Below, piece after piece: positions 1-64,000 of a stretch of 64,000 nt of DNA. The notes under the pieces are model-generated. The model searched no databases and was not told the origin of the DNA. It was given only the letters and a program-made list of their open reading frames with translations. The stretch comes from Hyphomicrobiales bacterium. Lineage in GTDB: Bacteria; Pseudomonadota; Alphaproteobacteria; Rhizobiales; Rhizobiaceae. The position numbers and the translations under genes were made by a program. The stretch is from positions 124,001 through 188,000 of the forward strand of contig UICE01000008.1 in assembly GCA_900471815.1 (NCBI GenBank), in the 5' to 3' direction. The number at the start of each line of letters is the position of its first letter. The first letter of the stretch is position 1.

Positions 1-160
1 TGATGGCCGATCTGTCGCGGATCTCATGGAAGCCGGCGCGCATGTGATCACACGTAGTCAGGTGATGGAGGGTATTGCCGAGATGATTCACGACGTTCAA
101 GTCGAAGCAACCTTCCCCGATGGCACCAAGCTTGTCACAGTTCACGAACCGATCCGGTAG
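1..160 (+). CDS. ureA: Urease gamma subunit, C-terminal part (cut by window edge)
   Basis: Last 52 codons of an open frame beginning at base 2 and ending in TAG. The residues include [20 protein letters not shown] followed by a [18 protein letters not shown] tail, the typical end of the roughly 100-residue urease gamma subunit. UreA assembles with UreB and UreC into the cytoplasmic nickel enzyme that hydrolyses urea to ammonia and carbamate. It is the first visible gene of a same-strand urease operon. The gene order implies that ureD lies to the left of the window, but that is inference. Confidence 0.95.
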
Positions 161-181
161 TTGGTATTTAGAGAGAAACTC

Positions 182-760
182 ATGAAGAAAATATTGTTAT
201 TGACTTTGCCTCTGGCCTTGGCAGCGACCACTCCTGCCCTTGCTCATATCAACCCTGCGGAACACGGCTCGTTCGGTGCAGGTTTTTCCCATCCAATCTC
301 TGGCGCGGACCACATGCTGGCGATGGTAGCCGTTGGGCTATGGGCCGTACTGCTTGGGGGACGCGCCATGTGGCTGATCCCGGCTGCATTCGTTGGCACA
401 ATGATTGCAGGGTTCTTGTTGGCTATCGCCGGCGTGAAGCTACCATTTGCCGAGCCTGCAATTCTTGCTTCAGTTGTCGCTATCGGATTGTTTGCTGCCG
501 TGGCACTCAAGGTTCCAACGTCGTTGGCAATGGCTCTCGTTGGTTTTTTCGCACTGTTTCATGGTTATGCCCACGGTAGTGAAATGGGCACGGCCACCGC
601 TGGCAGCTATCTTCTTGGCTTTGCGCTTGCGACAACTTTGCTTCACGTTGCGGGGCTGGCTGCTGGTGCTTTATTGGGTGCCGGCATCGGGCGCACCATC
701 ATCCGCGTAGCGGGTGCAAGCACAGCATTCATTGGTCTTTGGTTGGCGCTTGGAGCATGA
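182..760 (+). CDS. ureJ: HupE/UreJ family membrane protein, probable nickel permease
   Basis: 192 residues. ATG at 182 is preceded by GAGAG at 171-175, which I prefer to the in-frame TTG at 161. An N-terminal signal peptide ([14 protein letters not shown], ending in ALA) is followed directly by His, and then by the family signature [12 protein letters not shown] near residue 35. The rest is about six hydrophobic helices with His-containing segments ([14 protein letters not shown]). HupE/UreJ proteins are secondary nickel or cobalt permeases. Its position between ureA and ureB, with its stop overlapping the ureB start (ATGA), fits nickel supply to urease. This placement is also seen in rhizobial urease operons. 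Function is inferred from family and context. Confidence 0.9.
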
Positions 761-1068
761 GTATGATTCCTGGTCAAATTATAACGGTGGCAGGGGACAT
801 CGAACTTAATGTCGGAGCCCCCGTCACTGTCTTGAAAGTCGCCAACACAGGTGACCGTCCAATCCAGGTCGGATCGCACTATCATTTTTATGAGACCAAT
901 GAGGCATTGGTTTTTGATCGGCAACTGACCCGGGGCATGCGGCTGGATATTGCTGCCGGCACGGCTGTGCGTTTCGAGCCAGGTCAGGAACGCGATGTGA
1001 CATTGATACCGTTTGGCGGCGACCGCGTGGTTTATGGATTCCAACAGAAAATCATGGGGAAGCTCTGA
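757..1068 (+). CDS. ureB: Urease beta subunit
   Basis: 103 residues starting [20 protein letters not shown]; the second ATG at 763 (MIPGQ) is an equally possible start. Family features are the MIPGE-like start, [13 protein letters not shown] and the end segment [17 protein letters not shown]. Length matches the usual 100-105 residues. UreB is a structural subunit that packs against UreC and UreA in the cytoplasmic holoenzyme. The gene overlaps ureJ by four bases and sits one base before ureC, so the three are almost certainly translated from one message. Confidence 0.96.
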
Positions 1069-1069
1069 G

Positions 1070-2782
1070 ATGCCAGCCAGAATAACACGATCTGCCTATG
1101 CCCAGATGTTTGGCCCAACAGTTGGAGACAAAATTAGGCTGGCCGACACCGAACTCTTTATCGAGGTCGAGAATGATTTCACAATCTATGGCGAAGAAGT
1201 AAAATTTGGCGGCGGTAAGGTCATTCGGGATGGCATGGGCCAAAGTCAGGTCACGCGAGCAGATGGCGCCGTAGACACGGTGATTACCAATGCTCTGGTG
1301 GTCGACGTGACGGGAATATTCAAGGCCGATATTGGTTTGCGCGATGGACAGATTGCCGGCATCGGCAAGGCTGGCAATCCGGACACGCAACCAGGTGTAA
1401 CGATCATTGTTGGGCCGGGAACCGAAGTTATTGCAGGCGAAGGAAAAATTCTCACTGCAGGTGGAATGGACGCGCATATTCACTTCATCTGTCCGCAACA
1501 GATTGATGAGGCTTTGATGTCGGGAGTAACCACCATGTTCGGTGGTGGTACGGGTCCGGCTCACGGAACCTTGGCTACGACATGTACACCCGGACCATGG
1601 CATATGGCGCGCATGATCCGTTCCTTTGATGCGATACCGATGAACATTGGTCTGTCCGGCAAAGGCAACGCATCACGTCCAGCAGCGCTGGAAGAGATGA
1701 TCCTCGGAGGCGCGTGCTCTTTGAAGCTGCACGAAGACTGGGGAACAACGCCTGCTGCGATAGACAATTGCCTCACTGTTGCTGACCAGTATGACGTGCA
1801 GGTGATGATCCATACCGACACACTGAACGAAAGCGGATTTGTCGAGGATACGGTTGCTGCCTTCAAAGGGCGCACCATTCATGCCTTTCATACTGAAGGG
1901 GCGGGCGGTGGACACGCGCCCGACATCATCAAGATTTGTGGGCTTCCCAATGTGATCCCCTCATCGACCAATCCGACACGCCCCTACACGAGAAATACCA
2001 TTGCAGAACATCTCGACATGCTGATGGTCTGCCACCACCTTTCTCCATCCATTCCCGAAGATGTGGCGTTTGCAGAAAGCCGTATCCGTAAGGAAACGAT
2101 TGCGGCAGAGGATATTCTGCACGATATCGGTGCGTTCTCGATCATCTCTTCGGACAGTCAAGCCATGGGCCGTGTCGGCGAAGTTCTGATCCGCACCTGG
2201 CAGACAGCGGACAAAATGAAACGCCAACGCGGAAGTTTGCCACAGGAACAGGGGGATAATGATAATTTCCGCGTGAAGCGATACATAGCCAAATATACGA
2301 TTAATCCGGCTATTGCGCAGGGTATTTCCCGTCATATTGGTTCAATCGAAGTTGGCAAGCGTGCCGACCTTGTTTTATGGAATCCGGCGTTCTTTGGGGT
2401 CAAACCTGACCTTGTGCTGCTTGGCGGTTCCATTGCTGCCGCTCCGATGGGTGACCCGAACGCTTCGATCCCGACGCCGCAACCGGTGCATTATCGCCCT
2501 ATGTTCGGGGCCTTCGGCAAGACTGTTACTTCTTCATCTGTGACCTTTGTCAGTAAGGCAGCGGTTGAAAATGGTCTTCGATCGACCTTGGAAGTTGAAA
2601 AGGAGCTCGTTGCGGTCGAGAATACGCGCGGAGGCATTTCCAAGTCGTCGATGGTACATAATTCGGCAACGCCGCATGTGGAAGTTGACCCCGAAACCTA
2701 TGAAGTTCGGGCTGACGGTGAATTGTTGACGTGCGAAGCCGCCGTCACGCTGCCTATGACGCAGCGTTATTTTCTGTTCTGA
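1070..2782 (+). CDS. ureC: Urease alpha subunit (catalytic)
   Basis: 570 residues, the canonical length, from ATG at 1070 ([20 protein letters not shown]). All active-site residues can be seen: His136 and His138 (DAHIHFICP), Lys219, which is carbamylated ([11 protein letters not shown]), His248 (MIHTDTLNE), His274 ([12 protein letters not shown]), the mobile flap Cys321-His322-His323 ([20 protein letters not shown]) and Asp362 (ISSDSQAMG). It is therefore expected to be a working urease once loaded with nickel by UreDEFG. In organisms related to Brucella urease supports acid survival; whether it does so here is inference. Confidence 0.98.
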
Positions 2783-2790
2783 GCGCGTCA

Positions 2791-3303
2791 ATGAAAGATC
2801 ATTTTACAAGGCTTGCTCGCTATAACCAATGGGCAAATAAGCAGATCTATGAGGCCGCCGCTCTGTTAGACAAGGAAGATTACTTTGCAGATCGCCGGGC
2901 TTACTTCAAATCAATGCACGGCACCTTGAACCACCTGCTTGCGGTCGACAAATTGTGGTTTGGCAGATTTACCGGCAATCTCTACGCATTGCCGTCATAT
3001 GACGTCATTCTACACGATACCTTCGGCGAACTGCGCACCGCGCGTATCGCATTTGACGAGCATATTATTGACGTTATCCAAGCTATGGAAGAAGCTGACA
3101 TTTCCGCACCTTTTCACTGGGTTATGCTGAATGGAGCGCCCTTTACTTCGACGCTCGACCGGTGCCTGACACAAATTTTCAATCATCAGACGCATCATCG
3201 GGGGCAGGCTCATACGCTTCTGTCGCAACTCACAGGCGCTGCGCCACCGCTGGATTTCTTTATTCGCATGAATGACGATTTTATTGAGGAGTTCGAAATA
3301 TGA
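2791..3303 (+). CDS. DinB family protein inside the urease operon
   Basis: 170 residues from ATG at 2791. The DinB/YfiT-type four-helix pattern is visible: an N-terminal [18 protein letters not shown], a first metal-ligand His in [14 protein letters not shown] (about residue 49), and the [16 protein letters not shown] segment near residue 135 with two further His. Proteins of this fold bind a divalent metal through three His; some are thiol-dependent transferases, and many have no known substrate. It starts 8 bases after ureC and its stop overlaps the ureE start, so it belongs to the urease message. A nickel-related role is tempting but unproven. Confidence 0.85.
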
Positions 3304-3779
3304 GACGTGTCACAGGGCATGACCATTCAGGTCATTTTGAGGGGATACCTTTCGACACGATTGTTCTTGCGCATGATGAGCGACATCTACGCCGGAAGGT
3401 TTTGACGCTGCAGCAGGGCGAACAGATTTTGGTTGATCTGCCGGAGCCTGTTTTGTTTGCCCACGGAGATGTCCTGGTCCTTGAAGATGGAAGTCTTGCG
3501 GAGATTGTCGCCGCGGAAGAAGCGCTCTACGAAGTATTGCCGCGCGATCAAAAGCACTTGACGGAACTTGCCTGGCATTTGGGCAATCGCCATCTGGCTG
3601 CCCAATTTGAGGAATCTCGAATTCTCATTCTTCAGGATCATGTGATCAAGGCGATGCTGGAAGGGCTTGGTGCGCGCGTAGGCGAGATTACGGCTCCTTT
3701 TCAGCCCCTACGGGGTGCCTATCATAGTGGACACAGCCACGATCATCACTCCCACGGATCACATCACCATCATGATTGA
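3300..3779 (+). CDS. ureE: Urease accessory protein UreE (nickel metallochaperone)
   Basis: 159 residues. The N-terminal domain carries [21 protein letters not shown] and the C-terminal domain the family hallmark [15 protein letters not shown], with a dimer-interface metal His in the [13 protein letters not shown] region. The end is a His-rich tail of about 20 residues ([18 protein letters not shown]), which stores or delivers nickel in UreE proteins that have it. It overlaps the DinB-like gene by four bases and ureF by eight. UreE hands Ni(II) to UreG during urease activation. Confidence 0.96.
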
Positions 3780-4434
3780 CAATGGGGCACTGCTTCGTTT
3801 GATGACTTGGCTTTCCCCCGCTTTCCCGGTGGGCGCATTTTCATACAGCCACGGTATTGAACAGGCAATTCATCACGGGCTGGTTCATGACAGGCAGAGC
3901 CTTGAAGATTGGCTCATCGATATTTTAAATGAAGGCTCGGGATGGAATGATGCGGTGCTTTTCGCTCAAAGCCATCAGATTGCCAAAAGCGGCTCCGATT
4001 TTTCAGAGATCGCGGATTTGGCGGAAGCACTCGCTGGCTCCCGCGAGCGGCACATGGAAACAATGCTGCAGGGCGAAGCATTTTTGAGTGCAGCGCAAGC
4101 ATGGCCAAATCCAGTGTCGGAAAGGTTGCCCTCCCGAGTTGCCAGTCCTGTTGCCGTAGGCGCGATAGCCGGAGCTCATGGTATTGAGATTGAAGCAGCA
4201 CTTTGTGCTTTCTTACACGGCTTTATATCCAATCTGATTCAAGGAGCGGTGCGGCTCGTCCCCTTGGGGCAGCGCGATGGCGTCGCGATACTGGCAGGAC
4301 TGGAAGAAGAGATACAGTCTTGTTCAAGCAAGGCAGCAAAATCCACACTGGATAATCTTGGCACCTGTGCCGTGATTTCCGACATCATGGCGATGCGCCA
4401 TGAAACGCAATATTCCCGGGTTTTCAGGTCATGA
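3772..4434 (+). CDS. ureF: Urease accessory protein UreF
   Basis: 220 residues. I start it at ATG 3772 ([20 protein letters not shown]) because this gives the conserved UreF beginning with [20 protein letters not shown]; an upstream in-frame ATG at 3715 would only add translated ureE tail sequence. The protein is all-helical, with the [15 protein letters not shown] and [14 protein letters not shown] segments typical of the family. UreF acts with UreD/H and UreG in the GTP-dependent complex that carbamylates the active-site lysine and inserts nickel. Confidence 0.95.
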
Positions 4435-5051
4435 TTTCAAAGAATGGTCCACTTCGCGTTGGTATTGGCGGTCCCGTAGGATCAGGCAAGACAACTGTCA
4501 CTGAAATGCTGTGTAAAGCCATGCGTGATCGCTATTCGCTGGCTGTAGTCACCAACGACATTTATACCAAGGAAGATGCGTTGATCCTCAACAGATTGCA
4601 GGCACTGCCGGAAGACAGGATCATGGGCGTCGAAACTGGTGGCTGCCCCCATACGGCGATCCGCGAAGATGCAACTATCAACCTTCAGGCCATCGCGGCA
4701 ATGAACCAGCTACATCCCGATCTCGATATTGTGTTTATTGAGTCGGGCGGCGACAATCTTGCTGCAACTTTTTCCCCCGATCTCGCCGATATAACCCTTT
4801 ATGTCATATCTGTTTGCCAGGGCGAAAAGATACCGCGCAAAGGAGGCCCGGGAATCACACGTTCAGATCTCCTGATCGTCAACAAAAAAGACCTGGCACC
4901 TTATGTTGGCGCCGATCTCGACGTCATGGCCAGTGATACAAAAACCCAGCGCGGGCCAAAACCTTTTGTCTTCACCGACATGTTGCGCAGAGACGGGCTG
5001 GATGAAGTTATCCGATTTATCGAGAGTGCAGGCGGACTGCAGCACGCGTGA
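4431..5051 (+). CDS. ureG: Urease accessory GTPase UreG
   Basis: 206 residues. The P-loop GGPVGSGKT lies at residues 13-21, followed by [12 protein letters not shown], the metal-binding Cys-Pro-His in [13 protein letters not shown], the ESGGDN switch region, and the guanine-specificity motif [17 protein letters not shown]. UreG is the SIMIBI-class GTPase that couples GTP hydrolysis to nickel delivery. It overlaps ureF by four bases and is the last gene of the operon. No clear terminator follows in the 136 bases before repA. Confidence 0.97.
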
Positions 5052-5122
5052 TAAACCGCTATAATTCTTGGCTGATGGAGATCCGATAAAAACCAGTAAC
5101 TTGTGACTCAATCTGAAATCAC

Positions 5123-5150
5123 TTGACGACTCAGTCAGACTCAGTTGAAT
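5123..5150 (+). promoter_or_regulatory. Candidate repA promoter with embedded operator and GANTC sites
   Basis: A -35-like TTGACG (5123-5128) and a -10-like TTGAAT (5145-5150) are 16 bases apart. The spacer is filled by a 17-bp near-perfect palindrome, ACTCAGTCAGACTCAGT (5129-5145, mismatched only at the centre and one symmetric pair). This is a plausible RepA/RepB autorepression site. Three GACTC sites, matching the alphaproteobacterial CcrM methylation sequence GANTC, occur at 5105-5109, 5128-5132 and 5138-5142. Promoter strength and protein binding are inferred. Confidence 0.5.
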
Positions 5151-5187
5151 TTACGCTTTGATATCAGAAATTGGATTTTAAGCGTGT

Positions 5188-6411
5188 ATGTTGTCTCCAA
5201 CTGAAAAAGACCAGAGCCACCGTACCGGCAAGAAAGTTCGCTCGCTTACGCGATTGGTCGAGGCGGACGCAGATCTTCTTAGCGCGCAGCTACGGGAGTT
5301 GCGGTCGCGTGCTTTCCCGCCAACTGCAGAAAAAGAATTAAGAAAGTTTACATCAGGTGAAGCTGCTCGCCTGATCGGTATTACCGACGCCTATATCCGG
5401 CATCTGTCATTGGCTGGCGAAGGACCTGAGGCTGAAAAAACCTCTGGCGGTCGCCGTTTATATTCTCTTGAACAGGTTCATGAGATACGGCGCTACTTGG
5501 CTAAGTCAAAAAAGAGTTATCTGCCGTCTCGCCAAGGCAACGAACATATGCAGGTCATTGCCGTGACGAACTTTAAAGGTGGCTCGGGCAAGACGACGAC
5601 CGCGGCTCATGTTGCGCAATATTTTGCAATGCGAGGCTATCGAACGCTGGCTATCGACCTTGATCCACAGGCCTCGTTGTCTGCTTTATTCGGCATTCAG
5701 CCTGAATTCGATTTGGAAGACAACGATACGATCTATGGTGCTATTCGCTATGATGATCAGCAGCGGCCGATTGCGGACATTATCCGCAAAACTTATTTCG
5801 CTGGGCTCGACATCATTCCTGGCAATTTAGAGCTACAGGAGTTCGAGCACGATACGCCACGTATTCTTGCGGAGCGGCGCCGGGGAACGGAAAGACTTTT
5901 CTTTTCCCGCATAGCCAATGCTTTGGCAACGGTAGACGATCGCTACGATGTTGTTGTTTTGGATTGCCCGCCTTCGCTTGGCTTCCTTACGCTATCTGCT
6001 CTGTGCGCGGCGCGAAGTGTGCTTGTAACAATTCATCCGCAAATGCTCGATGTCGCTTCGATGTCGCAGTTTCTGCACATGACAGCAGGTTTGCTTGAGG
6101 TTGTTGAGCAGGCTGGCGGTGATGCCGATTACGATTTTTTCCGCTATGTGGTTACACGATATGAACCGAGCGATGGTCCGCAAGGCCAAATTGTTGGTTT
6201 GTTGAAAAGCCTTTTTGGCGAGCGGGTTCTAACGAACGCACTCTTGAAATCTACTGCGATCTCGGATGCGGGACTGACGAAACAGACATTGTACGAGGTT
6301 GGCCGGGAGTATTTCACGCGTGCAACCTATGACAGGGCAATTGAAGCGCTCGATGCAGTGAATCTTGAGATAGAAGAACTGGTGCGCGATGCGTGGGGGA
6401 GGGCTCTATGA
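5188..6411 (+). CDS. repA: Plasmid/chromid partitioning ATPase RepA (ParA-like)
   Basis: 407 residues, normal for RepA of repABC replicons. The N-terminus (about 50-110) holds a winged-helix DNA-binding region (FTSGEAARLIGITDAYIRHL ...GRRLYSLEQV) used for autoregulation. The ParA domain has a deviant Walker A, KGGSGKTTT (residues 130-138), a Walker A' region IDLDPQASLS, and a Walker B VVVLDCPPSLG. RepA drives segregation with RepB and represses the operon. The ATG at 5188 has only a weak upstream GGA. The stop overlaps the repB start. Confidence 0.97.
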   Translation: MLSPTEKDQSHRTGKKVRSLTRLVEADADLLSAQLRELRSRAFPPTAEKELRKFTSGEAARLIGITDAYIRHLSLAGEGPEAEKTSGGRRLYSLEQVHEIRRYLAKSKKSYLPSRQGNEHMQVIAVTNFKGGSGKTTTAAHVAQYFAMRGYRTLAIDLDPQASLSALFGIQPEFDLEDNDTIYGAIRYDDQQRPIADIIRKTYFAGLDIIPGNLELQEFEHDTPRILAERRRGTERLFFSRIANALATVDDRYDVVVLDCPPSLGFLTLSALCAARSVLVTIHPQMLDVASMSQFLHMTAGLLEVVEQAGGDADYDFFRYVVTRYEPSDGPQGQIVGLLKSLFGERVLTNALLKSTAISDAGLTKQTLYEVGREYFTRATYDRAIEALDAVNLEIEELVRDAWGRAL

Positions 6412-7412
6412 ATAAACGTAGAGACGCTCTTAAAGCTATGATGACGCCCATCAATGATGCGTCACATACCGAACATCGTCATGCCAAGCCTACGCAAAAG
6501 TCTGGCTCACTGAAGGCCATGGGATTGTCGTTGCAAAGCCTCTCGGAGGATGCTGATGAGGCGCAGGCATTGCGTGATCAAATTGCTTCTGGTGAGCATA
6601 TCGTCCAAATCGAGGCGAGTCTGATCGACGGTTCGTTTGTTCGTGATCGACTTGATGATGTCGATGCGGGTGACTTCAATGAGTTTAAAGCCAGCATTGA
6701 AGAACACGGCCAGCAAGTTCCAATTCTGGTACGCCCAAATCCACTCGATGAACGTCGTTACCAGGTAGCCTATGGGCACAGGCGCCTTGCCGCGCTTCGT
6801 GCCATAGGCAGGCCTGTTAAAGCAATTGTTCGCAATCTTTCCGATGAAGAATTGATTGTCGCGCAAGGCAAGGAAAATCTGGAGAGAAAAGACCTTTCCT
6901 TCATTGAGCGTGCACTGTTTGCAGCAAAACTGGAAGCGCATGGCATTGACCGCAACGCGCTTATGGCTGCCCTTGCAGTTCACAAAGGCAATTTGTCAAC
7001 AATGATCGCTGTAGCAAATTCTCTGCCGGAAGATCTCATTCAAATAATCGGCCCTGCTCCGAAAGTAGGGCGGCCTCGTTGGGAACAACTCTCCCAGCTG
7101 CTGCAGAAAGACAATACTCCCTGGAGAGACAGAGTTGATGTGGAGCGGTTGCTTCGCCTTGATAGCGATGCCCGCTTCGCTTTGGTTCTCAAAAGCCTGT
7201 TGCCGCGAAAATCCGGTCCTTCGATCCATCCATTGAAGTCCAAAGAAGGCCTGTCCTATGCGCAGATTGAACAAGCCAACGGCAAAACGAAGCTGACTAT
7301 CGATGAAACCCTGGCCCCTGAATTCGGGAATTATTTAATAACACATCTGCCTGAGATCTATGCCGCTTTTCTTCGCGGCGAAAAAGGTGAACCGCGTATT
7401 AGAGAACTCTAA
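6408..7412 (+). CDS. repB: Partitioning protein RepB (ParB-like centromere-binding)
   Basis: 334 residues from ATG at 6408, which overlaps the repA stop (ATGA) and follows GGAGGG; an upstream in-frame GTG at 6393 is less likely. The ParB N-terminal domain (about 70-180) shows VPILVRPNPLDERRYQVAYG, then GHRRLAALRAIGRPVKAIV and ENLERKDLSFIERALFA, followed by a helix-turn-helix region. RepB binds parS-like centromere sites and recruits RepA. I could not find an obvious parS palindrome in the operon or its flanks. Confidence 0.96.
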   Translation: MNKRRDALKAMMTPINDASHTEHRHAKPTQKSGSLKAMGLSLQSLSEDADEAQALRDQIASGEHIVQIEASLIDGSFVRDRLDDVDAGDFNEFKASIEEHGQQVPILVRPNPLDERRYQVAYGHRRLAALRAIGRPVKAIVRNLSDEELIVAQGKENLERKDLSFIERALFAAKLEAHGIDRNALMAALAVHKGNLSTMIAVANSLPEDLIQIIGPAPKVGRPRWEQLSQLLQKDNTPWRDRVDVERLLRLDSDARFALVLKSLLPRKSGPSIHPLKSKEGLSYAQIEQANGKTKLTIDETLAPEFGNYLITHLPEIYAAFLRGEKGEPRIREL

Positions 7413-7429
7413 CTGGAGAGAAATCGCAA

Positions 7430-7480
7430 AAGAAAAGGCCCCCGAAACTGACGTCACGGAAGCCCTCTCAAAGTCTAAGC
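7430..7480 (-). ncRNA. Candidate repABC countertranscript (antisense) RNA, incompatibility RNA
   Basis: On the minus strand, TTGACA (7515-7510) and GATTCT (7492-7487) are exactly 17 bases apart and form a promoter inside the repB-repC gap. The expected transcript of about 50 nt ends with an intrinsic terminator: GGCTTCCG (complement of 7456-7463) pairs with CGGGGGCC (complement of 7437-7444, two G-U pairs), followed by a T-rich run. An antisense RNA at this place is a general property of repABC operons; it reduces repC expression and causes incompatibility. Exact ends are estimated. Confidence 0.75.
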
Positions 7481-7523
7481 AACTTGAGAATCGCATTTCC
7501 GAGAATCACTGTCAAGCGTTTAA

Positions 7524-7550
7524 CGCCGTTTCGGCGAGCAGATTTCTTTT
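7524..7550 (+). promoter_or_regulatory. Hairpin plus T-rich tract in repC leader (possible attenuator)
   Basis: CGCCG (7524-7528) and CGGCG (7532-7536) form a perfect 5-bp stem with a TTT loop, followed by ATTTCTTTT at 7541-7550, shortly before the repC start. In repABC systems, pairing of the antisense RNA with the leader is known to favour a downstream structure that blocks repC transcription or translation. This element is well placed for that; no folding computation was possible. Confidence 0.45.
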
Positions 7551-7571
7551 GCCTGATTGAGGGTGAAAGCA

Positions 7572-8840
7572 ATGAACAGGGAAATGACAACGACGCCCTT
7601 TGGGCGCCGACCAATGTCGTATGCCATGCTGGATGCGCAAACGGAGGTCAAGAATTGTGACGTCAATGTAGTCGCGGACAAATGGAAACTTTTCCGCATG
7701 ATTACAGAAGCTCGACCACTGCTGGGCATTTCAGATCGAGCGTTGGCGGTGCTTCACGCATTGCTCAGTTTTCACAAACCGAATGAGTTGGATAGCACAG
7801 CGAATCTCATCGTTTTTCCGTCAAATAGGGAACTATCCTTGCGTTGCCACGGGATGGCACCAGTTACATTGCGCAGGCATCTTGCCTCCTTGGTGGAGGC
7901 CGGAATGATCATTCGGCGCGATAGCCCGAATGGAAAGCGCTATGTTCGCCGCGATCAGGAAGGTGAATTGAAGACCGCATTCGGCTTTGACCTGCTGCCT
8001 TTGGTGGTAAAGGCAATCGAGTACGAGCAACTTGCTGCAACTATTCGCGCTGAGGATCTGGCAAGACGCATCTTGCGAGAGCAGGTAAGTCTTCATCGTA
8101 GAGACATTGCCAAGATGATTATCTTTGCTGAGGAACAGGCTTTTGAAGGCCCTTGGGATGCCCTCAGTGAGAGATTTATGCCCCTTGCGCGACCGCTCCT
8201 AAGAGGTTTGGACAGGGTAGGTCTCGAGGCATTGGCAGTGAGTCTGGCCGATTTGCGCGCAGATGTTGAGAAGTTATTGGAATTCAATAATAATTCAGCT
8301 AAATCAACCGCCAGTGACGTTCAAAATGAACGGCACATACAGAGTCAAAACTCAGACTCTAAATTTGACTTTGAACCTGGCTTTAGAAAAGACCAAGGGG
8401 CAGATCGTGGTGATCATCCGGATTGGAATGATGAAGCTGATACCAAAGAACTGCTCAGTTCACATCAACCGGTGCGCAGTGGTTTAAAGCCGCCAAAAGC
8501 CTTTCCGCTGGGACTGGTCCTAAAAGCTTGCCCTGACATAATCGATTACGCACTCGGCGGGATAAATAGTTGGTCTGATCTCATACAAACCGCAAATCTT
8601 GTTCGGGTAACCCTCGGTATTAGCCCCGATGCCTGGAACCAGGCCATGGAGATATTCGGTCCCAATGAAGCGGCAATTGTTGTTTCGGCGATTCTTCAAA
8701 AGGGTGAAAGTATTTTAAGTCCGGGCGGATATCTGCGCGCGCTGACAGATAAGGCCCGGGCCGGCTCCTTCTCGTCAGGTCCATTGCTGATGGGCTTACT
8801 CCGGGCGAGTACAATCAAACATGAGGCGGAGGCTGGATAA
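7572..8840 (+). CDS. repC: Replication initiator RepC
   Basis: 422 residues from ATG at 7572 (MNREMTTTPFGRRPMSY), preceded by GAGGGTG; an in-frame TTG at 7557 is also open. The N-terminal replication domain (about 35-170) has ISDRALAVLHALLSFH, FPSNRELSLRCHGM, TLRRHLASLVEAGMIIRRDSPNGKRYV, the winged-helix part characteristic of RepC. The C-terminal domain (about 310-420) contains LGISPDAWNQAMEIFGP. RepC is the limiting initiator and generally acts on an origin inside its own gene. Expression is probably controlled by the antisense RNA upstream. Confidence 0.97.
   Translation: MNREMTTTPFGRRPMSYAMLDAQTEVKNCDVNVVADKWKLFRMITEARPLLGISDRALAVLHALLSFHKPNELDSTANLIVFPSNRELSLRCHGMAPVTLRRHLASLVEAGMIIRRDSPNGKRYVRRDQEGELKTAFGFDLLPLVVKAIEYEQLAATIRAEDLARRILREQVSLHRRDIAKMIIFAEEQAFEGPWDALSERFMPLARPLLRGLDRVGLEALAVSLADLRADVEKLLEFNNNSAKSTASDVQNERHIQSQNSDSKFDFEPGFRKDQGADRGDHPDWNDEADTKELLSSHQPVRSGLKPPKAFPLGLVLKACPDIIDYALGGINSWSDLIQTANLVRVTLGISPDAWNQAMEIFGPNEAAIVVSAILQKGESILSPGGYLRALTDKARAGSFSSGPLLMGLLRASTIKHEAEAG
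8262..8380. other. AT-rich segment within repC, candidate oriV
   Basis: A locally AT-rich stretch, including AATTCAATAATAATTCAGC near 8281-8299, lies in the linker between the two RepC domains, where oriV has been placed in other repABC replicons. It contains two GANTC sites, GAGTC at 8342-8346 and GACTC at 8355-8359, arranged as an inverted pair. Origin function is inferred from position and composition only. Confidence 0.4.
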
Positions 8841-8935
8841 AGATGGGTACGAGCAATTTTTTATGATTGCTTGGTGATCGACGGATTTGCAATTGGCATG
8901 ATAAGCCACTCTTCGATGGAATGACGGAACAGAAT

Positions 8936-9418
8936 ATGAGCAGACTCGACAGTTTTATCCGCCGGATGACAGCACAGCGCGATATCCTCAATCATATTTG
9001 TGATGGTGTGAAGTATTTGGACGGGCCTGTGATCGAGTTGGGTCTCGGAAATGGTCGAACCTATGACCATCTCCGTGAAAGATTTCCGGACCGAAGAATT
9101 ATTGCTTTTGATCGTGCTGTCGGATCACACAAGAGTTCTACGCCTCAGCCAGATAACCTGATTATTGGCGAGATACGTGACACGGCACAAACATTCGTCG
9201 GCGTGGATGCGGCACTTGTTCATGCTGATATTGGTACCGGATATGACGAGAAGGATGCTGTGACACTGACATGGCTGCCGCAATTGGCGGTCGCGCTTTT
9301 AGCGCCGCAGGGAATTGTGGCTAGCGGGCTTGAGCTGCGTCATCCAGCACTCGAACAATTGCCGCTTCCTGCAAGCGTAAAGCCAGGTCGTTATTTCCTA
9401 TATCGGCGCGTTGAGTAG
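8936..9418 (+). CDS. Small class I SAM-dependent methyltransferase
   Basis: 160 residues from ATG at 8936 (MSRLDSFIRRMTAQRDILNH), with CGGA seven bases upstream. In-frame starts at 8921 and TTG 8867 are possible but give an unlikely N-terminal extension. The SAM-binding motif is VIELGLGNGRTYDHL near residue 33, followed by an acidic strand end IIAFDRAV and VDAALVHADIG. This fits the small proteobacterial family called Methyltransf_17. The substrate is unknown. It follows repC by 95 bases and overlaps the convergent FkbM gene by 21 bases. Confidence 0.75.
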   Translation: MSRLDSFIRRMTAQRDILNHICDGVKYLDGPVIELGLGNGRTYDHLRERFPDRRIIAFDRAVGSHKSSTPQPDNLIIGEIRDTAQTFVGVDAALVHADIGTGYDEKDAVTLTWLPQLAVALLAPQGIVASGLELRHPALEQLPLPASVKPGRYFLYRRVE

Positions 9419-10264
9419 CAGAATGTCAAACTGAGGTTCGGTAAGCGGGAGAGCAGAAACTTTGATTGCCTCGACGTGATCTTCGCGAAAAATGAGGCAA
9501 TCCTCGTAAAAGCGGCCCAGATACTGCGTGAAAGCGATGGATTGTTCCCGGCCGTAAAATATCGGTGAAAACTCCATATAGAGCGGTATTTTTCTCTTTA
9601 ATAGCGTCTGCATGGAGTTACAAGCAACCGGTTCGTATCCTTCAATATCCATCCATATAAGGCCGATTTCTTGCGGCAATATATTTGCTTCGGAGAGAAT
9701 TGTGTCTACGGGTTTTACAGGCACGGTGATTTTATGATCGTGCTTGCTTTTCCTGGAAGTACTGCTTTTCCCGTGATTGTTCTGATGTTGGAAAAAATCA
9801 ATCTCGCCTTCAACGTCGCCAGCAGCGCATTGTATTGGAAGTATTTTAGCCTGCAGATGGTTCTGAGAAATATTGTGTTGCAACAGTTCGAAGTTGCGAG
9901 GATCAGCTTCTATGCTGATGATCCGTGAAAATACCTGGCTCAGTGCAAAATAGATCGTTTGGGTTCCGATGTTCCCGCCAATCTCAAGCAAAGTACTTTC
10001 ACCGCTTAAAAGCTTCTTTTCCCGGAGAGTTGAAAGTAACCGGTCAACGTGATCTCGCTCAAAATTGCCTTTGCGAAAAACTTTCTTCCCAATGTAGTCG
10101 TGTGGAGACACTGTCATGAGATGATCGCCACAATTAACGGTCAAATTAACGACCCGTGGACCAATTGTATTGATCAAGAGCTCTCGGCCATACCTGGTAT
10201 CGAAGAAGCGGGCGACAAGATCGAATTTCCACTTATTAAAGCGTCGGCCCCACCGGTTTTTCAT
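9398..10264 (-). CDS. FkbM family methyltransferase
   Basis: 288 residues. Class I methyltransferase features are motif I LLEIGGNIGTQTIYFAL (about residue 92), the acidic strand IISIEADPRNFELLQHNI, and IWMDIEGYEP with the FkbM-type DIEG motif. Family members O-methylate sugars or polyketide-like groups, often on exported polysaccharides or lipids. The start codon overlaps the stop of the upstream ferredoxin-cyclase (ATGA), so the two are co-translated. Methylation of the local glycan is inferred, not shown. Confidence 0.85.
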   Translation of the reverse strand: MKNRWGRRFNKWKFDLVARFFDTRYGRELLINTIGPRVVNLTVNCGDHLMTVSPHDYIGKKVFRKGNFERDHVDRLLSTLREKKLLSGESTLLEIGGNIGTQTIYFALSQVFSRIISIEADPRNFELLQHNISQNHLQAKILPIQCAAGDVEGEIDFFQHQNNHGKSSTSRKSKHDHKITVPVKPVDTILSEANILPQEIGLIWMDIEGYEPVACNSMQTLLKRKIPLYMEFSPIFYGREQSIAFTQYLGRFYEDCLIFREDHVEAIKVSALPLTEPQFDILLLNAPI

Positions 10265-11967
10265 AGGAAAGAGGCGCTCATCTGTTGAGTAACAACGTAG
10301 ATTCTGAGTGGTTCGGCTCGTCCTCTAACTGTTATTTCACGGCTTTCGAGCTGACTGGTATCAGAGCCGGCTTTCTCGATTGTCGGTTCTGACACAACAA
10401 GCGTTACATTGAGCTCTTTGGCAATTGTTTCAAGTCGGCTTGCAACGTTCACAGTATCACCTATTGCGGTTAAGCTCTTCACATTGCTGTAGCCCATGGC
10501 GCCCACAATTGCAGGTCCCGAGTGAACGCCGATTGCGACGCGCAGAGGGATAGCAAGACCTGTCGAAAGTTCATCGCTCAGCCGGTCTATCTCACGAATG
10601 ATAATTGCGCAGGCCTTGAGTGCTTGCCGACATGCATCTTCCGGTCGCCCTTGCAGTCCAAACAAAGCCATAGCGCCGTCGCCGATAAATTTGTCTAAAC
10701 GACCGCCAGCCTGTTCCACTGCTTGGCCTATGATAGCAAAATAGCGGTTAAGCAGGAAAACTACGTCGTAGGGTAGCTGCGCTTCGGTAAGAGTGGTGAA
10801 GTTACGAATATCACAAAAAAGAATGACGATTTCTTGCTCGCGGCCAGGATTAACTTGCTGGCTATTGGCAGGCAAGTTGCTCTCCAGAGTTGGCACCAAC
10901 AATGGAACAATGCTGATGTTATTCAAGGGACGCAGCTGACAAGCGAGCCGAACATCAGGGTCGGCATTGATGCGGTTCAAGGTCGCCTGTTCAGTCGCGT
11001 CCGGTTTCAACAGAGTATCGCCACCTTCGATTATTTGGACTCGGCATGTGGAGCAACGCCCCTTTCCACCACACACTGCATAATGAGGGATACCGCCGAT
11101 CCGGCTTGCTTCAAGAACACTAAAGCCGCGGGGAACGCGAACTGTTTGGCCCTCAGGGTAGCGTATCTCGATTTGATCGAAACGTTCGCGCCAACTGCGG
11201 ATAAAGCGCAGGGTTAACACGCTCAACAGACTCGCAGCAAAAAGCCCATAGAGCATGAACTTTATTACCATTAGCTGCTGCGCTGCTGCTGGGCTGACAA
11301 TACCGCCGCCGTGAGAGCCAATTGAAGAATAACCACTGCCGTAGCTCGACTGGACAGGTTCGCTGGCAAGAATTCTCCCCGTATAGGCAAAACCCAAAAG
11401 ACCAAGAACCGGCAGCAGAATTGCTAGCGTCAAAAAGAATGGAGCTGCTCGGGAATACCAGTCGCGATACCGCAACCAAAAGTGTACGCCAATGCATCCA
11501 TGCGCCCATACAACCAGAAGCGCCAAGGATTGTCTTAAAGCGTTGCCGGAGGATTCAACCCATAGACTCCTGATGACAAATTCATATGTGTCGTGCAGAC
11601 CGACGATCTCATATCGGATGCGTGTACTGACGACATGTTCAATCAACAGAGCAGGAATTAATAGCCCGAGTATGATTTGGCTGGCTTCTCGCAATGGCAT
11701 GACCAATGTGCGACGCAGATAAATTGATCTCATGACAAGCGCTACGTGAGTGACTGCAGCTCCGTAAAACAGAATTGTACCTACCGGATTTCTCCAAATT
11801 GCGAGAAACCAGTGACGTCCCTCTTCCGCAGCTTTAAGAGAGATCAGGTTGAGCGAATGGTTGGCCAGATGAAGCATGACAAAAGCGAGCATAATCAGCC
11901 CCGAGATCAAGCGTATTCTGCGCAATGATCGTTCGGAACTGATTGTATTGGTGGCAAAAGCTGTCAT
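10261..11967 (-). CDS. Membrane-anchored 2Fe-2S ferredoxin / class III adenylate cyclase fusion
   Basis: 568 residues in three parts. Residues 1-255 hold about six hydrophobic helices with several His (MLHLANHSLNL, THVALVMRS, VWAHGCIGVHFW), possibly heme ligands. Residues 265-355 form a plant-type ferredoxin domain with Cys299, Cys305, Cys308 and Cys343 (CGGKGRCSTC ... LACQL). Residues 375-560 form a class III cyclase with metal Asp386 (FCDIRNFT) and Asp430 (FIGDGAMALFG), the adenine-type Lys426, and IGDTVNVASRLE with Asp504, Asn507 and Arg511. All catalytic residues are present, so redox-regulated cAMP production is plausible. It heads an operon with the FkbM gene. Confidence 0.88.
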   Translation of the reverse strand: MTAFATNTISSERSLRRIRLISGLIMLAFVMLHLANHSLNLISLKAAEEGRHWFLAIWRNPVGTILFYGAAVTHVALVMRSIYLRRTLVMPLREASQIILGLLIPALLIEHVVSTRIRYEIVGLHDTYEFVIRSLWVESSGNALRQSLALLVVWAHGCIGVHFWLRYRDWYSRAAPFFLTLAILLPVLGLLGFAYTGRILASEPVQSSYGSGYSSIGSHGGGIVSPAAAQQLMVIKFMLYGLFAASLLSVLTLRFIRSWRERFDQIEIRYPEGQTVRVPRGFSVLEASRIGGIPHYAVCGGKGRCSTCRVQIIEGGDTLLKPDATEQATLNRINADPDVRLACQLRPLNNISIVPLLVPTLESNLPANSQQVNPGREQEIVILFCDIRNFTTLTEAQLPYDVVFLLNRYFAIIGQAVEQAGGRLDKFIGDGAMALFGLQGRPEDACRQALKACAIIIREIDRLSDELSTGLAIPLRVAIGVHSGPAIVGAMGYSNVKSLTAIGDTVNVASRLETIAKELNVTLVVSEPTIEKAGSDTSQLESREITVRGRAEPLRIYVVTQQMSASFL

Positions 11968-12077
11968 GAAATCCGTAGCAATTTCTGTCTGGTTAGCTTA
12001 GTTGACCCGATGTGGTTTGGCGAGTAGGGCGATGCACTCGCTCTGCCCGTTAAAAATGGCAAGACAAAGCCTTAATC

Positions 12078-12112
12078 GTTGACGATATTTTGCAGCGACT
12101 GCAAACGTCAGC
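12078..12112. repeat. Long hairpin / dyad in the intergenic region between divergent genes
   Basis: GTTGACG (12078-12084) pairs with CGTCAGC (12106-12112, one G-U), and inside it TTTGCAG (12089-12095) pairs perfectly with CTGCAAA (12099-12105) around a CGA loop. The result is a 14-bp stem with a 4-nt bulge. No T-run follows on either side, so it is not a standard terminator. A smaller CTCG/CGAG hairpin follows at 12113-12124. It sits in the 226-base gap between the ferredoxin-cyclase and a glycosyltransferase and may be an operator or a structured leader. Confidence 0.55.
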
Positions 12113-12193
12113 CTCGGGGCCGAGCCCTTGTGAAGCAGTTTATCTTCCCGCATGGTGCGGCAGGTTTGTTGAGAAGGTTATATTGCTTCGCAC

Positions 12194-13288
12194 ATGCACA
12201 TTGCTTTTTATGCTCCGTTGAAATCTCCTAATCATCCTGTTCCTTCGGGGGACCGTGCCATGGCACGGCTTTTAATCCAGGCAATGCAAAGGGCGGGCCA
12301 CCGCGTAGAGATCGCCTCGGAACTAAGAAGCTTTACCAAAACGCCTGATCAGACTCTTCTATCCACGATCCGCGGCGGTGCAGAACAGGAGCGCGGTCGG
12401 CTCGCAGATTTATGGCAATCGGGAAACAAGCCCGATCTATGGTTTACGTACCATCCCTATTATAAAGCACCGGATCTGGTGGGGCCGAGTTTGGCGACTA
12501 TGTTTGAACTGCCTTACATTACCGCCGAGGCCTCATATTCTAAACGCCGCGATGATGAGGAGTGGGCAGAACAGCAATCATATGTTGTCAATGGCGTTCG
12601 GCAGGCCGCAGTAAACATCTGTTTCACGCGAAGAGATGAGGTCGGACTTGAGCAGCTCGTATCTAAAAAGCGCTTGAAAAGATTGCCGCCATTTATCGAC
12701 ATTGCGGCTTTTTCGGATGAGCCAACTGCGGTTACTACCAATCAACTTGTTACCGTTGCCATGATGAGGTCGGGTGACAAACTGGAAAGCTACCGGATGC
12801 TGGCAGCGTCCCTAGCGCTTCTGGGTGATATGCCCTGGAAATTGAGGATTATTGGCGACGGCCCTGCCAGCGCCATGGTGAAGGCTTGTTTCGCCGGTAT
12901 AAGAGAAGATCGCATAGAATGGCTCGGGCAACAACAATCCCGGGAAGTCACGAAAATCCTCTATGAATCGGACATATATGTCTGGCCGGGTTTTGGCGAA
13001 GCCTATGGAATTGCTTATCTTGAAGCACAGGCAGCTGGCCTGCCGGTTATAGCTCAAGCAGTGGCAGGTGTTCCAGAAGTTGTAAAAAACGGAGTAACAG
13101 GAATTCTTACGCCAGAAAATGATGTGGCTGCCTTTAGCAGAGCAATTGAGCATTTATCTCTTAACAATGAGCAGCGCTTGGTTATGGGAAATGCAGCAAG
13201 ACAATTTGTTTTCAAAGAGCGTTCGCTTGAACTGGCATCAGCGCAGTTAAATCTCCTGTTGAGATCTTATACGGAACAAGACCGATGA
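12194..13288 (+). CDS. Glycosyltransferase family 4 protein
   Basis: 364 residues. The GT-B fold is recognisable: an N-terminal HIAFYAPLKSPNHPVPSGDRAMARLL region, a central LVTVAMMRSGDKLESYRMLAASLALL, and the C-terminal donor-binding half with LRIIGDGPA, IEWLGQQ and the GT4 signature FGEAYGIAYLEAQAAGLPVI (about residue 270), then VPEVVKNGVTGILTPENDVAAF. It probably transfers a sugar from a nucleotide-sugar donor to a cytoplasmic glycan intermediate. It overlaps the next gene by four bases (ATGA), forming a two-gene unit. Donor and acceptor are unknown. Confidence 0.88.
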   Translation: MHIAFYAPLKSPNHPVPSGDRAMARLLIQAMQRAGHRVEIASELRSFTKTPDQTLLSTIRGGAEQERGRLADLWQSGNKPDLWFTYHPYYKAPDLVGPSLATMFELPYITAEASYSKRRDDEEWAEQQSYVVNGVRQAAVNICFTRRDEVGLEQLVSKKRLKRLPPFIDIAAFSDEPTAVTTNQLVTVAMMRSGDKLESYRMLAASLALLGDMPWKLRIIGDGPASAMVKACFAGIREDRIEWLGQQQSREVTKILYESDIYVWPGFGEAYGIAYLEAQAAGLPVIAQAVAGVPEVVKNGVTGILTPENDVAAFSRAIEHLSLNNEQRLVMGNAARQFVFKERSLELASAQLNLLLRSYTEQDR

Positions 13289-14034
13289 TTGAAGATGCCG
13301 TTTGGCAACCGTTGCGAGACGAGCTGTCTCGCTGGATAAATGCTAGTCGGAGCGTGCAATTTTGGTTACGCGATGATGATGCCGTGGAGCCTAGCGATGC
13401 TCTGAACCGTTTGCTGATGCTGAGCAATCAGTATGAGGTCCCCGTACTATTGGCGGTGATACCGTCTTTGGCTGGTGCGCCGCTTGCCGACCTGTTAAAG
13501 CCCGAGCGTTTTGCCGCCGTTGCGACACACGGCTGGTCGCACGAAAACCATGCTGGGAAAGGCGAAAAGAAACAGGAGCTGGGTGATCATCGACTTTTGA
13601 AAGTAGTGCTCCACGAACTTGATGAGGGAAGGAGTCGCATCGCTAAGTTGTTCCCCAAACAAGCTTTGCCGATACTTGTGCCGCCATGGAATCGTATTGA
13701 TTCTTCATTGCTACCGCACTTAAACAGTGTGGGATTTGCGGCGCTTTCAGTTTTTGGGAAGGGAAGCGCTGGCCAAGGGCATATTCCGGCCGTGAACACC
13801 CACATTGATTTGATTGATTGGCATGGCACTCGCGGCTGTCGGGACCACAATGAGCTGGTCGCCGAGATAGTCATGGAAATGCGTGGACGTTTTGAAGGTG
13901 ATGACAGTACCATTGGTATTTTGGGTCATCACCTCGTCCACGACGAATCCGCCTGGATTTTCTTGAAGCGGCTGTTCGAAATTACGACTGAGACAGGAGG
14001 ATGCCGCTGGGTCTCGGCAGCGGAACTGATTTAA
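13285..14034 (+). CDS. Polysaccharide deacetylase-like protein
   Basis: 249 residues, no signal peptide. Features of the NodB-like barrel are the acidic FWLRDDDAVEPSDAL near residue 27 (base and metal Asp candidates), PVLLAVIPSLAG, and the metal-type His pair THGWSHENHA (about residues 76-84). Later come ILVPPWNRI and ILGHHLVHD. It could remove acetyl groups from an N-acetylated sugar in the cytoplasm, acting on the product of the glycosyltransferase it is fused to at operon level. The family is diverse, so the exact reaction is uncertain. It converges with the MBL gene 27 bases downstream. Confidence 0.75.
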   Translation: MIEDAVWQPLRDELSRWINASRSVQFWLRDDDAVEPSDALNRLLMLSNQYEVPVLLAVIPSLAGAPLADLLKPERFAAVATHGWSHENHAGKGEKKQELGDHRLLKVVLHELDEGRSRIAKLFPKQALPILVPPWNRIDSSLLPHLNSVGFAALSVFGKGSAGQGHIPAVNTHIDLIDWHGTRGCRDHNELVAEIVMEMRGRFEGDDSTIGILGHHLVHDESAWIFLKRLFEITTETGGCRWVSAAELI

Positions 14035-14061
14035 AGCCTTCCTGCTTCAGATGCATAGGCC

Positions 14062-14892
14062 CTAAAGATCAATGACCTGAAAATCACGTGCCGCAAATGT
14101 TTGTTCGAAACGCACCTTTGCAAGTCGTTCAAATTCGTCAATCTCGTCATCCGTCCGGGAAGGCGCATGATGGAACAAGGCCAGTTTGCCGATTTTTGCA
14201 GCTTCCGCCAGCTTGACTCCGTGTTGCCATGTTGAGTGGCCGTAACCAAAGCGCCGCGGCATCTCGTCTTCGGTATACGTACAGTCATAAACAACGAGGT
14301 CAGCATCCTGGATGAGCCCGAGAACGGCGGGATCCAATTCGCCATCAACATGCTCAGTATCGAATATCAGCGCGAGGACACGCCCCGCCCATTCGATCCT
14401 GTAACCGACACAGCCACCCGGATGGTTGAGTTTATCTGTGCGTATGACAACCTTTTCAAACGGAGTGAGAGTGTCCCCGGTACGAAAATCCTGGAAGTTG
14501 ATACAGGCTTGGCAAATATCGGATTCTATCGGAAACCAAGGCGGACGCATGAACTGCTTGATCATTTGTCCTGTCGTCATTTGCCCTGCCAGATGGCCGG
14601 ACCAGAGACGGACGCTCATCATGGGATTATAAAGAGGCGTGAAATAGGGCAGGCCGATAATATGGTCGTAGTGACTATGGGTATAAATGATATCGAGCTG
14701 TTCGACGCCTTCCCGTGACAAAGCTTCGCCAGCCTGCCGCACACCCGAGCCGGTATCAAAAATTAATCGGCGGTTTCCGCACTGAACTTCAATGCAGGCA
14801 GTATTTCCACCATACCTTACGAACTCCGGCCCCGAAACCGAAACACTGCCTCGCGTTCCCCAGAATTTCACCCGAAATACTTGGTCGTTCAT
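14062..14892 (-). CDS. MBL-fold metallo-hydrolase
   Basis: 276 residues, with strands typical of the metallo-beta-lactamase fold: FWGTRGSVSVSGPEFVRYGG near the N-terminus, LIFDTGSG, then the zinc motif THSHYDHIIGLPYF (HxHxDH, about residue 91), a later His at KLNHPGG, an Asp at FDTEH, and a final His in LFHHAPSRTDDEI. The GTRGS start and C-terminal pattern resemble the PhnP/RNase Z-like or phosphodiesterase branch. A cyclic nucleotide phosphodiesterase role would suit the surrounding cyclases but cannot be told from sequence alone. A short CCCC/GGGG hairpin (14913-14925) lies in its leader. Confidence 0.8.
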   Translation of the reverse strand: MNDQVFRVKFWGTRGSVSVSGPEFVRYGGNTACIEVQCGNRRLIFDTGSGVRQAGEALSREGVEQLDIIYTHSHYDHIIGLPYFTPLYNPMMSVRLWSGHLAGQMTTGQMIKQFMRPPWFPIESDICQACINFQDFRTGDTLTPFEKVVIRTDKLNHPGGCVGYRIEWAGRVLALIFDTEHVDGELDPAVLGLIQDADLVVYDCTYTEDEMPRRFGYGHSTWQHGVKLAEAAKIGKLALFHHAPSRTDDEIDEFERLAKVRFEQTFAARDFQVIDL

Positions 14893-15097
14893 TCTGCTCT
14901 TTACACCTAGTTCCCCATTTTGGGGGATATCGTAGTCAAACTGTGATCGTTATGCGAGGCTTGTATTCCTTTTTATTGACAGGCTACGCATTAAAAATTC
15001 GCTTCTGTTGATATGTAGGCGATAGCAACTTGCTTTTTAAGGTTTATGACAATTAACCAATACAAATAGAATAGTTTATCACTTGAACGGCTCGCTC

Positions 15098-16834
15098 ATG
15101 ACTTCATCCAAATTTGCTCGTATCGCCGTTATTGCAGATGCTCATTTCCACGATCTCTATGGCGATTATGATTTTGAGGGGATAGAGGTCGAGGGCCGTC
15201 GGATGATAGCCCGCAGGCTAACTGATACGATGCGCTCTACCCGCGTTTTCAATGAGAGTTATCAGGCACTAAGGAGTGCGCTTGATAAAATCGTGGCCCG
15301 AGGTATCAACCTCGTCGTTTTACTCGGCGACTATTCCGACGATGGTCAAATCAGTACAATTTCAGCACTTAAAAAATTGCTCGACAGTTACAGCAAAGAT
15401 CATGGCCTCGTTTTCGTCGGAACGGCAGGAAATCACGACATTTTTGGCCAAAACGGCCGTCATCATGCCAAGCGATTTCTCAACGCGAATGGCACCTATA
15501 CGACCGTCGCCAGCGACAGTGAATTTATCGATGAAGATGCCGAGGCGATGGTGTTCAGCGATAAAATGTACTGTTTGGGATACCCTGCAGGCTTGCAAGA
15601 GCTTCCCGATCTAGGCTTTTTTTCAAAAACAGATGCCATCCATTGGGAAACGCCTTTTGGAAGAGGTACCGACTGGGAGAGCCGCCTTTATAATGCCTGT
15701 TCCGCTGATGGGAAAAATGAATATCAACTGATGGATGCATCCTATCTGGTTGAACCGGTACCAAATCTTTGGCTGCTTATGATAGATGCCAATGTGTTTG
15801 AACCTAACAATGGCGATCTTTCAAATGCAGGTTCTGCTGCATTCATAGACAGCACAAATGCGGGCTGGAATGCTATGCTTGTTCATAAACCTTTCATCGT
15901 GGATTGGATGAAAGATGTTTCAGCAAGGGCCAGACTTGAGGGGAAAACACTTCTGGCTTTCTCCCATTATCCAATGATCGACATGATGGATAATACTGCG
16001 GCAGACGAAAAGACATTGTTTGGTATGACAAGTTCTGTCAGGCGAACACCGTCCGGAAAGGTCGCTGACACAGTTATAGAAGCTGGAGTGTCCATACATT
16101 TCAGTGGCCATCTGCATGTGAATGACACGGCCAGAGTTTCGAACATCAAAGGCACTTTGACGAATATAGGTGTACCTTCCCTTGTTGCATTTCCTCCAGC
16201 GTTTAAGATTCTAACGATTGAAGATGAAATGATGAATGTCGAGACAGTATCATTGTGCGATGTGCCAATAGATAACAGGATCAACCGTCAGTACCGAACT
16301 GAAATCGCTGTCACAAAAAAGAATGTCGGCTCTATGCTGGATGCCAGTGACTATGGCGAGTTTCTATCGGCTCACGTGGATCAATTGGTCATACATCGCT
16401 ATTTGAAGCGGGAATGGCCGCCAAAACTTGCACAATTGGCTAGGCAGTTGAATCTTGGTGATCTGTTTCTGCTGGCTCGGTCCGAGAAGATCATGGATTG
16501 GGACGAAATCATTCCGACATTGAAGGCTGAACGTTCCTGCTCAAATTTGGTGCTGGAAACCCTGGGAAAAATGGATTCCGTGCCAGCTCTCGATATGATT
16601 GGCGACTGGTATCGCTTGCGAATGGGCAGCGAGATGGCTTTAGACTGGATATCAGCAGACAGAATGGCGATGTATCGATTGTTGATCGAAGCCTACAAAT
16701 CCGACACCAGTAAGGATGGGGAACCCAAACGCATGTTTGCCACAATGTTTCGAATGATGGCAGCATCTATATCGGGGCTACCGTCCCGCAATTTCTCTGT
16801 TTCGCTTCAAACGGGCCAAGTAATGCGTCAATAG
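15098..16834 (+). CDS. Calcineurin-like metallophosphoesterase with long C-terminal extension
   Basis: 578 residues from ATG 15098 (MTSSKFARIAVIADAHFHD); TTG at 15083 is an alternative start. The dimetal motifs are in order: DAHFHD (about residue 13), LLGDYSDDGQ, TAGNHD, FSHYPM and FSGHLHVND (about residue 345). The phosphoesterase core takes up roughly residues 1-380. The remaining 200 residues are predicted helical and match no family I recognise. There is no signal peptide, so it is probably cytoplasmic. Substrate could be a phosphodiester such as a cyclic nucleotide or a lipid-linked intermediate; not determined. A 205-base AT-rich non-coding stretch precedes it. Confidence 0.82.
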   Translation: MTSSKFARIAVIADAHFHDLYGDYDFEGIEVEGRRMIARRLTDTMRSTRVFNESYQALRSALDKIVARGINLVVLLGDYSDDGQISTISALKKLLDSYSKDHGLVFVGTAGNHDIFGQNGRHHAKRFLNANGTYTTVASDSEFIDEDAEAMVFSDKMYCLGYPAGLQELPDLGFFSKTDAIHWETPFGRGTDWESRLYNACSADGKNEYQLMDASYLVEPVPNLWLLMIDANVFEPNNGDLSNAGSAAFIDSTNAGWNAMLVHKPFIVDWMKDVSARARLEGKTLLAFSHYPMIDMMDNTAADEKTLFGMTSSVRRTPSGKVADTVIEAGVSIHFSGHLHVNDTARVSNIKGTLTNIGVPSLVAFPPAFKILTIEDEMMNVETVSLCDVPIDNRINRQYRTEIAVTKKNVGSMLDASDYGEFLSAHVDQLVIHRYLKREWPPKLAQLARQLNLGDLFLLARSEKIMDWDEIIPTLKAERSCSNLVLETLGKMDSVPALDMIGDWYRLRMGSEMALDWISADRMAMYRLLIEAYKSDTSKDGEPKRMFATMFRMMAASISGLPSRNFSVSLQTGQVMRQ

Positions 16835-16843
16835 CGGTAATAA

Positions 16844-17338
16844 TTACTTGGAAGCGTGCTGCTTTTGTTTGCTGCGAGCTTCACTGAGTTCGGTTGTTGT
16901 ATGGCTTAGACGGTCTGCAAGAACGCGCATGATTTCGATCGTCATTTCCGGATAATCGCTCAGGAGCTTGATAAAGTGGTCTTTGCTTATTCGCAGGGCC
17001 TCCAGCGGCGAGTTTGCCCTGACCGTAGCGGTGCGGGAGACATCGCAAAGGATCGCAATCTCGCCAACGATTGAATCATGTTCGATCTCGGCGACCTTTA
17101 TCTCGCCGCTCGGGCTGTCGGCGAGAATGTCAGCTGCGCCTGACAATATCACATAGGCGGCATCAGCTGGATCACCTTGATTGAACAGTACTTGGCCAGA
17201 CTTGTAGCTTACGCGCTCCGATGTAAATGCGAGAAGTTTCAGTTTTGCGGGAGCAACGCCCGAAAACAGTGGCACCCGCCGCAACATTTCCACTTCGTCT
17301 TTGAGCAGCATATGCGTAGCATCCCCTTTGACAGTCAT
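16844..17338 (-). CDS. Cyclic nucleotide-binding domain protein (no DNA-binding domain)
   Basis: 164 residues made of one cNMP-binding beta-roll. MLRRVPLFSGVAPAKLKLLAF opens the domain, followed by YKSGQVLFNQGDPADAAYVILSG and the phosphate-binding cassette region IVGEIAILCDVSRTATVRA, where the FGE(x)ALL..(P)R(T/S)A pattern is recognisable with Glu and Arg kept. A helix and a short charged tail finish the protein. It has no HTH, so it is not a Crp-type regulator. It follows the ABC exporter by six bases and is probably co-expressed with it; a regulatory subunit role is inferred. Confidence 0.85.
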   Translation of the reverse strand: MTVKGDATHMLLKDEVEMLRRVPLFSGVAPAKLKLLAFTSERVSYKSGQVLFNQGDPADAAYVILSGAADILADSPSGEIKVAEIEHDSIVGEIAILCDVSRTATVRANSPLEALRISKDHFIKLLSDYPEMTIEIMRVLADRLSHTTTELSEARSKQKQHASK

Positions 17339-17344
17339 CGGATT

Positions 17345-20065
17345 TTATGAAGCCAATTGTCTAAATACACCGTTTTTCTCCAGAAGAGTAGCATGCGTTC
17401 CGTCTTCCACCAGTGCCCCATTGTCAAATACTATGACTCTGTCGAACAGCTTGGCCAGGCTCGTATTGGAAAGCACCCAAATGATCGACGGTGAATGGCC
17501 CTCTTTGTGAAGATTCTCCATAATGTTGTGAGTGATCTTATCCTGAATCCGTTGGTCGAGTGCTGGAAGCGGGCGATTAAAAATCAAATAGTCGGATCGT
17601 TTAAGCAGGGCACGCGCCACATTTAATTTCTGACGCTGAACATTTGTCAGGCGCTTGCCGCCTGACCCTACGTCGAAATCAAGGCCAATGGAAAGAACGC
17701 TCTCGAAAAGACCGAGCTTATTGAAGATGTCACGCATTATATCGCGCAGTTTGTCGGTACCATCCGCTTGCGCAAATCCAACTCGTCCGAAAAGGACATT
17801 GTCCAAGAGTGTTGCGGATGAGATGAACTTCTTTGGGTCATAGCGTTCGATGACTTCCTTGAGGTCCGCAGGTAAGTTTTCATGGAAGCGGGCCCGCGCA
17901 TCTACAATCTTGGCCATTAGTTCATCATTCAGCAAACCAAAGCGGTGCCTTGGCTCGATATAAGAAAAGCTCAACCGGATAATGTTTGAGCGTTCTTCTG
18001 GGGAGGCCGCTTCGAATCCACGGCCCTGCAATTTCTGCAGAAGAATCTGGTAGGCTGGAATGTCGTCAGCCGTCATGAATGTCAGCTGTTGGAAGAACGG
18101 GTGATCTGGCGGCAAATCCTGGAACAGCTCCACGGCGTTCGAAGCGATTTCCAGACCCATGAAATACAGATCAATATAAAGGTCGTTCTCTCGCAGAACC
18201 GAGCGGAAGTATGGATGAGCCGCAAGTTTCCGGTTGGTCATCATGGGGCGTTTCATCGTGCCGAACAGAAGATTTTCCCCGATAGTCGCTTGTGGGTTGT
18301 ACTCTTTCAGCTTGAACGGAACGACCAGATCTTCGAGGCCCTCTTTCTTTAGCCGTTTGCGAAGGGCTTCACGCAGTTCGACGATTCTATCGGTAAGATC
18401 GCTATGCGTGGCGGTATTGACCAATGATCGCAGCGCCATATCCTGAATATCCTGCGAAATCATGACCGCATCGAGAACGGGTCGCACTACTTTGAAAAGG
18501 TCGTGAGGACCGGTCACACCCGCAGAGGTATAATCCACCCAGTCGCTGTTGAGATCGAGTTCTGGGTTGCCGGCGCGGCGTGCCTCATTGATGTTCCATT
18601 TATAGTTAATCGCCTGCTTTCCTTCATATTCGACCTTCGTCAAAGGGGCGTGTTTAAGCCCGTAGAGAAGATTGTCGCGAAGTGTTCCATGGAAGAAATA
18701 AGTGTCAGATGCGGCATAAGCGATCCTGCGGCCCGTGACTGACTCGGGCAGGTCAAGCAGATCGGTTCCGTCAATCGTAATACGTCCCTGATCTGGCCAG
18801 ACCAACCGGGCAAAAGCCTCCGCGAGGGCTTCAGCTCCACTGGCGCTGTTGCCAACGACGGCAACAGTTTCAGAAGGATTTATCTCAACCGAGATATGGT
18901 TGAGCAGGGGTGCGCCGCTATCGTCTAGAACAGTTAGATTGACTGCATGCAAAGAATGTTCAAGGCGACCTGCCGGGGTAGGCGCAAGAGCTTGAATCTT
19001 GGGATCAACCAGTCGGTCCACATTAAACTGCTCGACGACCTGAGCGTACTTAACCTGAACATCCTGACGCGCCTGATCCCAATCGATCAACTCTTTCAAT
19101 GGCCCAGGTAAATCCTTGTATGCATTGATCACGGCAACGAGCTGGCCAATATCCAGCCTGCCCTGCAAAGCCAAAACACCACCGATGGAGTAGAACAAAA
19201 ACGGTGTGACTTGCGCCAGAAAATTATTGATGAACTTGACCAAAAATTTCCATTGATAAAGATCGTACCGGATCGAGAATATAAGTCCCAGACGCGCCGC
19301 TATATCGGCGCGTTCGTAGTTAGAGGTATCATTGCCGTGAATGGTGCCAATGCCATCGACAATTTCACCCACACGACCTGATAACTCGCGAGCCGTCAGC
19401 TGTCGCTGCCGTCCAAGCTCCAGCAATCGCTTGCGCATGCGCGGGATAACGACGCCCTGTATGGCTACAATCCCGGCCGCGATCATTCCAAGCCAGAAGT
19501 TCTGCATGATGATGAAGACAAGAGCGGTTAAAGCCTGCCCCCCAAGCAAGGCAGGCTGCACAAATGCGTCGCCGGTGAAGCCACCCATCGGCTCAACTTC
19601 ATCCTTGATCATGGTGGCAATTTCTGCCGACTTTACCCGCTTGAATTGGGACGGGGGAAACCGGAGTACACGATCGATCAGTTCAAAGCGGATACGCCGC
19701 AGCATTCGCTCACCAAGGCGGCCTTTATAGGTATTGATATAAAGCTTGAAGAGCCCATTCACGATGACGAGAAGAAGGAAAACCAGGCTGAGCGCCATCA
19801 ATGTCTCGAAGCGGGTCAGTTCGAGACCGTTAAAGAATGTAACTTCGCCCACGTAAGGAATATCGTACCGGATACGCATAAAGGTCTGCGTCGCTCCAGG
19901 CGATTCAAAGCCGGTACCTTGTATGGGACCGTTGACAATCTGCTTTGGCAAGTCGAACGATAGAAAATACGGGATCATTGAAACGGCTACAACGATCAGA
20001 ATCCATATCTGCTGTAGTCGTGTATTCGACCAGATATACCGAGTTAAACTTTTTTCCATGAACAA
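17345..20065 (-). CDS. ABC exporter-like protein with degenerate ATPase and large insertion
   Basis: 906 residues. Residues 1-310 form an exporter-type membrane domain (helices near 20-35, 90-110, 170-205, 285-300). The nucleotide-binding domain runs from about 370 to 906, but every catalytic motif is altered: Walker A GNSASGAEA (405-413, Lys lost), Q-loop AASDTYFF (Gln lost), signature LTNVQ (806-810 instead of LSGGQ), Walker B YLIFNR (826-831, Asp to Asn and Glu to Arg), H-loop Asn867. About 300 extra residues split the domain, and an (E/D)N(L/V)L(Y/F)G motif occurs three times (464-469, 597-602, 755-760). The frame is intact. It is more likely a scaffold or gated channel than an ATP-driven pump. 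Confidence 0.85.
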   Translation of the reverse strand: MFMEKSLTRYIWSNTRLQQIWILIVVAVSMIPYFLSFDLPKQIVNGPIQGTGFESPGATQTFMRIRYDIPYVGEVTFFNGLELTRFETLMALSLVFLLLVIVNGLFKLYINTYKGRLGERMLRRIRFELIDRVLRFPPSQFKRVKSAEIATMIKDEVEPMGGFTGDAFVQPALLGGQALTALVFIIMQNFWLGMIAAGIVAIQGVVIPRMRKRLLELGRQRQLTARELSGRVGEIVDGIGTIHGNDTSNYERADIAARLGLIFSIRYDLYQWKFLVKFINNFLAQVTPFLFYSIGGVLALQGRLDIGQLVAVINAYKDLPGPLKELIDWDQARQDVQVKYAQVVEQFNVDRLVDPKIQALAPTPAGRLEHSLHAVNLTVLDDSGAPLLNHISVEINPSETVAVVGNSASGAEALAEAFARLVWPDQGRITIDGTDLLDLPESVTGRRIAYAASDTYFFHGTLRDNLLYGLKHAPLTKVEYEGKQAINYKWNINEARRAGNPELDLNSDWVDYTSAGVTGPHDLFKVVRPVLDAVMISQDIQDMALRSLVNTATHSDLTDRIVELREALRKRLKKEGLEDLVVPFKLKEYNPQATIGENLLFGTMKRPMMTNRKLAAHPYFRSVLRENDLYIDLYFMGLEIASNAVELFQDLPPDHPFFQQLTFMTADDIPAYQILLQKLQGRGFEAASPEERSNIIRLSFSYIEPRHRFGLLNDELMAKIVDARARFHENLPADLKEVIERYDPKKFISSATLLDNVLFGRVGFAQADGTDKLRDIMRDIFNKLGLFESVLSIGLDFDVGSGGKRLTNVQRQKLNVARALLKRSDYLIFNRPLPALDQRIQDKITHNIMENLHKEGHSPSIIWVLSNTSLAKLFDRVIVFDNGALVEDGTHATLLEKNGVFRQLAS

Positions 20066-20210
20066 CCGTAAGCTGTGACGTCAGCAGTAATTTAGATCGT
20101 GAAACAGGCGGCGCGGTGGAGATGACCTTGTGGGCTGAATCACCTGAACTTACATCATCAAAGCCAATGACGCCATATAACACGGCACTGTAGGTGCTTA
20201 TTCTGACAAA

Positions 20211-21347
20211 TCAGTCCCAGAGCATGCGCCGCAATAATGCTGCGGTCTGCTGAGCACCATTCAAGTCCAAGTTGTGTTTTGGCCAATGCGCCTCGTTGAC
20301 GGCAGATGCAATGGCGCTTGTAAGAATATCGCTGTTCAAGCCGCCTTCCGGTAGTGCAATTGCCAAGCCGAGAGATTCAAGGCGCGTAGCGCGAACACTT
20401 TGCTCTGTTTCACCCCCTGCGGTGAACGGAACGAGGATCGAACGGCATTTGGCGCGAAGTATATCGCAAACCGTATTGTAACCGGCTTGGGAAATTGAAA
20501 GTCGTGCGTTTTGAAGCAGACCAGGAAAGTCCTGACGAAATCTCACAACGGTGACGTTGTCAGGTGCTTCAGCGGATAGAGCTGCAAAATCAGGCTCGGG
20601 AAGATTGGGGCCAGCGATAAGGCACCAGCTGCCCTTAAAACCGGATTGGACGGCGCACTGATATGTGGATCGAAGAAGTTCCGCACCGACAGCACCTCCG
20701 CCTGCCGAGACGACAATATCAAAACTGTCATCGGCAGGAGAGGGAGCCGGTCCGGTTACAAGCCCTGTATAAAGAACCTTGTCAGCAATCAGCTCTGCCA
20801 ATGGAAAAGTGTCGGGCAGAGCTATAAAATTGGGATCGCCATGGACCAGGACGTGATCAAAATGCGACTTGATCAGCGAGACGGTTTCTTCATCGCGTCC
20901 CGGCTTTGTCCGCTCCTGAAGTATATCGCGTACTGATGCCAACAATATTGGCCTTGGAGAAGCGGTCTTGATAGCTTCCAACAGCGGCATAAGCTCAAAG
21001 CGCATTTGTCTTCGGCCAAAAGGGAAGGCTTCAATTATCACGATATCGGGTTGCACTTCGTGGAAAGCTTCAAGCAGAAGCTTGCGACGATTGTTGAGAT
21101 AATCGTCGTCGGCAGGCTTGCCATTCCCGTCGACAAGTCCGTTGAAACCAGCATTTCCCGCGAGCAAGGGCGGCAAAGCGATCTGCTTTACGCCGGGTCC
21201 GGGAAATCCTCGCACATTTGATCCACCGGTAACCATGCTTACATCAAAGCCGTCATCGACAAGCGCGCGCGAAATATGACTCGCCCTTGCCAGATGTCCT
21301 ATTCCAAGCAGATGCTGGACGTAAAAGAAGACGCGTGGTGATTTCAT
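20211..21347 (-). CDS. MurG-like (GT28-type) glycosyltransferase
   Basis: 378 residues. I prefer ATG at 21347 because it forms an ATGA overlap with the preceding gene and starts MKSPRVFFYVQHLLGIGHLA; ATG at 21359 is the alternative. The N-terminal Rossmann half has GIGHLARASHISRALVDDGFDV. The C-terminal half has IVVSAGGGAVGAELL and the donor-site segment LSISQAGYNTVCDILRAKCRSILVPF...ETEQSVRATRLESLGLA. This is the GT-B arrangement of MurG and related enzymes. It is the third of three glycosyltransferases in a row, and donor and acceptor are unknown. Confidence 0.85.
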   Translation of the reverse strand: MKSPRVFFYVQHLLGIGHLARASHISRALVDDGFDVSMVTGGSNVRGFPGPGVKQIALPPLLAGNAGFNGLVDGNGKPADDDYLNNRRKLLLEAFHEVQPDIVIIEAFPFGRRQMRFELMPLLEAIKTASPRPILLASVRDILQERTKPGRDEETVSLIKSHFDHVLVHGDPNFIALPDTFPLAELIADKVLYTGLVTGPAPSPADDSFDIVVSAGGGAVGAELLRSTYQCAVQSGFKGSWCLIAGPNLPEPDFAALSAEAPDNVTVVRFRQDFPGLLQNARLSISQAGYNTVCDILRAKCRSILVPFTAGGETEQSVRATRLESLGLAIALPEGGLNSDILTSAIASAVNEAHWPKHNLDLNGAQQTAALLRRMLWD

Positions 21348-22588
21348 GATTTCTGCCACTCATCTTCAAAGAGCCGGGTAAGTTGCCGGATACTGGAAGT
21401 ATGGTCGAAATGCTCTCGAACGCGGCGCCCTGCAGCCAGACCAAGTCGATGTCTCAAATCTGGCTCGCGGATGGCCCGCTCAATGGCGACGGCCAAAAGA
21501 CGGGGGTTCTCAGGTGGCACGACAAAGCCGTTTTCTCCGCCGGTCAACAGCTCTGGAATTCCCGAAATATTGGTAGAGATGCAGACGAGATTTTGACTTG
21601 ACGCCTCGACGAGTACATTGGGCAGTCCATCGCGATCACCGTCTGCAGCTACGCGACATGCCAACGCAAAAATATCTGACTGCCGGTAGTGGCTCAGCAC
21701 CTCTTCTTGAGCGAGGGCACCTTTCCAAAAGATGCGATCTGATATGCCAAGTGATTCAGCGAGCGGTTTGAGCTTCGACAGTTCATCACCGCCACCGATG
21801 TGTGTGAACTGCCAATTGATATCAGGCGATAATTGAGCCAGCGCCTGTAAAAGGATATCATAACCCTTTTTCGGCACCGCACGGCCGACGCTAAGTATCC
21901 GCACCGGATCAGACTTATCGGTGCCGTCGCGGTCGGATCTTCGTTGGTCGAAATGCCCAAAACGGGTCAAGTCGAGCCCATGATAGCTTAAATGTACCTC
22001 ATCTTTTCGATCAGTAAGTTGGCGCATATGCTCGAAACCGGAACGGGTGCAGGTAACACTCCAGCGTGCCTTTGCCAGTTTTTCGGTTAGCTCCCAGTCT
22101 GGTGAAGTCCAGATATCTTTAGCGTGGGCGGAACAGGTCCACGGAACGCCGGTCAAAATGCTTGTATAGGCAGTCACTGATGCTGGCGTATGGATAAAAT
22201 GTGCATGCAACCATTCGCCGGCGTCTGGCCATTCATGGGCCAGTACCAATGCTTGTCCGAACCGGCGAAAACGATTGCGGGTTTTATCACGCAGGAGATC
22301 AGTCCAGAATTGACGAAGCAACGGTCGAAATCCGGGGCGCTTCCAACTACCAATCAGGCCGCGTAATACCCGCAGCGGCTCGTTATGAAGATATTCCGGC
22401 AAATAGACGACCCGAGCCTTGATCTCATCATGTATTGGATGGCGTTTCTTATCAGTGGGCTTGCGCATGGATATAAGGGTGAGGTCAAATCCCGCACGTT
22501 CAAGCCCAAGCAGTTCCTGCGCGATGAAGGTTTCTGAAAGACGCGGATAGCCCTTCAGAACAACCAGTGTTTTACGGCGTACAGTCAA
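21344..22588 (-). CDS. Glycosyltransferase family 4 (colanic/exopolysaccharide type)
   Basis: 414 residues. The N-terminal VVLKGYPRLSETFIAQELLGLE is the pattern of exopolysaccharide GT4 enzymes, followed by WLHAHFIHTPASVTAY and CSAHAKDIWTS. The C-terminal half has ILSVGRAVPKKGYDILLQALA, FTHIGGGDEL, and DRDGLPNVLVEASSQNLVCIST with ISGIPELLTGGENGFVVPPENP. It lies between two MurG-like transferases, 11 bases after the upstream one and overlapping the downstream one, so the three probably add successive sugars to one glycan. Specificity cannot be read from the sequence. Confidence 0.88.
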   Translation of the reverse strand: MTVRRKTLVVLKGYPRLSETFIAQELLGLERAGFDLTLISMRKPTDKKRHPIHDEIKARVVYLPEYLHNEPLRVLRGLIGSWKRPGFRPLLRQFWTDLLRDKTRNRFRRFGQALVLAHEWPDAGEWLHAHFIHTPASVTAYTSILTGVPWTCSAHAKDIWTSPDWELTEKLAKARWSVTCTRSGFEHMRQLTDRKDEVHLSYHGLDLTRFGHFDQRRSDRDGTDKSDPVRILSVGRAVPKKGYDILLQALAQLSPDINWQFTHIGGGDELSKLKPLAESLGISDRIFWKGALAQEEVLSHYRQSDIFALACRVAADGDRDGLPNVLVEASSQNLVCISTNISGIPELLTGGENGFVVPPENPRLLAVAIERAIREPDLRHRLGLAAGRRVREHFDHTSSIRQLTRLFEDEWQKS

Positions 22589-22599
22589 AATGCTTGCTC

Positions 22600-23814
22600 T
22601 TACTCAGCGACCGCAGGAAGCGGTTGATTTTCTCGATCTTCCAACCATTCGCCAACAATTTCGGAGATGTGCACCAGTCCTTCGAGACGCATGCCTTCAC
22701 CTTTGCCGCTTTGGGAGGGAGGTGCCCGTTCCGGAAGACGCTTGAGCACTTCTGCAAGTCTTAATGGATCCTCAGCTTCTTCAGGCAGCAGCATCTCAAT
22801 CAAACCAAGCTCAGCGGCTCGTTTGGCCCGGATCAATTGCTCTTCACGAGGAGCAATACGCGGCACGATCAAGGCGGGCTTATCGAATGACAATATCTCG
22901 CAATAGGTATTGTAGCCGCCCATGGCGACTACTGCCTTCGCTCCTGCAATCAATTCCTCCATGCGGTTGTCAAACTCGATAACCTGTATGTATGGAATTT
23001 TACTGCCTTTCTTTACCAGCTTCGCCCGTTGTTTGGCAGGCATATAAGGTCCCAGAACGATGAACGCTTTATGTTGTAATGAGGGATCTTGCTGGTAGGC
23101 ATGAATGACATTGTGAACGAGGTCTGCACCATCGCCGCCACCGCCCGTGGTGACCAGAATATAATCGCCGTCAGGAACATGCACGGAAGCAGCTTCATGC
23201 GATACGCTGCGTTGCAAAAAGCCAACAAACTTCATCTTGTCCCGGATAGTCTCCGGTACTTCAAGGTCAACCAATGGGTCATAAAAATCCGGCGGACCAT
23301 AGACCCATACAGTGTCATAGAGCTGATCGATCTTGTTGATAACCTGATTTTGCTTCCATTCTGCTTCCAGAAGGTGCGGAGCATCCATCACTTCCCGCAA
23401 ACCAAGGACGAGCGTGGTTCCTCGCGACTTGAGATAGGTTAGAGTTTCCTCAACTTCCCCCTTGAGTCCCATGGGCTCCTTGTCGACGATAAAAATGTCA
23501 GGCTGAAACGTTTCTGCAGTATGTCTTATGATGGATTGCCGCATCTTCAACGTTTCGTGCAGATCAATATGCCGAGCCAGAGATGTATATTCTCCGTTTC
23601 GCAATTTGATGACGCTTGGCACCTTAACAAAGTCCACCCGCGCGCGATAATCAAACGCACCCGCAATGGTCGCACCCGATATGATCAGGATGTTCAATCC
23701 CCGGTAATCTTCAACAAGCGAATGTGCAATAGTTCTGCACCGCCGCAAATGACCCAAGCCGAACGTATCGTGACTATACATCAGGATCCGTGCATCCTCG
23801 AAACGACGCATCAT
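22600..23814 (-). CDS. MurG-like (GT28-type) glycosyltransferase
   Basis: 404 residues. N-terminal RILMYSHDTFGLGHLRRCRTIAHSL marks the acceptor half, and ILVTTGGGGDGADLVHNVI plus VVAMGGYNTYCEILSFDKPALIVPR...REEQLIRAKRAAELGLIEML mark the donor half. It shares architecture with the gene at 20211-21347, and the two look like distant paralogues flanking the GT4. A 77-base gap separates it from the upstream permease gene, so it may be co-transcribed with the importer. Acts in the cytoplasm on an unknown glycan. Confidence 0.85.
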   Translation of the reverse strand: MMRRFEDARILMYSHDTFGLGHLRRCRTIAHSLVEDYRGLNILIISGATIAGAFDYRARVDFVKVPSVIKLRNGEYTSLARHIDLHETLKMRQSIIRHTAETFQPDIFIVDKEPMGLKGEVEETLTYLKSRGTTLVLGLREVMDAPHLLEAEWKQNQVINKIDQLYDTVWVYGPPDFYDPLVDLEVPETIRDKMKFVGFLQRSVSHEAASVHVPDGDYILVTTGGGGDGADLVHNVIHAYQQDPSLQHKAFIVLGPYMPAKQRAKLVKKGSKIPYIQVIEFDNRMEELIAGAKAVVAMGGYNTYCEILSFDKPALIVPRIAPREEQLIRAKRAAELGLIEMLLPEEAEDPLRLAEVLKRLPERAPPSQSGKGEGMRLEGLVHISEIVGEWLEDRENQPLPAVAE

Positions 23815-23891
23815 TGTCGGAACTTTCTTTTTTGCGGACAGGCCCGCGCGATATCATTCAAATAGGCGATCAATTGCAAACTACCAGCCTC

Positions 23892-25067
23892 TTATCTGTA
23901 TGGATCAGCGGCGTCGCGCAACCCATCTCCCAAGAAATTGAACGCCAGGATAACAAGAATGACTGGAACCATCGGGAAAAGGAGCCAAGGGTAGAACGCT
24001 ATAACGCTGACGCTTCTTGCCTCCGTGAGTAATATGCCCCAGCTGGTTATAGGTGGTCTCAAGCCCAGTCCGAGAAAGCTCAGGGCCGTTTCGCCAAGGA
24101 TCATTCCGGGAATGGAAATTGTGGCAGTTGCAATGAGGTGCGACATAAAGCCTGGAACGAGATGCCGCCCGATGATGCGGCTGCTCTTGGCTCCCATAAG
24201 CTGTGCCGCCAATACATAATCTTCTTCGCGCAGAGCGAGCAACTTGGAGCGTACCGATCGGGCAAGACCCGTCCAGTCGAGCATGCCAAGAATTATGGTT
24301 ATGCCGAAATAGATCAGTATGGGGCTCCAGGTCACCGGCATGATGGCTGCAAGAGCCATCCACAGCGGCAAGCTAGGCAATGATTGTAAAACTTCGATAA
24401 CACGCTGAACCAGCAGATCAAAGACACCGCCATGATAGCCCGCAAGCCCGCCAATAATGATGCCGAGAACAAAGCTTATGGTGATGCCGATCAGCCCGAT
24501 GGTCAAAGATATCCGCGCACCGTAGATGATGCGCGATAGAACATCTCGTCCCAGACGGTCGGTACCAAGAAGAAACATCTGGCCGCCCTTGGCAGGACAC
24601 ACGAAATGGATATTGGACTGTATTAGTCCCCAGAACCGATAATCATCGCCCCTGCAGAAAAAACGGAGCGGCTGCACATCGTCCATTTTGTTCGTATAGA
24701 CGCGTTTCAGCGACTGCATGTCCAGGCTCATTTCACGGCCATAGACAAAGGGTCCAACGAAATTGCCATCCTGGAAAAGATGGACGCGTTGGGGAGGGGA
24801 ATGAATAAAATCGACATTGCGTGTGTGCAGATTATATGGAGCCAGAAACTCGGCAATGATGATCATTCCATAGAGCAACAGCAGGAATATGCCCGATGCC
24901 AGGGCAATTCTGTGGCGCTTGAATTTCCACCACATCAATTTGAGTTGAGAGGCGAGATGAACCTTCGCCTGGGCTTCGGTCATCTCCTCGATCGACATCG
25001 GATCGAACGGTGCCGACGATACAAAATGCTGCAGGGGCGCGCCGGGGAGAGGTATTTGATCCGTCAC
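23892..25067 (-). CDS. Opp/Dpp-type ABC transporter permease (OppC-like)
   Basis: 391 residues. An N-terminal cytoplasmic stretch and first helix (near 58-75) are followed by a long periplasmic segment and then the binding-protein-dependent permease domain: LLGTDRLGRDVLSRIIYGARI at about 185, and the EAA-like loop AAQLMGAKSSRIIGRHLVPG, with GETALSFLGLGLRPP and ending FNFLGDGLRDAADPYR, all classic for OppC/DppC. It pairs with the OppB-like permease upstream (overlap ATGA) and forms the importer with the solute-binding protein and double ATPase. Confidence 0.93.
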   Translation of the reverse strand: MTDQIPLPGAPLQHFVSSAPFDPMSIEEMTEAQAKVHLASQLKLMWWKFKRHRIALASGIFLLLLYGMIIIAEFLAPYNLHTRNVDFIHSPPQRVHLFQDGNFVGPFVYGREMSLDMQSLKRVYTNKMDDVQPLRFFCRGDDYRFWGLIQSNIHFVCPAKGGQMFLLGTDRLGRDVLSRIIYGARISLTIGLIGITISFVLGIIIGGLAGYHGGVFDLLVQRVIEVLQSLPSLPLWMALAAIMPVTWSPILIYFGITIILGMLDWTGLARSVRSKLLALREEDYVLAAQLMGAKSSRIIGRHLVPGFMSHLIATATISIPGMILGETALSFLGLGLRPPITSWGILLTEARSVSVIAFYPWLLFPMVPVILVILAFNFLGDGLRDAADPYR

Positions 25068-26062
25068 TTAGTGCTCCTGCCAGCAAGCCGGATACGGGGG
25101 TCAAGAAAAGCAAGAGCGATATCGGAGATAAGGACACCAATAACGGTCAGGAATGCGAGAAACATAAGAAATGAGCCAGCAAGATACATATCCTGGCTTT
25201 GAAGCGCTTTTATGAGCATGGGGCCTGTCGTTTCAAGTGATAGAACGATCGCCGTAATTTCCGCACCGGAGATGATTGCTGGCAGAATGGATCCGATATC
25301 GGAGACGAAAAAGTTGAGAGCCATGCGAAGTGGGTATTTAATCAGTGTTTTGAATGGATGAAGCCCTTTCGCCCTTGCCGTCATGACGTATTGCTTTTGC
25401 AGTTCGTCCAAAAGGTTGGCGCGCAGACGGCGGATCATTCCTGCAGTTCCAGCCGTTCCAACGATAATAACCGGTATCCACAAGTGTGAAAGAATGGACC
25501 GCGCTTTCTCCCAACTCATTGGTTCATTGAGGTATTGCTGGTCCATCAAATGCCCTATGGACGTGCCGAACCATACATTGGCGAAATACATCAAGATCAG
25601 CGCGAGCATGAAATTGGGAATGGCAATGCCAAGCAGGCCTAGAAACGTCAAGCCGTAGTCGCTCCAGCTATATTGGTGTGTCGCCGAATACATGCCGATA
25701 GGAAAAGCAATCAGCCAAGTGAAAAGAATAGTGACGAAGGACACGAGGATGGTCAGCCACATGCGATCGCCAATGACTTCGCTAACGGGCAATTGATACT
25801 CGAACGAGTAACCAAAATCGCCTTGCAACATGCCGCCAACCCAATAAAAATAGCGCAGCACCGGAGGTTTGTCCAAGCCGTATTGACTGCGCAGTTCTTC
25901 CAGATCCTGTATGTTCACCGTCTCACCTTGAGCCTGCATTTCTGCAATTTGGCTATCGATGAAGTTGCCTGGAGGCAGCTCAATGATTACGAAAACGAGC
26001 GCGGATATGATCAGCAGGGTGGGGATCATGGCGGCAATGCGCCAGAGTATATAACGGAGCAT
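25064..26062 (-). CDS. Opp/Dpp-type ABC transporter permease (OppB-like)
   Basis: 332 residues starting MLRYILWRIAAMIPTLLIIS, the typical first helix of OppB/DppB. The EAA-type loop is QKQYVMTARAKGLHPFKTL with LRANLLDEL before it, and the end VLISDIALAFLDPRIRL is characteristic. About six helices. The long periplasmic loop includes a YGLDKPPVLRYFYWVGGMLQ segment, common in the microcin C/YejB-like branch as well as Opp. Two bases separate it from the solute-binding gene and four bases overlap with the next permease. Confidence 0.93.
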   Translation of the reverse strand: MLRYILWRIAAMIPTLLIISALVFVIIELPPGNFIDSQIAEMQAQGETVNIQDLEELRSQYGLDKPPVLRYFYWVGGMLQGDFGYSFEYQLPVSEVIGDRMWLTILVSFVTILFTWLIAFPIGMYSATHQYSWSDYGLTFLGLLGIAIPNFMLALILMYFANVWFGTSIGHLMDQQYLNEPMSWEKARSILSHLWIPVIIVGTAGTAGMIRRLRANLLDELQKQYVMTARAKGLHPFKTLIKYPLRMALNFFVSDIGSILPAIISGAEITAIVLSLETTGPMLIKALQSQDMYLAGSFLMFLAFLTVIGVLISDIALAFLDPRIRLAGRSTK

Positions 26063-26064
26063 CT

Positions 26065-27990
26065 CTAAACTTGCTCCGTCTCAAGCCAGAATGTATCGGG
26101 CATATAAATACCCAAAAAGCATGTGGGATCAAAACCATAGAGACCCCGTTCCGGCAGGTTTTGCAACTTGTTCGAATGAAGCACGGGTTGCAACGTGCCA
26201 TTTATAAGCCCGATCGAGAAAACCTGGCTCGTGAAAATTGAAAGCATTTGATGCCAAATGGCGGTTCGCTCATCCATGCTTCTCGACTCCCGCCAGCCTG
26301 TTTGCAGGCGTATCAACTCTTGCGCTTCAGGCAAATCCGGGGCCTGACCATTCTGGCCGAGCGAAAGGTGATACATGCCCCATAAGGGCCATTGGAGCTG
26401 GTCATCTGAGGTTGGTGCCAATTGCTGCGGATTCATATCTGCAGTGGCAACGCCATTCTCGATGCCGTACCAGATCGACATCATAATTCTGCCGGCCTGT
26501 GCACGGCTGCGGAAAATATCGCGCTGCGATGTGCGAGTATAAAGTGCAATGCCGATTTTTCGCCAATGATCGGTCACGAGTTCCAGTACATCGGTGTCCA
26601 GTGTACTTTCGCCCGGCGTTTCAATGGTAATTTCAGCAAGGCGACCGTCCGGCAGCAGACGGATATTGTCTCCATTGCGTTTTTGCAGGCCCGCCTCGTC
26701 GAGCAGAGCATTCGCCTGATCCGGGTCATGGTTAATCCAGGCATTGGCATATTCTGGTTTGTACAGGGGGCTTTCTGGAAGCACCGTATCGGCGCTCGCC
26801 GTTCCAAGGCCGTAAAAAACCGCCATATTGATTTCGTGTCTATCAATAGCCAGTGACAGTGCCCGGCGTACGCGCACATCACGGAACAAACCGCGCCATA
26901 CTTCATCTTTGCAGTTCAGATTGGGCAGAATTGCCACGCGCGACCCTCGGGTCATCTTCCACAGATTGACCTTTACAGGATAGCGCTTCTCGGCATCTTT
27001 CAGGAAAGTATAATCATTAAAATCAATGCCTGCTGCCTGAAGGTCGCTCTCTCCCGCACCAGTTTTTGCCGGGATAATGGAAGAGGAACTGACATTCAGA
27101 ATGACACGGTCGATATAAGGTAATTGTCTGCCATTCTCATCAACGCGGTGGAAATAAGGATTTCGTTCGAAAACAAACTGTTCGGAAGGTGGGGCTGTCG
27201 TGTTCCGCCAAGGGTACAGCGTTGGCAAATTGGGATTTTCTGGACGATATTCACGCGCCATCTTGATATGCAGGTCGGCCCATTTTTTCACCCGGTTTTC
27301 CTGCATCAACGCAGAAAGCCTGAACTGGTCCTGATACTTTTTATGAAACTGCTTGAGATAGGCCGAGGGGCCATGAATAGCGAGCGGTTGTGGTGCTGCC
27401 AGACTCGGCAGAAAATTTGGGTTCGGGGCATCCCAAGAATAGCGCACGGTCAGGTTGTCGACGACTTCAAATCGCGGCAACTTGCCATTGACACGCAGAT
27501 CAAGTGATCCACCGCCGGGGGTTAGATCTTTGTTGAGAAGTACGTCTTCCCACCAATACCGGAAGTCATCTACCGTCAAAGGCGAACCGTCGGACCAACG
27601 ATGACCTTCGCGAATGGTAAACGTGAAAACAGTGTCGTTTTCTTCTTGAAATGCCTCGAGAATATCCGGTTGCAGCGTCAGCTTTTCATCATATCCGACG
27701 AGCCGGGCATATCCGTAGATCGTCATGAAACGAATGTCTTTGGCGCTACCGATTATAGTGCGGATTGTACCGCCGTAACGGCCAGGTACGCGGCCCATTT
27801 CCTTGAGACCAATAATGCGAGGGCGCGTGGGCAATCGCTTGACAAGTGGCGGCAAGCTGCGCGCTCTCAACTGATCAGACAGGAATTCGGGCTCCAGATC
27901 GCGATCCGCCGCTGACGCGAAATTCGGAGATAGCAGACATCCCAGTCCACCAAGCCCGATTGTACCAAGCACTTCGCGCCGCGTTATCAC
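26065..27990 (-). CDS. Periplasmic solute-binding protein, oligopeptide family 5, Tat-type signal
   Basis: 641 residues, longer than usual OppA/DppA (about 520-550). The N-terminus [15 protein letters not shown] has a twin-arginine motif (RREVLG) and a hydrophobic stretch ending near ASA, so Tat export is likely. Family 5 features: FTIREGHRWSDGSPLTVDDFRY (about residue 127-148), a DVRVRRALSLAIDRHEIN segment near 372, and a C-terminal lobe. It delivers a substrate, perhaps a peptide or cell-wall or glycan fragment, to the adjacent permeases. The start overlaps the ATPase stop by four bases. Confidence 0.9.
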   Translation of the reverse strand: MITRREVLGTIGLGGLGCLLSPNFASAADRDLEPEFLSDQLRARSLPPLVKRLPTRPRIIGLKEMGRVPGRYGGTIRTIIGSAKDIRFMTIYGYARLVGYDEKLTLQPDILEAFQEENDTVFTFTIREGHRWSDGSPLTVDDFRYWWEDVLLNKDLTPGGGSLDLRVNGKLPRFEVVDNLTVRYSWDAPNPNFLPSLAAPQPLAIHGPSAYLKQFHKKYQDQFRLSALMQENRVKKWADLHIKMAREYRPENPNLPTLYPWRNTTAPPSEQFVFERNPYFHRVDENGRQLPYIDRVILNVSSSSIIPAKTGAGESDLQAAGIDFNDYTFLKDAEKRYPVKVNLWKMTRGSRVAILPNLNCKDEVWRGLFRDVRVRRALSLAIDRHEINMAVFYGLGTASADTVLPESPLYKPEYANAWINHDPDQANALLDEAGLQKRNGDNIRLLPDGRLAEITIETPGESTLDTDVLELVTDHWRKIGIALYTRTSQRDIFRSRAQAGRIMMSIWYGIENGVATADMNPQQLAPTSDDQLQWPLWGMYHLSLGQNGQAPDLPEAQELIRLQTGWRESRSMDERTAIWHQMLSIFTSQVFSIGLINGTLQPVLHSNKLQNLPERGLYGFDPTCFLGIYMPDTFWLETEQV

Positions 27991-29873
27991 GCTCGTAACT
28001 CCCTGGCGTCAACATTGCGTCTGGCCAAAACAAGGTGTCCGCCACCCAGATCAGCCTGGGCAAGATCGTTAGAATCGGTTTCGTCAAAAAACTGCGGTCC
28101 CCAGGCTCGTTTGTCCGAGGCACCACTCGCCTTGAGGGTTTTAAAATCAAGAGGGCGGTCCAAATCGGGAAAAGGGACAGCCGCGAGAAGGGAGCGGGTA
28201 TAGGGATGTATCGGATTGCGCAGAATGATTGCGGAAGGTGCTAACTCGACAATTCGACCAGCACACATGACTGCTATCCGATCAGCCATATAGTCGACCA
28301 CAGCAAGGTTATGTGAAATAAACAGGTAGGTTAGGCCCAATTTCTTTTGTAGATCCTTAAGCAGGTTCAAAATCTGCGCTTGCACGGAGACATCCAAGGC
28401 GGAGACGGGTTCATCGCAAATCAACAATTGCGGTCCAAGCGCCAATGAGCGTGCAATTCCTATGCGCTGACGCTGCCCACCCGAAAAACTGTGCGGATAG
28501 CGATTGAGAAAGCGTTGATCAAGCCCGATTGCCTGTATCAAGGCTCGTACTTTTTCCATGCGATAGGCTCTATCCCCGCGCCCATGTATTTCCAGCGGCT
28601 CACTCAGAATGTTCTGGACTGTCATGCGCGGAGACAGGGAAGAAACTGGATCCTGAAAAACCATTTGAATATGGGTTCGCAGCTCCATCAGAGCTTCGCC
28701 TTGCGCCGCTAGAACGTCAACCTCTCCCTTGCCTTCGTTGAAAGTCACGCTCCCGCTGTCGGGCGTAATGGCACGCATTAAAATTTTGCTCAATGTGGTT
28801 TTGCCGCACCCGCTTTCCCCAACAAGACCAAGGCACTCGCCCCGGCGAATGTCGAAACTGACATCATTGACGGCCTTTATGCGTGTCTTGTCCTGCTTGC
28901 CAAACATGCCGGATTTGCGAATGGCATAGGTCTTTGTCAGGTTTTTCACACTCAGCAAAATCTCCGGCGTGTTTTCGGGCTTCGGCTTTTTTGCCCAAAG
29001 CGTGTCCGAATTGACCGGAACTTCACGCAAAGCCTTCAATCGTTCTCCTGGCTTCATGTCGAAGTGCGGTACGGCAGCCATCAGCCCTTTTAAATACGGA
29101 TGCTGCGGATTGCGAAAGATAGCATCGACGGGACCCGCTTCCATGATCTCGCCATGATAGATGACCACAACCTCATCAGCCATATTGGCCACGACACCGA
29201 GATCATGCGTGATCAACAGCATCGCCATGTTCAACTTTTGCTGAAGGTCCTTCAACAATTCAAGTATTTGAGCCTGTATGGTAACATCGAGGGCGGTCGT
29301 CGGCTCATCTGCGATCAAAAGGGCAGGGCGGCAGATCAAAGCCATCGCTATCATTGCCCGCTGGCGCATGCCTCCGGATAACTCGAACGGGTACATGTCA
29401 TAAGTGCGTGCAGGATTGTGAAACCCTACCAGCCCCAGCATCTCCTCAGTCTGTGCCCTGCGTTCTTCTTTGGTCGCCTGTGTATGGATTTGCAGGACTT
29501 CGCTGATTTGGTTGCCGACAGTATGCAATGGCGACAGGGATGTCATTGGCTCCTGAAAGATCTTAGCCATTCGCTTGCCACGCAGATCTCGCAGCTCAGC
29601 GCCGTCAGGGCGCATTTGCAATATGTCGCTTGCTCTGCCGTTTAGAGGATCGGTGAACAGAATTTTACCTGTAACGCTGGCCGTATTGGGCAAAATACCC
29701 ATAACCGACTGACTTATAACGGATTTGCCGGAGCCAGACTCGCCCACGAGAGCCGTCACTTTACCTGGCAGGACGCGAAGATTGACGCCCTTTACCACAT
29801 TCATTCGTCCACCAAGCATCGCAAAAGAGATGCCAAGGTTCTCAATGCGTAATAAATCCGTTCCCGACACCAT
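27987..29873 (-). CDS. Double ATP-binding subunit of Opp-type importer (OppD-OppF fusion)
   Basis: 628 residues with two complete ABC domains. The first has Walker A GESGSGKS (44-51), signature LSGGMRQR, Walker [13 protein letters not shown] and H-loop ITHDL. The second has Walker A GESGCGKT (near 350), signature FSGGQRQR, Walker [13 protein letters not shown] and H-loop ISHNL. Each is followed by the oligopeptide-family C-terminal motif ([30 protein letters not shown]). It is first of a four-gene importer unit and starts 124 bases from the end of the lyase gene. A spaced inverted repeat lies in that gap. Confidence 0.94.
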
Positions 29874-29910
29874 GCGAGCGACTTAATCCTTAAAGGCTGT
29901 CGTTTTCTGT

Positions 29911-29954
29911 CAACTGGAACGAGACTAGCTTACGCTCTTGTCCGAGTCCAGTTG
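29911..29954. repeat. Inverted repeat upstream of importer operon
   Basis: CAACTGGA (29911-29918) and TCCAGTTG (29947-29954) are perfect inverted copies separated by 28 bases, in the 124-base gap between the lyase gene and the importer ATPase start. It may be a regulator-binding dyad for the importer operon. There is no T-run beside it, so a terminator is less likely. Confidence 0.4.
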
Positions 29955-29997
29955 GTTGAATGGCGATTGCCCATGTAGATCAAATACATACTCTTGT

Positions 29998-30957
29998 TTA
30001 CGGTACAGGACAGACGGAAGCATCAAGAACATCGGAACAGCGCGGGGAGCGGCGGAAATTGTCGAAATAAAGCGCCCATTCAGTTTTGTCGGCCGCGCGA
30101 TACGGGCCAAACTTGAAATATTGATTATCGCCTAGCCCTTTGTCTCCGTGGCCTATGTTTCCTTTGACGGTCACGATCCATTTATTATTGGCAAAAATCT
30201 CGACGTGGCCCGATCCGTCAGGGCCTGGTTTTGTATATATGGCAAAATCAATCCAACCCGAATCCGGCGTAGGCAGCTTGTTGCCCCTGTCGGTTACAAC
30301 AATGGCATCAGTGCAACTGTTGAACTGCTTGCCGTCTTGCGGGGTCCATTTATCATCAGTGGCGATAAGCGCACGCATCTGATTGGTGTCAGGTCGATAC
30401 CAAACCGGCGTCTGTTTGTCGCTGCAAGCCTTTACAGTGCTTGGGCCTGCTGCCTTTGTTGGCGCGATATAATTGGTCTCAATCGTCGCAAAAAGTTTTC
30501 CATGATTGAGACGCAATGCCAAAAATGGGCTGAAATCACCCACGGCTTCCGGCCCAATTTCCCTTTTCCACTGCGCGATCAGATAGCGATGATCATCTTT
30601 CGGGATCGGATCGGCAAATTTTACCGCGAACCCATACCAGACGCCTTGGTCATAGGGGACGCGATGCTGGGTTTTCTCCCAGACTTCAGCACGCTCGCTG
30701 CAGTTTTTTCGCACCTTGGGGCAAAACGGCTTTACGCTTAACTTCAGTGCCCCAGCACCGGTCTGCTTTATCTCGGATTGAAACTCGACTTTACCAGCCT
30801 GCTGTTCAAAGTTCTGGCGGTAATAAAGTCCACCTGCGGGGGAGAAATCTTTCCCGTCGAAACCATCAATTAGAACGTCGCCTATGGGTTCTGCTGCCGC
30901 ACCCGTTGCACTCAAAGCTGCCGCAAGAAAAGCCATAGCGACGTATCTTCCTGTCAT
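29998..30957 (-). CDS. Secreted polysaccharide lyase-like protein
   Basis: 319 residues. A signal peptide (residues 1-22, ending AAA-EP) precedes a beta-rich domain that resembles the heparin-lyase/glucuronan-lyase-like fold family: SERAEVWEKT (near residue 87), WYGFAVKFADPIPKDDHRYL, IAQWKRE, then WIDFAIYTKPGPDGSGHVEI and QYFKFGPYR with LYFDNFRRS near the end. Such proteins cleave or bind uronic-acid polymers in the periplasm or outside the cell. It overlaps the upstream cyclase gene (ATGA). With the UDP-sugar dehydrogenase nearby, an acidic glycan as substrate is a reasonable inference. Confidence 0.78.
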   Translation of the reverse strand: MTGRYVAMAFLAAALSATGAAAEPIGDVLIDGFDGKDFSPAGGLYYRQNFEQQAGKVEFQSEIKQTGAGALKLSVKPFCPKVRKNCSERAEVWEKTQHRVPYDQGVWYGFAVKFADPIPKDDHRYLIAQWKREIGPEAVGDFSPFLALRLNHGKLFATIETNYIAPTKAAGPSTVKACSDKQTPVWYRPDTNQMRALIATDDKWTPQDGKQFNSCTDAIVVTDRGNKLPTPDSGWIDFAIYTKPGPDGSGHVEIFANNKWIVTVKGNIGHGDKGLGDNQYFKFGPYRAADKTEWALYFDNFRRSPRCSDVLDASVCPVP

Positions 30958-32300
30958 TGCATGAATTTCTCTAAGAGGGGACGTTTGGGCGGAGTAGACT
31001 TGGCATCTCTGTGAAGTAGCATGACCTGTTCGGCTTCCGAAAGTCCATCATAAGTTATTTCGTCATAGGCATCGTCAAGCTGCGCGGTCTGTCCTGCAGG
31101 TTTCGGCAATAGAACCGTTACCTTCTGACCCACACCACGCAATTTTTCCTCGCCAAGAGTGGTCCAATCGCCTCCACAATATGTGGCAAATGCCTGGCTG
31201 GCGACGACTTCGCGATCATATTTCTTTGTTAGGCTTTGAAGTCTTTGCACCTCATTTACGGCCGATCCGAAAGCCGAGAATGTCAGCCTGTCCTTCAATC
31301 CGACATTCCCGAACATGACATTGCCGACATGCAGTCCAATTCCATATTTGATGGCGCTGAGGCCTTCTTGCTGCCGCATGATGTTGAGTTCGGCAACGCG
31401 TGCTTGAGCCTTGGAAACAGCAGACAGGGCGGACTGACACGCGACTTTGGAAGGGTCCTTATGTCTGCCGCAAGGATAGACGGCAAGAAATCCATCGCCC
31501 ATAAAACTCAAAATCTCGCCGCCACCACGGTTGAAGGGCGCGGCGATCGCATCAAAGAAATGGTTGAGGGTATCAATATAGGCCTGCCGCCCTTCTTTTT
31601 CTGCGAGCACTGTTGATTGACGCATGTCGCCCATGACCAAGGCGGCGCGAATAGTCTCGCCATCACCCCGGCGAATCTGGCCATTGAGAACGCGCTTGCC
31701 AGCATTACCACCAAGGTAAGTGGTCAACATATTGTCGGCGAGTTTTCCCAGAACGGCCATTTTTGCCGCAACAGCAAGATGGTTTTGCAAACGCAAGAGT
31801 TTGGCAATCATTGGGTCGCTGAAGCCTTCACTGGAATCAGTTGCCCACGATCCCATCATGCCTTGGGTCGATTGGCCGCCAAAGGACTGCAAAAACGCAA
31901 GATAGTCAGTCATACCTTCAAGTCTGAGTTCATCAAGAACCGGGAACTCCGATGGCCCATCAAGATCAATGCGCCGCCGCAGATGCTCAAGATTGTTGCT
32001 GAGCAAATAGAAATAAGGGCTGAGAAGAAACCGTTCGGGTTTTTCACCAGGATTATGGCGGTAACCTTCCACAGTCATGCCACTTGAACGCTTCCAGGTA
32101 AAACCGAGAGCGTCGTAAAGGGGGTGAAGCATTGAAAAGGAAAGATTGACGCGGGCTATTGGTAGGCCCGCCGCTGCAATGCGCTCGCAAAATCCGCGCA
32201 CGATTACTTCAAGGCTGTCTCCAGCCAATGCTGACTCTGTAACCCAGTCTGCCACCTTGTCGAGAAGAATTGTGGAAATATCCGCTTGGGTCGCGCTCAT
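30954..32300 (-). CDS. Class III adenylate/guanylate cyclase-like protein, soluble
   Basis: 448 residues with no membrane segment. An N-terminal domain of about 190 residues (FCERIAAAGLPIARVNLSFSMLHP) is the type found before cyclase domains in rhizobia. The catalytic domain (about 215-395) keeps the metal Asp residues (MGDMRQST, FMGDGFLAVY) and the Asn-Arg pair (VNEVQRLQ). The adenine-contact positions are changed: Ser replaces Lys in ILSFMGDG, and Ser replaces Asp in FGSAVNEV. It may have altered nucleotide specificity or low activity. Co-translated with the lyase-like gene. Confidence 0.85.
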   Translation of the reverse strand: MSATQADISTILLDKVADWVTESALAGDSLEVIVRGFCERIAAAGLPIARVNLSFSMLHPLYDALGFTWKRSSGMTVEGYRHNPGEKPERFLLSPYFYLLSNNLEHLRRRIDLDGPSEFPVLDELRLEGMTDYLAFLQSFGGQSTQGMMGSWATDSSEGFSDPMIAKLLRLQNHLAVAAKMAVLGKLADNMLTTYLGGNAGKRVLNGQIRRGDGETIRAALVMGDMRQSTVLAEKEGRQAYIDTLNHFFDAIAAPFNRGGGEILSFMGDGFLAVYPCGRHKDPSKVACQSALSAVSKAQARVAELNIMRQQEGLSAIKYGIGLHVGNVMFGNVGLKDRLTFSAFGSAVNEVQRLQSLTKKYDREVVASQAFATYCGGDWTTLGEEKLRGVGQKVTVLLPKPAGQTAQLDDAYDEITYDGLSEAEQVMLLHRDAKSTPPKRPLLEKFMQ

Positions 32301-32666
32301 CCCTCGTCCTTACAAATTCGAGCTACGTCCATTTTCCGCGTATGCCATTTGTCGAACGTGTCAACTACGCTCGAACAGGAGAATAATAACAACAGGATGA
32401 GTGAATCCGGATGCAGTGTCAACGCTGGCAAACAATCCACCTGTGGGGTCGATCCGCCAATTACGCTGGACTTTCGCAGGTAAACAGACAGGCGCCCTCT
32501 AATTAATTACATTGACATTGGTTAGATGGGCATTTCCCCAATCTGAAACAATAGGGCGTTGTCACTTGATTGTAACGTAAGTGGTGAGGTTGCGGTCGCT
32601 TGACAGCTATCCGTATAGCAGCCATCTACGAACGAAGGCGCAGGCCAGATAAGACTGGAATATCAC
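32301..32666. other. Intergenic region between divergent cyclase and UDP-sugar dehydrogenase genes
   Basis: 366 bases with no gene I can support. Near the right end a TTGACA (32600-32605) is followed at once by the imperfect palindrome GCTATCCGTATAGC (32606-32619, six of seven pairs), so a regulator could act on the dehydrogenase promoter. A second TTGACA lies in the middle (CATTGACATTGG). Part of the region is AT-rich (CTAATTAATTAC). It must hold divergent promoters for both flanking genes. Confidence 0.5.
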
Positions 32667-34004
32667 GTGACCAATACTGCTTTTACCGACCTTTCGCAAA
32701 AACTCCTGACACAACAGGCAAAAGCCGGAGTAATCGGACTTGGATATGTTGGACTCCCCCTGGCGATTACGCTTGCACGCAGCGGATTCCACGTAACTGG
32801 GTTTGATGTCGACCCGGCAAAAATTATCGCGTTGGACGCCGGAAATTCCTATATCGAAGCGGTTAGCAATGCCGATCTAGCCAAAGAGACTTCAGCGGGA
32901 AGATTCCGTTCTTCGGATGATTTCGGGCAACTCGCGTCATGTGACGTGATTGTCATCTGCGTTCCGACGCCCCTGACAAAACATCGGGACCCTGATCTTT
33001 CTTATGTTGAGGCAACGAGTCGTTCAATTGCAGCCACGCTTCGAAGGGGTCAGCTTATAGTGTTGGAGTCGACGACTTATCCCGGTACAACGGACGATAT
33101 TGTCAAAACCATTCTGGAAAAGACCGGGTTGAAGTCAGGTCAGGACTTTTTTCTAGGGTTTTCGCCAGAAAGGGAAGATCCGGGCAATCGCGACTTTGAT
33201 ACGTCCAGCATTCCAAAGATCGTTGCTGGCGATGGTGCTGAAGCCAGTGAGTTGATGCAGGCCTTCTATGGGCAAGCCGTCAAGACTGTTGTGCCCGTCT
33301 CATCCAATGCGACGGCTGAAGCAGTAAAACTCACAGAGAACATTTTCCGGGCCGTGAATATAGCGTTGGTCAATGAACTCAAGACAGTTTACGCTGCAAT
33401 GGGGATCGATATCTGGGAAGTAATCGAAGCCGCAAAGACAAAGCCCTTTGGCTATATGCCATTTTACCCTGGGCCCGGCCTTGGGGGTCATTGTATTCCC
33501 ATCGACCCTTTTTACCTGACCTGGAAATCGCGGGAATATGAATTACCGACGCGATTCATTGAGCTTGCAGGCGAAATAAACTCGGCTATGCCGCGTTATG
33601 TGATCAGCAAATTGTCGGAAGCACTGGATATCCGTGAGGGGAAAGCCCTCAGCCGTTCGCGCATCCTGATCATTGGTTTGGCGTACAAGAAAAATGTTCC
33701 CGATATCCGCGAAAGCCCCTCATTACGACTGATGGAAATTATCCACGAGCGTGGCGGCACTGCCGATTATCACGATCCATATGTCGCTGAAATTCCCACG
33801 ACGAGGGAATATATGGCTTTGAAAGGGCGACAATCAATCGATCTTACAAAGGAAACTGTCCAGTCTTACGATGCGGTTTTGATTTCGACAGATCATGATT
33901 GCATTGATTATGCATCAATAGCCGCATGGTCACCGTTAATCGTTGATACCCGCAATATTTTCACGAAACGTGGGCTCATGGCAGACCATATAATAAAATC
34001 ATAA
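32667..34004 (+). CDS. UDP-N-acetyl-hexosamine/UDP-glucose 6-dehydrogenase (WbpA/WecC-like)
   Basis: 445 residues from a GTG start preceded by GGAA. The NAD-binding motif GVIGLGYVGLPLA is at residues 21-33. Further family motifs are VICVPTPL, VLESTTYPGTT, FSPEREDPG, the Lys-Asn pair KLTENIFRAVNIALVNEL, and the catalytic Cys in GPGLGGHCIPIDPFYLTWK, whose WKSREYE sequence resembles UDP-GlcNAc dehydrogenases. It oxidises the C6 alcohol of a UDP-sugar to a uronic acid in two NAD-dependent steps, giving an acidic precursor for the local glycan. Specificity needs a phylogeny. Confidence 0.92.
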   Translation: MTNTAFTDLSQKLLTQQAKAGVIGLGYVGLPLAITLARSGFHVTGFDVDPAKIIALDAGNSYIEAVSNADLAKETSAGRFRSSDDFGQLASCDVIVICVPTPLTKHRDPDLSYVEATSRSIAATLRRGQLIVLESTTYPGTTDDIVKTILEKTGLKSGQDFFLGFSPEREDPGNRDFDTSSIPKIVAGDGAEASELMQAFYGQAVKTVVPVSSNATAEAVKLTENIFRAVNIALVNELKTVYAAMGIDIWEVIEAAKTKPFGYMPFYPGPGLGGHCIPIDPFYLTWKSREYELPTRFIELAGEINSAMPRYVISKLSEALDIREGKALSRSRILIIGLAYKKNVPDIRESPSLRLMEIIHERGGTADYHDPYVAEIPTTREYMALKGRQSIDLTKETVQSYDAVLISTDHDCIDYASIAAWSPLIVDTRNIFTKRGLMADHIIKS

Positions 34005-34039
34005 GTGCTGCCGTGCCCAACAGCCAAGCCGCGTCACCC

Positions 34040-35194
34040 TCAGACGAGTTTGGCTTTAAGGTTGCTTGCAGCCATTGCATAACCGCCAGAGGCACCGTCG
34101 ATGAAGTGGATATGGTCATGCGCCAGCGGCGTGGGAACCAGACAGGTTATCAAAGCCGAGCTTTGCCTGTGTAAACCGTACTGACAGATTCCCTCTTTGG
34201 CTGCTTCTTCCAGCCGTTCTTCAATACGTGTCAACCGCGCAGCATCAATGTCGATGGTCATCTTGAGTCCATCATCGAACTTGCGGAAATCAGAATTTTG
34301 AACCAGTTCGCGCTTATACGCTTTGGGATCAAATCCACCGGCTGTCAGACCCAGTTTTTCCAGCATTATCGTCAGTCCGATCTGAGCGAAAATGGCAAAC
34401 TTTTTATAGAGCCTTTTCCCAGCCGGAGCAGTTGCCCTTGCCTCGGTACTGATGCCCTGCAATGTGAATTCAATCTGTGGTCCTTCTTCCGGAATTGGGT
34501 GGGCGCCGCGCGCTTGCTCGGCAGCTATGGCAACAACATCAGCCACCAATTGCTGGAAGCGGGCGTCTGCTCCCGATGCCCCGGGCACTGCAATAATGGA
34601 AACAATCTCACCGTTGTGGGCGCGGACCGGATTCCAACGGCAGGACAGGCCAGTCAGATCAGGACGCGAGCCCGAGGGCGCTGGTTTGATCAGAAATTTA
34701 CCCGCTTTCATTTGAGCTTCAGCCCAACTTGCTCCTCCGCCGGTGAACATCGCATAAAAGAGCTCCGAGCTGACTTTAAATCTGGCCACGCGTACATCCA
34801 GACCTTGAGCGCGTACCGCCGCCATTGGAACAATGGCTGCTCTCAGGTTCAACTGCAATTCATCCGCCACCCAGGCTTGTACTGCCGCAAGTGCTTTGCG
34901 AGCCTCCAGCTCCTCTGAAGCAGGAAGAGCAACCAAAGCTCCATCGCCTCCGAATATAAATGGATGGTTTTGCTTCCCCAAGGCGTTGAGGAGAGCCGAT
35001 ATGACGCTTGCGCCCGCCACGTTGACGGCCTTGTAGCGCCCCTGTTTTATGGCTTCGGTTGAACCCACTATGTCTGCAGTGGCCAACACCCAGTCAGCGG
35101 GAAGCGCCTTGTAATTGGCGTTGTCCGCAACGCCTTCAAATTGCTCGAAAACAGGCAATGTCTCAAAAAAATTGTCGTTCTTTTCAGTCGTCAT
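34040..35194 (-). CDS. DUF3095 family protein, cyclase-like
   Basis: 384 residues from the ATG at 35194 (MTTEKNDNFFETLPVFEQFE); an in-frame ATG at 35233 adds an unlikely leader. The pattern VLATADIVGSTEAIKQGRYK ... FIFGGDGALVALP recalls the two metal-binding strands of class III cyclases (Asp in TADIVGST and FGGDG). The middle contains RWNPVRAHNGEIVSII, and the C-terminus LVPTPLAHDHIHFIDGASGGYA, both typical of DUF3095. Catalysis is untested. It converges with the UDP-sugar dehydrogenase and is divergent from the VjbR-like gene. Confidence 0.82.
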   Translation of the reverse strand: MTTEKNDNFFETLPVFEQFEGVADNANYKALPADWVLATADIVGSTEAIKQGRYKAVNVAGASVISALLNALGKQNHPFIFGGDGALVALPASEELEARKALAAVQAWVADELQLNLRAAIVPMAAVRAQGLDVRVARFKVSSELFYAMFTGGGASWAEAQMKAGKFLIKPAPSGSRPDLTGLSCRWNPVRAHNGEIVSIIAVPGASGADARFQQLVADVVAIAAEQARGAHPIPEEGPQIEFTLQGISTEARATAPAGKRLYKKFAIFAQIGLTIMLEKLGLTAGGFDPKAYKRELVQNSDFRKFDDGLKMTIDIDAARLTRIEERLEEAAKEGICQYGLHRQSSALITCLVPTPLAHDHIHFIDGASGGYAMAASNLKAKLV

Positions 35195-35447
35195 AAGCGA
35201 CAGTAACACAGGCCGATTGTGCAGGCGATGCACACTTATCGATCGGGCTGCTCAATGCACAATAACGGCAGTGCCTGTTAAATATGTGAAAAGTTGAAAA
35301 TACAATTGTTCGCGGCTTGTGTGTCCCGTGAACGGTATGCAACGATATAACTGCTGCCGATTCTTGCCCATCAAATCGAGCCATTCCTTGAGAGTGCTAA
35401 TAACATGTCGGCATATCGTGCCCGCAGGGGGACTAGTTTGTTATCCG

Positions 35448-36239
35448 ATGCATTTTGATTTAGCCCATTTCCCGGATTTTCAGGAAGGATTTTTCGGTAT
35501 CTCTGCCAAGAGAGATGTGCTCGAGATGCTGATTGATATCCGGGAGCAGTTGGATTGTCTCCACATAACCCATATCGGCTACTCCAACCAGACCGCTCCC
35601 AACAAGGGATCAACTCCAGACGTTTCTGTTACCACAACCCTGCCTTTCAGCTGGGCGATGCGCTATTCGGCAAAAGGTTATTACAAGTTGGATCCGCTGC
35701 TTGATGCCGTGGTTATGCCTCGGCGCCCTGCCCAGGCAGCAGGAAGCATACGAAATCTGGCAGATGAAGTCGCCTTGTCATCCGAGGTAGAAAAATACTT
35801 TTGGGACCGCGAGATGCGAAACACTGGTAGCCTGTTTCTTGCAGTAGGTGCTTCCAATCCCCACGGCTTCAAAGGGATTACAGAATTTACTTTCAACGTC
35901 GGCAAATCTGAACAGGCGGGCTTCATCGAGCGGATGCGCCAACGCCTTGTTGCATGTTCATCGCGTCTGCACACCGCGCTCCACGGAAATCGCAATCCGG
36001 TCCTTGCTGCCGTTGTTGCCAAGCTGCTGACAAAACGAGAACTGGATTGCCTCTATTGGGCTGCCAATGGAAAGACGGACGGCGAAATCGGCGAAATTCT
36101 TGACATCGCGCGCTGGACGGTAGTGACGTACTTGCAAAACGCAAAAAACAAGCTTGGTTGCGCCAATCGCACCTCAACCGTAGCAACTGCTTTGGCATTG
36201 GGCGTTATCGAAATGCCTGTTATCGCAAACAGGTTCTAG
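35448..36239 (+). CDS. vjbR: LuxR-family quorum-sensing-type regulator, VjbR-like
   Basis: 263 residues from ATG 35448 (MHFDLAHFPDFQEGFFG). The N-terminal autoinducer domain has the conserved pocket pattern LPFSWAMRYSAKGYYKLDPL (Trp, Tyr, Asp, Pro). The C-terminal HTH has LTKRELDCLYWAANGKTDGE, then IARWTVVTYLQNAKNKL and NRTSTVATALALG, and is nearly identical to my recollection of Brucella VjbR over this stretch. In Brucella VjbR binds C12-homoserine lactone and controls flagellar and virulence genes; here it also sits beside the flagellar cluster. No luxI is in the window. Its 253-base upstream region contains an ACAATTGT palindrome (35302-35309) and nothing else I recognise. Confidence 0.9.
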   Translation: MHFDLAHFPDFQEGFFGISAKRDVLEMLIDIREQLDCLHITHIGYSNQTAPNKGSTPDVSVTTTLPFSWAMRYSAKGYYKLDPLLDAVVMPRRPAQAAGSIRNLADEVALSSEVEKYFWDREMRNTGSLFLAVGASNPHGFKGITEFTFNVGKSEQAGFIERMRQRLVACSSRLHTALHGNRNPVLAAVVAKLLTKRELDCLYWAANGKTDGEIGEILDIARWTVVTYLQNAKNKLGCANRTSTVATALALGVIEMPVIANRF

Positions 36240-36676
36240 TCGGTGCTCTCGGAAGCTGTGAATTGAGGCAAATGGGCATCTGCAAAAGCTGCTTCAAGCA
36301 AAGCCGTGTTTTCCGCCGGGCTTCGGCCCGTTTCAGCAAAACGCAAATGATGAAGGTCAATTTCAGTGGAATGGGCTGAGAGGATCAAGCGAAAATATGC
36401 ATTGACGCCCATGTTGCTGAATTCCAGATCAAGTGTCACCGTGGGCGTCGAGTTCCAGTCGAGGTGATACTCACCGCCGTGCCCGAAAGTCAGCGTATTG
36501 GGATAAAAGGTCAACTCGGTGGCCGAGTTTACGATGTCGGCAATATTGCCGAAAAGCTCACAGCGGATGAAGGCAATATAGTCGGCCACGTCAACGAGCA
36601 GAAGGTCTTTGATAACCTCCGTCAGATGCCGCTCTAGAATCTCGACGCGTGTCGCGGAATACTGGGTTTTTTTCAT
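36236..36676 (-). CDS. Hypothetical protein at end of the flhB operon
   Basis: 146 residues, not recognised. The sequence is soluble and acidic, with a predicted helical N-terminus (HLTEVIKDLLLVDVADYIAF) followed by strands (LTFYPNTLTFGHGGEYHLDW, VTLDLEFSNMGVNAYFRLIL). It starts 27 bases after flhB and is likely the last gene of the motA-fliM-fliN-fliG-flhB operon. Its end overlaps the convergent vjbR-like gene by four bases. A flagellar role is suggested only by position. Confidence 0.7.
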   Translation of the reverse strand: MKKTQYSATRVEILERHLTEVIKDLLLVDVADYIAFIRCELFGNIADIVNSATELTFYPNTLTFGHGGEYHLDWNSTPTVTLDLEFSNMGVNAYFRLILSAHSTEIDLHHLRFAETGRSPAENTALLEAAFADAHLPQFTASESTD

Positions 36677-36703
36677 ATATTCATCCGACTATCGATAATT
36701 ATA

Positions 36704-37768
36704 CTATTTTCGGCGGGTATTAACAAATTGAATAAGTTCGGCGACAGCCTTGTAGAATTCCGGCGCGATTACATTATTAACCTGCACCTGTTTGTAGAGT
36801 GAACGTGCCAACAGGACATTCTCGAAAATCGGCACATCATTTGCCTCTGCGACTTCTCTTATCTTTAGTGCGATGATGTCCTGACCCTTGGCGACAACGA
36901 CGGGAGCGGGATCCTTTGCCGGATTGTAGCGAAGTGCAACCGAGAAGTGTGTCGGATTTGCGACGATGAGAGTGGCGGTCGGAACTGACGCAATCATCCG
37001 CTGCCGCGCGCGATCGCGGCTGAGGGATCTCAACCGTGACTTGAGCAAAGGATCGCCTTCAGCCTGCTTGTGTTCGTCCTTGATCTCTTGTCGTGTCATG
37101 CGCAGTTCATTGCGCCAGTGAATGCGCGACCAGGCAATGTCGAATGCTGCCAGCACAGTTACTGCGATCGCTATCGAAGAAAGCAGGCGGGTTATATGGG
37201 CCCTAATAAGCTCCGGAAGCTGCCCGGGTTCAGTGATTATGGCATCAACAAAAAAATGGCTGTCGCGAAAAAAAATCATGAAAACAATGATGCTGGCCGC
37301 GGCAAATTTGAAGGTTGATTTTAGAAACTCAACGCGTCCGGCAGACCCGAAAATACGCGACCAGCCTTTGGCGGGCGACACCCTCGATGCTTGTGGCTCG
37401 ATACGGTTGAAAACAATTCGCGGAGCGTTTTGCAGAACCGATGCAAGGATGCCTGCACCGGGGATCAGGATCATAATGGGAAGCAGCGCAAGACAGACGG
37501 CTGCTCCAATTATTCCGAACAACTGCCGCGCATCATCTGCGCTGTTCAAATGCCAGTCGTCTGATTTGTCAAAGAGTTCAGAAAGGAAAGATGAGAGTTT
37601 TGCGCCGCTTGGTATCGCTACAAACACCAGAATGATGATAAGCGCGATGATCGAGGCAAGGATGGGTGCTTCGCGAGAGAAGGGCAGGTTGCCTTTCTCC
37701 ATTGCATCGCTGATTTTCTTTTCAGTCGCCTCCTCGGTTTTGCTCTCTTTGTCGGTCTCGTCTGACAT
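36704..37768 (-). CDS. flhB: Flagellar export switch protein FlhB
   Basis: 354 residues. The charged N-terminus DETDKESKTEEATEKKISDA and four hydrophobic helices (near 35-52, 85-108, 155-168, 195-212) precede the cytoplasmic domain, which contains the self-cleaving motif NPTH at residues 271-274 (LIVANPTHFSVALRY). FlhB sets the substrate order of the flagellar type III secretion gate. It follows fliG by 17 bases. Confidence 0.97.
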   Translation of the reverse strand: MSDETDKESKTEEATEKKISDAMEKGNLPFSREAPILASIIALIIILVFVAIPSGAKLSSFLSELFDKSDDWHLNSADDARQLFGIIGAAVCLALLPIMILIPGAGILASVLQNAPRIVFNRIEPQASRVSPAKGWSRIFGSAGRVEFLKSTFKFAAASIIVFMIFFRDSHFFVDAIITEPGQLPELIRAHITRLLSSIAIAVTVLAAFDIAWSRIHWRNELRMTRQEIKDEHKQAEGDPLLKSRLRSLSRDRARQRMIASVPTATLIVANPTHFSVALRYNPAKDPAPVVVAKGQDIIALKIREVAEANDVPIFENVLLARSLYKQVQVNNVIAPEFYKAVAELIQFVNTRRK

Positions 37769-37785
37769 CTAGCAGGACTGCTCCG

Positions 37786-38814
37786 TTAAGGTCCGACCTG
37801 CTCGGGCTCAAGGCGAAGATCGCCGCGTTCAGCCAAAGCAATTGCGGTACGTGCGATAGAGCGCCTGGCCTCCGTTACAGCATTGGCATTGATATTGTTC
37901 GGGCTGGAGAGTTCTGTCTCAACCATGCGGCGCCCGCGTGTCGATAGCGACTGAAGAATGAGTTCCTGGAGCTGCGGCTCGCAACCATGCAAGGCTGTGG
38001 TAACAACATCGGTCTGAATGTCATCGAACAGAACAAGTCTCGAGCGCTGCGACAGACGGGCAATATCCTCGAAGGTGAACAGTTTCGCCTTGATCTTTGC
38101 AAGGTCGTCCGCACCGAGATCCGTCAGATCTCCAAGCAGTTCGTCGATCTCGGATTTTTCCAGCTGATTGATAATATTCGCGATCGTGCCGTGATGGCTC
38201 TTTTCGGAAGCCGTATTGTCTTTTCCTGTTACCTCACGTTGAAGAATGGCTTCGAGCATGGCGGAGACAGCTGGGGCAACTTTGCGGATATGCAACGTGC
38301 GCTGGATCAAGGCGCTGCGCGTCGTTGGTGAAAAACGGATAAGCAACTTTGCTGCGATATCGGATGGCAGGCGGGAAATCACATAGGCTGTGACCTGCGG
38401 ATGCTGATTAACAAGATAGGCGTGCAAGATCTCGGCGGGAATTCGCGGTAATTGATCCCAAACGGACTCCTGAGCCAAAAGTTCGGGCCGGCGGTTTTCG
38501 ATAACGGCACTTGCTTCATCGGCGGTGAGGGATTCGCGCAGCAGGCCCTCAAAGCGCATCCCGGCTTCGGATACCGGCGCACCGTCGGCAAATGCATTCT
38601 CGAACTGCTTTACCAGTTCTTCGAAGTCGCTGGGCGTGATGGGTTCGAGCTTGCGAGCGTGTACCGCCAGTGAACGCAAATCATCCGCTGTGAAATGCTT
38701 GAGGAGGCGGGACGCGGATGGCCGTCCGATGGCGACGAGCAATGCCGCCACTTTTTCAGGTCCTGACAAATCCTGGATGGCGCTTGATGCCTCTTCGGTT
38801 GCGTGATCGCTCAT
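37786..38814 (-). CDS. fliG: Flagellar motor switch protein FliG
   Basis: 342 residues. The three-domain FliG pattern is visible: LSGPEKVAALLVAIGRPSAS at residue 18, the middle-domain armadillo part LVNQHPQVTAYVISRLPSD (EHPQ-like motif as NQHPQ), and the C-terminal FTFEDIARLSQRSRLVLFDD with the charged helix that touches the stator (VDTELSS-like region SRGRRMVETELSSP). Forms the C-ring with FliM and FliN and takes torque from MotA. It lies ten bases after fliN. Confidence 0.95.
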   Translation of the reverse strand: MSDHATEEASSAIQDLSGPEKVAALLVAIGRPSASRLLKHFTADDLRSLAVHARKLEPITPSDFEELVKQFENAFADGAPVSEAGMRFEGLLRESLTADEASAVIENRRPELLAQESVWDQLPRIPAEILHAYLVNQHPQVTAYVISRLPSDIAAKLLIRFSPTTRSALIQRTLHIRKVAPAVSAMLEAILQREVTGKDNTASEKSHHGTIANIINQLEKSEIDELLGDLTDLGADDLAKIKAKLFTFEDIARLSQRSRLVLFDDIQTDVVTTALHGCEPQLQELILQSLSTRGRRMVETELSSPNNINANAVTEARRSIARTAIALAERGDLRLEPEQVGP

Positions 38815-38824
38815 CTCGCCACGC

Positions 38825-39178
38825 TTAATTGCCGCTGCCGATGACTTCGGTCAGGCTGACGCCAAACCTTGAGCTGTCATCTTCAAGGACGATCACTTCA
38901 CCGCGGGCGATTACGCGGCCATTGACGACAATATCGACCGGATCGCCGATTTGCTTGTCTAGTGTCACGACAGAACCACGTCCGAGCTTCATCAGATTTG
39001 CGACCGGCATGGACGTACTTCCCAGAACAACCTGCACGTCAACTGGGATACCCATGATCAGGTCGATATTGGGCTTGGATCCGGCTGTTTTTCGGGTCGG
39101 TTGCGGCTCGTCGCGCTTGAGGTCTTCGATGGCCTCGTTCAGTTCGTCTTCGATCGAGTTCTTGTCGGATATGGCCAT
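38825..39178 (-). CDS. fliN: Flagellar motor switch protein FliN
   Basis: 117 residues. An acidic N-terminus of about 35 residues is followed by the SpoA domain: LIMGIPVDVQVVLGSTSMPV, then NLMKLGRGSVVTLDKQIGDP and VDIVVNGRVIARGEVIVLED with the final FGVSLTEVI. FliN makes the bottom of the C-ring and binds export chaperone complexes. The gene is in the motA operon, 30 bases downstream of the small membrane protein gene. Confidence 0.96.
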   Translation of the reverse strand: MAISDKNSIEDELNEAIEDLKRDEPQPTRKTAGSKPNIDLIMGIPVDVQVVLGSTSMPVANLMKLGRGSVVTLDKQIGDPVDIVVNGRVIARGEVIVLEDDSSRFGVSLTEVIGSGN

Positions 39179-39208
39179 GATGCGAATGATCCCGAGTGCG
39201 GAGTAGGT

Positions 39209-39721
39209 TTAAAGAACGGCGCCAGCAACGTCGCTGGCACGAACGATACGATTGACAAAAACTGGCAAGGGGCGCGCTGGTTCGAACGGAGCAACTTGCG
39301 TTGGCGTTACAGATTTGAGCTGATCCGTCATAAAGTGATTGATGGAACTGATTTTGACTTCCGGTGGAGCTACGTGTGACGTAGCTGCCGGTTGCTGCAT
39401 GGCAGCGGCAACAAGTGCATCTTCATTCAGATCCAGCCGCGCTCGCTTTATAAGCTCCATTGCGCGGGCCATTTCAGAGCGCACACGATCAGAATCTTTC
39501 AGGCGCGCTTCAAGCCGTATGCTTTCGTCCCGGCAGATCTCCCGCTCTGCCTGAAGGATTGCCAAGGCTTTTTGAAGATTGTTTGCAGAGCTTGCTACCT
39601 GATTTGCCATCAGCCGGCTCATTGCCGTCAGTCTGCTCGCTTTGCGCAGCGCCGCAAAAAATACGATCAAGGAAATGGCACTCAAACCCAGTGAGATCAG
39701 ATTAACCAGCAGCAAGCTCAT
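39209..39721 (-). CDS. Small membrane protein between fliM and fliN
   Basis: 170 residues from ATG 39721 (MSLLLVNLISLGLSAISLIV), preceded by GAGGA; the open frame extends further upstream, but only inside fliM. One N-terminal helix (residues 3-25) is followed by a long helical, probably coiled-coil region (ANNLQKALAILQAEREICRD) and a Pro-rich tail. It overlaps the fliM end by 20 bases. Comparable genes occupy this place in Brucella-like flagellar clusters (I believe annotated DUF6468). Function unknown; an anchor or motor-associated role is speculation. Confidence 0.75.
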   Translation of the reverse strand: MSLLLVNLISLGLSAISLIVFFAALRKASRLTAMSRLMANQVASSANNLQKALAILQAEREICRDESIRLEARLKDSDRVRSEMARAMELIKRARLDLNEDALVAAAMQQPAATSHVAPPEVKISSINHFMTDQLKSVTPTQVAPFEPARPLPVFVNRIVRASDVAGAVL

Positions 39722-40640
39722 CAAGGAGGTCCTCTTCTTCGTTGACGGGATCGGTGATGCGAACGGTGAATACGCTTCCCGCCTTGCCGAGACGGCATTT
39801 GTAAAGGGCCTGATCGCCGCTGCGCAGACGGACTTGATCAATTGCGTCCTTGGGTAAGTGCAGAATTTGCCCCGGGCGCAGTAAAGCGAGTTGCTCAAGA
39901 GTCATTGAACCTTGCTGCAAATAGGCCTCGACCTCGATATGCGCGCGGCTGACTTCCAGTCGCAGCTTCTTTGCCCAGCTGGGATCAAGATGATGTGCGG
40001 GCTGCCGCAACAAGCGGGCGATTGCGTCCTGCATCGGCCGGAAAGCGGAGCGCGGCAACAGAATGGAGGCGTGACCGGAGCGGCCCGTTACATTCAAGCC
40101 GATAGTGCAGGCAATCATTCGGGCCTCGGAAACGGTGCCCGGCGCAAGGTGCGCAGCTTCGCTAAGTTCGCCCATCTGGAAAAGCGGATCGCCGCCGGAG
40201 AACATATGATCGAGCGAGGATGTGATATCGCTGAAAGTCTGTCGCGCGATTCCCATATCCACTGACGTGAAAGGCCTAATAGTCGTCGCCATCTCGGAAC
40301 TTCCGCCAGAACCGAAGAGAGCCTCAATTCCACAGTCGACAAAGCTCCGGTCGGCGGCCAGCAGGATTCTTGAGCCCCATTTGGGCACGGATACCGTTCC
40401 CACCAAGGCCGAACCCTGGACTGCATCGGTCACGGCTTCTTTTTCGAGGGAGCGAATATTAAGGAACTCAGCGGTGACGGCTGCATCGGTTTGCGCGGAA
40501 ATCCTTGCGCCAAATGTCGAAGCCAAATCGCGGAATACCGTTTCGAATGATTTCAGATCATCGACAGAAAGGCCCGCCGCCCGCAGGATACTATCCGCCA
40601 GCGCGTCAGGTTTTTTTTGCTCGGCCTCGACCTCCATCAC
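39702..40640 (-). CDS. fliM: Flagellar motor switch protein FliM
   Basis: 312 residues. The middle domain has AALFG-like segments (GIEALFGSGG) and VDMGIARQTFSDI, with the C-terminal SpoA domain LRLEVSRAHIEVEAYLQQGS and LALLRPGQILHLPKDAIDQVRL. The N-terminal CheY-binding peptide of enteric FliM is not obvious; the start here is MMEVEAEQKKPDALADSIL. FliM links FliG and FliN in the C-ring. It lies six bases after motA. This family is divergent in Rhizobiales, which explains the weaker motifs. Confidence 0.9.
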   Translation of the reverse strand: MMEVEAEQKKPDALADSILRAAGLSVDDLKSFETVFRDLASTFGARISAQTDAAVTAEFLNIRSLEKEAVTDAVQGSALVGTVSVPKWGSRILLAADRSFVDCGIEALFGSGGSSEMATTIRPFTSVDMGIARQTFSDITSSLDHMFSGGDPLFQMGELSEAAHLAPGTVSEARMIACTIGLNVTGRSGHASILLPRSAFRPMQDAIARLLRQPAHHLDPSWAKKLRLEVSRAHIEVEAYLQQGSMTLEQLALLRPGQILHLPKDAIDQVRLRSGDQALYKCRLGKAGSVFTVRITDPVNEEEDLLDELAAG

Positions 40641-40646
40641 AGAACC

Positions 40647-41534
40647 TTAAGCCGCTTGCTGCAGGGGCGTTGGGGAGAGAGTTTCCTGCTCCACAACGTC
40701 AATGGATGGACGATCATAGGCGGAAATAGTCTTGCGGCCATATTCGAGCGCGATTTGGGGCAGAGCACCATTCATATATGCCAGCAATGTCTGCTTTACG
40801 ATGATGTAAAGCCTGTTTTGCTTCTCGCGCGTTGTCTTGATCTTGGTGGCGATCGGCCCCACGACACCGTAGGACAGGAAGATGCCCGCGAAGGTCCCGA
40901 CAAGTGCTGCGCCGATGAGATGTCCAAGAATTTCAGGCGACTCATTGAGCGCGCCCATGGCTTTGATGACGCCAAGAACAGCGGCGACGATGCCAAGGGC
41001 AGGCAATCCCTCCGACACGCTGACCATTGCATGATAAGGCTTGAGCTTGTCACGTGAAATGGTGTGAATTTCTTCATCCATCAGAGCTTCGATTTCATGC
41101 GAACGCGCATTGCCGATGATGATCAGGCGGCAATAGTCGCAGATGAAATGCGTCAGGTCATGGTTCTTGAGAACGCTCGGAAATGCCTGGAAAATTGTCG
41201 ATTCATTCGGATTATCGATATGAACTTCCACCTCATTACGCGATTTTGCGCGCAATTCGCGCATCAGGGCATAGAGAACACCGAGCACATCGAGATAGTC
41301 ACGCTGCTTTGGCACCTTGTTGGTGAATGCCTCCATGCAGGCGCGACCGGAATCCTTGACTGCCGAGAAGGGATTGGCCACCAGGAAAGTGCCGAGTGCG
41401 GAACCGCCGATAATCACAAATTCCCATGGCTGCATCAGAACGCCAACGTGCCCGCCCATGGCGATAAAGCCACCAAGCAGACAACCCATTGTTACGACCA
41501 GTCCGATCAGAATACCCAAAACCTGCTCCTGCAT
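40647..41534 (-). CDS. motA: Flagellar stator protein MotA
   Basis: 295 residues from ATG at 41534 ([20 protein letters not shown]), matching the usual 290. The longer open frame to 41642 would put the start upstream of the proposed operator at 41567-41583 and adds a Cys-rich leader, so I reject it. Four helices: two near the N-terminus, and two around 165-220 with [17 protein letters not shown] and [21 protein letters not shown]. Residues of the cytoplasmic loop that engages FliG lie between. It is the inner-membrane proton channel subunit and the first gene of a leftward operon. Confidence 0.95.
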
Positions 41535-41566
41535 GTTCGCCAGTGTTCCAGAGCTATCAAGGTCGG

Positions 41567-41583
41567 CTTGCGTGAACCTTGCA
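41567..41583 (-). promoter_or_regulatory. Proposed FtcR/Rem operator, motA operon
   Basis: Read on the minus strand: TGCAAGGTTCACGCAAG, that is TGCAAG and CGCAAG half-sites 11 bp apart. It ends 32 bases before the motA start and shares the (T/C)NCAAG-NTTCN-CGCAAG layout with four other flagellar promoters. Tandem 11-bp half-sites suit OmpR-type regulators. Confidence 0.55.
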
Positions 41584-41838
41584 GCCGGAACGGAGTTTGA
41601 TTTCGAAAAGCAGCTGCATGTCTTCCTTTTGTAGTAAGACAAGGAGGCTCAGCTAGCCACCGAACGCCATTTGCTACATGCCATGGGCTAGCTTGCACCG
41701 CTTAAAATGAAAGAGAGTGGGTTGCAATGACAGTCGCCAGTGTTGCAAGGGCTAGTTCCTTACAATCAATTCTTTTCCTCATGGTGAGCCTTCCTGAGCG
41801 AAGGACAAACCCGCGCACACTGTCAACTGGCGTTTCTC

Positions 41839-41855
41839 CATCAGCTTCAGGCAAG
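41839..41855 (+). promoter_or_regulatory. Proposed FtcR/Rem operator, DUF1217-flgF-fliI operon
   Basis: CATCAGCTTCAGGCAAG, identical at 14 of 17 positions to the copy before flgE. It ends 43 bases before the ATG at 41899. Confidence 0.6.
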
Positions 41856-41898
41856 CTTGATTTGCGACAAATACGCAAAAGCTTCTGAAAGGCGCATC

Positions 41899-42681
41899 AT
41901 GACCAGTACGATGACGAGCTACCGTTTGATTGCTGCGGATCTGCCGCGCTCACTTGCGCGCATTGCCAAGGAACCAATGGTACAGCGCGACAGCGACTAT
42001 TATCTGAAGAACATTGGCAAGGTGAAAACCATCGATGATCTGATGAAGGATACCAAGCTATATAATTATGCGTTGAAAGCCTTCGGGCTTGAAGACATGG
42101 CCTATGCCAAGGCATTCATCAAAAAAGTTTTGACCGAAGGGGTCGAGAACAGGGACAGTTTTGCCAATAAGCTGACTGATACCCGCTACAAGGAATTTGC
42201 TACGGCTTTCAACTTCGCCAAACTGGGCGACAAGACGACCGAAAGCCCGGTCGTATTAAAGCCTGTCGTCGACAGCTATGTTCAGATGACGCTTGAACAG
42301 GAAACCGGTAAACAAAGCGACGGCGCGCGCCTGGCGCTTTATTTTTCCCGCAAGGCTTCGTCCATTACCAATGCTTATGAGATCCTTGGCGATAAGCGCC
42401 TGCTTGCAGTCTTCCAGACAACCTTCAATATTCCCAAACAGACATCCGCACTCGACATTGATCGTCAGGCCAAGATGGTTGAAGAGAAACTTGATCTCAA
42501 GGATTTGCAGGATCCGGCGAAGGTCGAGAAACTTCTTGTCCGCTTTACAGCCATGTACGACATGGCCAATCCCAGCACGAATATGGCGCCGTCAGTGCAG
42601 TTGTTTGGCGGGGCGGCGGAAATCGGCATATCGCCCAGCATTCTTGCAACCCTGCAATCATTCAAACTTGGAGGGCGCTGA
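41899..42681 (+). CDS. DUF1217 flagellar-cluster protein
   Basis: 260 residues from ATG 41899 (MTSTMTSYRLIAADLPRSLAR); the frame is open from 41857, but GGCGC-type spacing and the operator position favour this start. Mostly helical, with TDTRYKEFATAFNFAKLGDK and the GDKRLLAVFQTTFNIPKQTSALDIDRQ region typical of DUF1217. It is found next to flgF in rhizobial flagellar clusters. No signal peptide. Function unknown. The stop overlaps the flgF start (TGATG). Confidence 0.85.
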   Translation: MTSTMTSYRLIAADLPRSLARIAKEPMVQRDSDYYLKNIGKVKTIDDLMKDTKLYNYALKAFGLEDMAYAKAFIKKVLTEGVENRDSFANKLTDTRYKEFATAFNFAKLGDKTTESPVVLKPVVDSYVQMTLEQETGKQSDGARLALYFSRKASSITNAYEILGDKRLLAVFQTTFNIPKQTSALDIDRQAKMVEEKLDLKDLQDPAKVEKLLVRFTAMYDMANPSTNMAPSVQLFGGAAEIGISPSILATLQSFKLGGR

Positions 42682-43403
42682 TGGAAAATTCCATTTATGT
42701 AGGGCTTTCGTCACAAATATCGCTGGAACGCCGGCTTGATGTGCTGGCGCATAATGTGGCGAATATGTCGACGCCCGGATTCAGGGCAACAGGCATGAAA
42801 TTCGATGCGATGGTCTCGAAGGCCGCCGAGAACTCGAGCTTCGTCAGTGCTGGCGAAAGCTTTATCAAGACGGAGGCCGGACCGATCAATCAGACTGGCA
42901 ATCCGCTTGATGTTGCCGCCAAGGGGAATGTCTGGTTTTCATTGCAGACGCCAGCAGGTCAGGTGTTTACCCGTGATGGCAGAATGAAAATGTCGACCAC
43001 GGGAGAACTGCTATCGGTCAAGGGATACCCAATCCTCGACGCCGGAGGCCAGCCGCTGACAATCGACCCGAATGGGGGCCCGCCGGAGATATCTTCGGAT
43101 GGTGCGGTTTATCAAAATGGTCGTCAGCTCGGTGCCATTGGATTGTTCACGATCGATCTTGGTGCAAAACTCAGTTACTTCGATAATTCTGCAATCATAC
43201 CGAGCGTTGCTGCCCAACCAGTAATCGACAATCCGGACGCAGGTGTCATTCAGGGTGCAATTGAGGGATCAAACGTTGATGCGATCAGCGAAATGACTCG
43301 GCTCATGAATGTTACGCGCGCCTTTGAACGCGTCAATGCCTTGCTCAGCGGCAGTGAAGCGACGTTCACGAGCGCCATCAAGACCCTCGGTTCGTCCTCT
43401 TGA
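42681..43403 (+). CDS. flgF: Flagellar proximal rod protein FlgF
   Basis: 240 residues. The N-terminal rod motif LDVLAHNVANMSTPGFRATG (about residue 14) and the C-terminal helix MTRLMNVTRAFERVNALLSG are those of rod/hook family proteins. Between them lie TGNPLDVAAKGNVWFSLQTP and GQVFTRDGRMKMSTTGEL. FlgF forms part of the rod spanning the periplasm. It is exported through the flagellar secretion system without a signal peptide. Confidence 0.94.
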   Translation: MENSIYVGLSSQISLERRLDVLAHNVANMSTPGFRATGMKFDAMVSKAAENSSFVSAGESFIKTEAGPINQTGNPLDVAAKGNVWFSLQTPAGQVFTRDGRMKMSTTGELLSVKGYPILDAGGQPLTIDPNGGPPEISSDGAVYQNGRQLGAIGLFTIDLGAKLSYFDNSAIIPSVAAQPVIDNPDAGVIQGAIEGSNVDAISEMTRLMNVTRAFERVNALLSGSEATFTSAIKTLGSSS

Positions 43404-43416
43404 TGTCCTGCGATTC

Positions 43417-44793
43417 ATGACCGCGCTGGACAGTGCCCTACAGACCATGAACACCGGAACGGTGATGCTCGACAGCCTGGCGCGCCTGTTGTCACAGGCC
43501 AACCGGGAATGTGGGTCTGTTGCTGTCGGCGGATACGTCAATGAAGTATCGCGGTCGGCAATCGGTGTAAGGGGTATCTCGGACAAGGTGCAGCTTGGGG
43601 ATCTCGTGATGATCCGATGTGATCAGCATCTTCATCCCGCCGAAGTGGTGCGGCTTGAACAAACTCAAACATTGATCAAACCATTTGACGACCGGATTAC
43701 GCCATCGCTCGGCAGCCCGGTGTTTCCCGAAGGCCAGTTTCGTATTGCACCTGCACCAGACTGGAAGGGCAGGGTTATCAATGCGCTGGGCGAGCCGCTC
43801 GACGGCAAGGGATTGATGACCACCGGAACCGAACCAGTGCCTGTGGACTGTGCAGCACCTTCTGCGATGAACAGGAACCGGGTGGAAAAAGGCCTGCGAA
43901 GCGGCGTCAATGTCGTCGACGTCTTCGTGCCCATGTGTTTCGGCCAGCGTATGGGCATTTTTGCCGGTTCCGGCGTCGGCAAATCCACGCTGCTTGCCAT
44001 GATGACCAAAGCGGCGGACTTCGACACAGTCGTTCTTGCACTGACAGGCGAGCGCGGCCGCGAAGTGCGCGACATGCTTGAAGACACAATGGCTGGCAAA
44101 CTGGATAAGACCATTGCCGTTATTGCCACGGGTGATGAAAGTCCGATGATGCGACGGCTTGCTCCCAATACGGCCACTGCGATTGCCGAGTATTTCCGTG
44201 ATCGCGGCGACAATGTACTTTTGATCGTGGATTCGATTACGCGTTTTGCCCATGCAGCACGCGAAATAGCCATTGCCGCCGGTGAACCGCCGGTATCACG
44301 CGGTTATCCGCCGAGCGTCTTCAGCCAGCTGCCGAGGCTGCTTGAACGGGCAGGGCCGGGGCTTGAAGGCCAAGGCACAATTACCGGTCTTTATGCTGTT
44401 CTCGTCGATGGCGATGATCACAATGATCCCATTTCGGATGCCATTCGTGGTACTCTTGACGGTCATATCGTTCTCGATCGAACCATAGCGGCTCAGGGGC
44501 GGTTTCCGGCTGTCGATATTCTGGGATCGATATCACGTCTGGCACACCATAATTGGTCTCCGGATCAGGCAAAACTTGCGACGGGTCTGCGCAGCCTGAT
44601 TTCAAGGTTCGAGGAAACGCGCGATCTTCGGATGATCGGCGCTTATCAGACCGGCAGCGATCCGCAGATTGATCAGGCCGTCCATCTCGTACCGCTGATA
44701 TACGGGACAATGCAGCAGACGCCAGCCTCCCCACTATCTCAGGACCCTTATAGCGACCTTGCCACCGCCTTGCGGCCAACGGAGCCATCATGA
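43417..44793 (+). CDS. fliI: Flagellum-specific ATPase FliI
   Basis: 458 residues from ATG 43417 (MTALDSALQTMNTG); the open frame begins earlier but only inside flgF. P-loop AGSGVGKST at 183-191, LALTGERGREVRDMLED, Walker B LLIVDSITRFAHA, then SRGYPPSVFSQLPRLLERAG. This is the beta-subunit-like ATPase that energises export with FliH and FliJ. The start lies 13 bases after flgF. The ribosome site is weak, so ATG 43447 cannot be excluded. Confidence 0.95.
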   Translation: MTALDSALQTMNTGTVMLDSLARLLSQANRECGSVAVGGYVNEVSRSAIGVRGISDKVQLGDLVMIRCDQHLHPAEVVRLEQTQTLIKPFDDRITPSLGSPVFPEGQFRIAPAPDWKGRVINALGEPLDGKGLMTTGTEPVPVDCAAPSAMNRNRVEKGLRSGVNVVDVFVPMCFGQRMGIFAGSGVGKSTLLAMMTKAADFDTVVLALTGERGREVRDMLEDTMAGKLDKTIAVIATGDESPMMRRLAPNTATAIAEYFRDRGDNVLLIVDSITRFAHAAREIAIAAGEPPVSRGYPPSVFSQLPRLLERAGPGLEGQGTITGLYAVLVDGDDHNDPISDAIRGTLDGHIVLDRTIAAQGRFPAVDILGSISRLAHHNWSPDQAKLATGLRSLISRFEETRDLRMIGAYQTGSDPQIDQAVHLVPLIYGTMQQTPASPLSQDPYSDLATALRPTEPS

Positions 44794-45365
44794 CAGAACA
44801 ACAAGCAAACGCGGCAAAACCCGGATCGGTCGATATCGAGACAGCCCTAGCGCCCAAACAACGCGACAAGCGTTTTGACGGCTATCTTAAAACGGCAGGC
44901 TTCGGGTTGGCCGTGGTCTCCTTCGTGCTGCCATTCGTCATGTATTACGATATTCTGGATGCGCGCCCAAAGCCCGAGGCTTCCGGTATTCAGGTGCGCG
45001 ATCCTCTCAACCGTGCCAACCAGAAGGTTGTACGCGAGACAAGAGGCAAGATTGCTTCAACATCACCCAATTCCAGCGAAGAGCTTGATCCGATGACGAC
45101 AGCTACAACGTCGGAGCTGACAGCTGACAGGTTCGCGAAGATGGAGGATGCCAGCAAACAGCCTTTTCCGGGTAAGCCGCAATTCCTTGTCCGCGAAGTT
45201 GTAGGCGGACTGGTGATGATTGAGGACGAAACAGGATATTGGTTCGTCGAGAAGGGCTCACCACTGCCGGATGGCAGCACATTGGTGGCTATACAGCGCG
45301 GAGCAGCGCCCGGAAGCTGGAATATCAAGACCTCCGACGGGACTGTGATCGACAGGACGTTCTAG
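44790..45365 (+). CDS. Hypothetical flagellar-cluster membrane protein
   Basis: 191 residues, not recognised. A cytoplasmic N-terminus with a charged segment (ALAPKQRDKRFDGYLKTAG), one helix near residues 36-54 (FGLAVVSFVLPFVMYYDIL), and a C-terminal region that includes a beta-rich piece (FLVREVVGGLVMIEDETGYW) ending near WNIKTSDGT. It overlaps the fliI stop by four bases (ATGA), so it is co-translated. A flagellar assembly role, perhaps FliJ- or regulator-like, is inferred from location only. Confidence 0.75.
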   Translation: MTEQQANAAKPGSVDIETALAPKQRDKRFDGYLKTAGFGLAVVSFVLPFVMYYDILDARPKPEASGIQVRDPLNRANQKVVRETRGKIASTSPNSSEELDPMTTATTSELTADRFAKMEDASKQPFPGKPQFLVREVVGGLVMIEDETGYWFVEKGSPLPDGSTLVAIQRGAAPGSWNIKTSDGTVIDRTF

Positions 45366-45390
45366 CCAGATCGACTGAAGCTGACGCTGC

Positions 45391-45407
45391 CGCAAGTCTC
45401 ACGCAAG
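45391..45407 (+). promoter_or_regulatory. Proposed FtcR/Rem operator, flgB operon
   Basis: CGCAAGTCTCACGCAAG: two identical CGCAAG half-sites exactly 11 bp apart, ending 52 bases before flgB. An AT-rich -10-like CATATATTAAG follows at about 45415-45425. Confidence 0.6.
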
Positions 45408-45459
45408 CCTGACCACATATATTAAGAGCGGGTTAATCGGTTCGGCTGCGGGGAAGCAC

Positions 45460-45840
45460 ATGCAAGGAATTCATCTGTTCGATCTGGCGTCACGTCAGGC
45501 CGAGTGGCTGTCAGTAAGGCAGGCAGCGGTTTCAGGAAATGTTGCGAATGCAAATACTCCAGGGTTCAAGGCTCGCGATGTCGAACCATTCCATGACGTC
45601 CTTGCCCAGTCGCAACTGACAATGGCGGCCACCAATCCGAAGCATCTGGAAATCGATGCCTCAGGTATTGCGGCAACCGCCCTGCGCAAGGACGCAGTGA
45701 CCGAACAAAACCACTCCAAGAACACCGTTAACCTCGAAATGGAAATGGTGAAATCCGGCGAGATCAATCGCGAATTCGCGCTCAACACCAGCATCGTCAA
45801 GGCGTTTCACCGCATGATGATGTCATCTGTGAAGGCTTAA
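45460..45840 (+). CDS. flgB: Flagellar basal-body rod protein FlgB
   Basis: 126 residues with the rod signature [20 protein letters not shown] (about residue 21) and the C-terminal [16 protein letters not shown] helix. FlgB begins the proximal rod near the MS-ring. GGGGAAG precedes the ATG. First gene of the operon flgB-flgC-fliE-flgG-flgA-flgI-motE-flgH-fliL-fliP. The upstream 94 bases hold the proposed operator. Confidence 0.96.
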
Positions 45841-45844
45841 GCGC

Positions 45845-46264
45845 ATGAGTGATCCGCTACAGGCCGCCCTTAAAGTCGCAGCATCCGGCCTTTCCGCCCA
45901 GTCAACACGTTTACGCATCGTTTCGGAAAATCTTGCCAATGCGCAATCGACCGGCAAGACAGCCGGCAGCGATCCCTATCGGCGCAAGACGGTTTCCTTC
46001 GCGACCGAGCTTGATCGTACGACCGGCGTCGAAACGGTTAAAATTGCCGAGGTCGGCAAGGATACTTCCGCCTTTGTCGAAGAATATGAGCCAAGTCACC
46101 CGGCGGCAGACAGCCGCGGCTATGTCAAATATCCCAATGTCAGCATGGTCGTTGAAATGGCGGATATGAGAGAAGCCAACCGCTCTTACGAAGCCAATCT
46201 CCAAGTCGTCAAGCAAGCGCGCGAGCTGATTGCCATGACCGTCGATCTTTTAAGGAATTCCTGA
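45845..46264 (+). CDS. flgC: Flagellar basal-body rod protein FlgC
   Basis: 139 residues. [20 protein letters not shown] near the N-terminus is the rod motif, and the C-terminal [20 protein letters not shown] helix ends with [13 protein letters not shown]. Rod subunit exported by the flagellar apparatus. The stop overlaps the fliE start by one base. Confidence 0.96.
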
Positions 46265-46590
46265 TGATAGACCAGCTTCTCAGCGTTTCTACCCGTAACG
46301 CCCTTTCCAAACTGACCGAGACTGTCAATCAGGGGGCCGCCTCTGCTGCATCGCAAGTTGCCGCACCCGGTCAGCCATCCTTCGATAATGTGCTTTCAGA
46401 ACTCGCCAGCTCCGTGAGCGGCAAGCTGCAAACCGCAGAAGCTGTGTCCATGAAAAGCATGACGGGCGACGTGCCGACCCGCGACGTTGTTAATGCGGTC
46501 ATGGACGCGGAACAATCGCTGCAAACCGCGATCGCCATTCGCGACAAGATCGTGCAGGCCTATCTCGAAATCAGCCGCATGCCGATTTAG
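46264..46590 (+). CDS. fliE: Flagellar hook-basal body protein FliE
   Basis: 108 residues, close to the usual 100-110. The C-terminal part, with [20 protein letters not shown] and ending [12 protein letters not shown], is the FliE hallmark. The N-terminal part is Ala/Ser-rich and low complexity ([14 protein letters not shown]). FliE joins the MS-ring to the rod. Confidence 0.94.
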
Positions 46591-46607
46591 CTGGATAAGG
46601 AATCCCA

Positions 46608-47396
46608 ATGAAAGCGCTTACTATCGCAGCCACCGGCATGAATGCCCAACAGCTTAATCTGGAAGTCATTGCGAACAATATCGCCAATATCAATACGACC
46701 GGATACAAGCGCGCCAAGGCCGAATTTTCTGATCTCTTGTATCAGGCAGAGCGGACAGCCGGCGTTCCCAATGCTGCCAACCAGAGCATTGTTCCCGAAG
46801 GAGCCATGGTTGGTCTTGGTGTGCAGACAGCTGCGGTGCGCAATCTGCATATACAGGGGCCGCTCAACCAGACCGGAAATCCTTATGATGTCGCGCTGGT
46901 AGGCCGTGGATGGTTCCAGATACAGAACCCTGCAGGCGACACCTTATACAGCCGCGCCGGAGCGTTCAACGTTAACGGGACGGGTCAGCTTGTGACCCTT
47001 GATGGCAATCTCGTTGAACCGAATATCGTTGTTCCTACCGATGCGATTGAGGTCAAGATCACTGAGAGTGGACAAGTGTTCGCTAAAATGGCGGACCAGA
47101 CCCAGCTGGTTAATCTGGGGCAGCTGCAAATCGCAAACTTTGCCAATGAAGCGGGGCTGGAGCCGCTAGGCAACAATCTTTTCCGGCAAACGGATGCCTC
47201 CGGTGATCCCGTTGTGGGTGTTCCGGGTGATCCGGGCTTTGCAACGTTGAAGCAGAATTATCTTGAAAGCTCAAACGTCGATCCGGTGAAGGAGATCACG
47301 GATCTTATCACGGCGCAGCGGGCCTATGAGATGAACTCGAAAGTCATTCAGGCCGCCGACGAAATGGCTTCGGTAGTTTCGAAGAATCTGCGTTGA
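46608..47396 (+). CDS. flgG: Flagellar distal rod protein FlgG
   Basis: 262 residues, the standard length. The N-terminal rod motif is [20 protein letters not shown] (about residue 22), then [40 protein letters not shown], and the C-terminal [20 protein letters not shown]. FlgG forms the distal rod beneath the hook. The flgA reading frame starts just after its stop. Confidence 0.97.
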
Positions 47397-47404
47397 GGGT
47401 GATG

Positions 47405-47881
47405 ATGATAGCCATTGGAGCGATAAAGAATCTGTTGCGGGCCAGTGCTTTTGCCACGGCCTTCTTTGTGGTGTCGTCGGCCCTGGCCGACCGCATAACT
47501 TTTATCGTCCCATCGCAGATCATCTATCCCGGGCAGGCCATCGGCGGCAACGAGCTGCAAGAAAAGATGTTCACGATCAAGTCCAGCGCGGCGGGAAGTT
47601 ATATCCTGTCCGCCGATCAGCTGATCGGCAAGGTCGCGCGCAAGACCCTCCTTCCGGGAAAACCCATTCTGGTTACAGCCGTGAACGAGCCGGATCTTGT
47701 TCAGCGCGGAGTTTCTGTTCCAATCGTCTACGATACGGGCGCTCTGGTTATCACTGCCAAAGGCATACCAATGGAGGCCGGCCGTTCCGGTGATTTCGTA
47801 AAGGTCCGCAACATTGATAGCGGCATTATTGTAACTGGAACCGTGCTTGCCAATGGAAGCATCCAGGTTGGTATGCAATGA
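47405..47881 (+). CDS. flgA: P-ring assembly chaperone FlgA
   Basis: 158 residues from ATG 47405, chosen because AGGG (47396-47399) is five bases upstream; ATG at 47402 is two bases from it and is possible. A signal peptide (ending SSALA-D) precedes a SAF-like domain: YILSADQLIGKVARKTLLPG, PILVTAVNEPDLVQRGVSV, and a C-terminal GRSGDFVKVRNIDSGIIVTG. FlgA helps FlgI assemble in the periplasm. ATGA overlap with flgI. Confidence 0.92.
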   Translation: MIAIGAIKNLLRASAFATAFFVVSSALADRITFIVPSQIIYPGQAIGGNELQEKMFTIKSSAAGSYILSADQLIGKVARKTLLPGKPILVTAVNEPDLVQRGVSVPIVYDTGALVITAKGIPMEAGRSGDFVKVRNIDSGIIVTGTVLANGSIQVGMQ

Positions 47882-49104
47882 AGCTGCTGCGTGTCCTCAT
47901 AGCATTTGTCGGCTTGATGCTTGCAGCATCACCCGCTGGCTATGCAGCTGAGCCGTCGGCCAATGCCAAGGACTACAAAACGCCTGGGCAAGCGCGGGCA
48001 GCCTTTCAAAAAGAGCTTGATGATGGCCGCTGGGGAGGTGCCTCATCACAGCTTGGCGAGGGTGGAGCAATCGCCCGCTTGAAGGATATCGCCAATATTC
48101 AGGGTGTGCGCGAAAACCAGCTTGTCGGCTATGGTCTTGTCATCGGCTTGAACGGCACGGGTGACAGCTTGCGCAGTGCGCCCTTTACCGAACAGTCCAT
48201 GCGCGCCATGCTGGATAATCTTGGCATTAGCCCACCAGCCGGTGCCTCCCGTACCAAAAACATTGCCGCCGTGATCGTAACGGCCAATCTGCCGCCTTTC
48301 GCTGGGCGTGGTTCGCGGATCGATATTACAGTCTCGTCATTGGGCGATGCGACTTCTCTGGCTGGCGGTACGCTGGTCATGACTCCTTTGGCTGCAGCCG
48401 ATGGCCAGACCTATGCGGTTGCGCAAGGCAATATGATCGTTTCCGGCTTTACGGCCTCGGGCCAAGCGGAAACCATAACACAGGGAGTGCCGACAAGCGG
48501 CCGCATTCCCAATGGCGCGCTGGTGGAAAAGGAAGTCACCGGTAATTTTGGCCATGATGAGCTGATTGTCGAGCTGCGTGAACCCGATTTTACCACCGCG
48601 GTGCGCATTACCGATACGATCAATGCCTTTGCAAAACGCCGCTATAAGCAGGCTGTTGCCAAAGAGCGGGATTCCAAATCGATCCGCCTGCGTAAGCCTG
48701 CCAGCATTTCAGCGACGCGTTTTCTTGCCGAAATTGAGGGGCTTCCGGTCGTCACAGATGAAGTCGCCCGTGTAGTCGTTGACGAGCGGACAGGGACCGT
48801 TGTCATTGGCGAAAAAGTGCGCATCTCCCGCGTTGCGATCAGCCATGGCAGCCTGTCAGTGCGCGTGACTGAACGTCCGACGATTGTGCAGCCCGAACCA
48901 TTTTCGGACGGCGAAACTGCGGTCGAGCCAAATACCGAAATTGATGTAAACCAGACATCGAAAATCGGGGTGCTTGGGGGCACTGATCTGGAAAGCCTTG
49001 TCAAGGGGCTGAACCAGATTGGAGTGAAACCACAGGGTATCATCGCGATTCTGCAAGGCATCAAGACCGCCGGCGCCCTCCATGCCGAACTGGTGGTCCA
49101 ATGA
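47878..49104 (+). CDS. flgI: Flagellar P-ring protein FlgI
   Basis: 408 residues. A signal peptide (AASPAGYA-AE) is followed by RLKDIANIQGVRENQLVGYG and LVIGLNGTGDSLRSAPFTEQ, with MLDNLGISPP; further on RGSRIDITVSSLGDATSLAG and the C-terminal GVKPQGIIAILQGIKTAGAL. FlgI forms the peptidoglycan-associated bushing around the rod. Strong family match over the whole length. An extra segment of about 20 residues (KTPGQARAAFQKELDDGRWG) follows the signal. Confidence 0.97.
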   Translation: MKLLRVLIAFVGLMLAASPAGYAAEPSANAKDYKTPGQARAAFQKELDDGRWGGASSQLGEGGAIARLKDIANIQGVRENQLVGYGLVIGLNGTGDSLRSAPFTEQSMRAMLDNLGISPPAGASRTKNIAAVIVTANLPPFAGRGSRIDITVSSLGDATSLAGGTLVMTPLAAADGQTYAVAQGNMIVSGFTASGQAETITQGVPTSGRIPNGALVEKEVTGNFGHDELIVELREPDFTTAVRITDTINAFAKRRYKQAVAKERDSKSIRLRKPASISATRFLAEIEGLPVVTDEVARVVVDERTGTVVIGEKVRISRVAISHGSLSVRVTERPTIVQPEPFSDGETAVEPNTEIDVNQTSKIGVLGGTDLESLVKGLNQIGVKPQGIIAILQGIKTAGALHAELVVQ

Positions 49105-49625
49105 ACGTGTCGGGCTTTCTCAAAGCATCTGTTGCACCTCTTGCTTTCAGCTTGGCGCTGCTTTTGCCAGCGGCTTACGGCTTTTCCCAGGAAACAGCCA
49201 GAACGCAGGATGATACCGGTCAGGAGATTGACCGGTATTGCTCCAATATCACCGACAAGGCCGCCGATGCTCGTTATGCGATGCAAACACGCGAGCTTCA
49301 GCAATTGCGTGAGGATATAGATAGCCGTATCGAACTTCTCGACGCCAAGCGTCAGGAATATGAAGTCTGGCTGAAACGCCGTGACGAATTTATCGATAAG
49401 GCTGAAGACTCACTTGTCGGCATCATATCCAAGATGCGGCCCGACGCTGCCGCAGCGCAAATGGCACTGCTGGGCGATGAAGCCGCCGCGGCGCTCCTGC
49501 TGAAACTCAACCCACGGGTTTCCAGCGTTATTCTCAACGAGATGCCCCCGGAGAAATCATCCAAGCTGGCGCGGGTGATTGTCGGTTCGCGGGTTGTGAC
49601 GACAAAAGAAAGAACCGCACAATGA
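49101..49625 (+). CDS. motE: MotE, chaperone of MotC (MgtE N-terminal-like)
   Basis: 174 residues. A signal peptide ending near AAYG-FSQ, a helical middle (LQQLREDIDSRIELLDAKRQ) and a C-terminal region IISKMRPDAAAAQMALLGD, then LLKLNPRVSSVILNEMPPEK, which is the MgtE-N-like repeat found in rhizobial MotE. In Sinorhizobium MotE is a periplasmic chaperone that protects MotC; the motC gene lies about 7 kb further on. Overlaps flgI and flgH by four bases each. Confidence 0.9.
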   Translation: MNVSGFLKASVAPLAFSLALLLPAAYGFSQETARTQDDTGQEIDRYCSNITDKAADARYAMQTRELQQLREDIDSRIELLDAKRQEYEVWLKRRDEFIDKAEDSLVGIISKMRPDAAAAQMALLGDEAAAALLLKLNPRVSSVILNEMPPEKSSKLARVIVGSRVVTTKERTAQ

Positions 49626-50335
49626 AAAAAGCGGCAATGCCGATGGCTTTGGCAAGCGTACTTCTGGTTTCAGGCTGTGCAATGAATCCGCGTGATTTTA
49701 ATCGACCGCCGGAGATGACGCCGGTCGGCACGGGCGTGGGACACAATTTTACGGTGAGCGACCCATCAAACTACCCGGTACAGCCTCGTCCGCAGAAATA
49801 CTCGCTGTGGCAGGACAGACAGGCCAGTTTTTTCCGCGATCCGCGCGCCACCAATCCGGGTGATGTGCTGACAGTCGTTATCTCGATTGATGACCGGGCG
49901 AAGCTTGACAACAAGTCTGACCGCTCACGCGTCGCTTCGGGCATTTATGGCGCCAAGGCGGATCTGGGCGGGAGCGGAATCTCGGTAAGCAATATTGGCG
50001 GCAATTTCGATTATGATTCAGATAGCCGCACCAAGGGCGAGGGCAAGATTGAACGATCGGAGAAAATCGATCTGTCGGTTGCTGCAATCGTGACCGACAT
50101 TTTGCCGAACGGAAATCTCATCATTCGCGGATCGCAGGAAATCCGCGTCAACAACGAGCTTCGCGTACTCAATGTGGCCGGTGTTGTAAGGCCGCGTGAC
50201 ATTTCAGGATATAATACGATTTCCTACGAGAAGATTGCAGAAGCGCGCATTTCCTATGGTGGTCGTGGTCGCCAAAGCGAAGTGCAACAGCCGCCATGGG
50301 GCCAGCAGGTCCTTGATGCGGTCTCGCCGATTTAG
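49622..50335 (+). CDS. flgH: Flagellar L-ring lipoprotein FlgH
   Basis: 237 residues. The lipobox LVSGCA is near residue 17-22 (VSGCAMNP), so the protein is lipid-modified at Cys. The family pattern SLWQDRQASFFRDPRATNPG, DVLTVVISIDDRAKLDN, LPNGNLIIRGSQEIRVNNEL, and VVRPRDISGYNTISYEKIA follows. FlgH forms the outer-membrane ring. The C-terminal end WGQQVLDAVSPI is normal. Confidence 0.96.
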   Translation: MKKAAMPMALASVLLVSGCAMNPRDFNRPPEMTPVGTGVGHNFTVSDPSNYPVQPRPQKYSLWQDRQASFFRDPRATNPGDVLTVVISIDDRAKLDNKSDRSRVASGIYGAKADLGGSGISVSNIGGNFDYDSDSRTKGEGKIERSEKIDLSVAAIVTDILPNGNLIIRGSQEIRVNNELRVLNVAGVVRPRDISGYNTISYEKIAEARISYGGRGRQSEVQQPPWGQQVLDAVSPI

Positions 50336-50344
50336 AGACCCACA

Positions 50345-50830
50345 ATGAGCGCTGCCACAGAAGATACCGTTCAGACACGCAAGGCGCCTTCAATGGCTGC
50401 CCTGGCATTTGTCGTAGTCGTGTTGACACTCATTGCCGGTGCGGGAGGCTGGTTTCTTGGTGGTCAACTGGGTCTGGCGGTACCTGTGGCTGCCTCCGGT
50501 GCGGCGGAGAAAAAAACTCCGTCGGTGGAGGCAATGCCCGACGGCAGTGTTGTCGTACTGAAGCCGATCCTCACCAATGTCAAAATCCCTCAGGATGTCT
50601 GGATCAGGCTGGAGGCAGGATTGATTGTCCGGCCGGGAGAAGCAATTTCCGACGAGCTGACAACCGCCGTTTCCGCCGACTTCATGGCCTTCCTTCGCAC
50701 GGTAAACCTGATGCAGCTGCGGGGACCAGCCGGACTGGAATATTTGAGAACTGATCTGCAGGAACGTGCGCGCATGCGGACTGAAGGCAAAGTCGATAAA
50801 GTTTACATCTGGGCGCTGGTGATGGAATGA
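50345..50830 (+). CDS. fliL: Flagellar basal body protein FliL
   Basis: 161 residues. One helix at about 20-40 (LAFVVVVLTLIAGAGGWFLG), then a periplasmic domain with VVVLKPILTNVKIPQDVWIR, and a C-terminus VDKVYIWALVME. FliL associates with stators and reinforces torque. Ten bases after flgH; overlaps fliP by four bases. Confidence 0.92.
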   Translation: MSAATEDTVQTRKAPSMAALAFVVVVLTLIAGAGGWFLGGQLGLAVPVAASGAAEKKTPSVEAMPDGSVVVLKPILTNVKIPQDVWIRLEAGLIVRPGEAISDELTTAVSADFMAFLRTVNLMQLRGPAGLEYLRTDLQERARMRTEGKVDKVYIWALVME

Positions 50831-51576
50831 AAAGACGTTATCTGACGCCGGTGCTTCTGGCCGGGTTATTATTTGGTCTTGGTGGAACGGCCATGGCTCA
50901 ACAAGCGTCTTTGCTTGAAGGATTGATACCGCAAGGCAGTGCATCATCCAGCGGCCAGATCATCCAGATGCTGGCGGCATTGACCGTTCTGTCGATTGCA
51001 CCGGGCATTCTCATCATGGTCACGAGCTTTACCCGGTTTGCCATTGCATTTTCGATGTTGCGGGCCGGGCTTGGATTGCAGACTACGCCCGCCAATCTGG
51101 TAATGATCAGCCTTGCCTTGTTCATGACATTCTATGTGATGGCACCTGTCTTTGACAGAGCCTGGCAAAATGGTGTGCAGCCGCTGGTCAACAACCAGAT
51201 CACTCAGGATGTGGCGATCAATGAAATCACCACGCCGTTTCGCGAATTCATGCTGCGGCAGGTCCGCGACAAGGATTTGCGATTGTTCGAAGACCTGGCC
51301 GACGAATCATTTCGCACACAGGCGAATCAAGTTGTTGACCTGCGTATCCTCGTACCCGCATTCATGATCTCCGAGCTGCGTCGCGGATTTGAAATCGGCT
51401 TTTTGATCGTTCTGCCATTCCTGGTGATTGATCTGATCGTTGCAACGCTTACAATGTCGATGGGTATGATGATGCTGCCGCCAACCGTGCTGTCGCTGCC
51501 GTTCAAGATACTTTTCTTCGTCCTCATCGATGGCTGGAACATCCTTGTTGGCAGTCTTATCCGTTCCTATTCTTAG
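50827..51576 (+). CDS. fliP: Flagellar export protein FliP
   Basis: 249 residues. A cleavable signal peptide (ending AMA-QQA) is followed by QMLAALTVLSIAPGILIMVT, TRFAIAFSMLRAGLGLQTTP, a periplasmic stretch, and the C-terminal helices with PAFMISELRRGFEIGFLIVL and MLPPTVLSLPFKILFFVLID. FliP forms the export gate with FliQ and FliR. Last gene of the flgB operon; no clear terminator follows. Confidence 0.97.
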   Translation: MKRRYLTPVLLAGLLFGLGGTAMAQQASLLEGLIPQGSASSSGQIIQMLAALTVLSIAPGILIMVTSFTRFAIAFSMLRAGLGLQTTPANLVMISLALFMTFYVMAPVFDRAWQNGVQPLVNNQITQDVAINEITTPFREFMLRQVRDKDLRLFEDLADESFRTQANQVVDLRILVPAFMISELRRGFEIGFLIVLPFLVIDLIVATLTMSMGMMMLPPTVLSLPFKILFFVLIDGWNILVGSLIRSYS

Positions 51577-51625
51577 CCGGATACAGGTGCGCTAACCAAC
51601 TTTGAAAAATTAATCATGAACGTTA

Positions 51626-51654
51626 TTGAAACCGTAACATTTTTGGCATACTCA
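51626..51654 (+). promoter_or_regulatory. Possible flagellin promoter
   Basis: TTGAAA (51626-51631) and TACTCA (51649-51654) are 17 bases apart, in the 183-base gap before flagellin. The -10 match is weak. The region lacks the operator found before other flagellar operons. If real, the leader would be about 100 nt. Confidence 0.3.
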
Positions 51655-51706
51655 TCACGCACATAACGGGTTGTCGCAATGACAATAGGCATGATGCCGT
51701 TCCGTT

Positions 51707-51725
51707 ATACCGGTCAGTCCGGTAT
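51707..51725 (+). promoter_or_regulatory. Hairpin in flagellin mRNA leader
   Basis: ATACCGG (51707-51713) and CCGGTAT (51719-51725) are a perfect 7-bp inverted repeat with a 5-base loop, ending 34 bases before the flagellin ATG. A leader structure of this kind could be a target for post-transcriptional control such as by FlbT, whose partner gene flaF is at the right edge. Inferred. Confidence 0.5.
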
Positions 51726-51759
51726 GTCCCAAATAATATCTCATCAGGGACTTCATCCT

Positions 51760-52542
51760 ATGGCTAGCATTCTTACAAACGCGTCAGCAATGACTGCGCT
51801 GCAGACACTTTCCGCAACAAACAAGAACCTTGCAACAACGCAGGACCGTATTGCTACCGGTCAGCGCGTTTCGACAGCTTCCGACAATGCTGCATACTGG
51901 TCAATCGCAACCGGCATGCGCACGCAGAACTCGGCTCTTTCTGCTGTTAAGGACGGTCTTGGTCTTGGTGCTTCCATCGTCGACACTGCCTATACTTCAT
52001 TGACGAAGGCTATCGACCTCGCTCAGAAGATTCAGGCGAAATATGTTGCCAAGGAAACTCCAGGCACAGACGGCGCCATCATTGATGCCGACATTGCCCA
52101 GTTCAAGGCTCAGATCGTTGAAATGGCAAAGGGCGCGACATTCCAGGGCGTTAACCTGCTCAAGACAGGTGGCACAGCCCAGAACATCGTTACCGGTTAC
52201 GAGGCTGGCACTGGCGTAACAACCATTGCTGTTGCTGCATTCGATCTCGAAGCTGCTCTCACAGCCGCTACTACATCGGCAACCGTCGGTACAGCTATCG
52301 ACACGATGAAAGCTGCTGCTGCGGGTCTCGGCTCCGCAAAGACCCGTATCGACACGCAGGTAAGCTTCACCAGCTCGCTGATGGACGCGATTGATCGCGG
52401 CGTAGGCCAGCTCGTTGATGCTGACATGAACGCAGAATCAGCTCGTCTGTCTGCTTTGCAGGTTCAGCAGCAGCTCGGCATTCAGGCACTCTCGATTGCC
52501 AATTCCGGCAACCAGAGCATCCTGTCGCTCTTCCGCGGCTAA
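51760..52542 (+). CDS. fliC: Flagellin
   Basis: 260 residues from ATG 51760 (MASILTNASAMTALQTLSAT), preceded by CAGGGA; a longer open frame from 51679 would add 27 residues of leader. The N-terminal D0/D1 helix (ATTQDRIATGQRVSTASDNA) and the C-terminal helix (ARLSALQVQQQLGIQALSIA...SILSLFRG) are conserved, and the middle is short, so the outer D2/D3 domains are largely absent. This is the compact flagellin of Brucellaceae/rhizobia. It is a single-gene unit with a strong terminator behind it. Confidence 0.96.
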   Translation: MASILTNASAMTALQTLSATNKNLATTQDRIATGQRVSTASDNAAYWSIATGMRTQNSALSAVKDGLGLGASIVDTAYTSLTKAIDLAQKIQAKYVAKETPGTDGAIIDADIAQFKAQIVEMAKGATFQGVNLLKTGGTAQNIVTGYEAGTGVTTIAVAAFDLEAALTAATTSATVGTAIDTMKAAAAGLGSAKTRIDTQVSFTSSLMDAIDRGVGQLVDADMNAESARLSALQVQQQLGIQALSIANSGNQSILSLFRG

Positions 52543-52568
52543 TAAGAACAGTTCTGCAAAACTCAATT

Positions 52569-52599
52569 GGCCACGCTTCGCGCGTGGCCTTTTTGTTTT
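52569..52599 (+). terminator. Intrinsic terminator after flagellin
   Basis: GGCCACGC (52569-52576) pairs perfectly with GCGTGGCC (52582-52589) around a TTCGC loop, followed by TTTTTGTTTT. It lies 26 bases past the flagellin stop. Confidence 0.92.
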
Positions 52600-52624
52600 C
52601 TGGCAATGGCTTTGAGCAACGCCA

Positions 52625-52641
52625 CTCTAACTTCGCGCAAG
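52625..52641 (+). promoter_or_regulatory. Proposed FtcR/Rem operator, fliF operon
   Basis: CTCTAACTTCGCGCAAG; its last 11 bases, CTTCGCGCAAG, are identical to the copy before flgE. It ends 43 bases before the fliF ATG. In Brucella fliF is the reported direct target of FtcR, which supports the assignment. Confidence 0.6.
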
Positions 52642-52684
52642 CTTCAGCATCTATGGTCGGCTCAAGGTGTTGCGGTGGGAATTG

Positions 52685-54331
52685 ATGGAAAAGAACCTAA
52701 GACAGACTTTTGAGCAGCTGGGCGCAGCGTTGAAAAAGCTTGGAGCCCGGCGGCTTATTGCGCTGGGCATCATCGGTGTGACGCTTTTTGCCACTATTCT
52801 TGCCTCTAGTTTTTATCTTAACCGGCCGCAATATGAGACACTCTATGTCGGGCTGAGCCGCGATGACGTTAATCGCATGGGTATGGCCTTGGGCGAAGCG
52901 GGCATACCGTTCGATGTCAAGTCAGACGGAACATCGGTTCTGGTGCCATTCGGCAAGGCCGATCAGGCGCGTATGTACCTTGCAGAAAAGGGCCTGCCGA
53001 CAAGCAACAATGCCGGTTACGAACTTTTCGACAATATGGGCTCGCTGGGCCTCACATCCTTCATGCAGGAAATCACGCGGGTGCGCGCGCTTGAAGGCGA
53101 GATATCACGGACCATTCAGGCCATACGCGGGATCAAGGCATCGCGAGTGCACATTGTCTTGCCGGAGAAAGGCAGTTTCCGTCGCGGCGATCAAGCTCCC
53201 TCCGCGTCGGTTGTCATCCGCACCGAAGGCGATTTCGCAATTGAATCCGCGCAATCCATACGCCAGCTTGTGGCAGCGGCCGTTCCGCAATTGACTGCCT
53301 CGGAAGTCACGATCCTCGATACGAATGGCAGGCTGCTGGCTTCCAAGGATGACGGCACCAATGCCGGTGCAGTCATGTCCGCCACGCTGGAGCAGAATGT
53401 CTCGTCATCCGTTGACGAGAATATCCGCAAGGCGCTTGCGCCCTATCTGGGCGTTGGGCATTTCCAGACAAGCGTTCAGGTGGCACTGGATACGGATCGG
53501 CGTCAGACAAATGAGACAGTGTTCGACCCTGAATCGCGCGTCGAACGCTCGGTTCGCGTGGTGCGCGAAAGTGGCGATTCGAAAAATTCCACCAGTGACA
53601 ATGCGACAGGTGTGGAACAGAACATTCCACAGGAAGAGATTGCCAGCAGAAATGGCGACAGCGCCACTGAAAAAACCGACAAGCGTGAAGAACTGACCAA
53701 TTACGAGCTGAACTCGAAGACGGTTTCGACCACGAGTGACAGCTATCAGATCAAGCGCCTTTCGATTGCGGTCGTGGTTGATCAGGCGCGATTGCTGGCG
53801 ACTGCCGGTGAGACTCCGCCGCCGGCCAACTTCGTGGATCAGCAGATTGCCAAGATTACGCAATTGGTCGCAACCGCCGCCGGTCTTGATACCAAGCGCG
53901 GCGATGTGATCAATGTTACAGCTGTGAACTTCCTGGAAGCGGCCGACGAGCAACTGCAACCGGCTTCAACACCCATATCGGAATTGATCTTCCGGCAGAC
54001 AGGTACGCTCATCAATGCTGCGGCGCTGATTGCGGCGGTCGGTTTGGTACTCTGGTTTGGCGTGCGTCCATTGATGCGCGAAATGAGCAATCAGCAGAAC
54101 GCTTTGCAGCTGGCGGACGAGCCGAGTTTCGCTGTGCCGGGTCTTGCACCGGCAAACAATCTTCCTGCTGTTGCTGCTGCAAATGCCGAGCAAAGTGCGC
54201 CCTATGATGATCTCAGCGAGTTAAGACGCCGCATGCGCGTTCCGGCCCAGAACAGGCTGGAGCAGATGATCGACATGGATGAGGAGCGCGTAGCTGCCAT
54301 CCTCAAGCAATGGGTGCATGAAGCGGCATGA
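52685..54331 (+). CDS. fliF: Flagellar MS-ring protein FliF
   Basis: 548 residues from ATG 52685, preceded by GGTGGGA; GTG at 52667 is an upstream alternative. First helix near 22-45 (RLIALGIIGVTLFATILASS), then ring-building domains with YETLYVGLSRDDVNRMGMAL, ALEGEISRTIQAIRGIKASR, a long periplasmic part, and the second helix near 440-455 (GTLINAAALIAAVGLVLWFG). The cytoplasmic tail binds FliG. First gene of the fliF-fliH-like-motB-motC-fliK operon. Confidence 0.96.
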   Translation: MEKNLRQTFEQLGAALKKLGARRLIALGIIGVTLFATILASSFYLNRPQYETLYVGLSRDDVNRMGMALGEAGIPFDVKSDGTSVLVPFGKADQARMYLAEKGLPTSNNAGYELFDNMGSLGLTSFMQEITRVRALEGEISRTIQAIRGIKASRVHIVLPEKGSFRRGDQAPSASVVIRTEGDFAIESAQSIRQLVAAAVPQLTASEVTILDTNGRLLASKDDGTNAGAVMSATLEQNVSSSVDENIRKALAPYLGVGHFQTSVQVALDTDRRQTNETVFDPESRVERSVRVVRESGDSKNSTSDNATGVEQNIPQEEIASRNGDSATEKTDKREELTNYELNSKTVSTTSDSYQIKRLSIAVVVDQARLLATAGETPPPANFVDQQIAKITQLVATAAGLDTKRGDVINVTAVNFLEAADEQLQPASTPISELIFRQTGTLINAAALIAAVGLVLWFGVRPLMREMSNQQNALQLADEPSFAVPGLAPANNLPAVAAANAEQSAPYDDLSELRRRMRVPAQNRLEQMIDMDEERVAAILKQWVHEAA

Positions 54332-54993
54332 CGGCATCCCAACCCAGATCCATTGCCAGCATGCTGACGGATTTCACGCCGCAGCATGTGCCTGCCGATC
54401 GCGTGACGGTATTTACCGCACCTGGCGAGCGGATAACAATCAAAACCGATATTGACGATTCTCCTGAAGAGGTAGTCGAACTCATCGACTATGAACTCAA
54501 GATCAAGGAGGCATTTGCTGCGGGCAGGGAGTCGGGGCAGGTTGAAGCTTCGGTTCTGTTCGAGGCTGAAAAGGTCAGGTTGGAGCGGGAGTTTCAAGAA
54601 CAGCTTGCCGGAGCTGAAGTGACGTTTCTGGAGCAGACGGGAGCGCGCATTTCAGCGCAATTGGATGAAGGGCTGAAGACGATTGCGTCTGATCTTTCCG
54701 GCTCGCTTGCTGCGGTGCTTGTTCCACTGATTGAAGTCAATATGCGGGAACGTGCGGTAAGTGCGTTCGCAAGCGAAATAGAGCGACTGACCATGGGATA
54801 TGAAGGGATTACCGCGAAGATCAGCGGCCCATCGCATCTTCTGGACGTGCTTCGCAACCGGCCCGGCTTTGATCTTACGCGTTTTTCTCTGTCAGAGGCA
54901 AACCAGGCAGAGCTGTCCCTGCGGCTTGACGATACGGTTATCGAGACACGGCTTGGCCGTCTGATCGATAGTTTGAGAGATCACATCCGATGA
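54328..54993 (+). CDS. Probable FliH-like export ATPase regulator
   Basis: 221 residues, predicted all-helical with a central coiled coil (FEAEKVRLEREFQEQLAGAE) and an FliH/HrpE-like C-terminal half (LVPLIEVNMRERAVSAFASE). It follows fliF with a four-base overlap, the position where many flagellar operons place fliH, and no other FliH is in the window. FliH binds FliI and controls its ATPase. The match is by architecture and context rather than sequence identity. Confidence 0.6.
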   Translation: MTASQPRSIASMLTDFTPQHVPADRVTVFTAPGERITIKTDIDDSPEEVVELIDYELKIKEAFAAGRESGQVEASVLFEAEKVRLEREFQEQLAGAEVTFLEQTGARISAQLDEGLKTIASDLSGSLAAVLVPLIEVNMRERAVSAFASEIERLTMGYEGITAKISGPSHLLDVLRNRPGFDLTRFSLSEANQAELSLRLDDTVIETRLGRLIDSLRDHIR

Positions 54994-56225
54994 ACATTGA
55001 TCCCGAAACGCATCGCGAAATTGTTATCGTGCGTCGTGGCCGAGGCGATGGCGAAGACAGTCATCACGGCGGTGTCTGGAAGATTGCCTATGCTGACTTC
55101 ATGACGGCAATGATGGCATTCTTCCTCGTCATGTGGCTCATCAATGCTGCTAACGAGGAAACCAAAGCGGCTGTTGCCAGCTATTTCAATCCCGTAAAAT
55201 TGATGGACCGTAACGCCAGACCAAAGGGTATTCAGGACTCTGACGAGGAAAAGGGCAAGGTCCGCTTCGAACGTCCCGATTCCACCGATGCGGAAACAAA
55301 GAGTTCTCGCAACGACCGTGATACTGAGACGCAGCCAGAACGCGAAGAGCGGCAGATATTCAAAGATCCCTATGCGGTTCTTGCGGAGATCGCCACGGAT
55401 TCTGGTGTCCTCCAGAACCGGTCCGTCGCGGGTGCCGGTGGCATTAATCGTGCTGGTCCAATGACCGGTGCGGAAGGCGGTGAGGCCTATCGGGATCCCT
55501 TCAATCCCAACTATTGGACTAACCGGGCGGATGATGAAATTTTCCCTCTGACGGATAGCCCGCCCGTGCCACCCCCATCCTATGAAAAAAGCGCTAGCGT
55601 CAAAAAGGACGCCTCCAAACAGGAGTCGGCAACGATTGAACAGGCATCGCTGGCACAACGGTTGAGCGCTGGCGATATAAAACCCGATCCCGCCGCCAAG
55701 TCTGTCGAGGGCAAGAAAGCTGCTGGTCAGACGGGCACGGAAGGCAAGCGGGAGATGAGTCCAGCTGAGATTGCCCAAAAGCTTGCTGCGGAAATCGCAA
55801 AGACCGGCATTGCAGATGAGAAAAATGCGCCGGAGGTGACAGTGGTCCCCACCAATGAAGGCGTTATGATTCAGCTGACTGACAAAGTTGACTATGGCAT
55901 GTTTGCCATTGGCTCGGCAAAGCCTGACAAGCGCGTCGTGCAGGTGCTGGATGAGATCGGCAAGATCATCGCCTCCCGCAAGGGTGATGTTGTCATCAGC
56001 GGTCATACCGATGCGCGACCGTTCAAGAGCGATAGCTATGACAATTGGCGTTTGTCCTCGGCGCGTGCCCATATGGCTTATTATATGCTGACGCGGGGCG
56101 GTCTCGACGCAAAGCGTATTCTTCGAATTGACGGTTATGCGGATCGCGACCCAAAGATTGCGTCGGATCCCTATGCAGCTCAAAATCGCCGGATCGATAT
56201 TTTTCTTAAAACGGTTGGCAGATGA
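54990..56225 (+). CDS. motB: Flagellar stator protein MotB
   Basis: 411 residues. The single helix holds the proton-binding Asp36 in KIAYADFMTAMMAFFLVMWL. A long linker of about 200 charged residues (rhizobial type) is followed by the OmpA-like peptidoglycan-binding domain from about residue 290, with VVISGHTDARPF, YDNWRLSSARAHMAYYML and YADRDPKIASDPYAAQNRRI. It works with MotA, whose gene lies far upstream in a separate operon. Confidence 0.96.
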   Translation: MNIDPETHREIVIVRRGRGDGEDSHHGGVWKIAYADFMTAMMAFFLVMWLINAANEETKAAVASYFNPVKLMDRNARPKGIQDSDEEKGKVRFERPDSTDAETKSSRNDRDTETQPEREERQIFKDPYAVLAEIATDSGVLQNRSVAGAGGINRAGPMTGAEGGEAYRDPFNPNYWTNRADDEIFPLTDSPPVPPPSYEKSASVKKDASKQESATIEQASLAQRLSAGDIKPDPAAKSVEGKKAAGQTGTEGKREMSPAEIAQKLAAEIAKTGIADEKNAPEVTVVPTNEGVMIQLTDKVDYGMFAIGSAKPDKRVVQVLDEIGKIIASRKGDVVISGHTDARPFKSDSYDNWRLSSARAHMAYYMLTRGGLDAKRILRIDGYADRDPKIASDPYAAQNRRIDIFLKTVGR

Positions 56226-57427
56226 GAGTGAGGCGCTATCATCTTGTGTTGATACTGGGTTTGTTCGGTTTGATGCAGGCACAGGCACGAGCGGATATGC
56301 TTGCACCAGAGCCATATCTTCTGGTGCGGTCAATGCGCATGTTGCAGGACCAGGTAGCATCTGGAAAGCCGGAAGCGTTGCCGATGCTCAACCGGGTTCT
56401 TGCGCATGTTTCTCGTCAGTTTAAAGAGGCCAAACCGGAGGCTTGGGACAAGCCGGCCAATGCCTATGCGCTTTTCATCTATCTGCTGAATGGTGGCAAT
56501 CCTGATGTTGTACGCGGCATCATTGCCACGCTGAAGCCTGATCAGATCAATCCTAAACTTATCGCCGGATCATTGGCCTATGCAGATGGCGATGCGCTTC
56601 GCATTGTCGAGAACTTTCAGGAACTGCCGCCAAATCTGCCAGCAGAACTCAACGCTTCGATCTATTTGGTAACGGCATCTCAACTCGCTTCGATTGATGC
56701 GATTACAGCTCTCAAGCGCCTCGACTATATACGGCTGAATGCGCCGGGAACGCTGCTGGAGGAGGCCGCACTGCGCCGCGGTCTCAGCATCGCCGCTGGT
56801 CTTGGCGAGAAAGACAAGCTGCTATATCTGTCCAGAAACTACCTGCAACGCTTTGAACGATCACCATATTCGGAAGATTTCTATCGCCAGCTTGTCGACG
56901 CCTTGCTGAAGCTGAAGGACAAAATCAGCGAGGAGGAAATCAAGGATCTGGCAGTGCTGGCTTGGCCGGGCGCCCGAATGCCCTTTTACTTGCGCCTCGC
57001 CCGTAGCTCTATTGTGAATGGTGATCTGGTCCGTGCCCGGTTTGCCGCGCGGGAAGCGGAAGAACTGGCCACTGCGCTCAAAGCCGACAACACACAGGCA
57101 AGGCTTTACCTTGCTGTGAGCAATGTCGGTTCCGATGAGACCGGAGAAGCGGGCAGAATATTGTCCAGCCTGCCAAAGGATCGTCTGCATGGCCGCGACG
57201 TAAACCTACTTGAAGCGGCCATGGCCATGGCGGGGAAAATAACCGAACAACCGCGTGTGACGTCAGCTGCCATGGAGCCCCAAACTATCCCCACGCCAGA
57301 GATCGCCACGCAGACGCCGCAAAAGACGCGCCAGCCGCCAGCCGTCGATACGGAAGATGCAATGATTAAAGAAACGCGCAAGAAGCTCGATGCGATCGAC
57401 GCAATTCTTGGAAAGGCCGGGAAATGA
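56222..57427 (+). CDS. motC: Periplasmic motor protein MotC
   Basis: 401 residues. Signal peptide (LIL...QAQARA-D), then a helical domain: EPYLLVRSMRMLQDQVASGK, AWDKPANAYALFIYLLNGGN and GTLLEEAALRRGLSIAAGLG. The C-terminus is Gln/Pro-rich. MotC is found in rhizobia and is required for motility with MotB; MotE acts as its chaperone. Overlaps motB and fliK by four bases. Confidence 0.93.
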   Translation: MRVRRYHLVLILGLFGLMQAQARADMLAPEPYLLVRSMRMLQDQVASGKPEALPMLNRVLAHVSRQFKEAKPEAWDKPANAYALFIYLLNGGNPDVVRGIIATLKPDQINPKLIAGSLAYADGDALRIVENFQELPPNLPAELNASIYLVTASQLASIDAITALKRLDYIRLNAPGTLLEEAALRRGLSIAAGLGEKDKLLYLSRNYLQRFERSPYSEDFYRQLVDALLKLKDKISEEEIKDLAVLAWPGARMPFYLRLARSSIVNGDLVRARFAAREAEELATALKADNTQARLYLAVSNVGSDETGEAGRILSSLPKDRLHGRDVNLLEAAMAMAGKITEQPRVTSAAMEPQTIPTPEIATQTPQKTRQPPAVDTEDAMIKETRKKLDAIDAILGKAGK

Positions 57428-58704
57428 CGATCGGATCCAATATGCCTTTCAAGCTGAAGTTGCAGACGCCGGTGCGGGCTACAAAGGAAGAGACGCAAGG
57501 CAACTTCCAGGAAATGCTTGGAGCCAAAGAGCTGCAACCTAATTTTGGATTGCTTTTGGAGGCCGTCAAGCCACACCGGAACAGCGTTTTAAACCACATT
57601 CCTGGTGACGAAAAAAGCGCTGGGCCAGACAGCCCGCCCGATCACAGGGATGAGGAATCCATGTCGCTTACACAGAGTGCTTTCACGCAACCAATTATTG
57701 CGTTGGAGCAAATGCTGGATAGGCGGCAAGGTGATAAAACCGCTTTTGCCCCCGATACCTTGATTGACCAGCAGGGCTTGCAAGGAGCAGTGTCCGTGAC
57801 AGATTCGGATGCTGCTGAATTGACGCTGGGAAACAATGACATCCCGCCACAGACAGATGCTGCAGATGTTCTTGCAGACAAAGAACAAGCGCCGAAGCAA
57901 GTGCCAGAGCGCTCAGGCAGACTTTCCGTCTCATCCGCGCCTCCTGTATCCGAACAAGCCCCATTCGAGCCCGCATTGCCAACTCTTGTCTCCGCAAAGC
58001 AGCAGGAGATCGATGGCGCCAGCTCTGCCATAGCGTCAAAGGCGGTAAAACCGGAGAAACAGGATCCCAATCCGGTGACGGAGACATTGCAGGACGTGAT
58101 TGCGGCGTCTGACACGAACACATCCCAGCAGGCTGCTCCTTCATTGCCACAAGCCACGGCAAAACCCTTGATGGGAAATATCGCGATGGTTACGGTACCG
58201 GCCAATTCACCGGCTGTCACCGGCATAGAAGTGGTTTTTGATCGCACCACGGGTGCTGCAAGGACGCTGGTCATTCAATTGCAGCCCGTCGAACTCGGCA
58301 CTGTAACGGCCAGACTGCGCCTGACATCCGAGGGAATGCATATCCAGATTGCTGCGGCGAGCACTGCAATGGCCGAACATTTATCGAATGATCGTGAGGC
58401 CCTGGGCAAAGCGCTGCACCGCGCTGGCGTTACGGATGATGCATCCAATGTCACAATATCCATTATAGACCGCTCGCAGGCAGGTGCTGGGAACCCTCAA
58501 GCCGGTCAGCAAAATCTTAACGGGCAAGATCCGCAACAGCTCGGCGCGCGCGGCAATAATCAGGGCCAATCAGGTTTCCAGAATACGCCGGAAGATCGAA
58601 CCACCCATCAAAGTTTTTCCGCAGACGTTGCACCGGATGACCATGTCGAATTACCGGCAAAGCCAGGCGCTCAAATTCGTTCTTCGCGCGGGCTCGTCGT
58701 TTAA
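57424..58704 (+). CDS. fliK: Flagellar hook-length control protein FliK (MotD)
   Basis: 426 residues. The first 260 residues are disordered and rich in Pro, Gln, Ser and Ala. The C-terminal Flg_hook domain shows TLVIQLQPVELGTVTARLRL with GMHIQIAAASTAMAEHLSND and REALGKALHRAGVTDDASNV. FliK measures hook length and switches export specificity through FlhB; it was first called MotD in rhizobia. It ends the fliF operon. Confidence 0.92.
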   Translation: MTIGSNMPFKLKLQTPVRATKEETQGNFQEMLGAKELQPNFGLLLEAVKPHRNSVLNHIPGDEKSAGPDSPPDHRDEESMSLTQSAFTQPIIALEQMLDRRQGDKTAFAPDTLIDQQGLQGAVSVTDSDAAELTLGNNDIPPQTDAADVLADKEQAPKQVPERSGRLSVSSAPPVSEQAPFEPALPTLVSAKQQEIDGASSAIASKAVKPEKQDPNPVTETLQDVIAASDTNTSQQAAPSLPQATAKPLMGNIAMVTVPANSPAVTGIEVVFDRTTGAARTLVIQLQPVELGTVTARLRLTSEGMHIQIAAASTAMAEHLSNDREALGKALHRAGVTDDASNVTISIIDRSQAGAGNPQAGQQNLNGQDPQQLGARGNNQGQSGFQNTPEDRTTHQSFSADVAPDDHVELPAKPGAQIRSSRGLVV

Positions 58705-59165
58705 TTCGCACCTGACTGTCGGTTTGCCTATGCCGTCACCAGTCCGTGGGGACCAGGCCGCGTGCGCGCACGCCATGATTGCACCAAAAACGAAGTTGGC
58801 AGCGAGGCATTGCGGGGCGGGCAATGAACATCATGCAGAAAAATTATGTTTGCCGGGTAATGGAACATATGACGCAAGCGAGCGCAAAAACTGGACTCCT
58901 GGCAGGCGCATCTTTTGCAATAAGGGACCACGTTAATACACGGTAATAAAACGTGAATTTTATTTCCCGTTGGCAATTTGTTAAACTTATTGCGTCAGCT
59001 TTGCTACAGCCGCCGTGTCGGCTTTTCCCCCAAGTCCAGCTATTATACCACTTCATTCCGACTCCCAATTAATTAGGAACAATTAGTTGGGGATTGTCGA
59101 CAACTCCTTACCACCGCTACGTGTGTCGTGCTTGGGGTTAAGTTACTGATTCGGAAGGTGGGGTT
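58705..59165. other. Non-coding gap between fliK and ftcR with several dyads
   Basis: 461 bases with no gene I can support. It contains a 14-bp perfect palindrome GCGTGCGCGCACGC (58760-58773), an AT-rich stretch (58935-59000), a strong inverted repeat at 59063-59090 (CCAATTAATT loop AGGAAC, AATTAGTTGG) and the palindrome TTGTCGACAA (59093-59102). A 40-codon open frame at 58824-58946 has no recognisable product. The dyads close to ftcR are probable regulator sites. Confidence 0.5.
59063..59102. promoter_or_regulatory. Dyad elements upstream of ftcR
   Basis: The first dyad pairs CCCAATTAATT (59063-59073) with AATTAGTTGGG (59080-59090): 11 pairs, one G-U. The second is the 10-bp palindrome TTGTCGACAA (59093-59102). 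Both lie 63-103 bases before the ftcR GTG. They may be operators for a regulator such as the VjbR-like protein or an autoregulated site. Confidence 0.45.
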
Positions 59166-59837
59166 GTGATTGTAGTCGTCGACGAACGAAGTCTGGTGAC
59201 GAGTGGGTATTCTGCATGGTTCGCCCGAGAGGGCATAACGACAACCGGGTTTTCTCCGAACGATTTTGGTGAGTGGGTCGCCACCGTTCAGGAGCAAGAT
59301 ATTATGGCAGTGGAAGCATTTCTGATAGGGGAGTGCGCGAACCGCAGCCAGTTTCCACATAAAATTCGTGAACGTTGCTCGGCTCCCGTGATCGCTGTCA
59401 ACGACACCCAATCGCTGGAAAACACGCTGGAGCTTTTCCAGGCTGGCGTCGATGATGTTGTGCGCAAGCCCATGCATGTTCGCGAGATTTTGGCCCGGAT
59501 CAATGCAATTCGTAGACGTTACGGCAATGGCAGCAGTGGAACCCAGATCGGGCCGATCAAGATTTTCTCCGACGGGCGCGATCCGCAGGTCAATGGGGTT
59601 GATTTTTCCTTGCCGCGCCGCGAACGCCGTATCCTTGAATATCTGATTGCCAACCGCGGACGGCGGTTGAACAAGGCCCAGATATTCAATGCGATCTATG
59701 GAATCTTCGATAGTGAAGTCGAAGAAAGCGTTGTCGAGAGCCATATCAGCAAGCTGCGCAAGAAACTGCGTGAGCAGCTTGGATATGATCCGATCGATTC
59801 AAAACGCTTCCTTGGCTATTGCATAAATCTCGACTGA
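59166..59837 (+). CDS. ftcR: Flagellar transcriptional regulator FtcR/Rem (OmpR-type)
   Basis: 223 residues from a GTG start. The receiver domain (1-115) has VVVDERSL with acidic residues and [15 protein letters not shown] with the conserved Lys, but the usual phospho-accepting Asp position is Glu50 ([11 protein letters not shown]), so it may act without phosphorylation. The winged-helix domain (about 130-223) has [20 protein letters not shown] and [20 protein letters not shown]. In Brucella FtcR activates flagellar genes including fliF; Rem is the Sinorhizobium counterpart. It precedes flgE. Confidence 0.94.
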
Positions 59838-59900
59838 AGACCGGCGAGTGCCGCCGATCTTGATCAATCGAATTTTTTTAGCTTCTCTCAGTGATTCCCA

Positions 59901-59917
59901 CGTCAGCTTCGCGCAAG
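59901..59917 (+). promoter_or_regulatory. Proposed FtcR/Rem operator, flgE operon
   Basis: CGTCAGCTTCGCGCAAG, the clearest copy of the shared element, ends 48 bases before the flgE ATG. CATAAC follows eight bases later as a -10-like sequence. Confidence 0.6.
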
Positions 59918-59965
59918 TATCGAGGCATAACGATTCTGGACTGAATCGCGCTTTAGGAGACGGAA

Positions 59966-61228
59966 ATGAGCCTTTACGGAATGATGCGAACCGGCGTGTC
60001 GGGTATGAACGGTCAAGCCAACCGGCTGTCCACGGTATCCGAGAATATCGCCAACTCGAGCACGACCGGCTATAAGCGCGCGAGCACCGAGTTTTCTTCG
60101 CTTGTTCTTCCCAGTTCCGGCGGCTCCTACAATTCCGGTGGGGTCGAAACTACCGTTCGCCACCATATTTCTGATGATGGCCCGCTGCGTTTCACGACAT
60201 CCTCCACTGATCTTGCCTTGAAAGGCAGGGGCTTCTTCATCGTCAGCAATGCCAATGGAACGCCTTACCTGACACGTGCCGGTTCGTTCGTTCCTGATGC
60301 TGCCGGAAATCTGGTCAATACTGCCGGGTTTTACCTGATGGGGTATCCCATTACCAACGGCAACGTAAATCCGGTAGCCAATGGCTATCAGGGTCTGGAG
60401 AAGATCAATCTCTCGCAAAACGATCTGATCGCTGACCCGAGCCGCAAAGGCGTCTTTACGGCGAATTTGCCGGCAGGCGCTGAGATTATACCCGCTGCCG
60501 ACCGGCCACCTGCAAATACAACGGCTACGGCAAAATTTACCGCCAAATCGTCGGTTCAAACCTATGACAATCTGGGCAATGTCGTTGTTCTGGATATTTA
60601 CTACACCAAGACGGCGGACAACCAATGGGAGGCCGCCGTTTATAACAAGGCCAATGCATCGGCAACGGGCGGGTTCCCTTATACGCCAGCGGCTCCGCTA
60701 ACAACCGAGACATTCAACTTTGATGCCCTGACAGGTAAGCTCACATCGGCGGACAAGTCGATTTCCGTTGTCGTTCCAAATGGCCAGCCGCTCGAAATCG
60801 ACTTTTCCGGCACGAAGCAACTGGCTGGCGACTACAATCCCATTCAGGTCAAGATCGATGGCAATTCGCCCAGTCCGATTGAAGACGTGACGATCGGCGC
60901 CGATGGTATCGTGGTGGCCAACTACAAGAACGGCACGACCCGTCCGATCTACCAGATCGCGCTCGCGGATGTGCCCAGCCCCGACAACCTTCAGGTTCTG
61001 TCAGGCAATGTGTTCTCGACCAGTGCCGATTCCGGTGAAGTTCAGGTGGGCTTTGCCGGCAAGGGAAGCTTTGGCAGCATCACGTCAGAAGCCCTTGAGG
61101 AATCCAATGCGGATATTGCGCAGGATCTTACGGAAATGATCGAAGCGCAGAGAAACTATACGGCAAACTCCAAAGTCTTTCAGACCGGTGCGGACTTGAT
61201 GGACGTGCTGGTCAATCTGAAACGATAG
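59966..61228 (+). CDS. flgE: Flagellar hook protein FlgE
   Basis: 420 residues. N-terminal MYGM-like start (MSLYGMMRTGVSGMNGQANR), rod-family motif STVSENIANSSTTGYKRAST, DLALKGRGFFIVSNANGTPY, and the C-terminal TEMIEAQRNYTANSKVFQTG. FlgE builds the hook. An AGGAGA ribosome site precedes the ATG. Followed by flgK and flgL in the same orientation. Confidence 0.97.
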   Translation: MSLYGMMRTGVSGMNGQANRLSTVSENIANSSTTGYKRASTEFSSLVLPSSGGSYNSGGVETTVRHHISDDGPLRFTTSSTDLALKGRGFFIVSNANGTPYLTRAGSFVPDAAGNLVNTAGFYLMGYPITNGNVNPVANGYQGLEKINLSQNDLIADPSRKGVFTANLPAGAEIIPAADRPPANTTATAKFTAKSSVQTYDNLGNVVVLDIYYTKTADNQWEAAVYNKANASATGGFPYTPAAPLTTETFNFDALTGKLTSADKSISVVVPNGQPLEIDFSGTKQLAGDYNPIQVKIDGNSPSPIEDVTIGADGIVVANYKNGTTRPIYQIALADVPSPDNLQVLSGNVFSTSADSGEVQVGFAGKGSFGSITSEALEESNADIAQDLTEMIEAQRNYTANSKVFQTGADLMDVLVNLKR

Positions 61229-61259
61229 CTGAACTTATAATGGGAATTGGACAAAGGGC

Positions 61260-62714
61260 ATGTCACTAACCTCAGCGCTCCTTACTGCTCAGAGTGCTCT
61301 CAATACCGTGTCAAAGCAGACCGCGGTCGTCTCCCGCAATATTGCGGGTGCCAACGATCCAAATTTCACGCGGCGCATAGGGTCAGTGGTAAGCGGTGCC
61401 GATGGCTTGACCTATATGTCGGTGAAACGCTCGGCAGATGAGGCCCTTCTTTCCAAGTTCGTGGAAGCCAACAGCTTTCTGGGAGCATCCGACACTTTGA
61501 AAGGCGGCCTTGATCGCCTTTCGGGCATTTATTCAGCCAGTAATGCGTCTGATTCACCGCGAGCCCTTCTTGGCGATTTACGGGATTCACTCCAGCTTTA
61601 TGCCTCTCAGCCTGGCAATAGTTCGGTGGGGGAATCCGCCGTTGCCAAAGCCGTGTCGCTTGCCAATAGCCTTAACCGGGGAACGCAGGAAACGCAGAAG
61701 CTTCGCCAGGATGCCGACAATGATATTGCGGACTCGGTCAACAACATCAACGACCTCCTGGCAAAGTTCGAGGCGGTCAACAATCGGGTGGTCAGTGGCA
61801 CAAGGGCTGGGTCTGATGTCTCGGATGACCTTGATGAACGGGACGGCCTGCTAAAGCAGATATCCGGTGAAATCGGTATCACGACCTTAAAGCGTGATGA
61901 CAATGATATGGTCATTTTCGCCGAGTCAGGCGTCACGCTTTTTGAAAAATCTGCACGAACTGTGACGTTTACACCGACAAGTGCGTTTAGCGCTTCAACG
62001 GGCGGCAATGAGGTCTATGTGGACGGCGTACCGCTGTCGCATGGCACATTTGATCAACCCTATGGCACCGGACGGCTGAGCGGTCTCTTGCAATTGCGGG
62101 ACCAGACTGCGCCGGCCTATCAAAAGCAACTGGATGAAATTGCCCGCAGCCTCGTCAGCATGTTTGCTGAAAAAGGCACAGGCGTACCGACAGTCCCTGG
62201 CCTATTTACCTATTCGGGCGCACCGGCGATGCCGGCCGATGCCACGATCCTTCCGGGAATCGCGGGGTCACTTAAAGTATCATCTGCCTATATTTTGTCG
62301 GAAGGCGGCAATCCTGCGCTATTGCGCGATGGCGGCCCGGCAGGAACACCTTATGTTCAGAATCCGGATGGTTCTGCAGGCTATTCTGATCGACTGCAAA
62401 GTCTGATTGGGGCGATCGGCGCACCGCGAACTTTTGACGTTGATGCGGCAGCAGGCAACAATAAAAGCCTGCTTGATTTTGCCGCCGCATCGATCAGCTC
62501 GCTTGAGGAAAAGCGCAAATCCGTGACGGATACGAACGACTACAACAAAATTCTCTCGTCCAGAGCGAGTGATGCGATTTCCAATGTCAGCGGCGTGAAC
62601 ATCGATACCGAGATGCAATCGCTGTTGGACCTGGAGCACTCATATCAGGCGTCGGCCCGCATATTGTCGACAGTAGACTCCATGTTCCAAGAACTCTTCC
62701 GGGCGGCGTCATAA
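61260..62714 (+). CDS. flgK: Flagellar hook-filament junction protein FlgK
   Basis: 484 residues. N-terminal SALLTAQSALNTVSKQTAVV and VSRNIAGANDPNFTRRIGSV, FEAVNNRVVSGTRAGSDVSD, then a C-terminal VNIDTEMQSLLDLEHSYQAS helix ending RILSTVDSMFQELFRAAS. FlgK is the first hook-associated protein. 31 bases after flgE and two bases before flgL. Confidence 0.95.
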   Translation: MSLTSALLTAQSALNTVSKQTAVVSRNIAGANDPNFTRRIGSVVSGADGLTYMSVKRSADEALLSKFVEANSFLGASDTLKGGLDRLSGIYSASNASDSPRALLGDLRDSLQLYASQPGNSSVGESAVAKAVSLANSLNRGTQETQKLRQDADNDIADSVNNINDLLAKFEAVNNRVVSGTRAGSDVSDDLDERDGLLKQISGEIGITTLKRDDNDMVIFAESGVTLFEKSARTVTFTPTSAFSASTGGNEVYVDGVPLSHGTFDQPYGTGRLSGLLQLRDQTAPAYQKQLDEIARSLVSMFAEKGTGVPTVPGLFTYSGAPAMPADATILPGIAGSLKVSSAYILSEGGNPALLRDGGPAGTPYVQNPDGSAGYSDRLQSLIGAIGAPRTFDVDAAAGNNKSLLDFAAASISSLEEKRKSVTDTNDYNKILSSRASDAISNVSGVNIDTEMQSLLDLEHSYQASARILSTVDSMFQELFRAAS

Positions 62715-62716
62715 AC

Positions 62717-63766
62717 ATGAAAACACAATCGGTCTCTTCATACGTCCTTGCAAACGCAACCCGGAGCATCATTTCAAAGGCGCAGGCTGATCTGGTCAAG
62801 GCGCAACAGGAAGCAACGACGGGCTTTGTATTTGATACCGGTCTGGCGCTGGGCAGCCGCACCGGGCAATCGCTTTCGTTGCGAAAGGAACATGACCGGC
62901 TGTCAGTCCTTACGGATTCCAATAAATTGCTGGCCGAGCGTATGACGACATCGCAAAATGCGCTGAGCAATGCCATGAAGGGTTCTCAGGGCTTTTTAGG
63001 AACGATTATCGCCATGCGCGGTAGCGGACAGGGCCATGAGGTTGCAGCTAATGCCGCAAAAGGGCTGATGCAGACGGCGACATCTTTGATCAACACCAGT
63101 TTTAATGGCGAATATGTCTTTGCCGGCGTCAACACTGACGTAAAGCCGCTTGGCGATTATGATGCAGCAGGCAATCCGGCACGCGCGGCAGTCCTGCAGT
63201 CCTTTGAAGACCATTTCGGCTTTCCAGTTACTGATCCTCAGGTTTCAACAATCAGCGCGAACGATATGAAGGCCTTTCTGGACGGTCCATTCTCGTCAGA
63301 GTTTGATGCCGCCTCATGGTCCGATAATTGGTCATCTGCCTCCGATACGCTCATGAAAAGCCGCATCGCGCCAACCGAATTGGCCGAAACCTCGGTCAGT
63401 GCAAACAATGCCGGGTTTCGCAAGATGATGATGAGCTACACGATGGTTGCCGAGTTCGCCAATATTGGTTTGAACCAGGGTGCTTTCGATGCCGTGATCA
63501 CAAAGGCGATCGAGACCACCACAGAGGCCAATTCAACGCTGCCCGGCGTGCAATCTGTTCTCGGAACAGCTCAGGCGCGAACGAAAGACGCAACGGATCG
63601 TTTGGAAGTGCAATTGAAAGTGCTCAACAGCTCAGTGATTGGTCTTGAGGGCGTCGACCCCTATGAAGCCGCCAACAGGGTGGAGGCACTGCGAACCCAG
63701 ATTGATGCCTCATATGCGCTGACTGTGAAGATGCAAAGTCTGAGCTTGCTGAATTACCTGAAATAG
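62717..63766 (+). CDS. flgL: Flagellar hook-filament junction protein FlgL
   Basis: 349 residues. N-terminal helix with DLVKAQQEATTGFVFDTGLA, a middle FNGEYVFAGVNTDVKPLGDY, and C-terminal ANRVEALRTQIDASYALTVK with MQSLSLLNYLK, the flagellin-like fold of FlgL. It sits between FlgK and the filament. Confidence 0.94.
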   Translation: MKTQSVSSYVLANATRSIISKAQADLVKAQQEATTGFVFDTGLALGSRTGQSLSLRKEHDRLSVLTDSNKLLAERMTTSQNALSNAMKGSQGFLGTIIAMRGSGQGHEVAANAAKGLMQTATSLINTSFNGEYVFAGVNTDVKPLGDYDAAGNPARAAVLQSFEDHFGFPVTDPQVSTISANDMKAFLDGPFSSEFDAASWSDNWSSASDTLMKSRIAPTELAETSVSANNAGFRKMMMSYTMVAEFANIGLNQGAFDAVITKAIETTTEANSTLPGVQSVLGTAQARTKDATDRLEVQLKVLNSSVIGLEGVDPYEAANRVEALRTQIDASYALTVKMQSLSLLNYLK

Positions 63767-63813
63767 ACCTGACCTTGCGTGCAATCCGCATGCATCGAAA
63801 CTTTGAGAAGACA

Positions 63814-64000
63814 ATGTACCAGGCTCGATACGACGATATCATCAATGACGGTGCAACGAGCGCCAAAGAGCGTGAGCGGTCATTATTCGATCAATCGATC
63901 ATGATGCTTGAGGCAGCGCGTGACGAGGACGGCTATTCGTTCAAGGGAATTGAAGCCGTCCAGTTCACGTCCCGTCTGTGGATGATTGTAATGGAAGACC
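63814..64000 (+). CDS. flaF: Flagellin regulator FlaF, N-terminal part (cut by window edge)
   Basis: 62 codons are visible, starting MYQARYDDIINDGATSAKER, with FDQSIMMLEAARDEDGYSFK and VQFTSRLWMIVMED. This is the usual start of the 110-125 residue FlaF, which acts with FlbT to control flagellin secretion and translation in alphaproteobacteria. ATG 63814 follows GAGAAG; an in-frame ATG lies at 63790. The remaining gene, and probably flbT, lie beyond the right edge. Confidence 0.9.
   Translation, partial: MYQARYDDIINDGATSAKERERSLFDQSIMMLEAARDEDGYSFKGIEAVQFTSRLWMIVMED

Follow-up and report, generated by a model that had tools for sequence, protein, structure and literature searches.

The window, by which we mean the whole stretch of 64,000 nucleotides analysed here, contains a 17-bp box ahead of each of five flagellar operons. 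The boxes precede the motA operon (TGCAAGGTTCACGCAAG, 41567..41583, minus strand), the DUF1217-flgF-fliI operon (CATCAGCTTCAGGCAAG, 41839..41855, plus strand), the operon that runs from flgB to fliP (CGCAAGTCTCACGCAAG, 45391..45407, plus strand), the one that runs from fliF to motB (CTCTAACTTCGCGCAAG, 52625..52641, plus strand) and the flgE operon (CGTCAGCTTCGCGCAAG, 59901..59917, plus strand). All five were found at the coordinates and on the strands of the original prediction, and they end 32, 43, 52, 43 and 48 nt, respectively, before the start codon, as had been proposed. The same region encodes the flagellin FlaA (51760..52542, plus strand) and an orphan regulator of the OmpR/PhoB type, FtcR (59166..59837, plus strand), which is the candidate binder of the boxes. 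The list of five operons was correct but incomplete because, just beyond the window, flhA and a rod-binding gene are each preceded by one further box, of which that of flhA retains the second half-site only. The five boxes are the only matches to the core ARNYTCRSGCAAG in the window, compared to a mean of 0.19 and a maximum of 2 matches in 100 dinucleotide shuffles of the window (0 of 100 reach five), for a pattern that was composed after the sites had been seen. The more permissive YTTCRSGCAAG, with one mismatch allowed, was discarded because its 16 matches in the window are at the chance level (12.0 expected).

The consensus of the box is approximately CGCMAG-N-YTCR-CGCAAG, that is, two CGCAAG-like half-sites that form a direct repeat and are 11 bp apart. 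The proposed tandem arrangement was borne out by a peak of half-site identity at lag 11 (3.59 of 6 bases, compared to 0.6-2.2 at the other upstream lags and 2.59 at one downstream lag), measured on sites picked by a matrix that itself contains the first half-site. Four of the five boxes are followed by a -10-like element, in agreement with the original prediction, but this element starts exactly 10 nt past the box, not about eight: TAGCTC for motA (41551..41556, minus strand), TATATT for flgB (45418..45423, plus strand), TATGGT for fliF (52652..52657, plus strand) and TAACGA for flgE (59928..59933, plus strand). The DUF1217 box in the window has neither a -10-like element nor a TA at this spacing. 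Among held-out sites, which a genus-trained matrix picked out in the family's other genera (of 74 that score at least 12, the 70 located 25-80 nt upstream of a gene), TA occurs exactly 10 nt downstream of the box in 65 of 70 cases, compared to 0-2 of 70 for the other tested spacings, and the full TANNNT is present at that distance in 57 of 70. Because the TA is fixed at 10 nt, the box occupies the position of a -35 element.

Such rigid spacing is also a property of -35/-10 promoters, so the box could itself be the -35 element of an alternative sigma factor, with box and TANNNT making up a single sigma promoter and FtcR acting elsewhere. We consider this improbable: at 17 bp, with an 11-bp repeat, the conserved element is longer than the usual -35, and among flagellated genomes the box tracks FtcR, being present in 28 of 42 genomes that have FtcR and in 20 of 105 that lack it. 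The direct repeat with its 11-bp period and the fixed distance to the -10 point to a tandem operator of the PhoB/OmpR type, to which a regulator of that type is predicted to bind. The pho box of PhoB likewise consists of tandem half-sites with an 11-bp period, located in the -35 region at a fixed distance from the -10, although its half-site word differs from that of the box described here.

The specificity of the box in its own genome depends on the threshold. The five sites score 19.2-23.3 with the 17-mer matrix, and no 17-mer in a 400 kb sample of the genome reaches 18, whereas a threshold of at least 16 extrapolates to about 69 matches per genome. The matrix scan suggested with the original prediction is accordingly favorable at 18 and unspecific at 16, and the 17-mer was rejected as a marker below 18. 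With a matrix that spans the box, the spacer and the -10, there is one match of at least 20 in the 400 kb sample, or about 11 per genome by extrapolation. The strict pattern of box plus TA matches six places genome-wide: four are promoters among the five in the window and two, C12:476538 and C17:198385, lie antisense inside ORFs of 631 and 412 codons and were taken as chance occurrences, as was C8:210696 (score 20.5), antisense inside a 472-codon ORF. Allowing one mismatch in the composite pattern yields no excess over the reversed control (33 and 32 genome matches, respectively), and this variant was abandoned; its list nevertheless includes the DUF1217 and rod-binding sites. The loose core CTTCRSGCAAG with one mismatch (518 genome matches vs 332 for its reverse) was also dropped.

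Throughout Phyllobacterium, the box is kept in all upstream regions that were reached: at 18 of 18 other loci of the genus for each of flgB, fliF and flgE, at 13 of 13 for DUF1217 and at 11 of 11 for motA. The boxes are thus real, conserved in the genus and located ahead of its flagellum operons other than flagellin. In other genera of the family, the genus-trained matrix detects sites scoring at least 12 upstream of flgB (20/20), motA (4/4), flgE (34/39), fliF (13/23) and DUF1217 (3/5), as compared to 0/42 for ftcR, 0/28 for fliP and 1/33 for flaA, with gene starts extrapolated from tblastn and with matches below 37% identity or beginning after residue 60 dropped from the scan. The fliF site is weak outside the genus, with 4 of 23 scoring at least 14. 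The control gene flgG gave 5 matches in 28; in an earlier comparison, such matches were those of flgE. For Sinorhizobium meliloti, 8 of the 10 matches listed are at flagellar operons, whereas flagellins, rem and che account for none of those listed. Ahead of orthologous operons the box is therefore conserved in the genus, the family and S. meliloti, which was the check proposed for it. Rem of S. meliloti, with its class II flagellar promoters, is among the closest known systems: the boxes are found at eight flagellar places there, and the matches are consistent with the Rem targets given in the portion of a review available to us (PMC8429497).

Flagellin was predicted to lack the element, and the best score in the 400 nt upstream of flaA is indeed 2.3, compared to 19.2-23.3 for the five sites; the flaA query finds a single gene in this genome. 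The region upstream of ftcR in this genome also contains no box. Autoregulation through a partial copy in that region, CGTCAGCTTTGCTACAG, was considered and rejected, given its score of 6.0 (8.6 on the other strand) and the lack of any site of at least 12 ahead of the 42 ftcR genes of the family.

The FtcR protein encoded in the window matches the Pfam domain Trans_reg_C (PF00486) above the cut-off; the receiver domain remains below it (25.5 bits vs 30.2). The protein is 68% identical over 99% of its length to the S. meliloti protein encoded at the same place, just before flgE, and its relatives of solved structure are of the OmpR/PhoB type only; among the 25 matches listed, no NCBIfam equivalog exceeds its cut-off. 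The recognition-helix stretch is almost invariant in 61 FtcR sequences. By register, the position of the phosphorylatable Asp is occupied by E in 46 of the 61, and by R in 6, S in 3, G in 2 and Q in 1, among the 58 displayed; unlike that of PhoB, the receiver of FtcR looks unable to be phosphorylated. Taken together, the winged helix, the flgE neighbor, the identity to Rem and the Asp-less receiver indicate that the ftcR product belongs to the FtcR/Rem/LafR regulators. LafR is said to need no phosphorylation in the sections seen of the same review (PMC8429497).

Among 199 genomes from the order, 30 of the 47 with FtcR have box plus TA vs 28 of 152 without FtcR (58 genomes in all, a number on which two tallies agree), compared to 18 of 47 and 56 of 152, respectively, for a reversed control pattern; these counts treat related genomes as independent, so that significance is overstated. 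The strict pattern is absent from 17 of the 47 FtcR-containing genomes. Outside the family, 21 of 41 matches in genomes with FtcR are upstream of a flagellar gene (a flagellin in 4 of the 21) and 20 of 41 are not upstream of a recognized one, compared to 0 of 34 upstream of a flagellar gene in genomes without FtcR; because Phyllobacterium proteins served as queries for the flagellar genes, this search is less sensitive to genes from the other flagellar lineage. Where a genome carries two FliF genes (five cases), the boxes are nearer to the ftcR-linked FliF. This location resembles the case of LafR of Bradyrhizobium diazoefficiens, a Rem homologue that, according to the part of the review consulted, controls lateral but not polar flagella (PMC8429497).

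The association was computed against the presence of FtcR alone, so other regulators that travel with FtcR could also be the binders. Candidates include the LuxR-type protein encoded at 35319-36239, which has an autoinducer-binding domain and a gene that adjoins flhB, a VisNR-like pair, and CtrA. The only CtrA-like site in the window, TTAA-N7-TTAA at 45422..45436 (strand not assigned), touches the flgB promoter, overlapping its -10-like element, and recurs at flgB in 11 of 18 other loci of the genus, with two more showing N6; some of the distances of such sites are artefacts at the ends of the stretches. The CtrA box is likewise a site for an OmpR-type regulator at flagellar promoters, but its sequence and spacing differ from the direct repeat seen here, and we deem binding of the box by any of these regulators very unlikely. 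FtcR/Rem appears to be the most likely protein to land on the box, by a tie that is strong but indirect.

A different motif, TGTGGGCA, has been printed for FtcR of Brucella melitensis, where the protein is named the flagellar master regulator and is bound upstream of fliF; in the parts of that ChIP-seq study available, the motif is given for 118 of 363 peaks, with gel shifts at ftcR and betI (PMC9456535). If FtcR acted on the present operons through TGTGGGCA, the box would have some other role. The two sequences are unlike, and TGTGGGCA is absent from the window and from the 300 nt upstream of each of nine genes in the stretches from the genus and the family. Because the octamer is expected only 0.003 times per 300 nt there, its absence is evidence that the site is not conserved rather than that it is avoided. 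We find this explanation barely credible.

The preferred reading, to which we assign a probability of roughly 0.88, is that the 17-mer serves as operator for FtcR, the master activator of the flagellum that is called Rem in Sinorhizobium/Agrobacterium and LafR in Bradyrhizobium, as the original prediction had it for FtcR/Rem; conservation, co-occurrence with FtcR and proximity to the ftcR-linked FliF all support it. Under the proposed mechanism, two FtcR winged-helix domains would sit head to tail on the direct repeat. With the box in the place of the -35 and ending 10 nt before a TANNNT -10, we propose that FtcR replaces the -35 contact and recruits RNA polymerase of the sigma70 type, in a manner similar to PhoB at its pho box. 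The basal body, motor, hook and export operons would then be switched on together and flagellin left to a later step. Given that Glu mostly occupies the position where Asp would be phosphorylated, FtcR activity is probably set by the amount of FtcR, independently of phosphorylation.

Descriptions of flagella in rhizobia and brucellae assign the role of master activator to Rem/FtcR/LafR, yet the portions of the literature searched showed no consensus operator for either Rem or LafR. An operator of this kind would explain how one protein could turn on seven units with flagellin following later, and would show which of two flagellar systems the regulator drives; a strict promoter grammar would separate direct from indirect targets by sequence. 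More tentatively, and with somewhat less than even odds, the grammar of tandem CGCMAG/CGCAAG, 11-bp period, 10 nt and TANNNT may define, throughout the order, a class II flagellar regulon common to Rem, FtcR and LafR. This regulon would be specific to a single one of two flagellar lineages and served by an activator without need of phosphorylation; the printed Brucella motif would hence not be its flagellar operator. In the same tentative scheme, the cell-cycle input would have been rewired within the family, with many genera having the CtrA-like site upstream of ftcR/rem and most Phyllobacterium having it on the flgB promoter instead. S. meliloti further differs from Phyllobacterium, where CheW has no match, in possessing CheW, and in having two LuxR-type genes that adjoin fliF and that, from gene order, we take to be visN/visR.

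The 17-mer proposed upstream of motA, DUF1217, flgB, fliF and flgE, with its two CGCAAG-like half-sites 11 bp apart, is a real, conserved flagellar promoter element and very probably the operator recognized by FtcR (Rem, LafR), as predicted. All five copies were found as described, and the core ARNYTCRSGCAAG occurs at five places in the window, precisely the five boxes, compared to a mean of 0.19 and a maximum of 2 in 100 shuffles. When each promoter class in turn was withheld from the matrix, none of the window's non-sites scored above the held-out site for motA, DUF1217, flgB or flgE, and two did so for fliF. Between the second half-site and the sequence 11 bp upstream, 3.59 of 6 positions agree, compared to 0.6-2.2 at other upstream lags; PhoB has known tandem-repeat operators, and the box is of the same kind.

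The window carries flhB, fliG, fliN, fliM and motA, these on the minus strand, followed in order by DUF1217-flgF-fliI, flgB...fliP, flaA, fliF...motB-motC-fliK, ftcR and flgE-flgK-flgL; flbT, flgD, fliQ, flhA, fliR and a rod-binding gene lie past the window. With transcription units assigned from gene order, there are seven boxes in all, each at the head of a flagellar unit, and the units seen without a box are flaA and ftcR. The original observation that flagellin lacks the element holds for the flaA unit of this cluster.

Promoters were read in 18 further stretches of Phyllobacterium and in two closely related genera, and within the genus the pattern is present in all upstream regions reached (motA 11/11, DUF1217 13/13, flgB 18/18, fliF 18/18, flgE 18/18). 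A 17-mer matrix built from the genus sites and run on 42 stretches of other family genera yielded upstream sites scoring at least 12 for motA (4/4), DUF1217 (3/5), flgB (20/20), fliF (13/23) and flgE (34/39). Among control upstream regions of these genera, such sites were absent for ftcR (0/42), fliP (0/28), flgI (0/10), flgF (0/11) and fliI (0/8) and few for flaA (1/33), motB (1/37) and flgG (5/28, where the query also retrieves flgE). Of the 74 sites, 70 are located 25-80 nt from the start. Among these, 65 have TA 10 nt downstream of the box and 57 the -10-like TANNNT, compared to TA in 0-2 at each other spacing from 5 to 21. The region downstream of the box formed no part of the training matrix.

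In 70 kb of a Sinorhizobium meliloti Ak57 record, the genus-trained matrix gave ten matches scoring at least 14, or at least 9 with TANNNT. Eight are at flagellar places: upstream of fliF (160 nt), motA (51), DUF1217 (95), flgE (44), flgB (40), the gene that precedes motB (303) and the rod-binding gene (113), and in the gap between fliQ and flhA, the latter unannotated there. Among the eight, six carry TA at spacer 10. The other two lie inside flhB and, on the opposite strand, between two flagellin genes; the upstream regions of the four flagellin genes, of rem and of the che operon contain none of the listed matches. According to a review, Rem activates fliM, orf38 and further class II genes (PMC8429497); we infer orf38 to be the gene that precedes motB. 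Sites are conserved upstream of orthologous operons in the genus, in other family genera and in S. meliloti. The S. meliloti record CP090106.1 (3.7 Mb; our stretches L247 and L248) is titled plasmid pSymB, contains the flagellar and chemotaxis cluster and may be a mislabelled chromosome.

The five sites score 19.2-23.3 and stand alone above a 400 kb own-genome sample at a threshold of 18, where that sample has no 17-mer, but not at 16, where it has six, or about 69 per genome. The box plus TA has six matches genome-wide (motA, flgB, fliF, flgE and two antisense in ORFs), compared to one for the reversed control; with one mismatch allowed there are 33, including the site upstream of the rod-binding gene, against 32. 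A matrix including the spacer and -10 element scores this rod-binding site (C17, the same contig, 192599) at 23.8 and a further site upstream of flhA (C17:189278) at 23.1; a score-20.5 match of the own-genome sample falls within an ORF. Where the gene was found in Phyllobacterium loci and L064, the box and 10-nt spacer are kept for flhA in 15/15 and for the rod-binding gene in 14/14, excluding L077, a distant MAG matched late in the gene; the flhA copies retain the second half-site alone.

Across 199 genomes of the order, the strict pattern (box plus TA) was found in 30/47 genomes with FtcR compared to 28/152 without (Fisher p = 1.6e-8, the genomes being related), and the reversed pattern in 18/47 and 56/152 (p = 0.86). 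The strict pattern is absent from 17 of the 47 FtcR genomes; among FliF-positive genomes it occurs in 28/42 with FtcR and 20/105 without, and it occurs in 8/47 genomes with neither protein. Outside the family, every match was read out and called flagellar-linked if a flagellar gene followed within 400 nt: 21 of 41 matches in FtcR genomes were so linked (motA 9, flgE 5, DUF1217 2, flgF 1, flagellin 4), compared to 0 of 34 in genomes lacking FtcR, 24 of these 34 being in FliF-positive genomes. The remaining 20 comprise two located 0.6-0.8 kb ahead of ftcR and 18 within ORFs or in intergenic regions without a known neighbour. Seven genomes have two FliF matches, and in the five of these with flagellar-linked boxes, 8/8 boxes are closer to the FliF accompanying ftcR. 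This arrangement fits the control of lateral and not polar flagella by LafR that is described in PMC8429497.

Four genomes outside the family (L171, L174, L176, L181) have a box 144-171 nt before a flagellin gene, in contrast to Phyllobacterium. Five stretches from FtcR-positive genomes (L169, L172, L173, L188, L199) contain strong tandem boxes followed by TA after 10 nt, outside any ORF of 100 codons; no known flagellar gene was found within them, and non-flagellar or chemotaxis targets are possible. The 20 kb stretches L114, L116 and L134 encode ftcR relatives, 57-63% identical, and contain none of the other twelve flagellar genes used as queries.

A Brucella melitensis ChIP-seq study gives the FtcR motif as TGTGGGCA and shows gel shifts for ftcR and betI (PMC9456535). 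This octamer is absent from the window and from the 300 nt upstream of nine genes in all stretches examined, which are from the genus and from other genera of the family. The tandem box and TGTGGGCA may both be right, for different targets.

A CtrA-like TTAA-N7-TTAA, the sole copy in the window (45422-45436), overlaps the flgB -10-like element; in 18 other genus loci the spacing is N7 in 11 and N6 in two, and the site is missing in five. Upstream of ftcR, the N7 motif occurs in 0/18 genus loci and 19/42 of other genera, which also have it at flaA (8/34) and fliF (3/23). For S. meliloti rem, PMC4433202 reports a CtrA-like motif and states that CtrA binding was not found there.

FtcR combines an OmpR/PhoB winged helix with a receiver domain that scores below the Pfam cut-off. 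Across 61 FtcR sequences, HISKLRKKL is nearly invariant, and the position where register predicts Asp holds E in 46, R in 6, S in 3, G in 2 and Q in 1, with no residue printed for three. Phosphorylation of LafR is reported as unnecessary (PMC8429497), and MirA is listed as an inhibitor of Rem (PMC12632262).

The genome comprises 4.6 Mb in 19 contigs. Its FtcR shares 98% identity with the Phyllobacterium sp. YR531 protein and 89-94% with those of other loci named Phyllobacterium, and on this basis we treat the organism as a Phyllobacterium. In five named Phyllobacterium records of a plasmid collection, the replicon bearing ftcR measures between 211 kb and 1.6 Mb; C17 is 316 kb. No CheW (PF01584) match was found in 20 Phyllobacterium genomes (this one and 19 others) with the flagellar cluster present, and the usual chemotaxis core is apparently missing. 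Adjoining flhB, a LuxR-type gene with an autoinducer-binding domain (35319-36239), the sole Autoind_bind match of the genome, scores under the VisN and VisR cut-offs; we take Brucella VjbR to be its possible counterpart.
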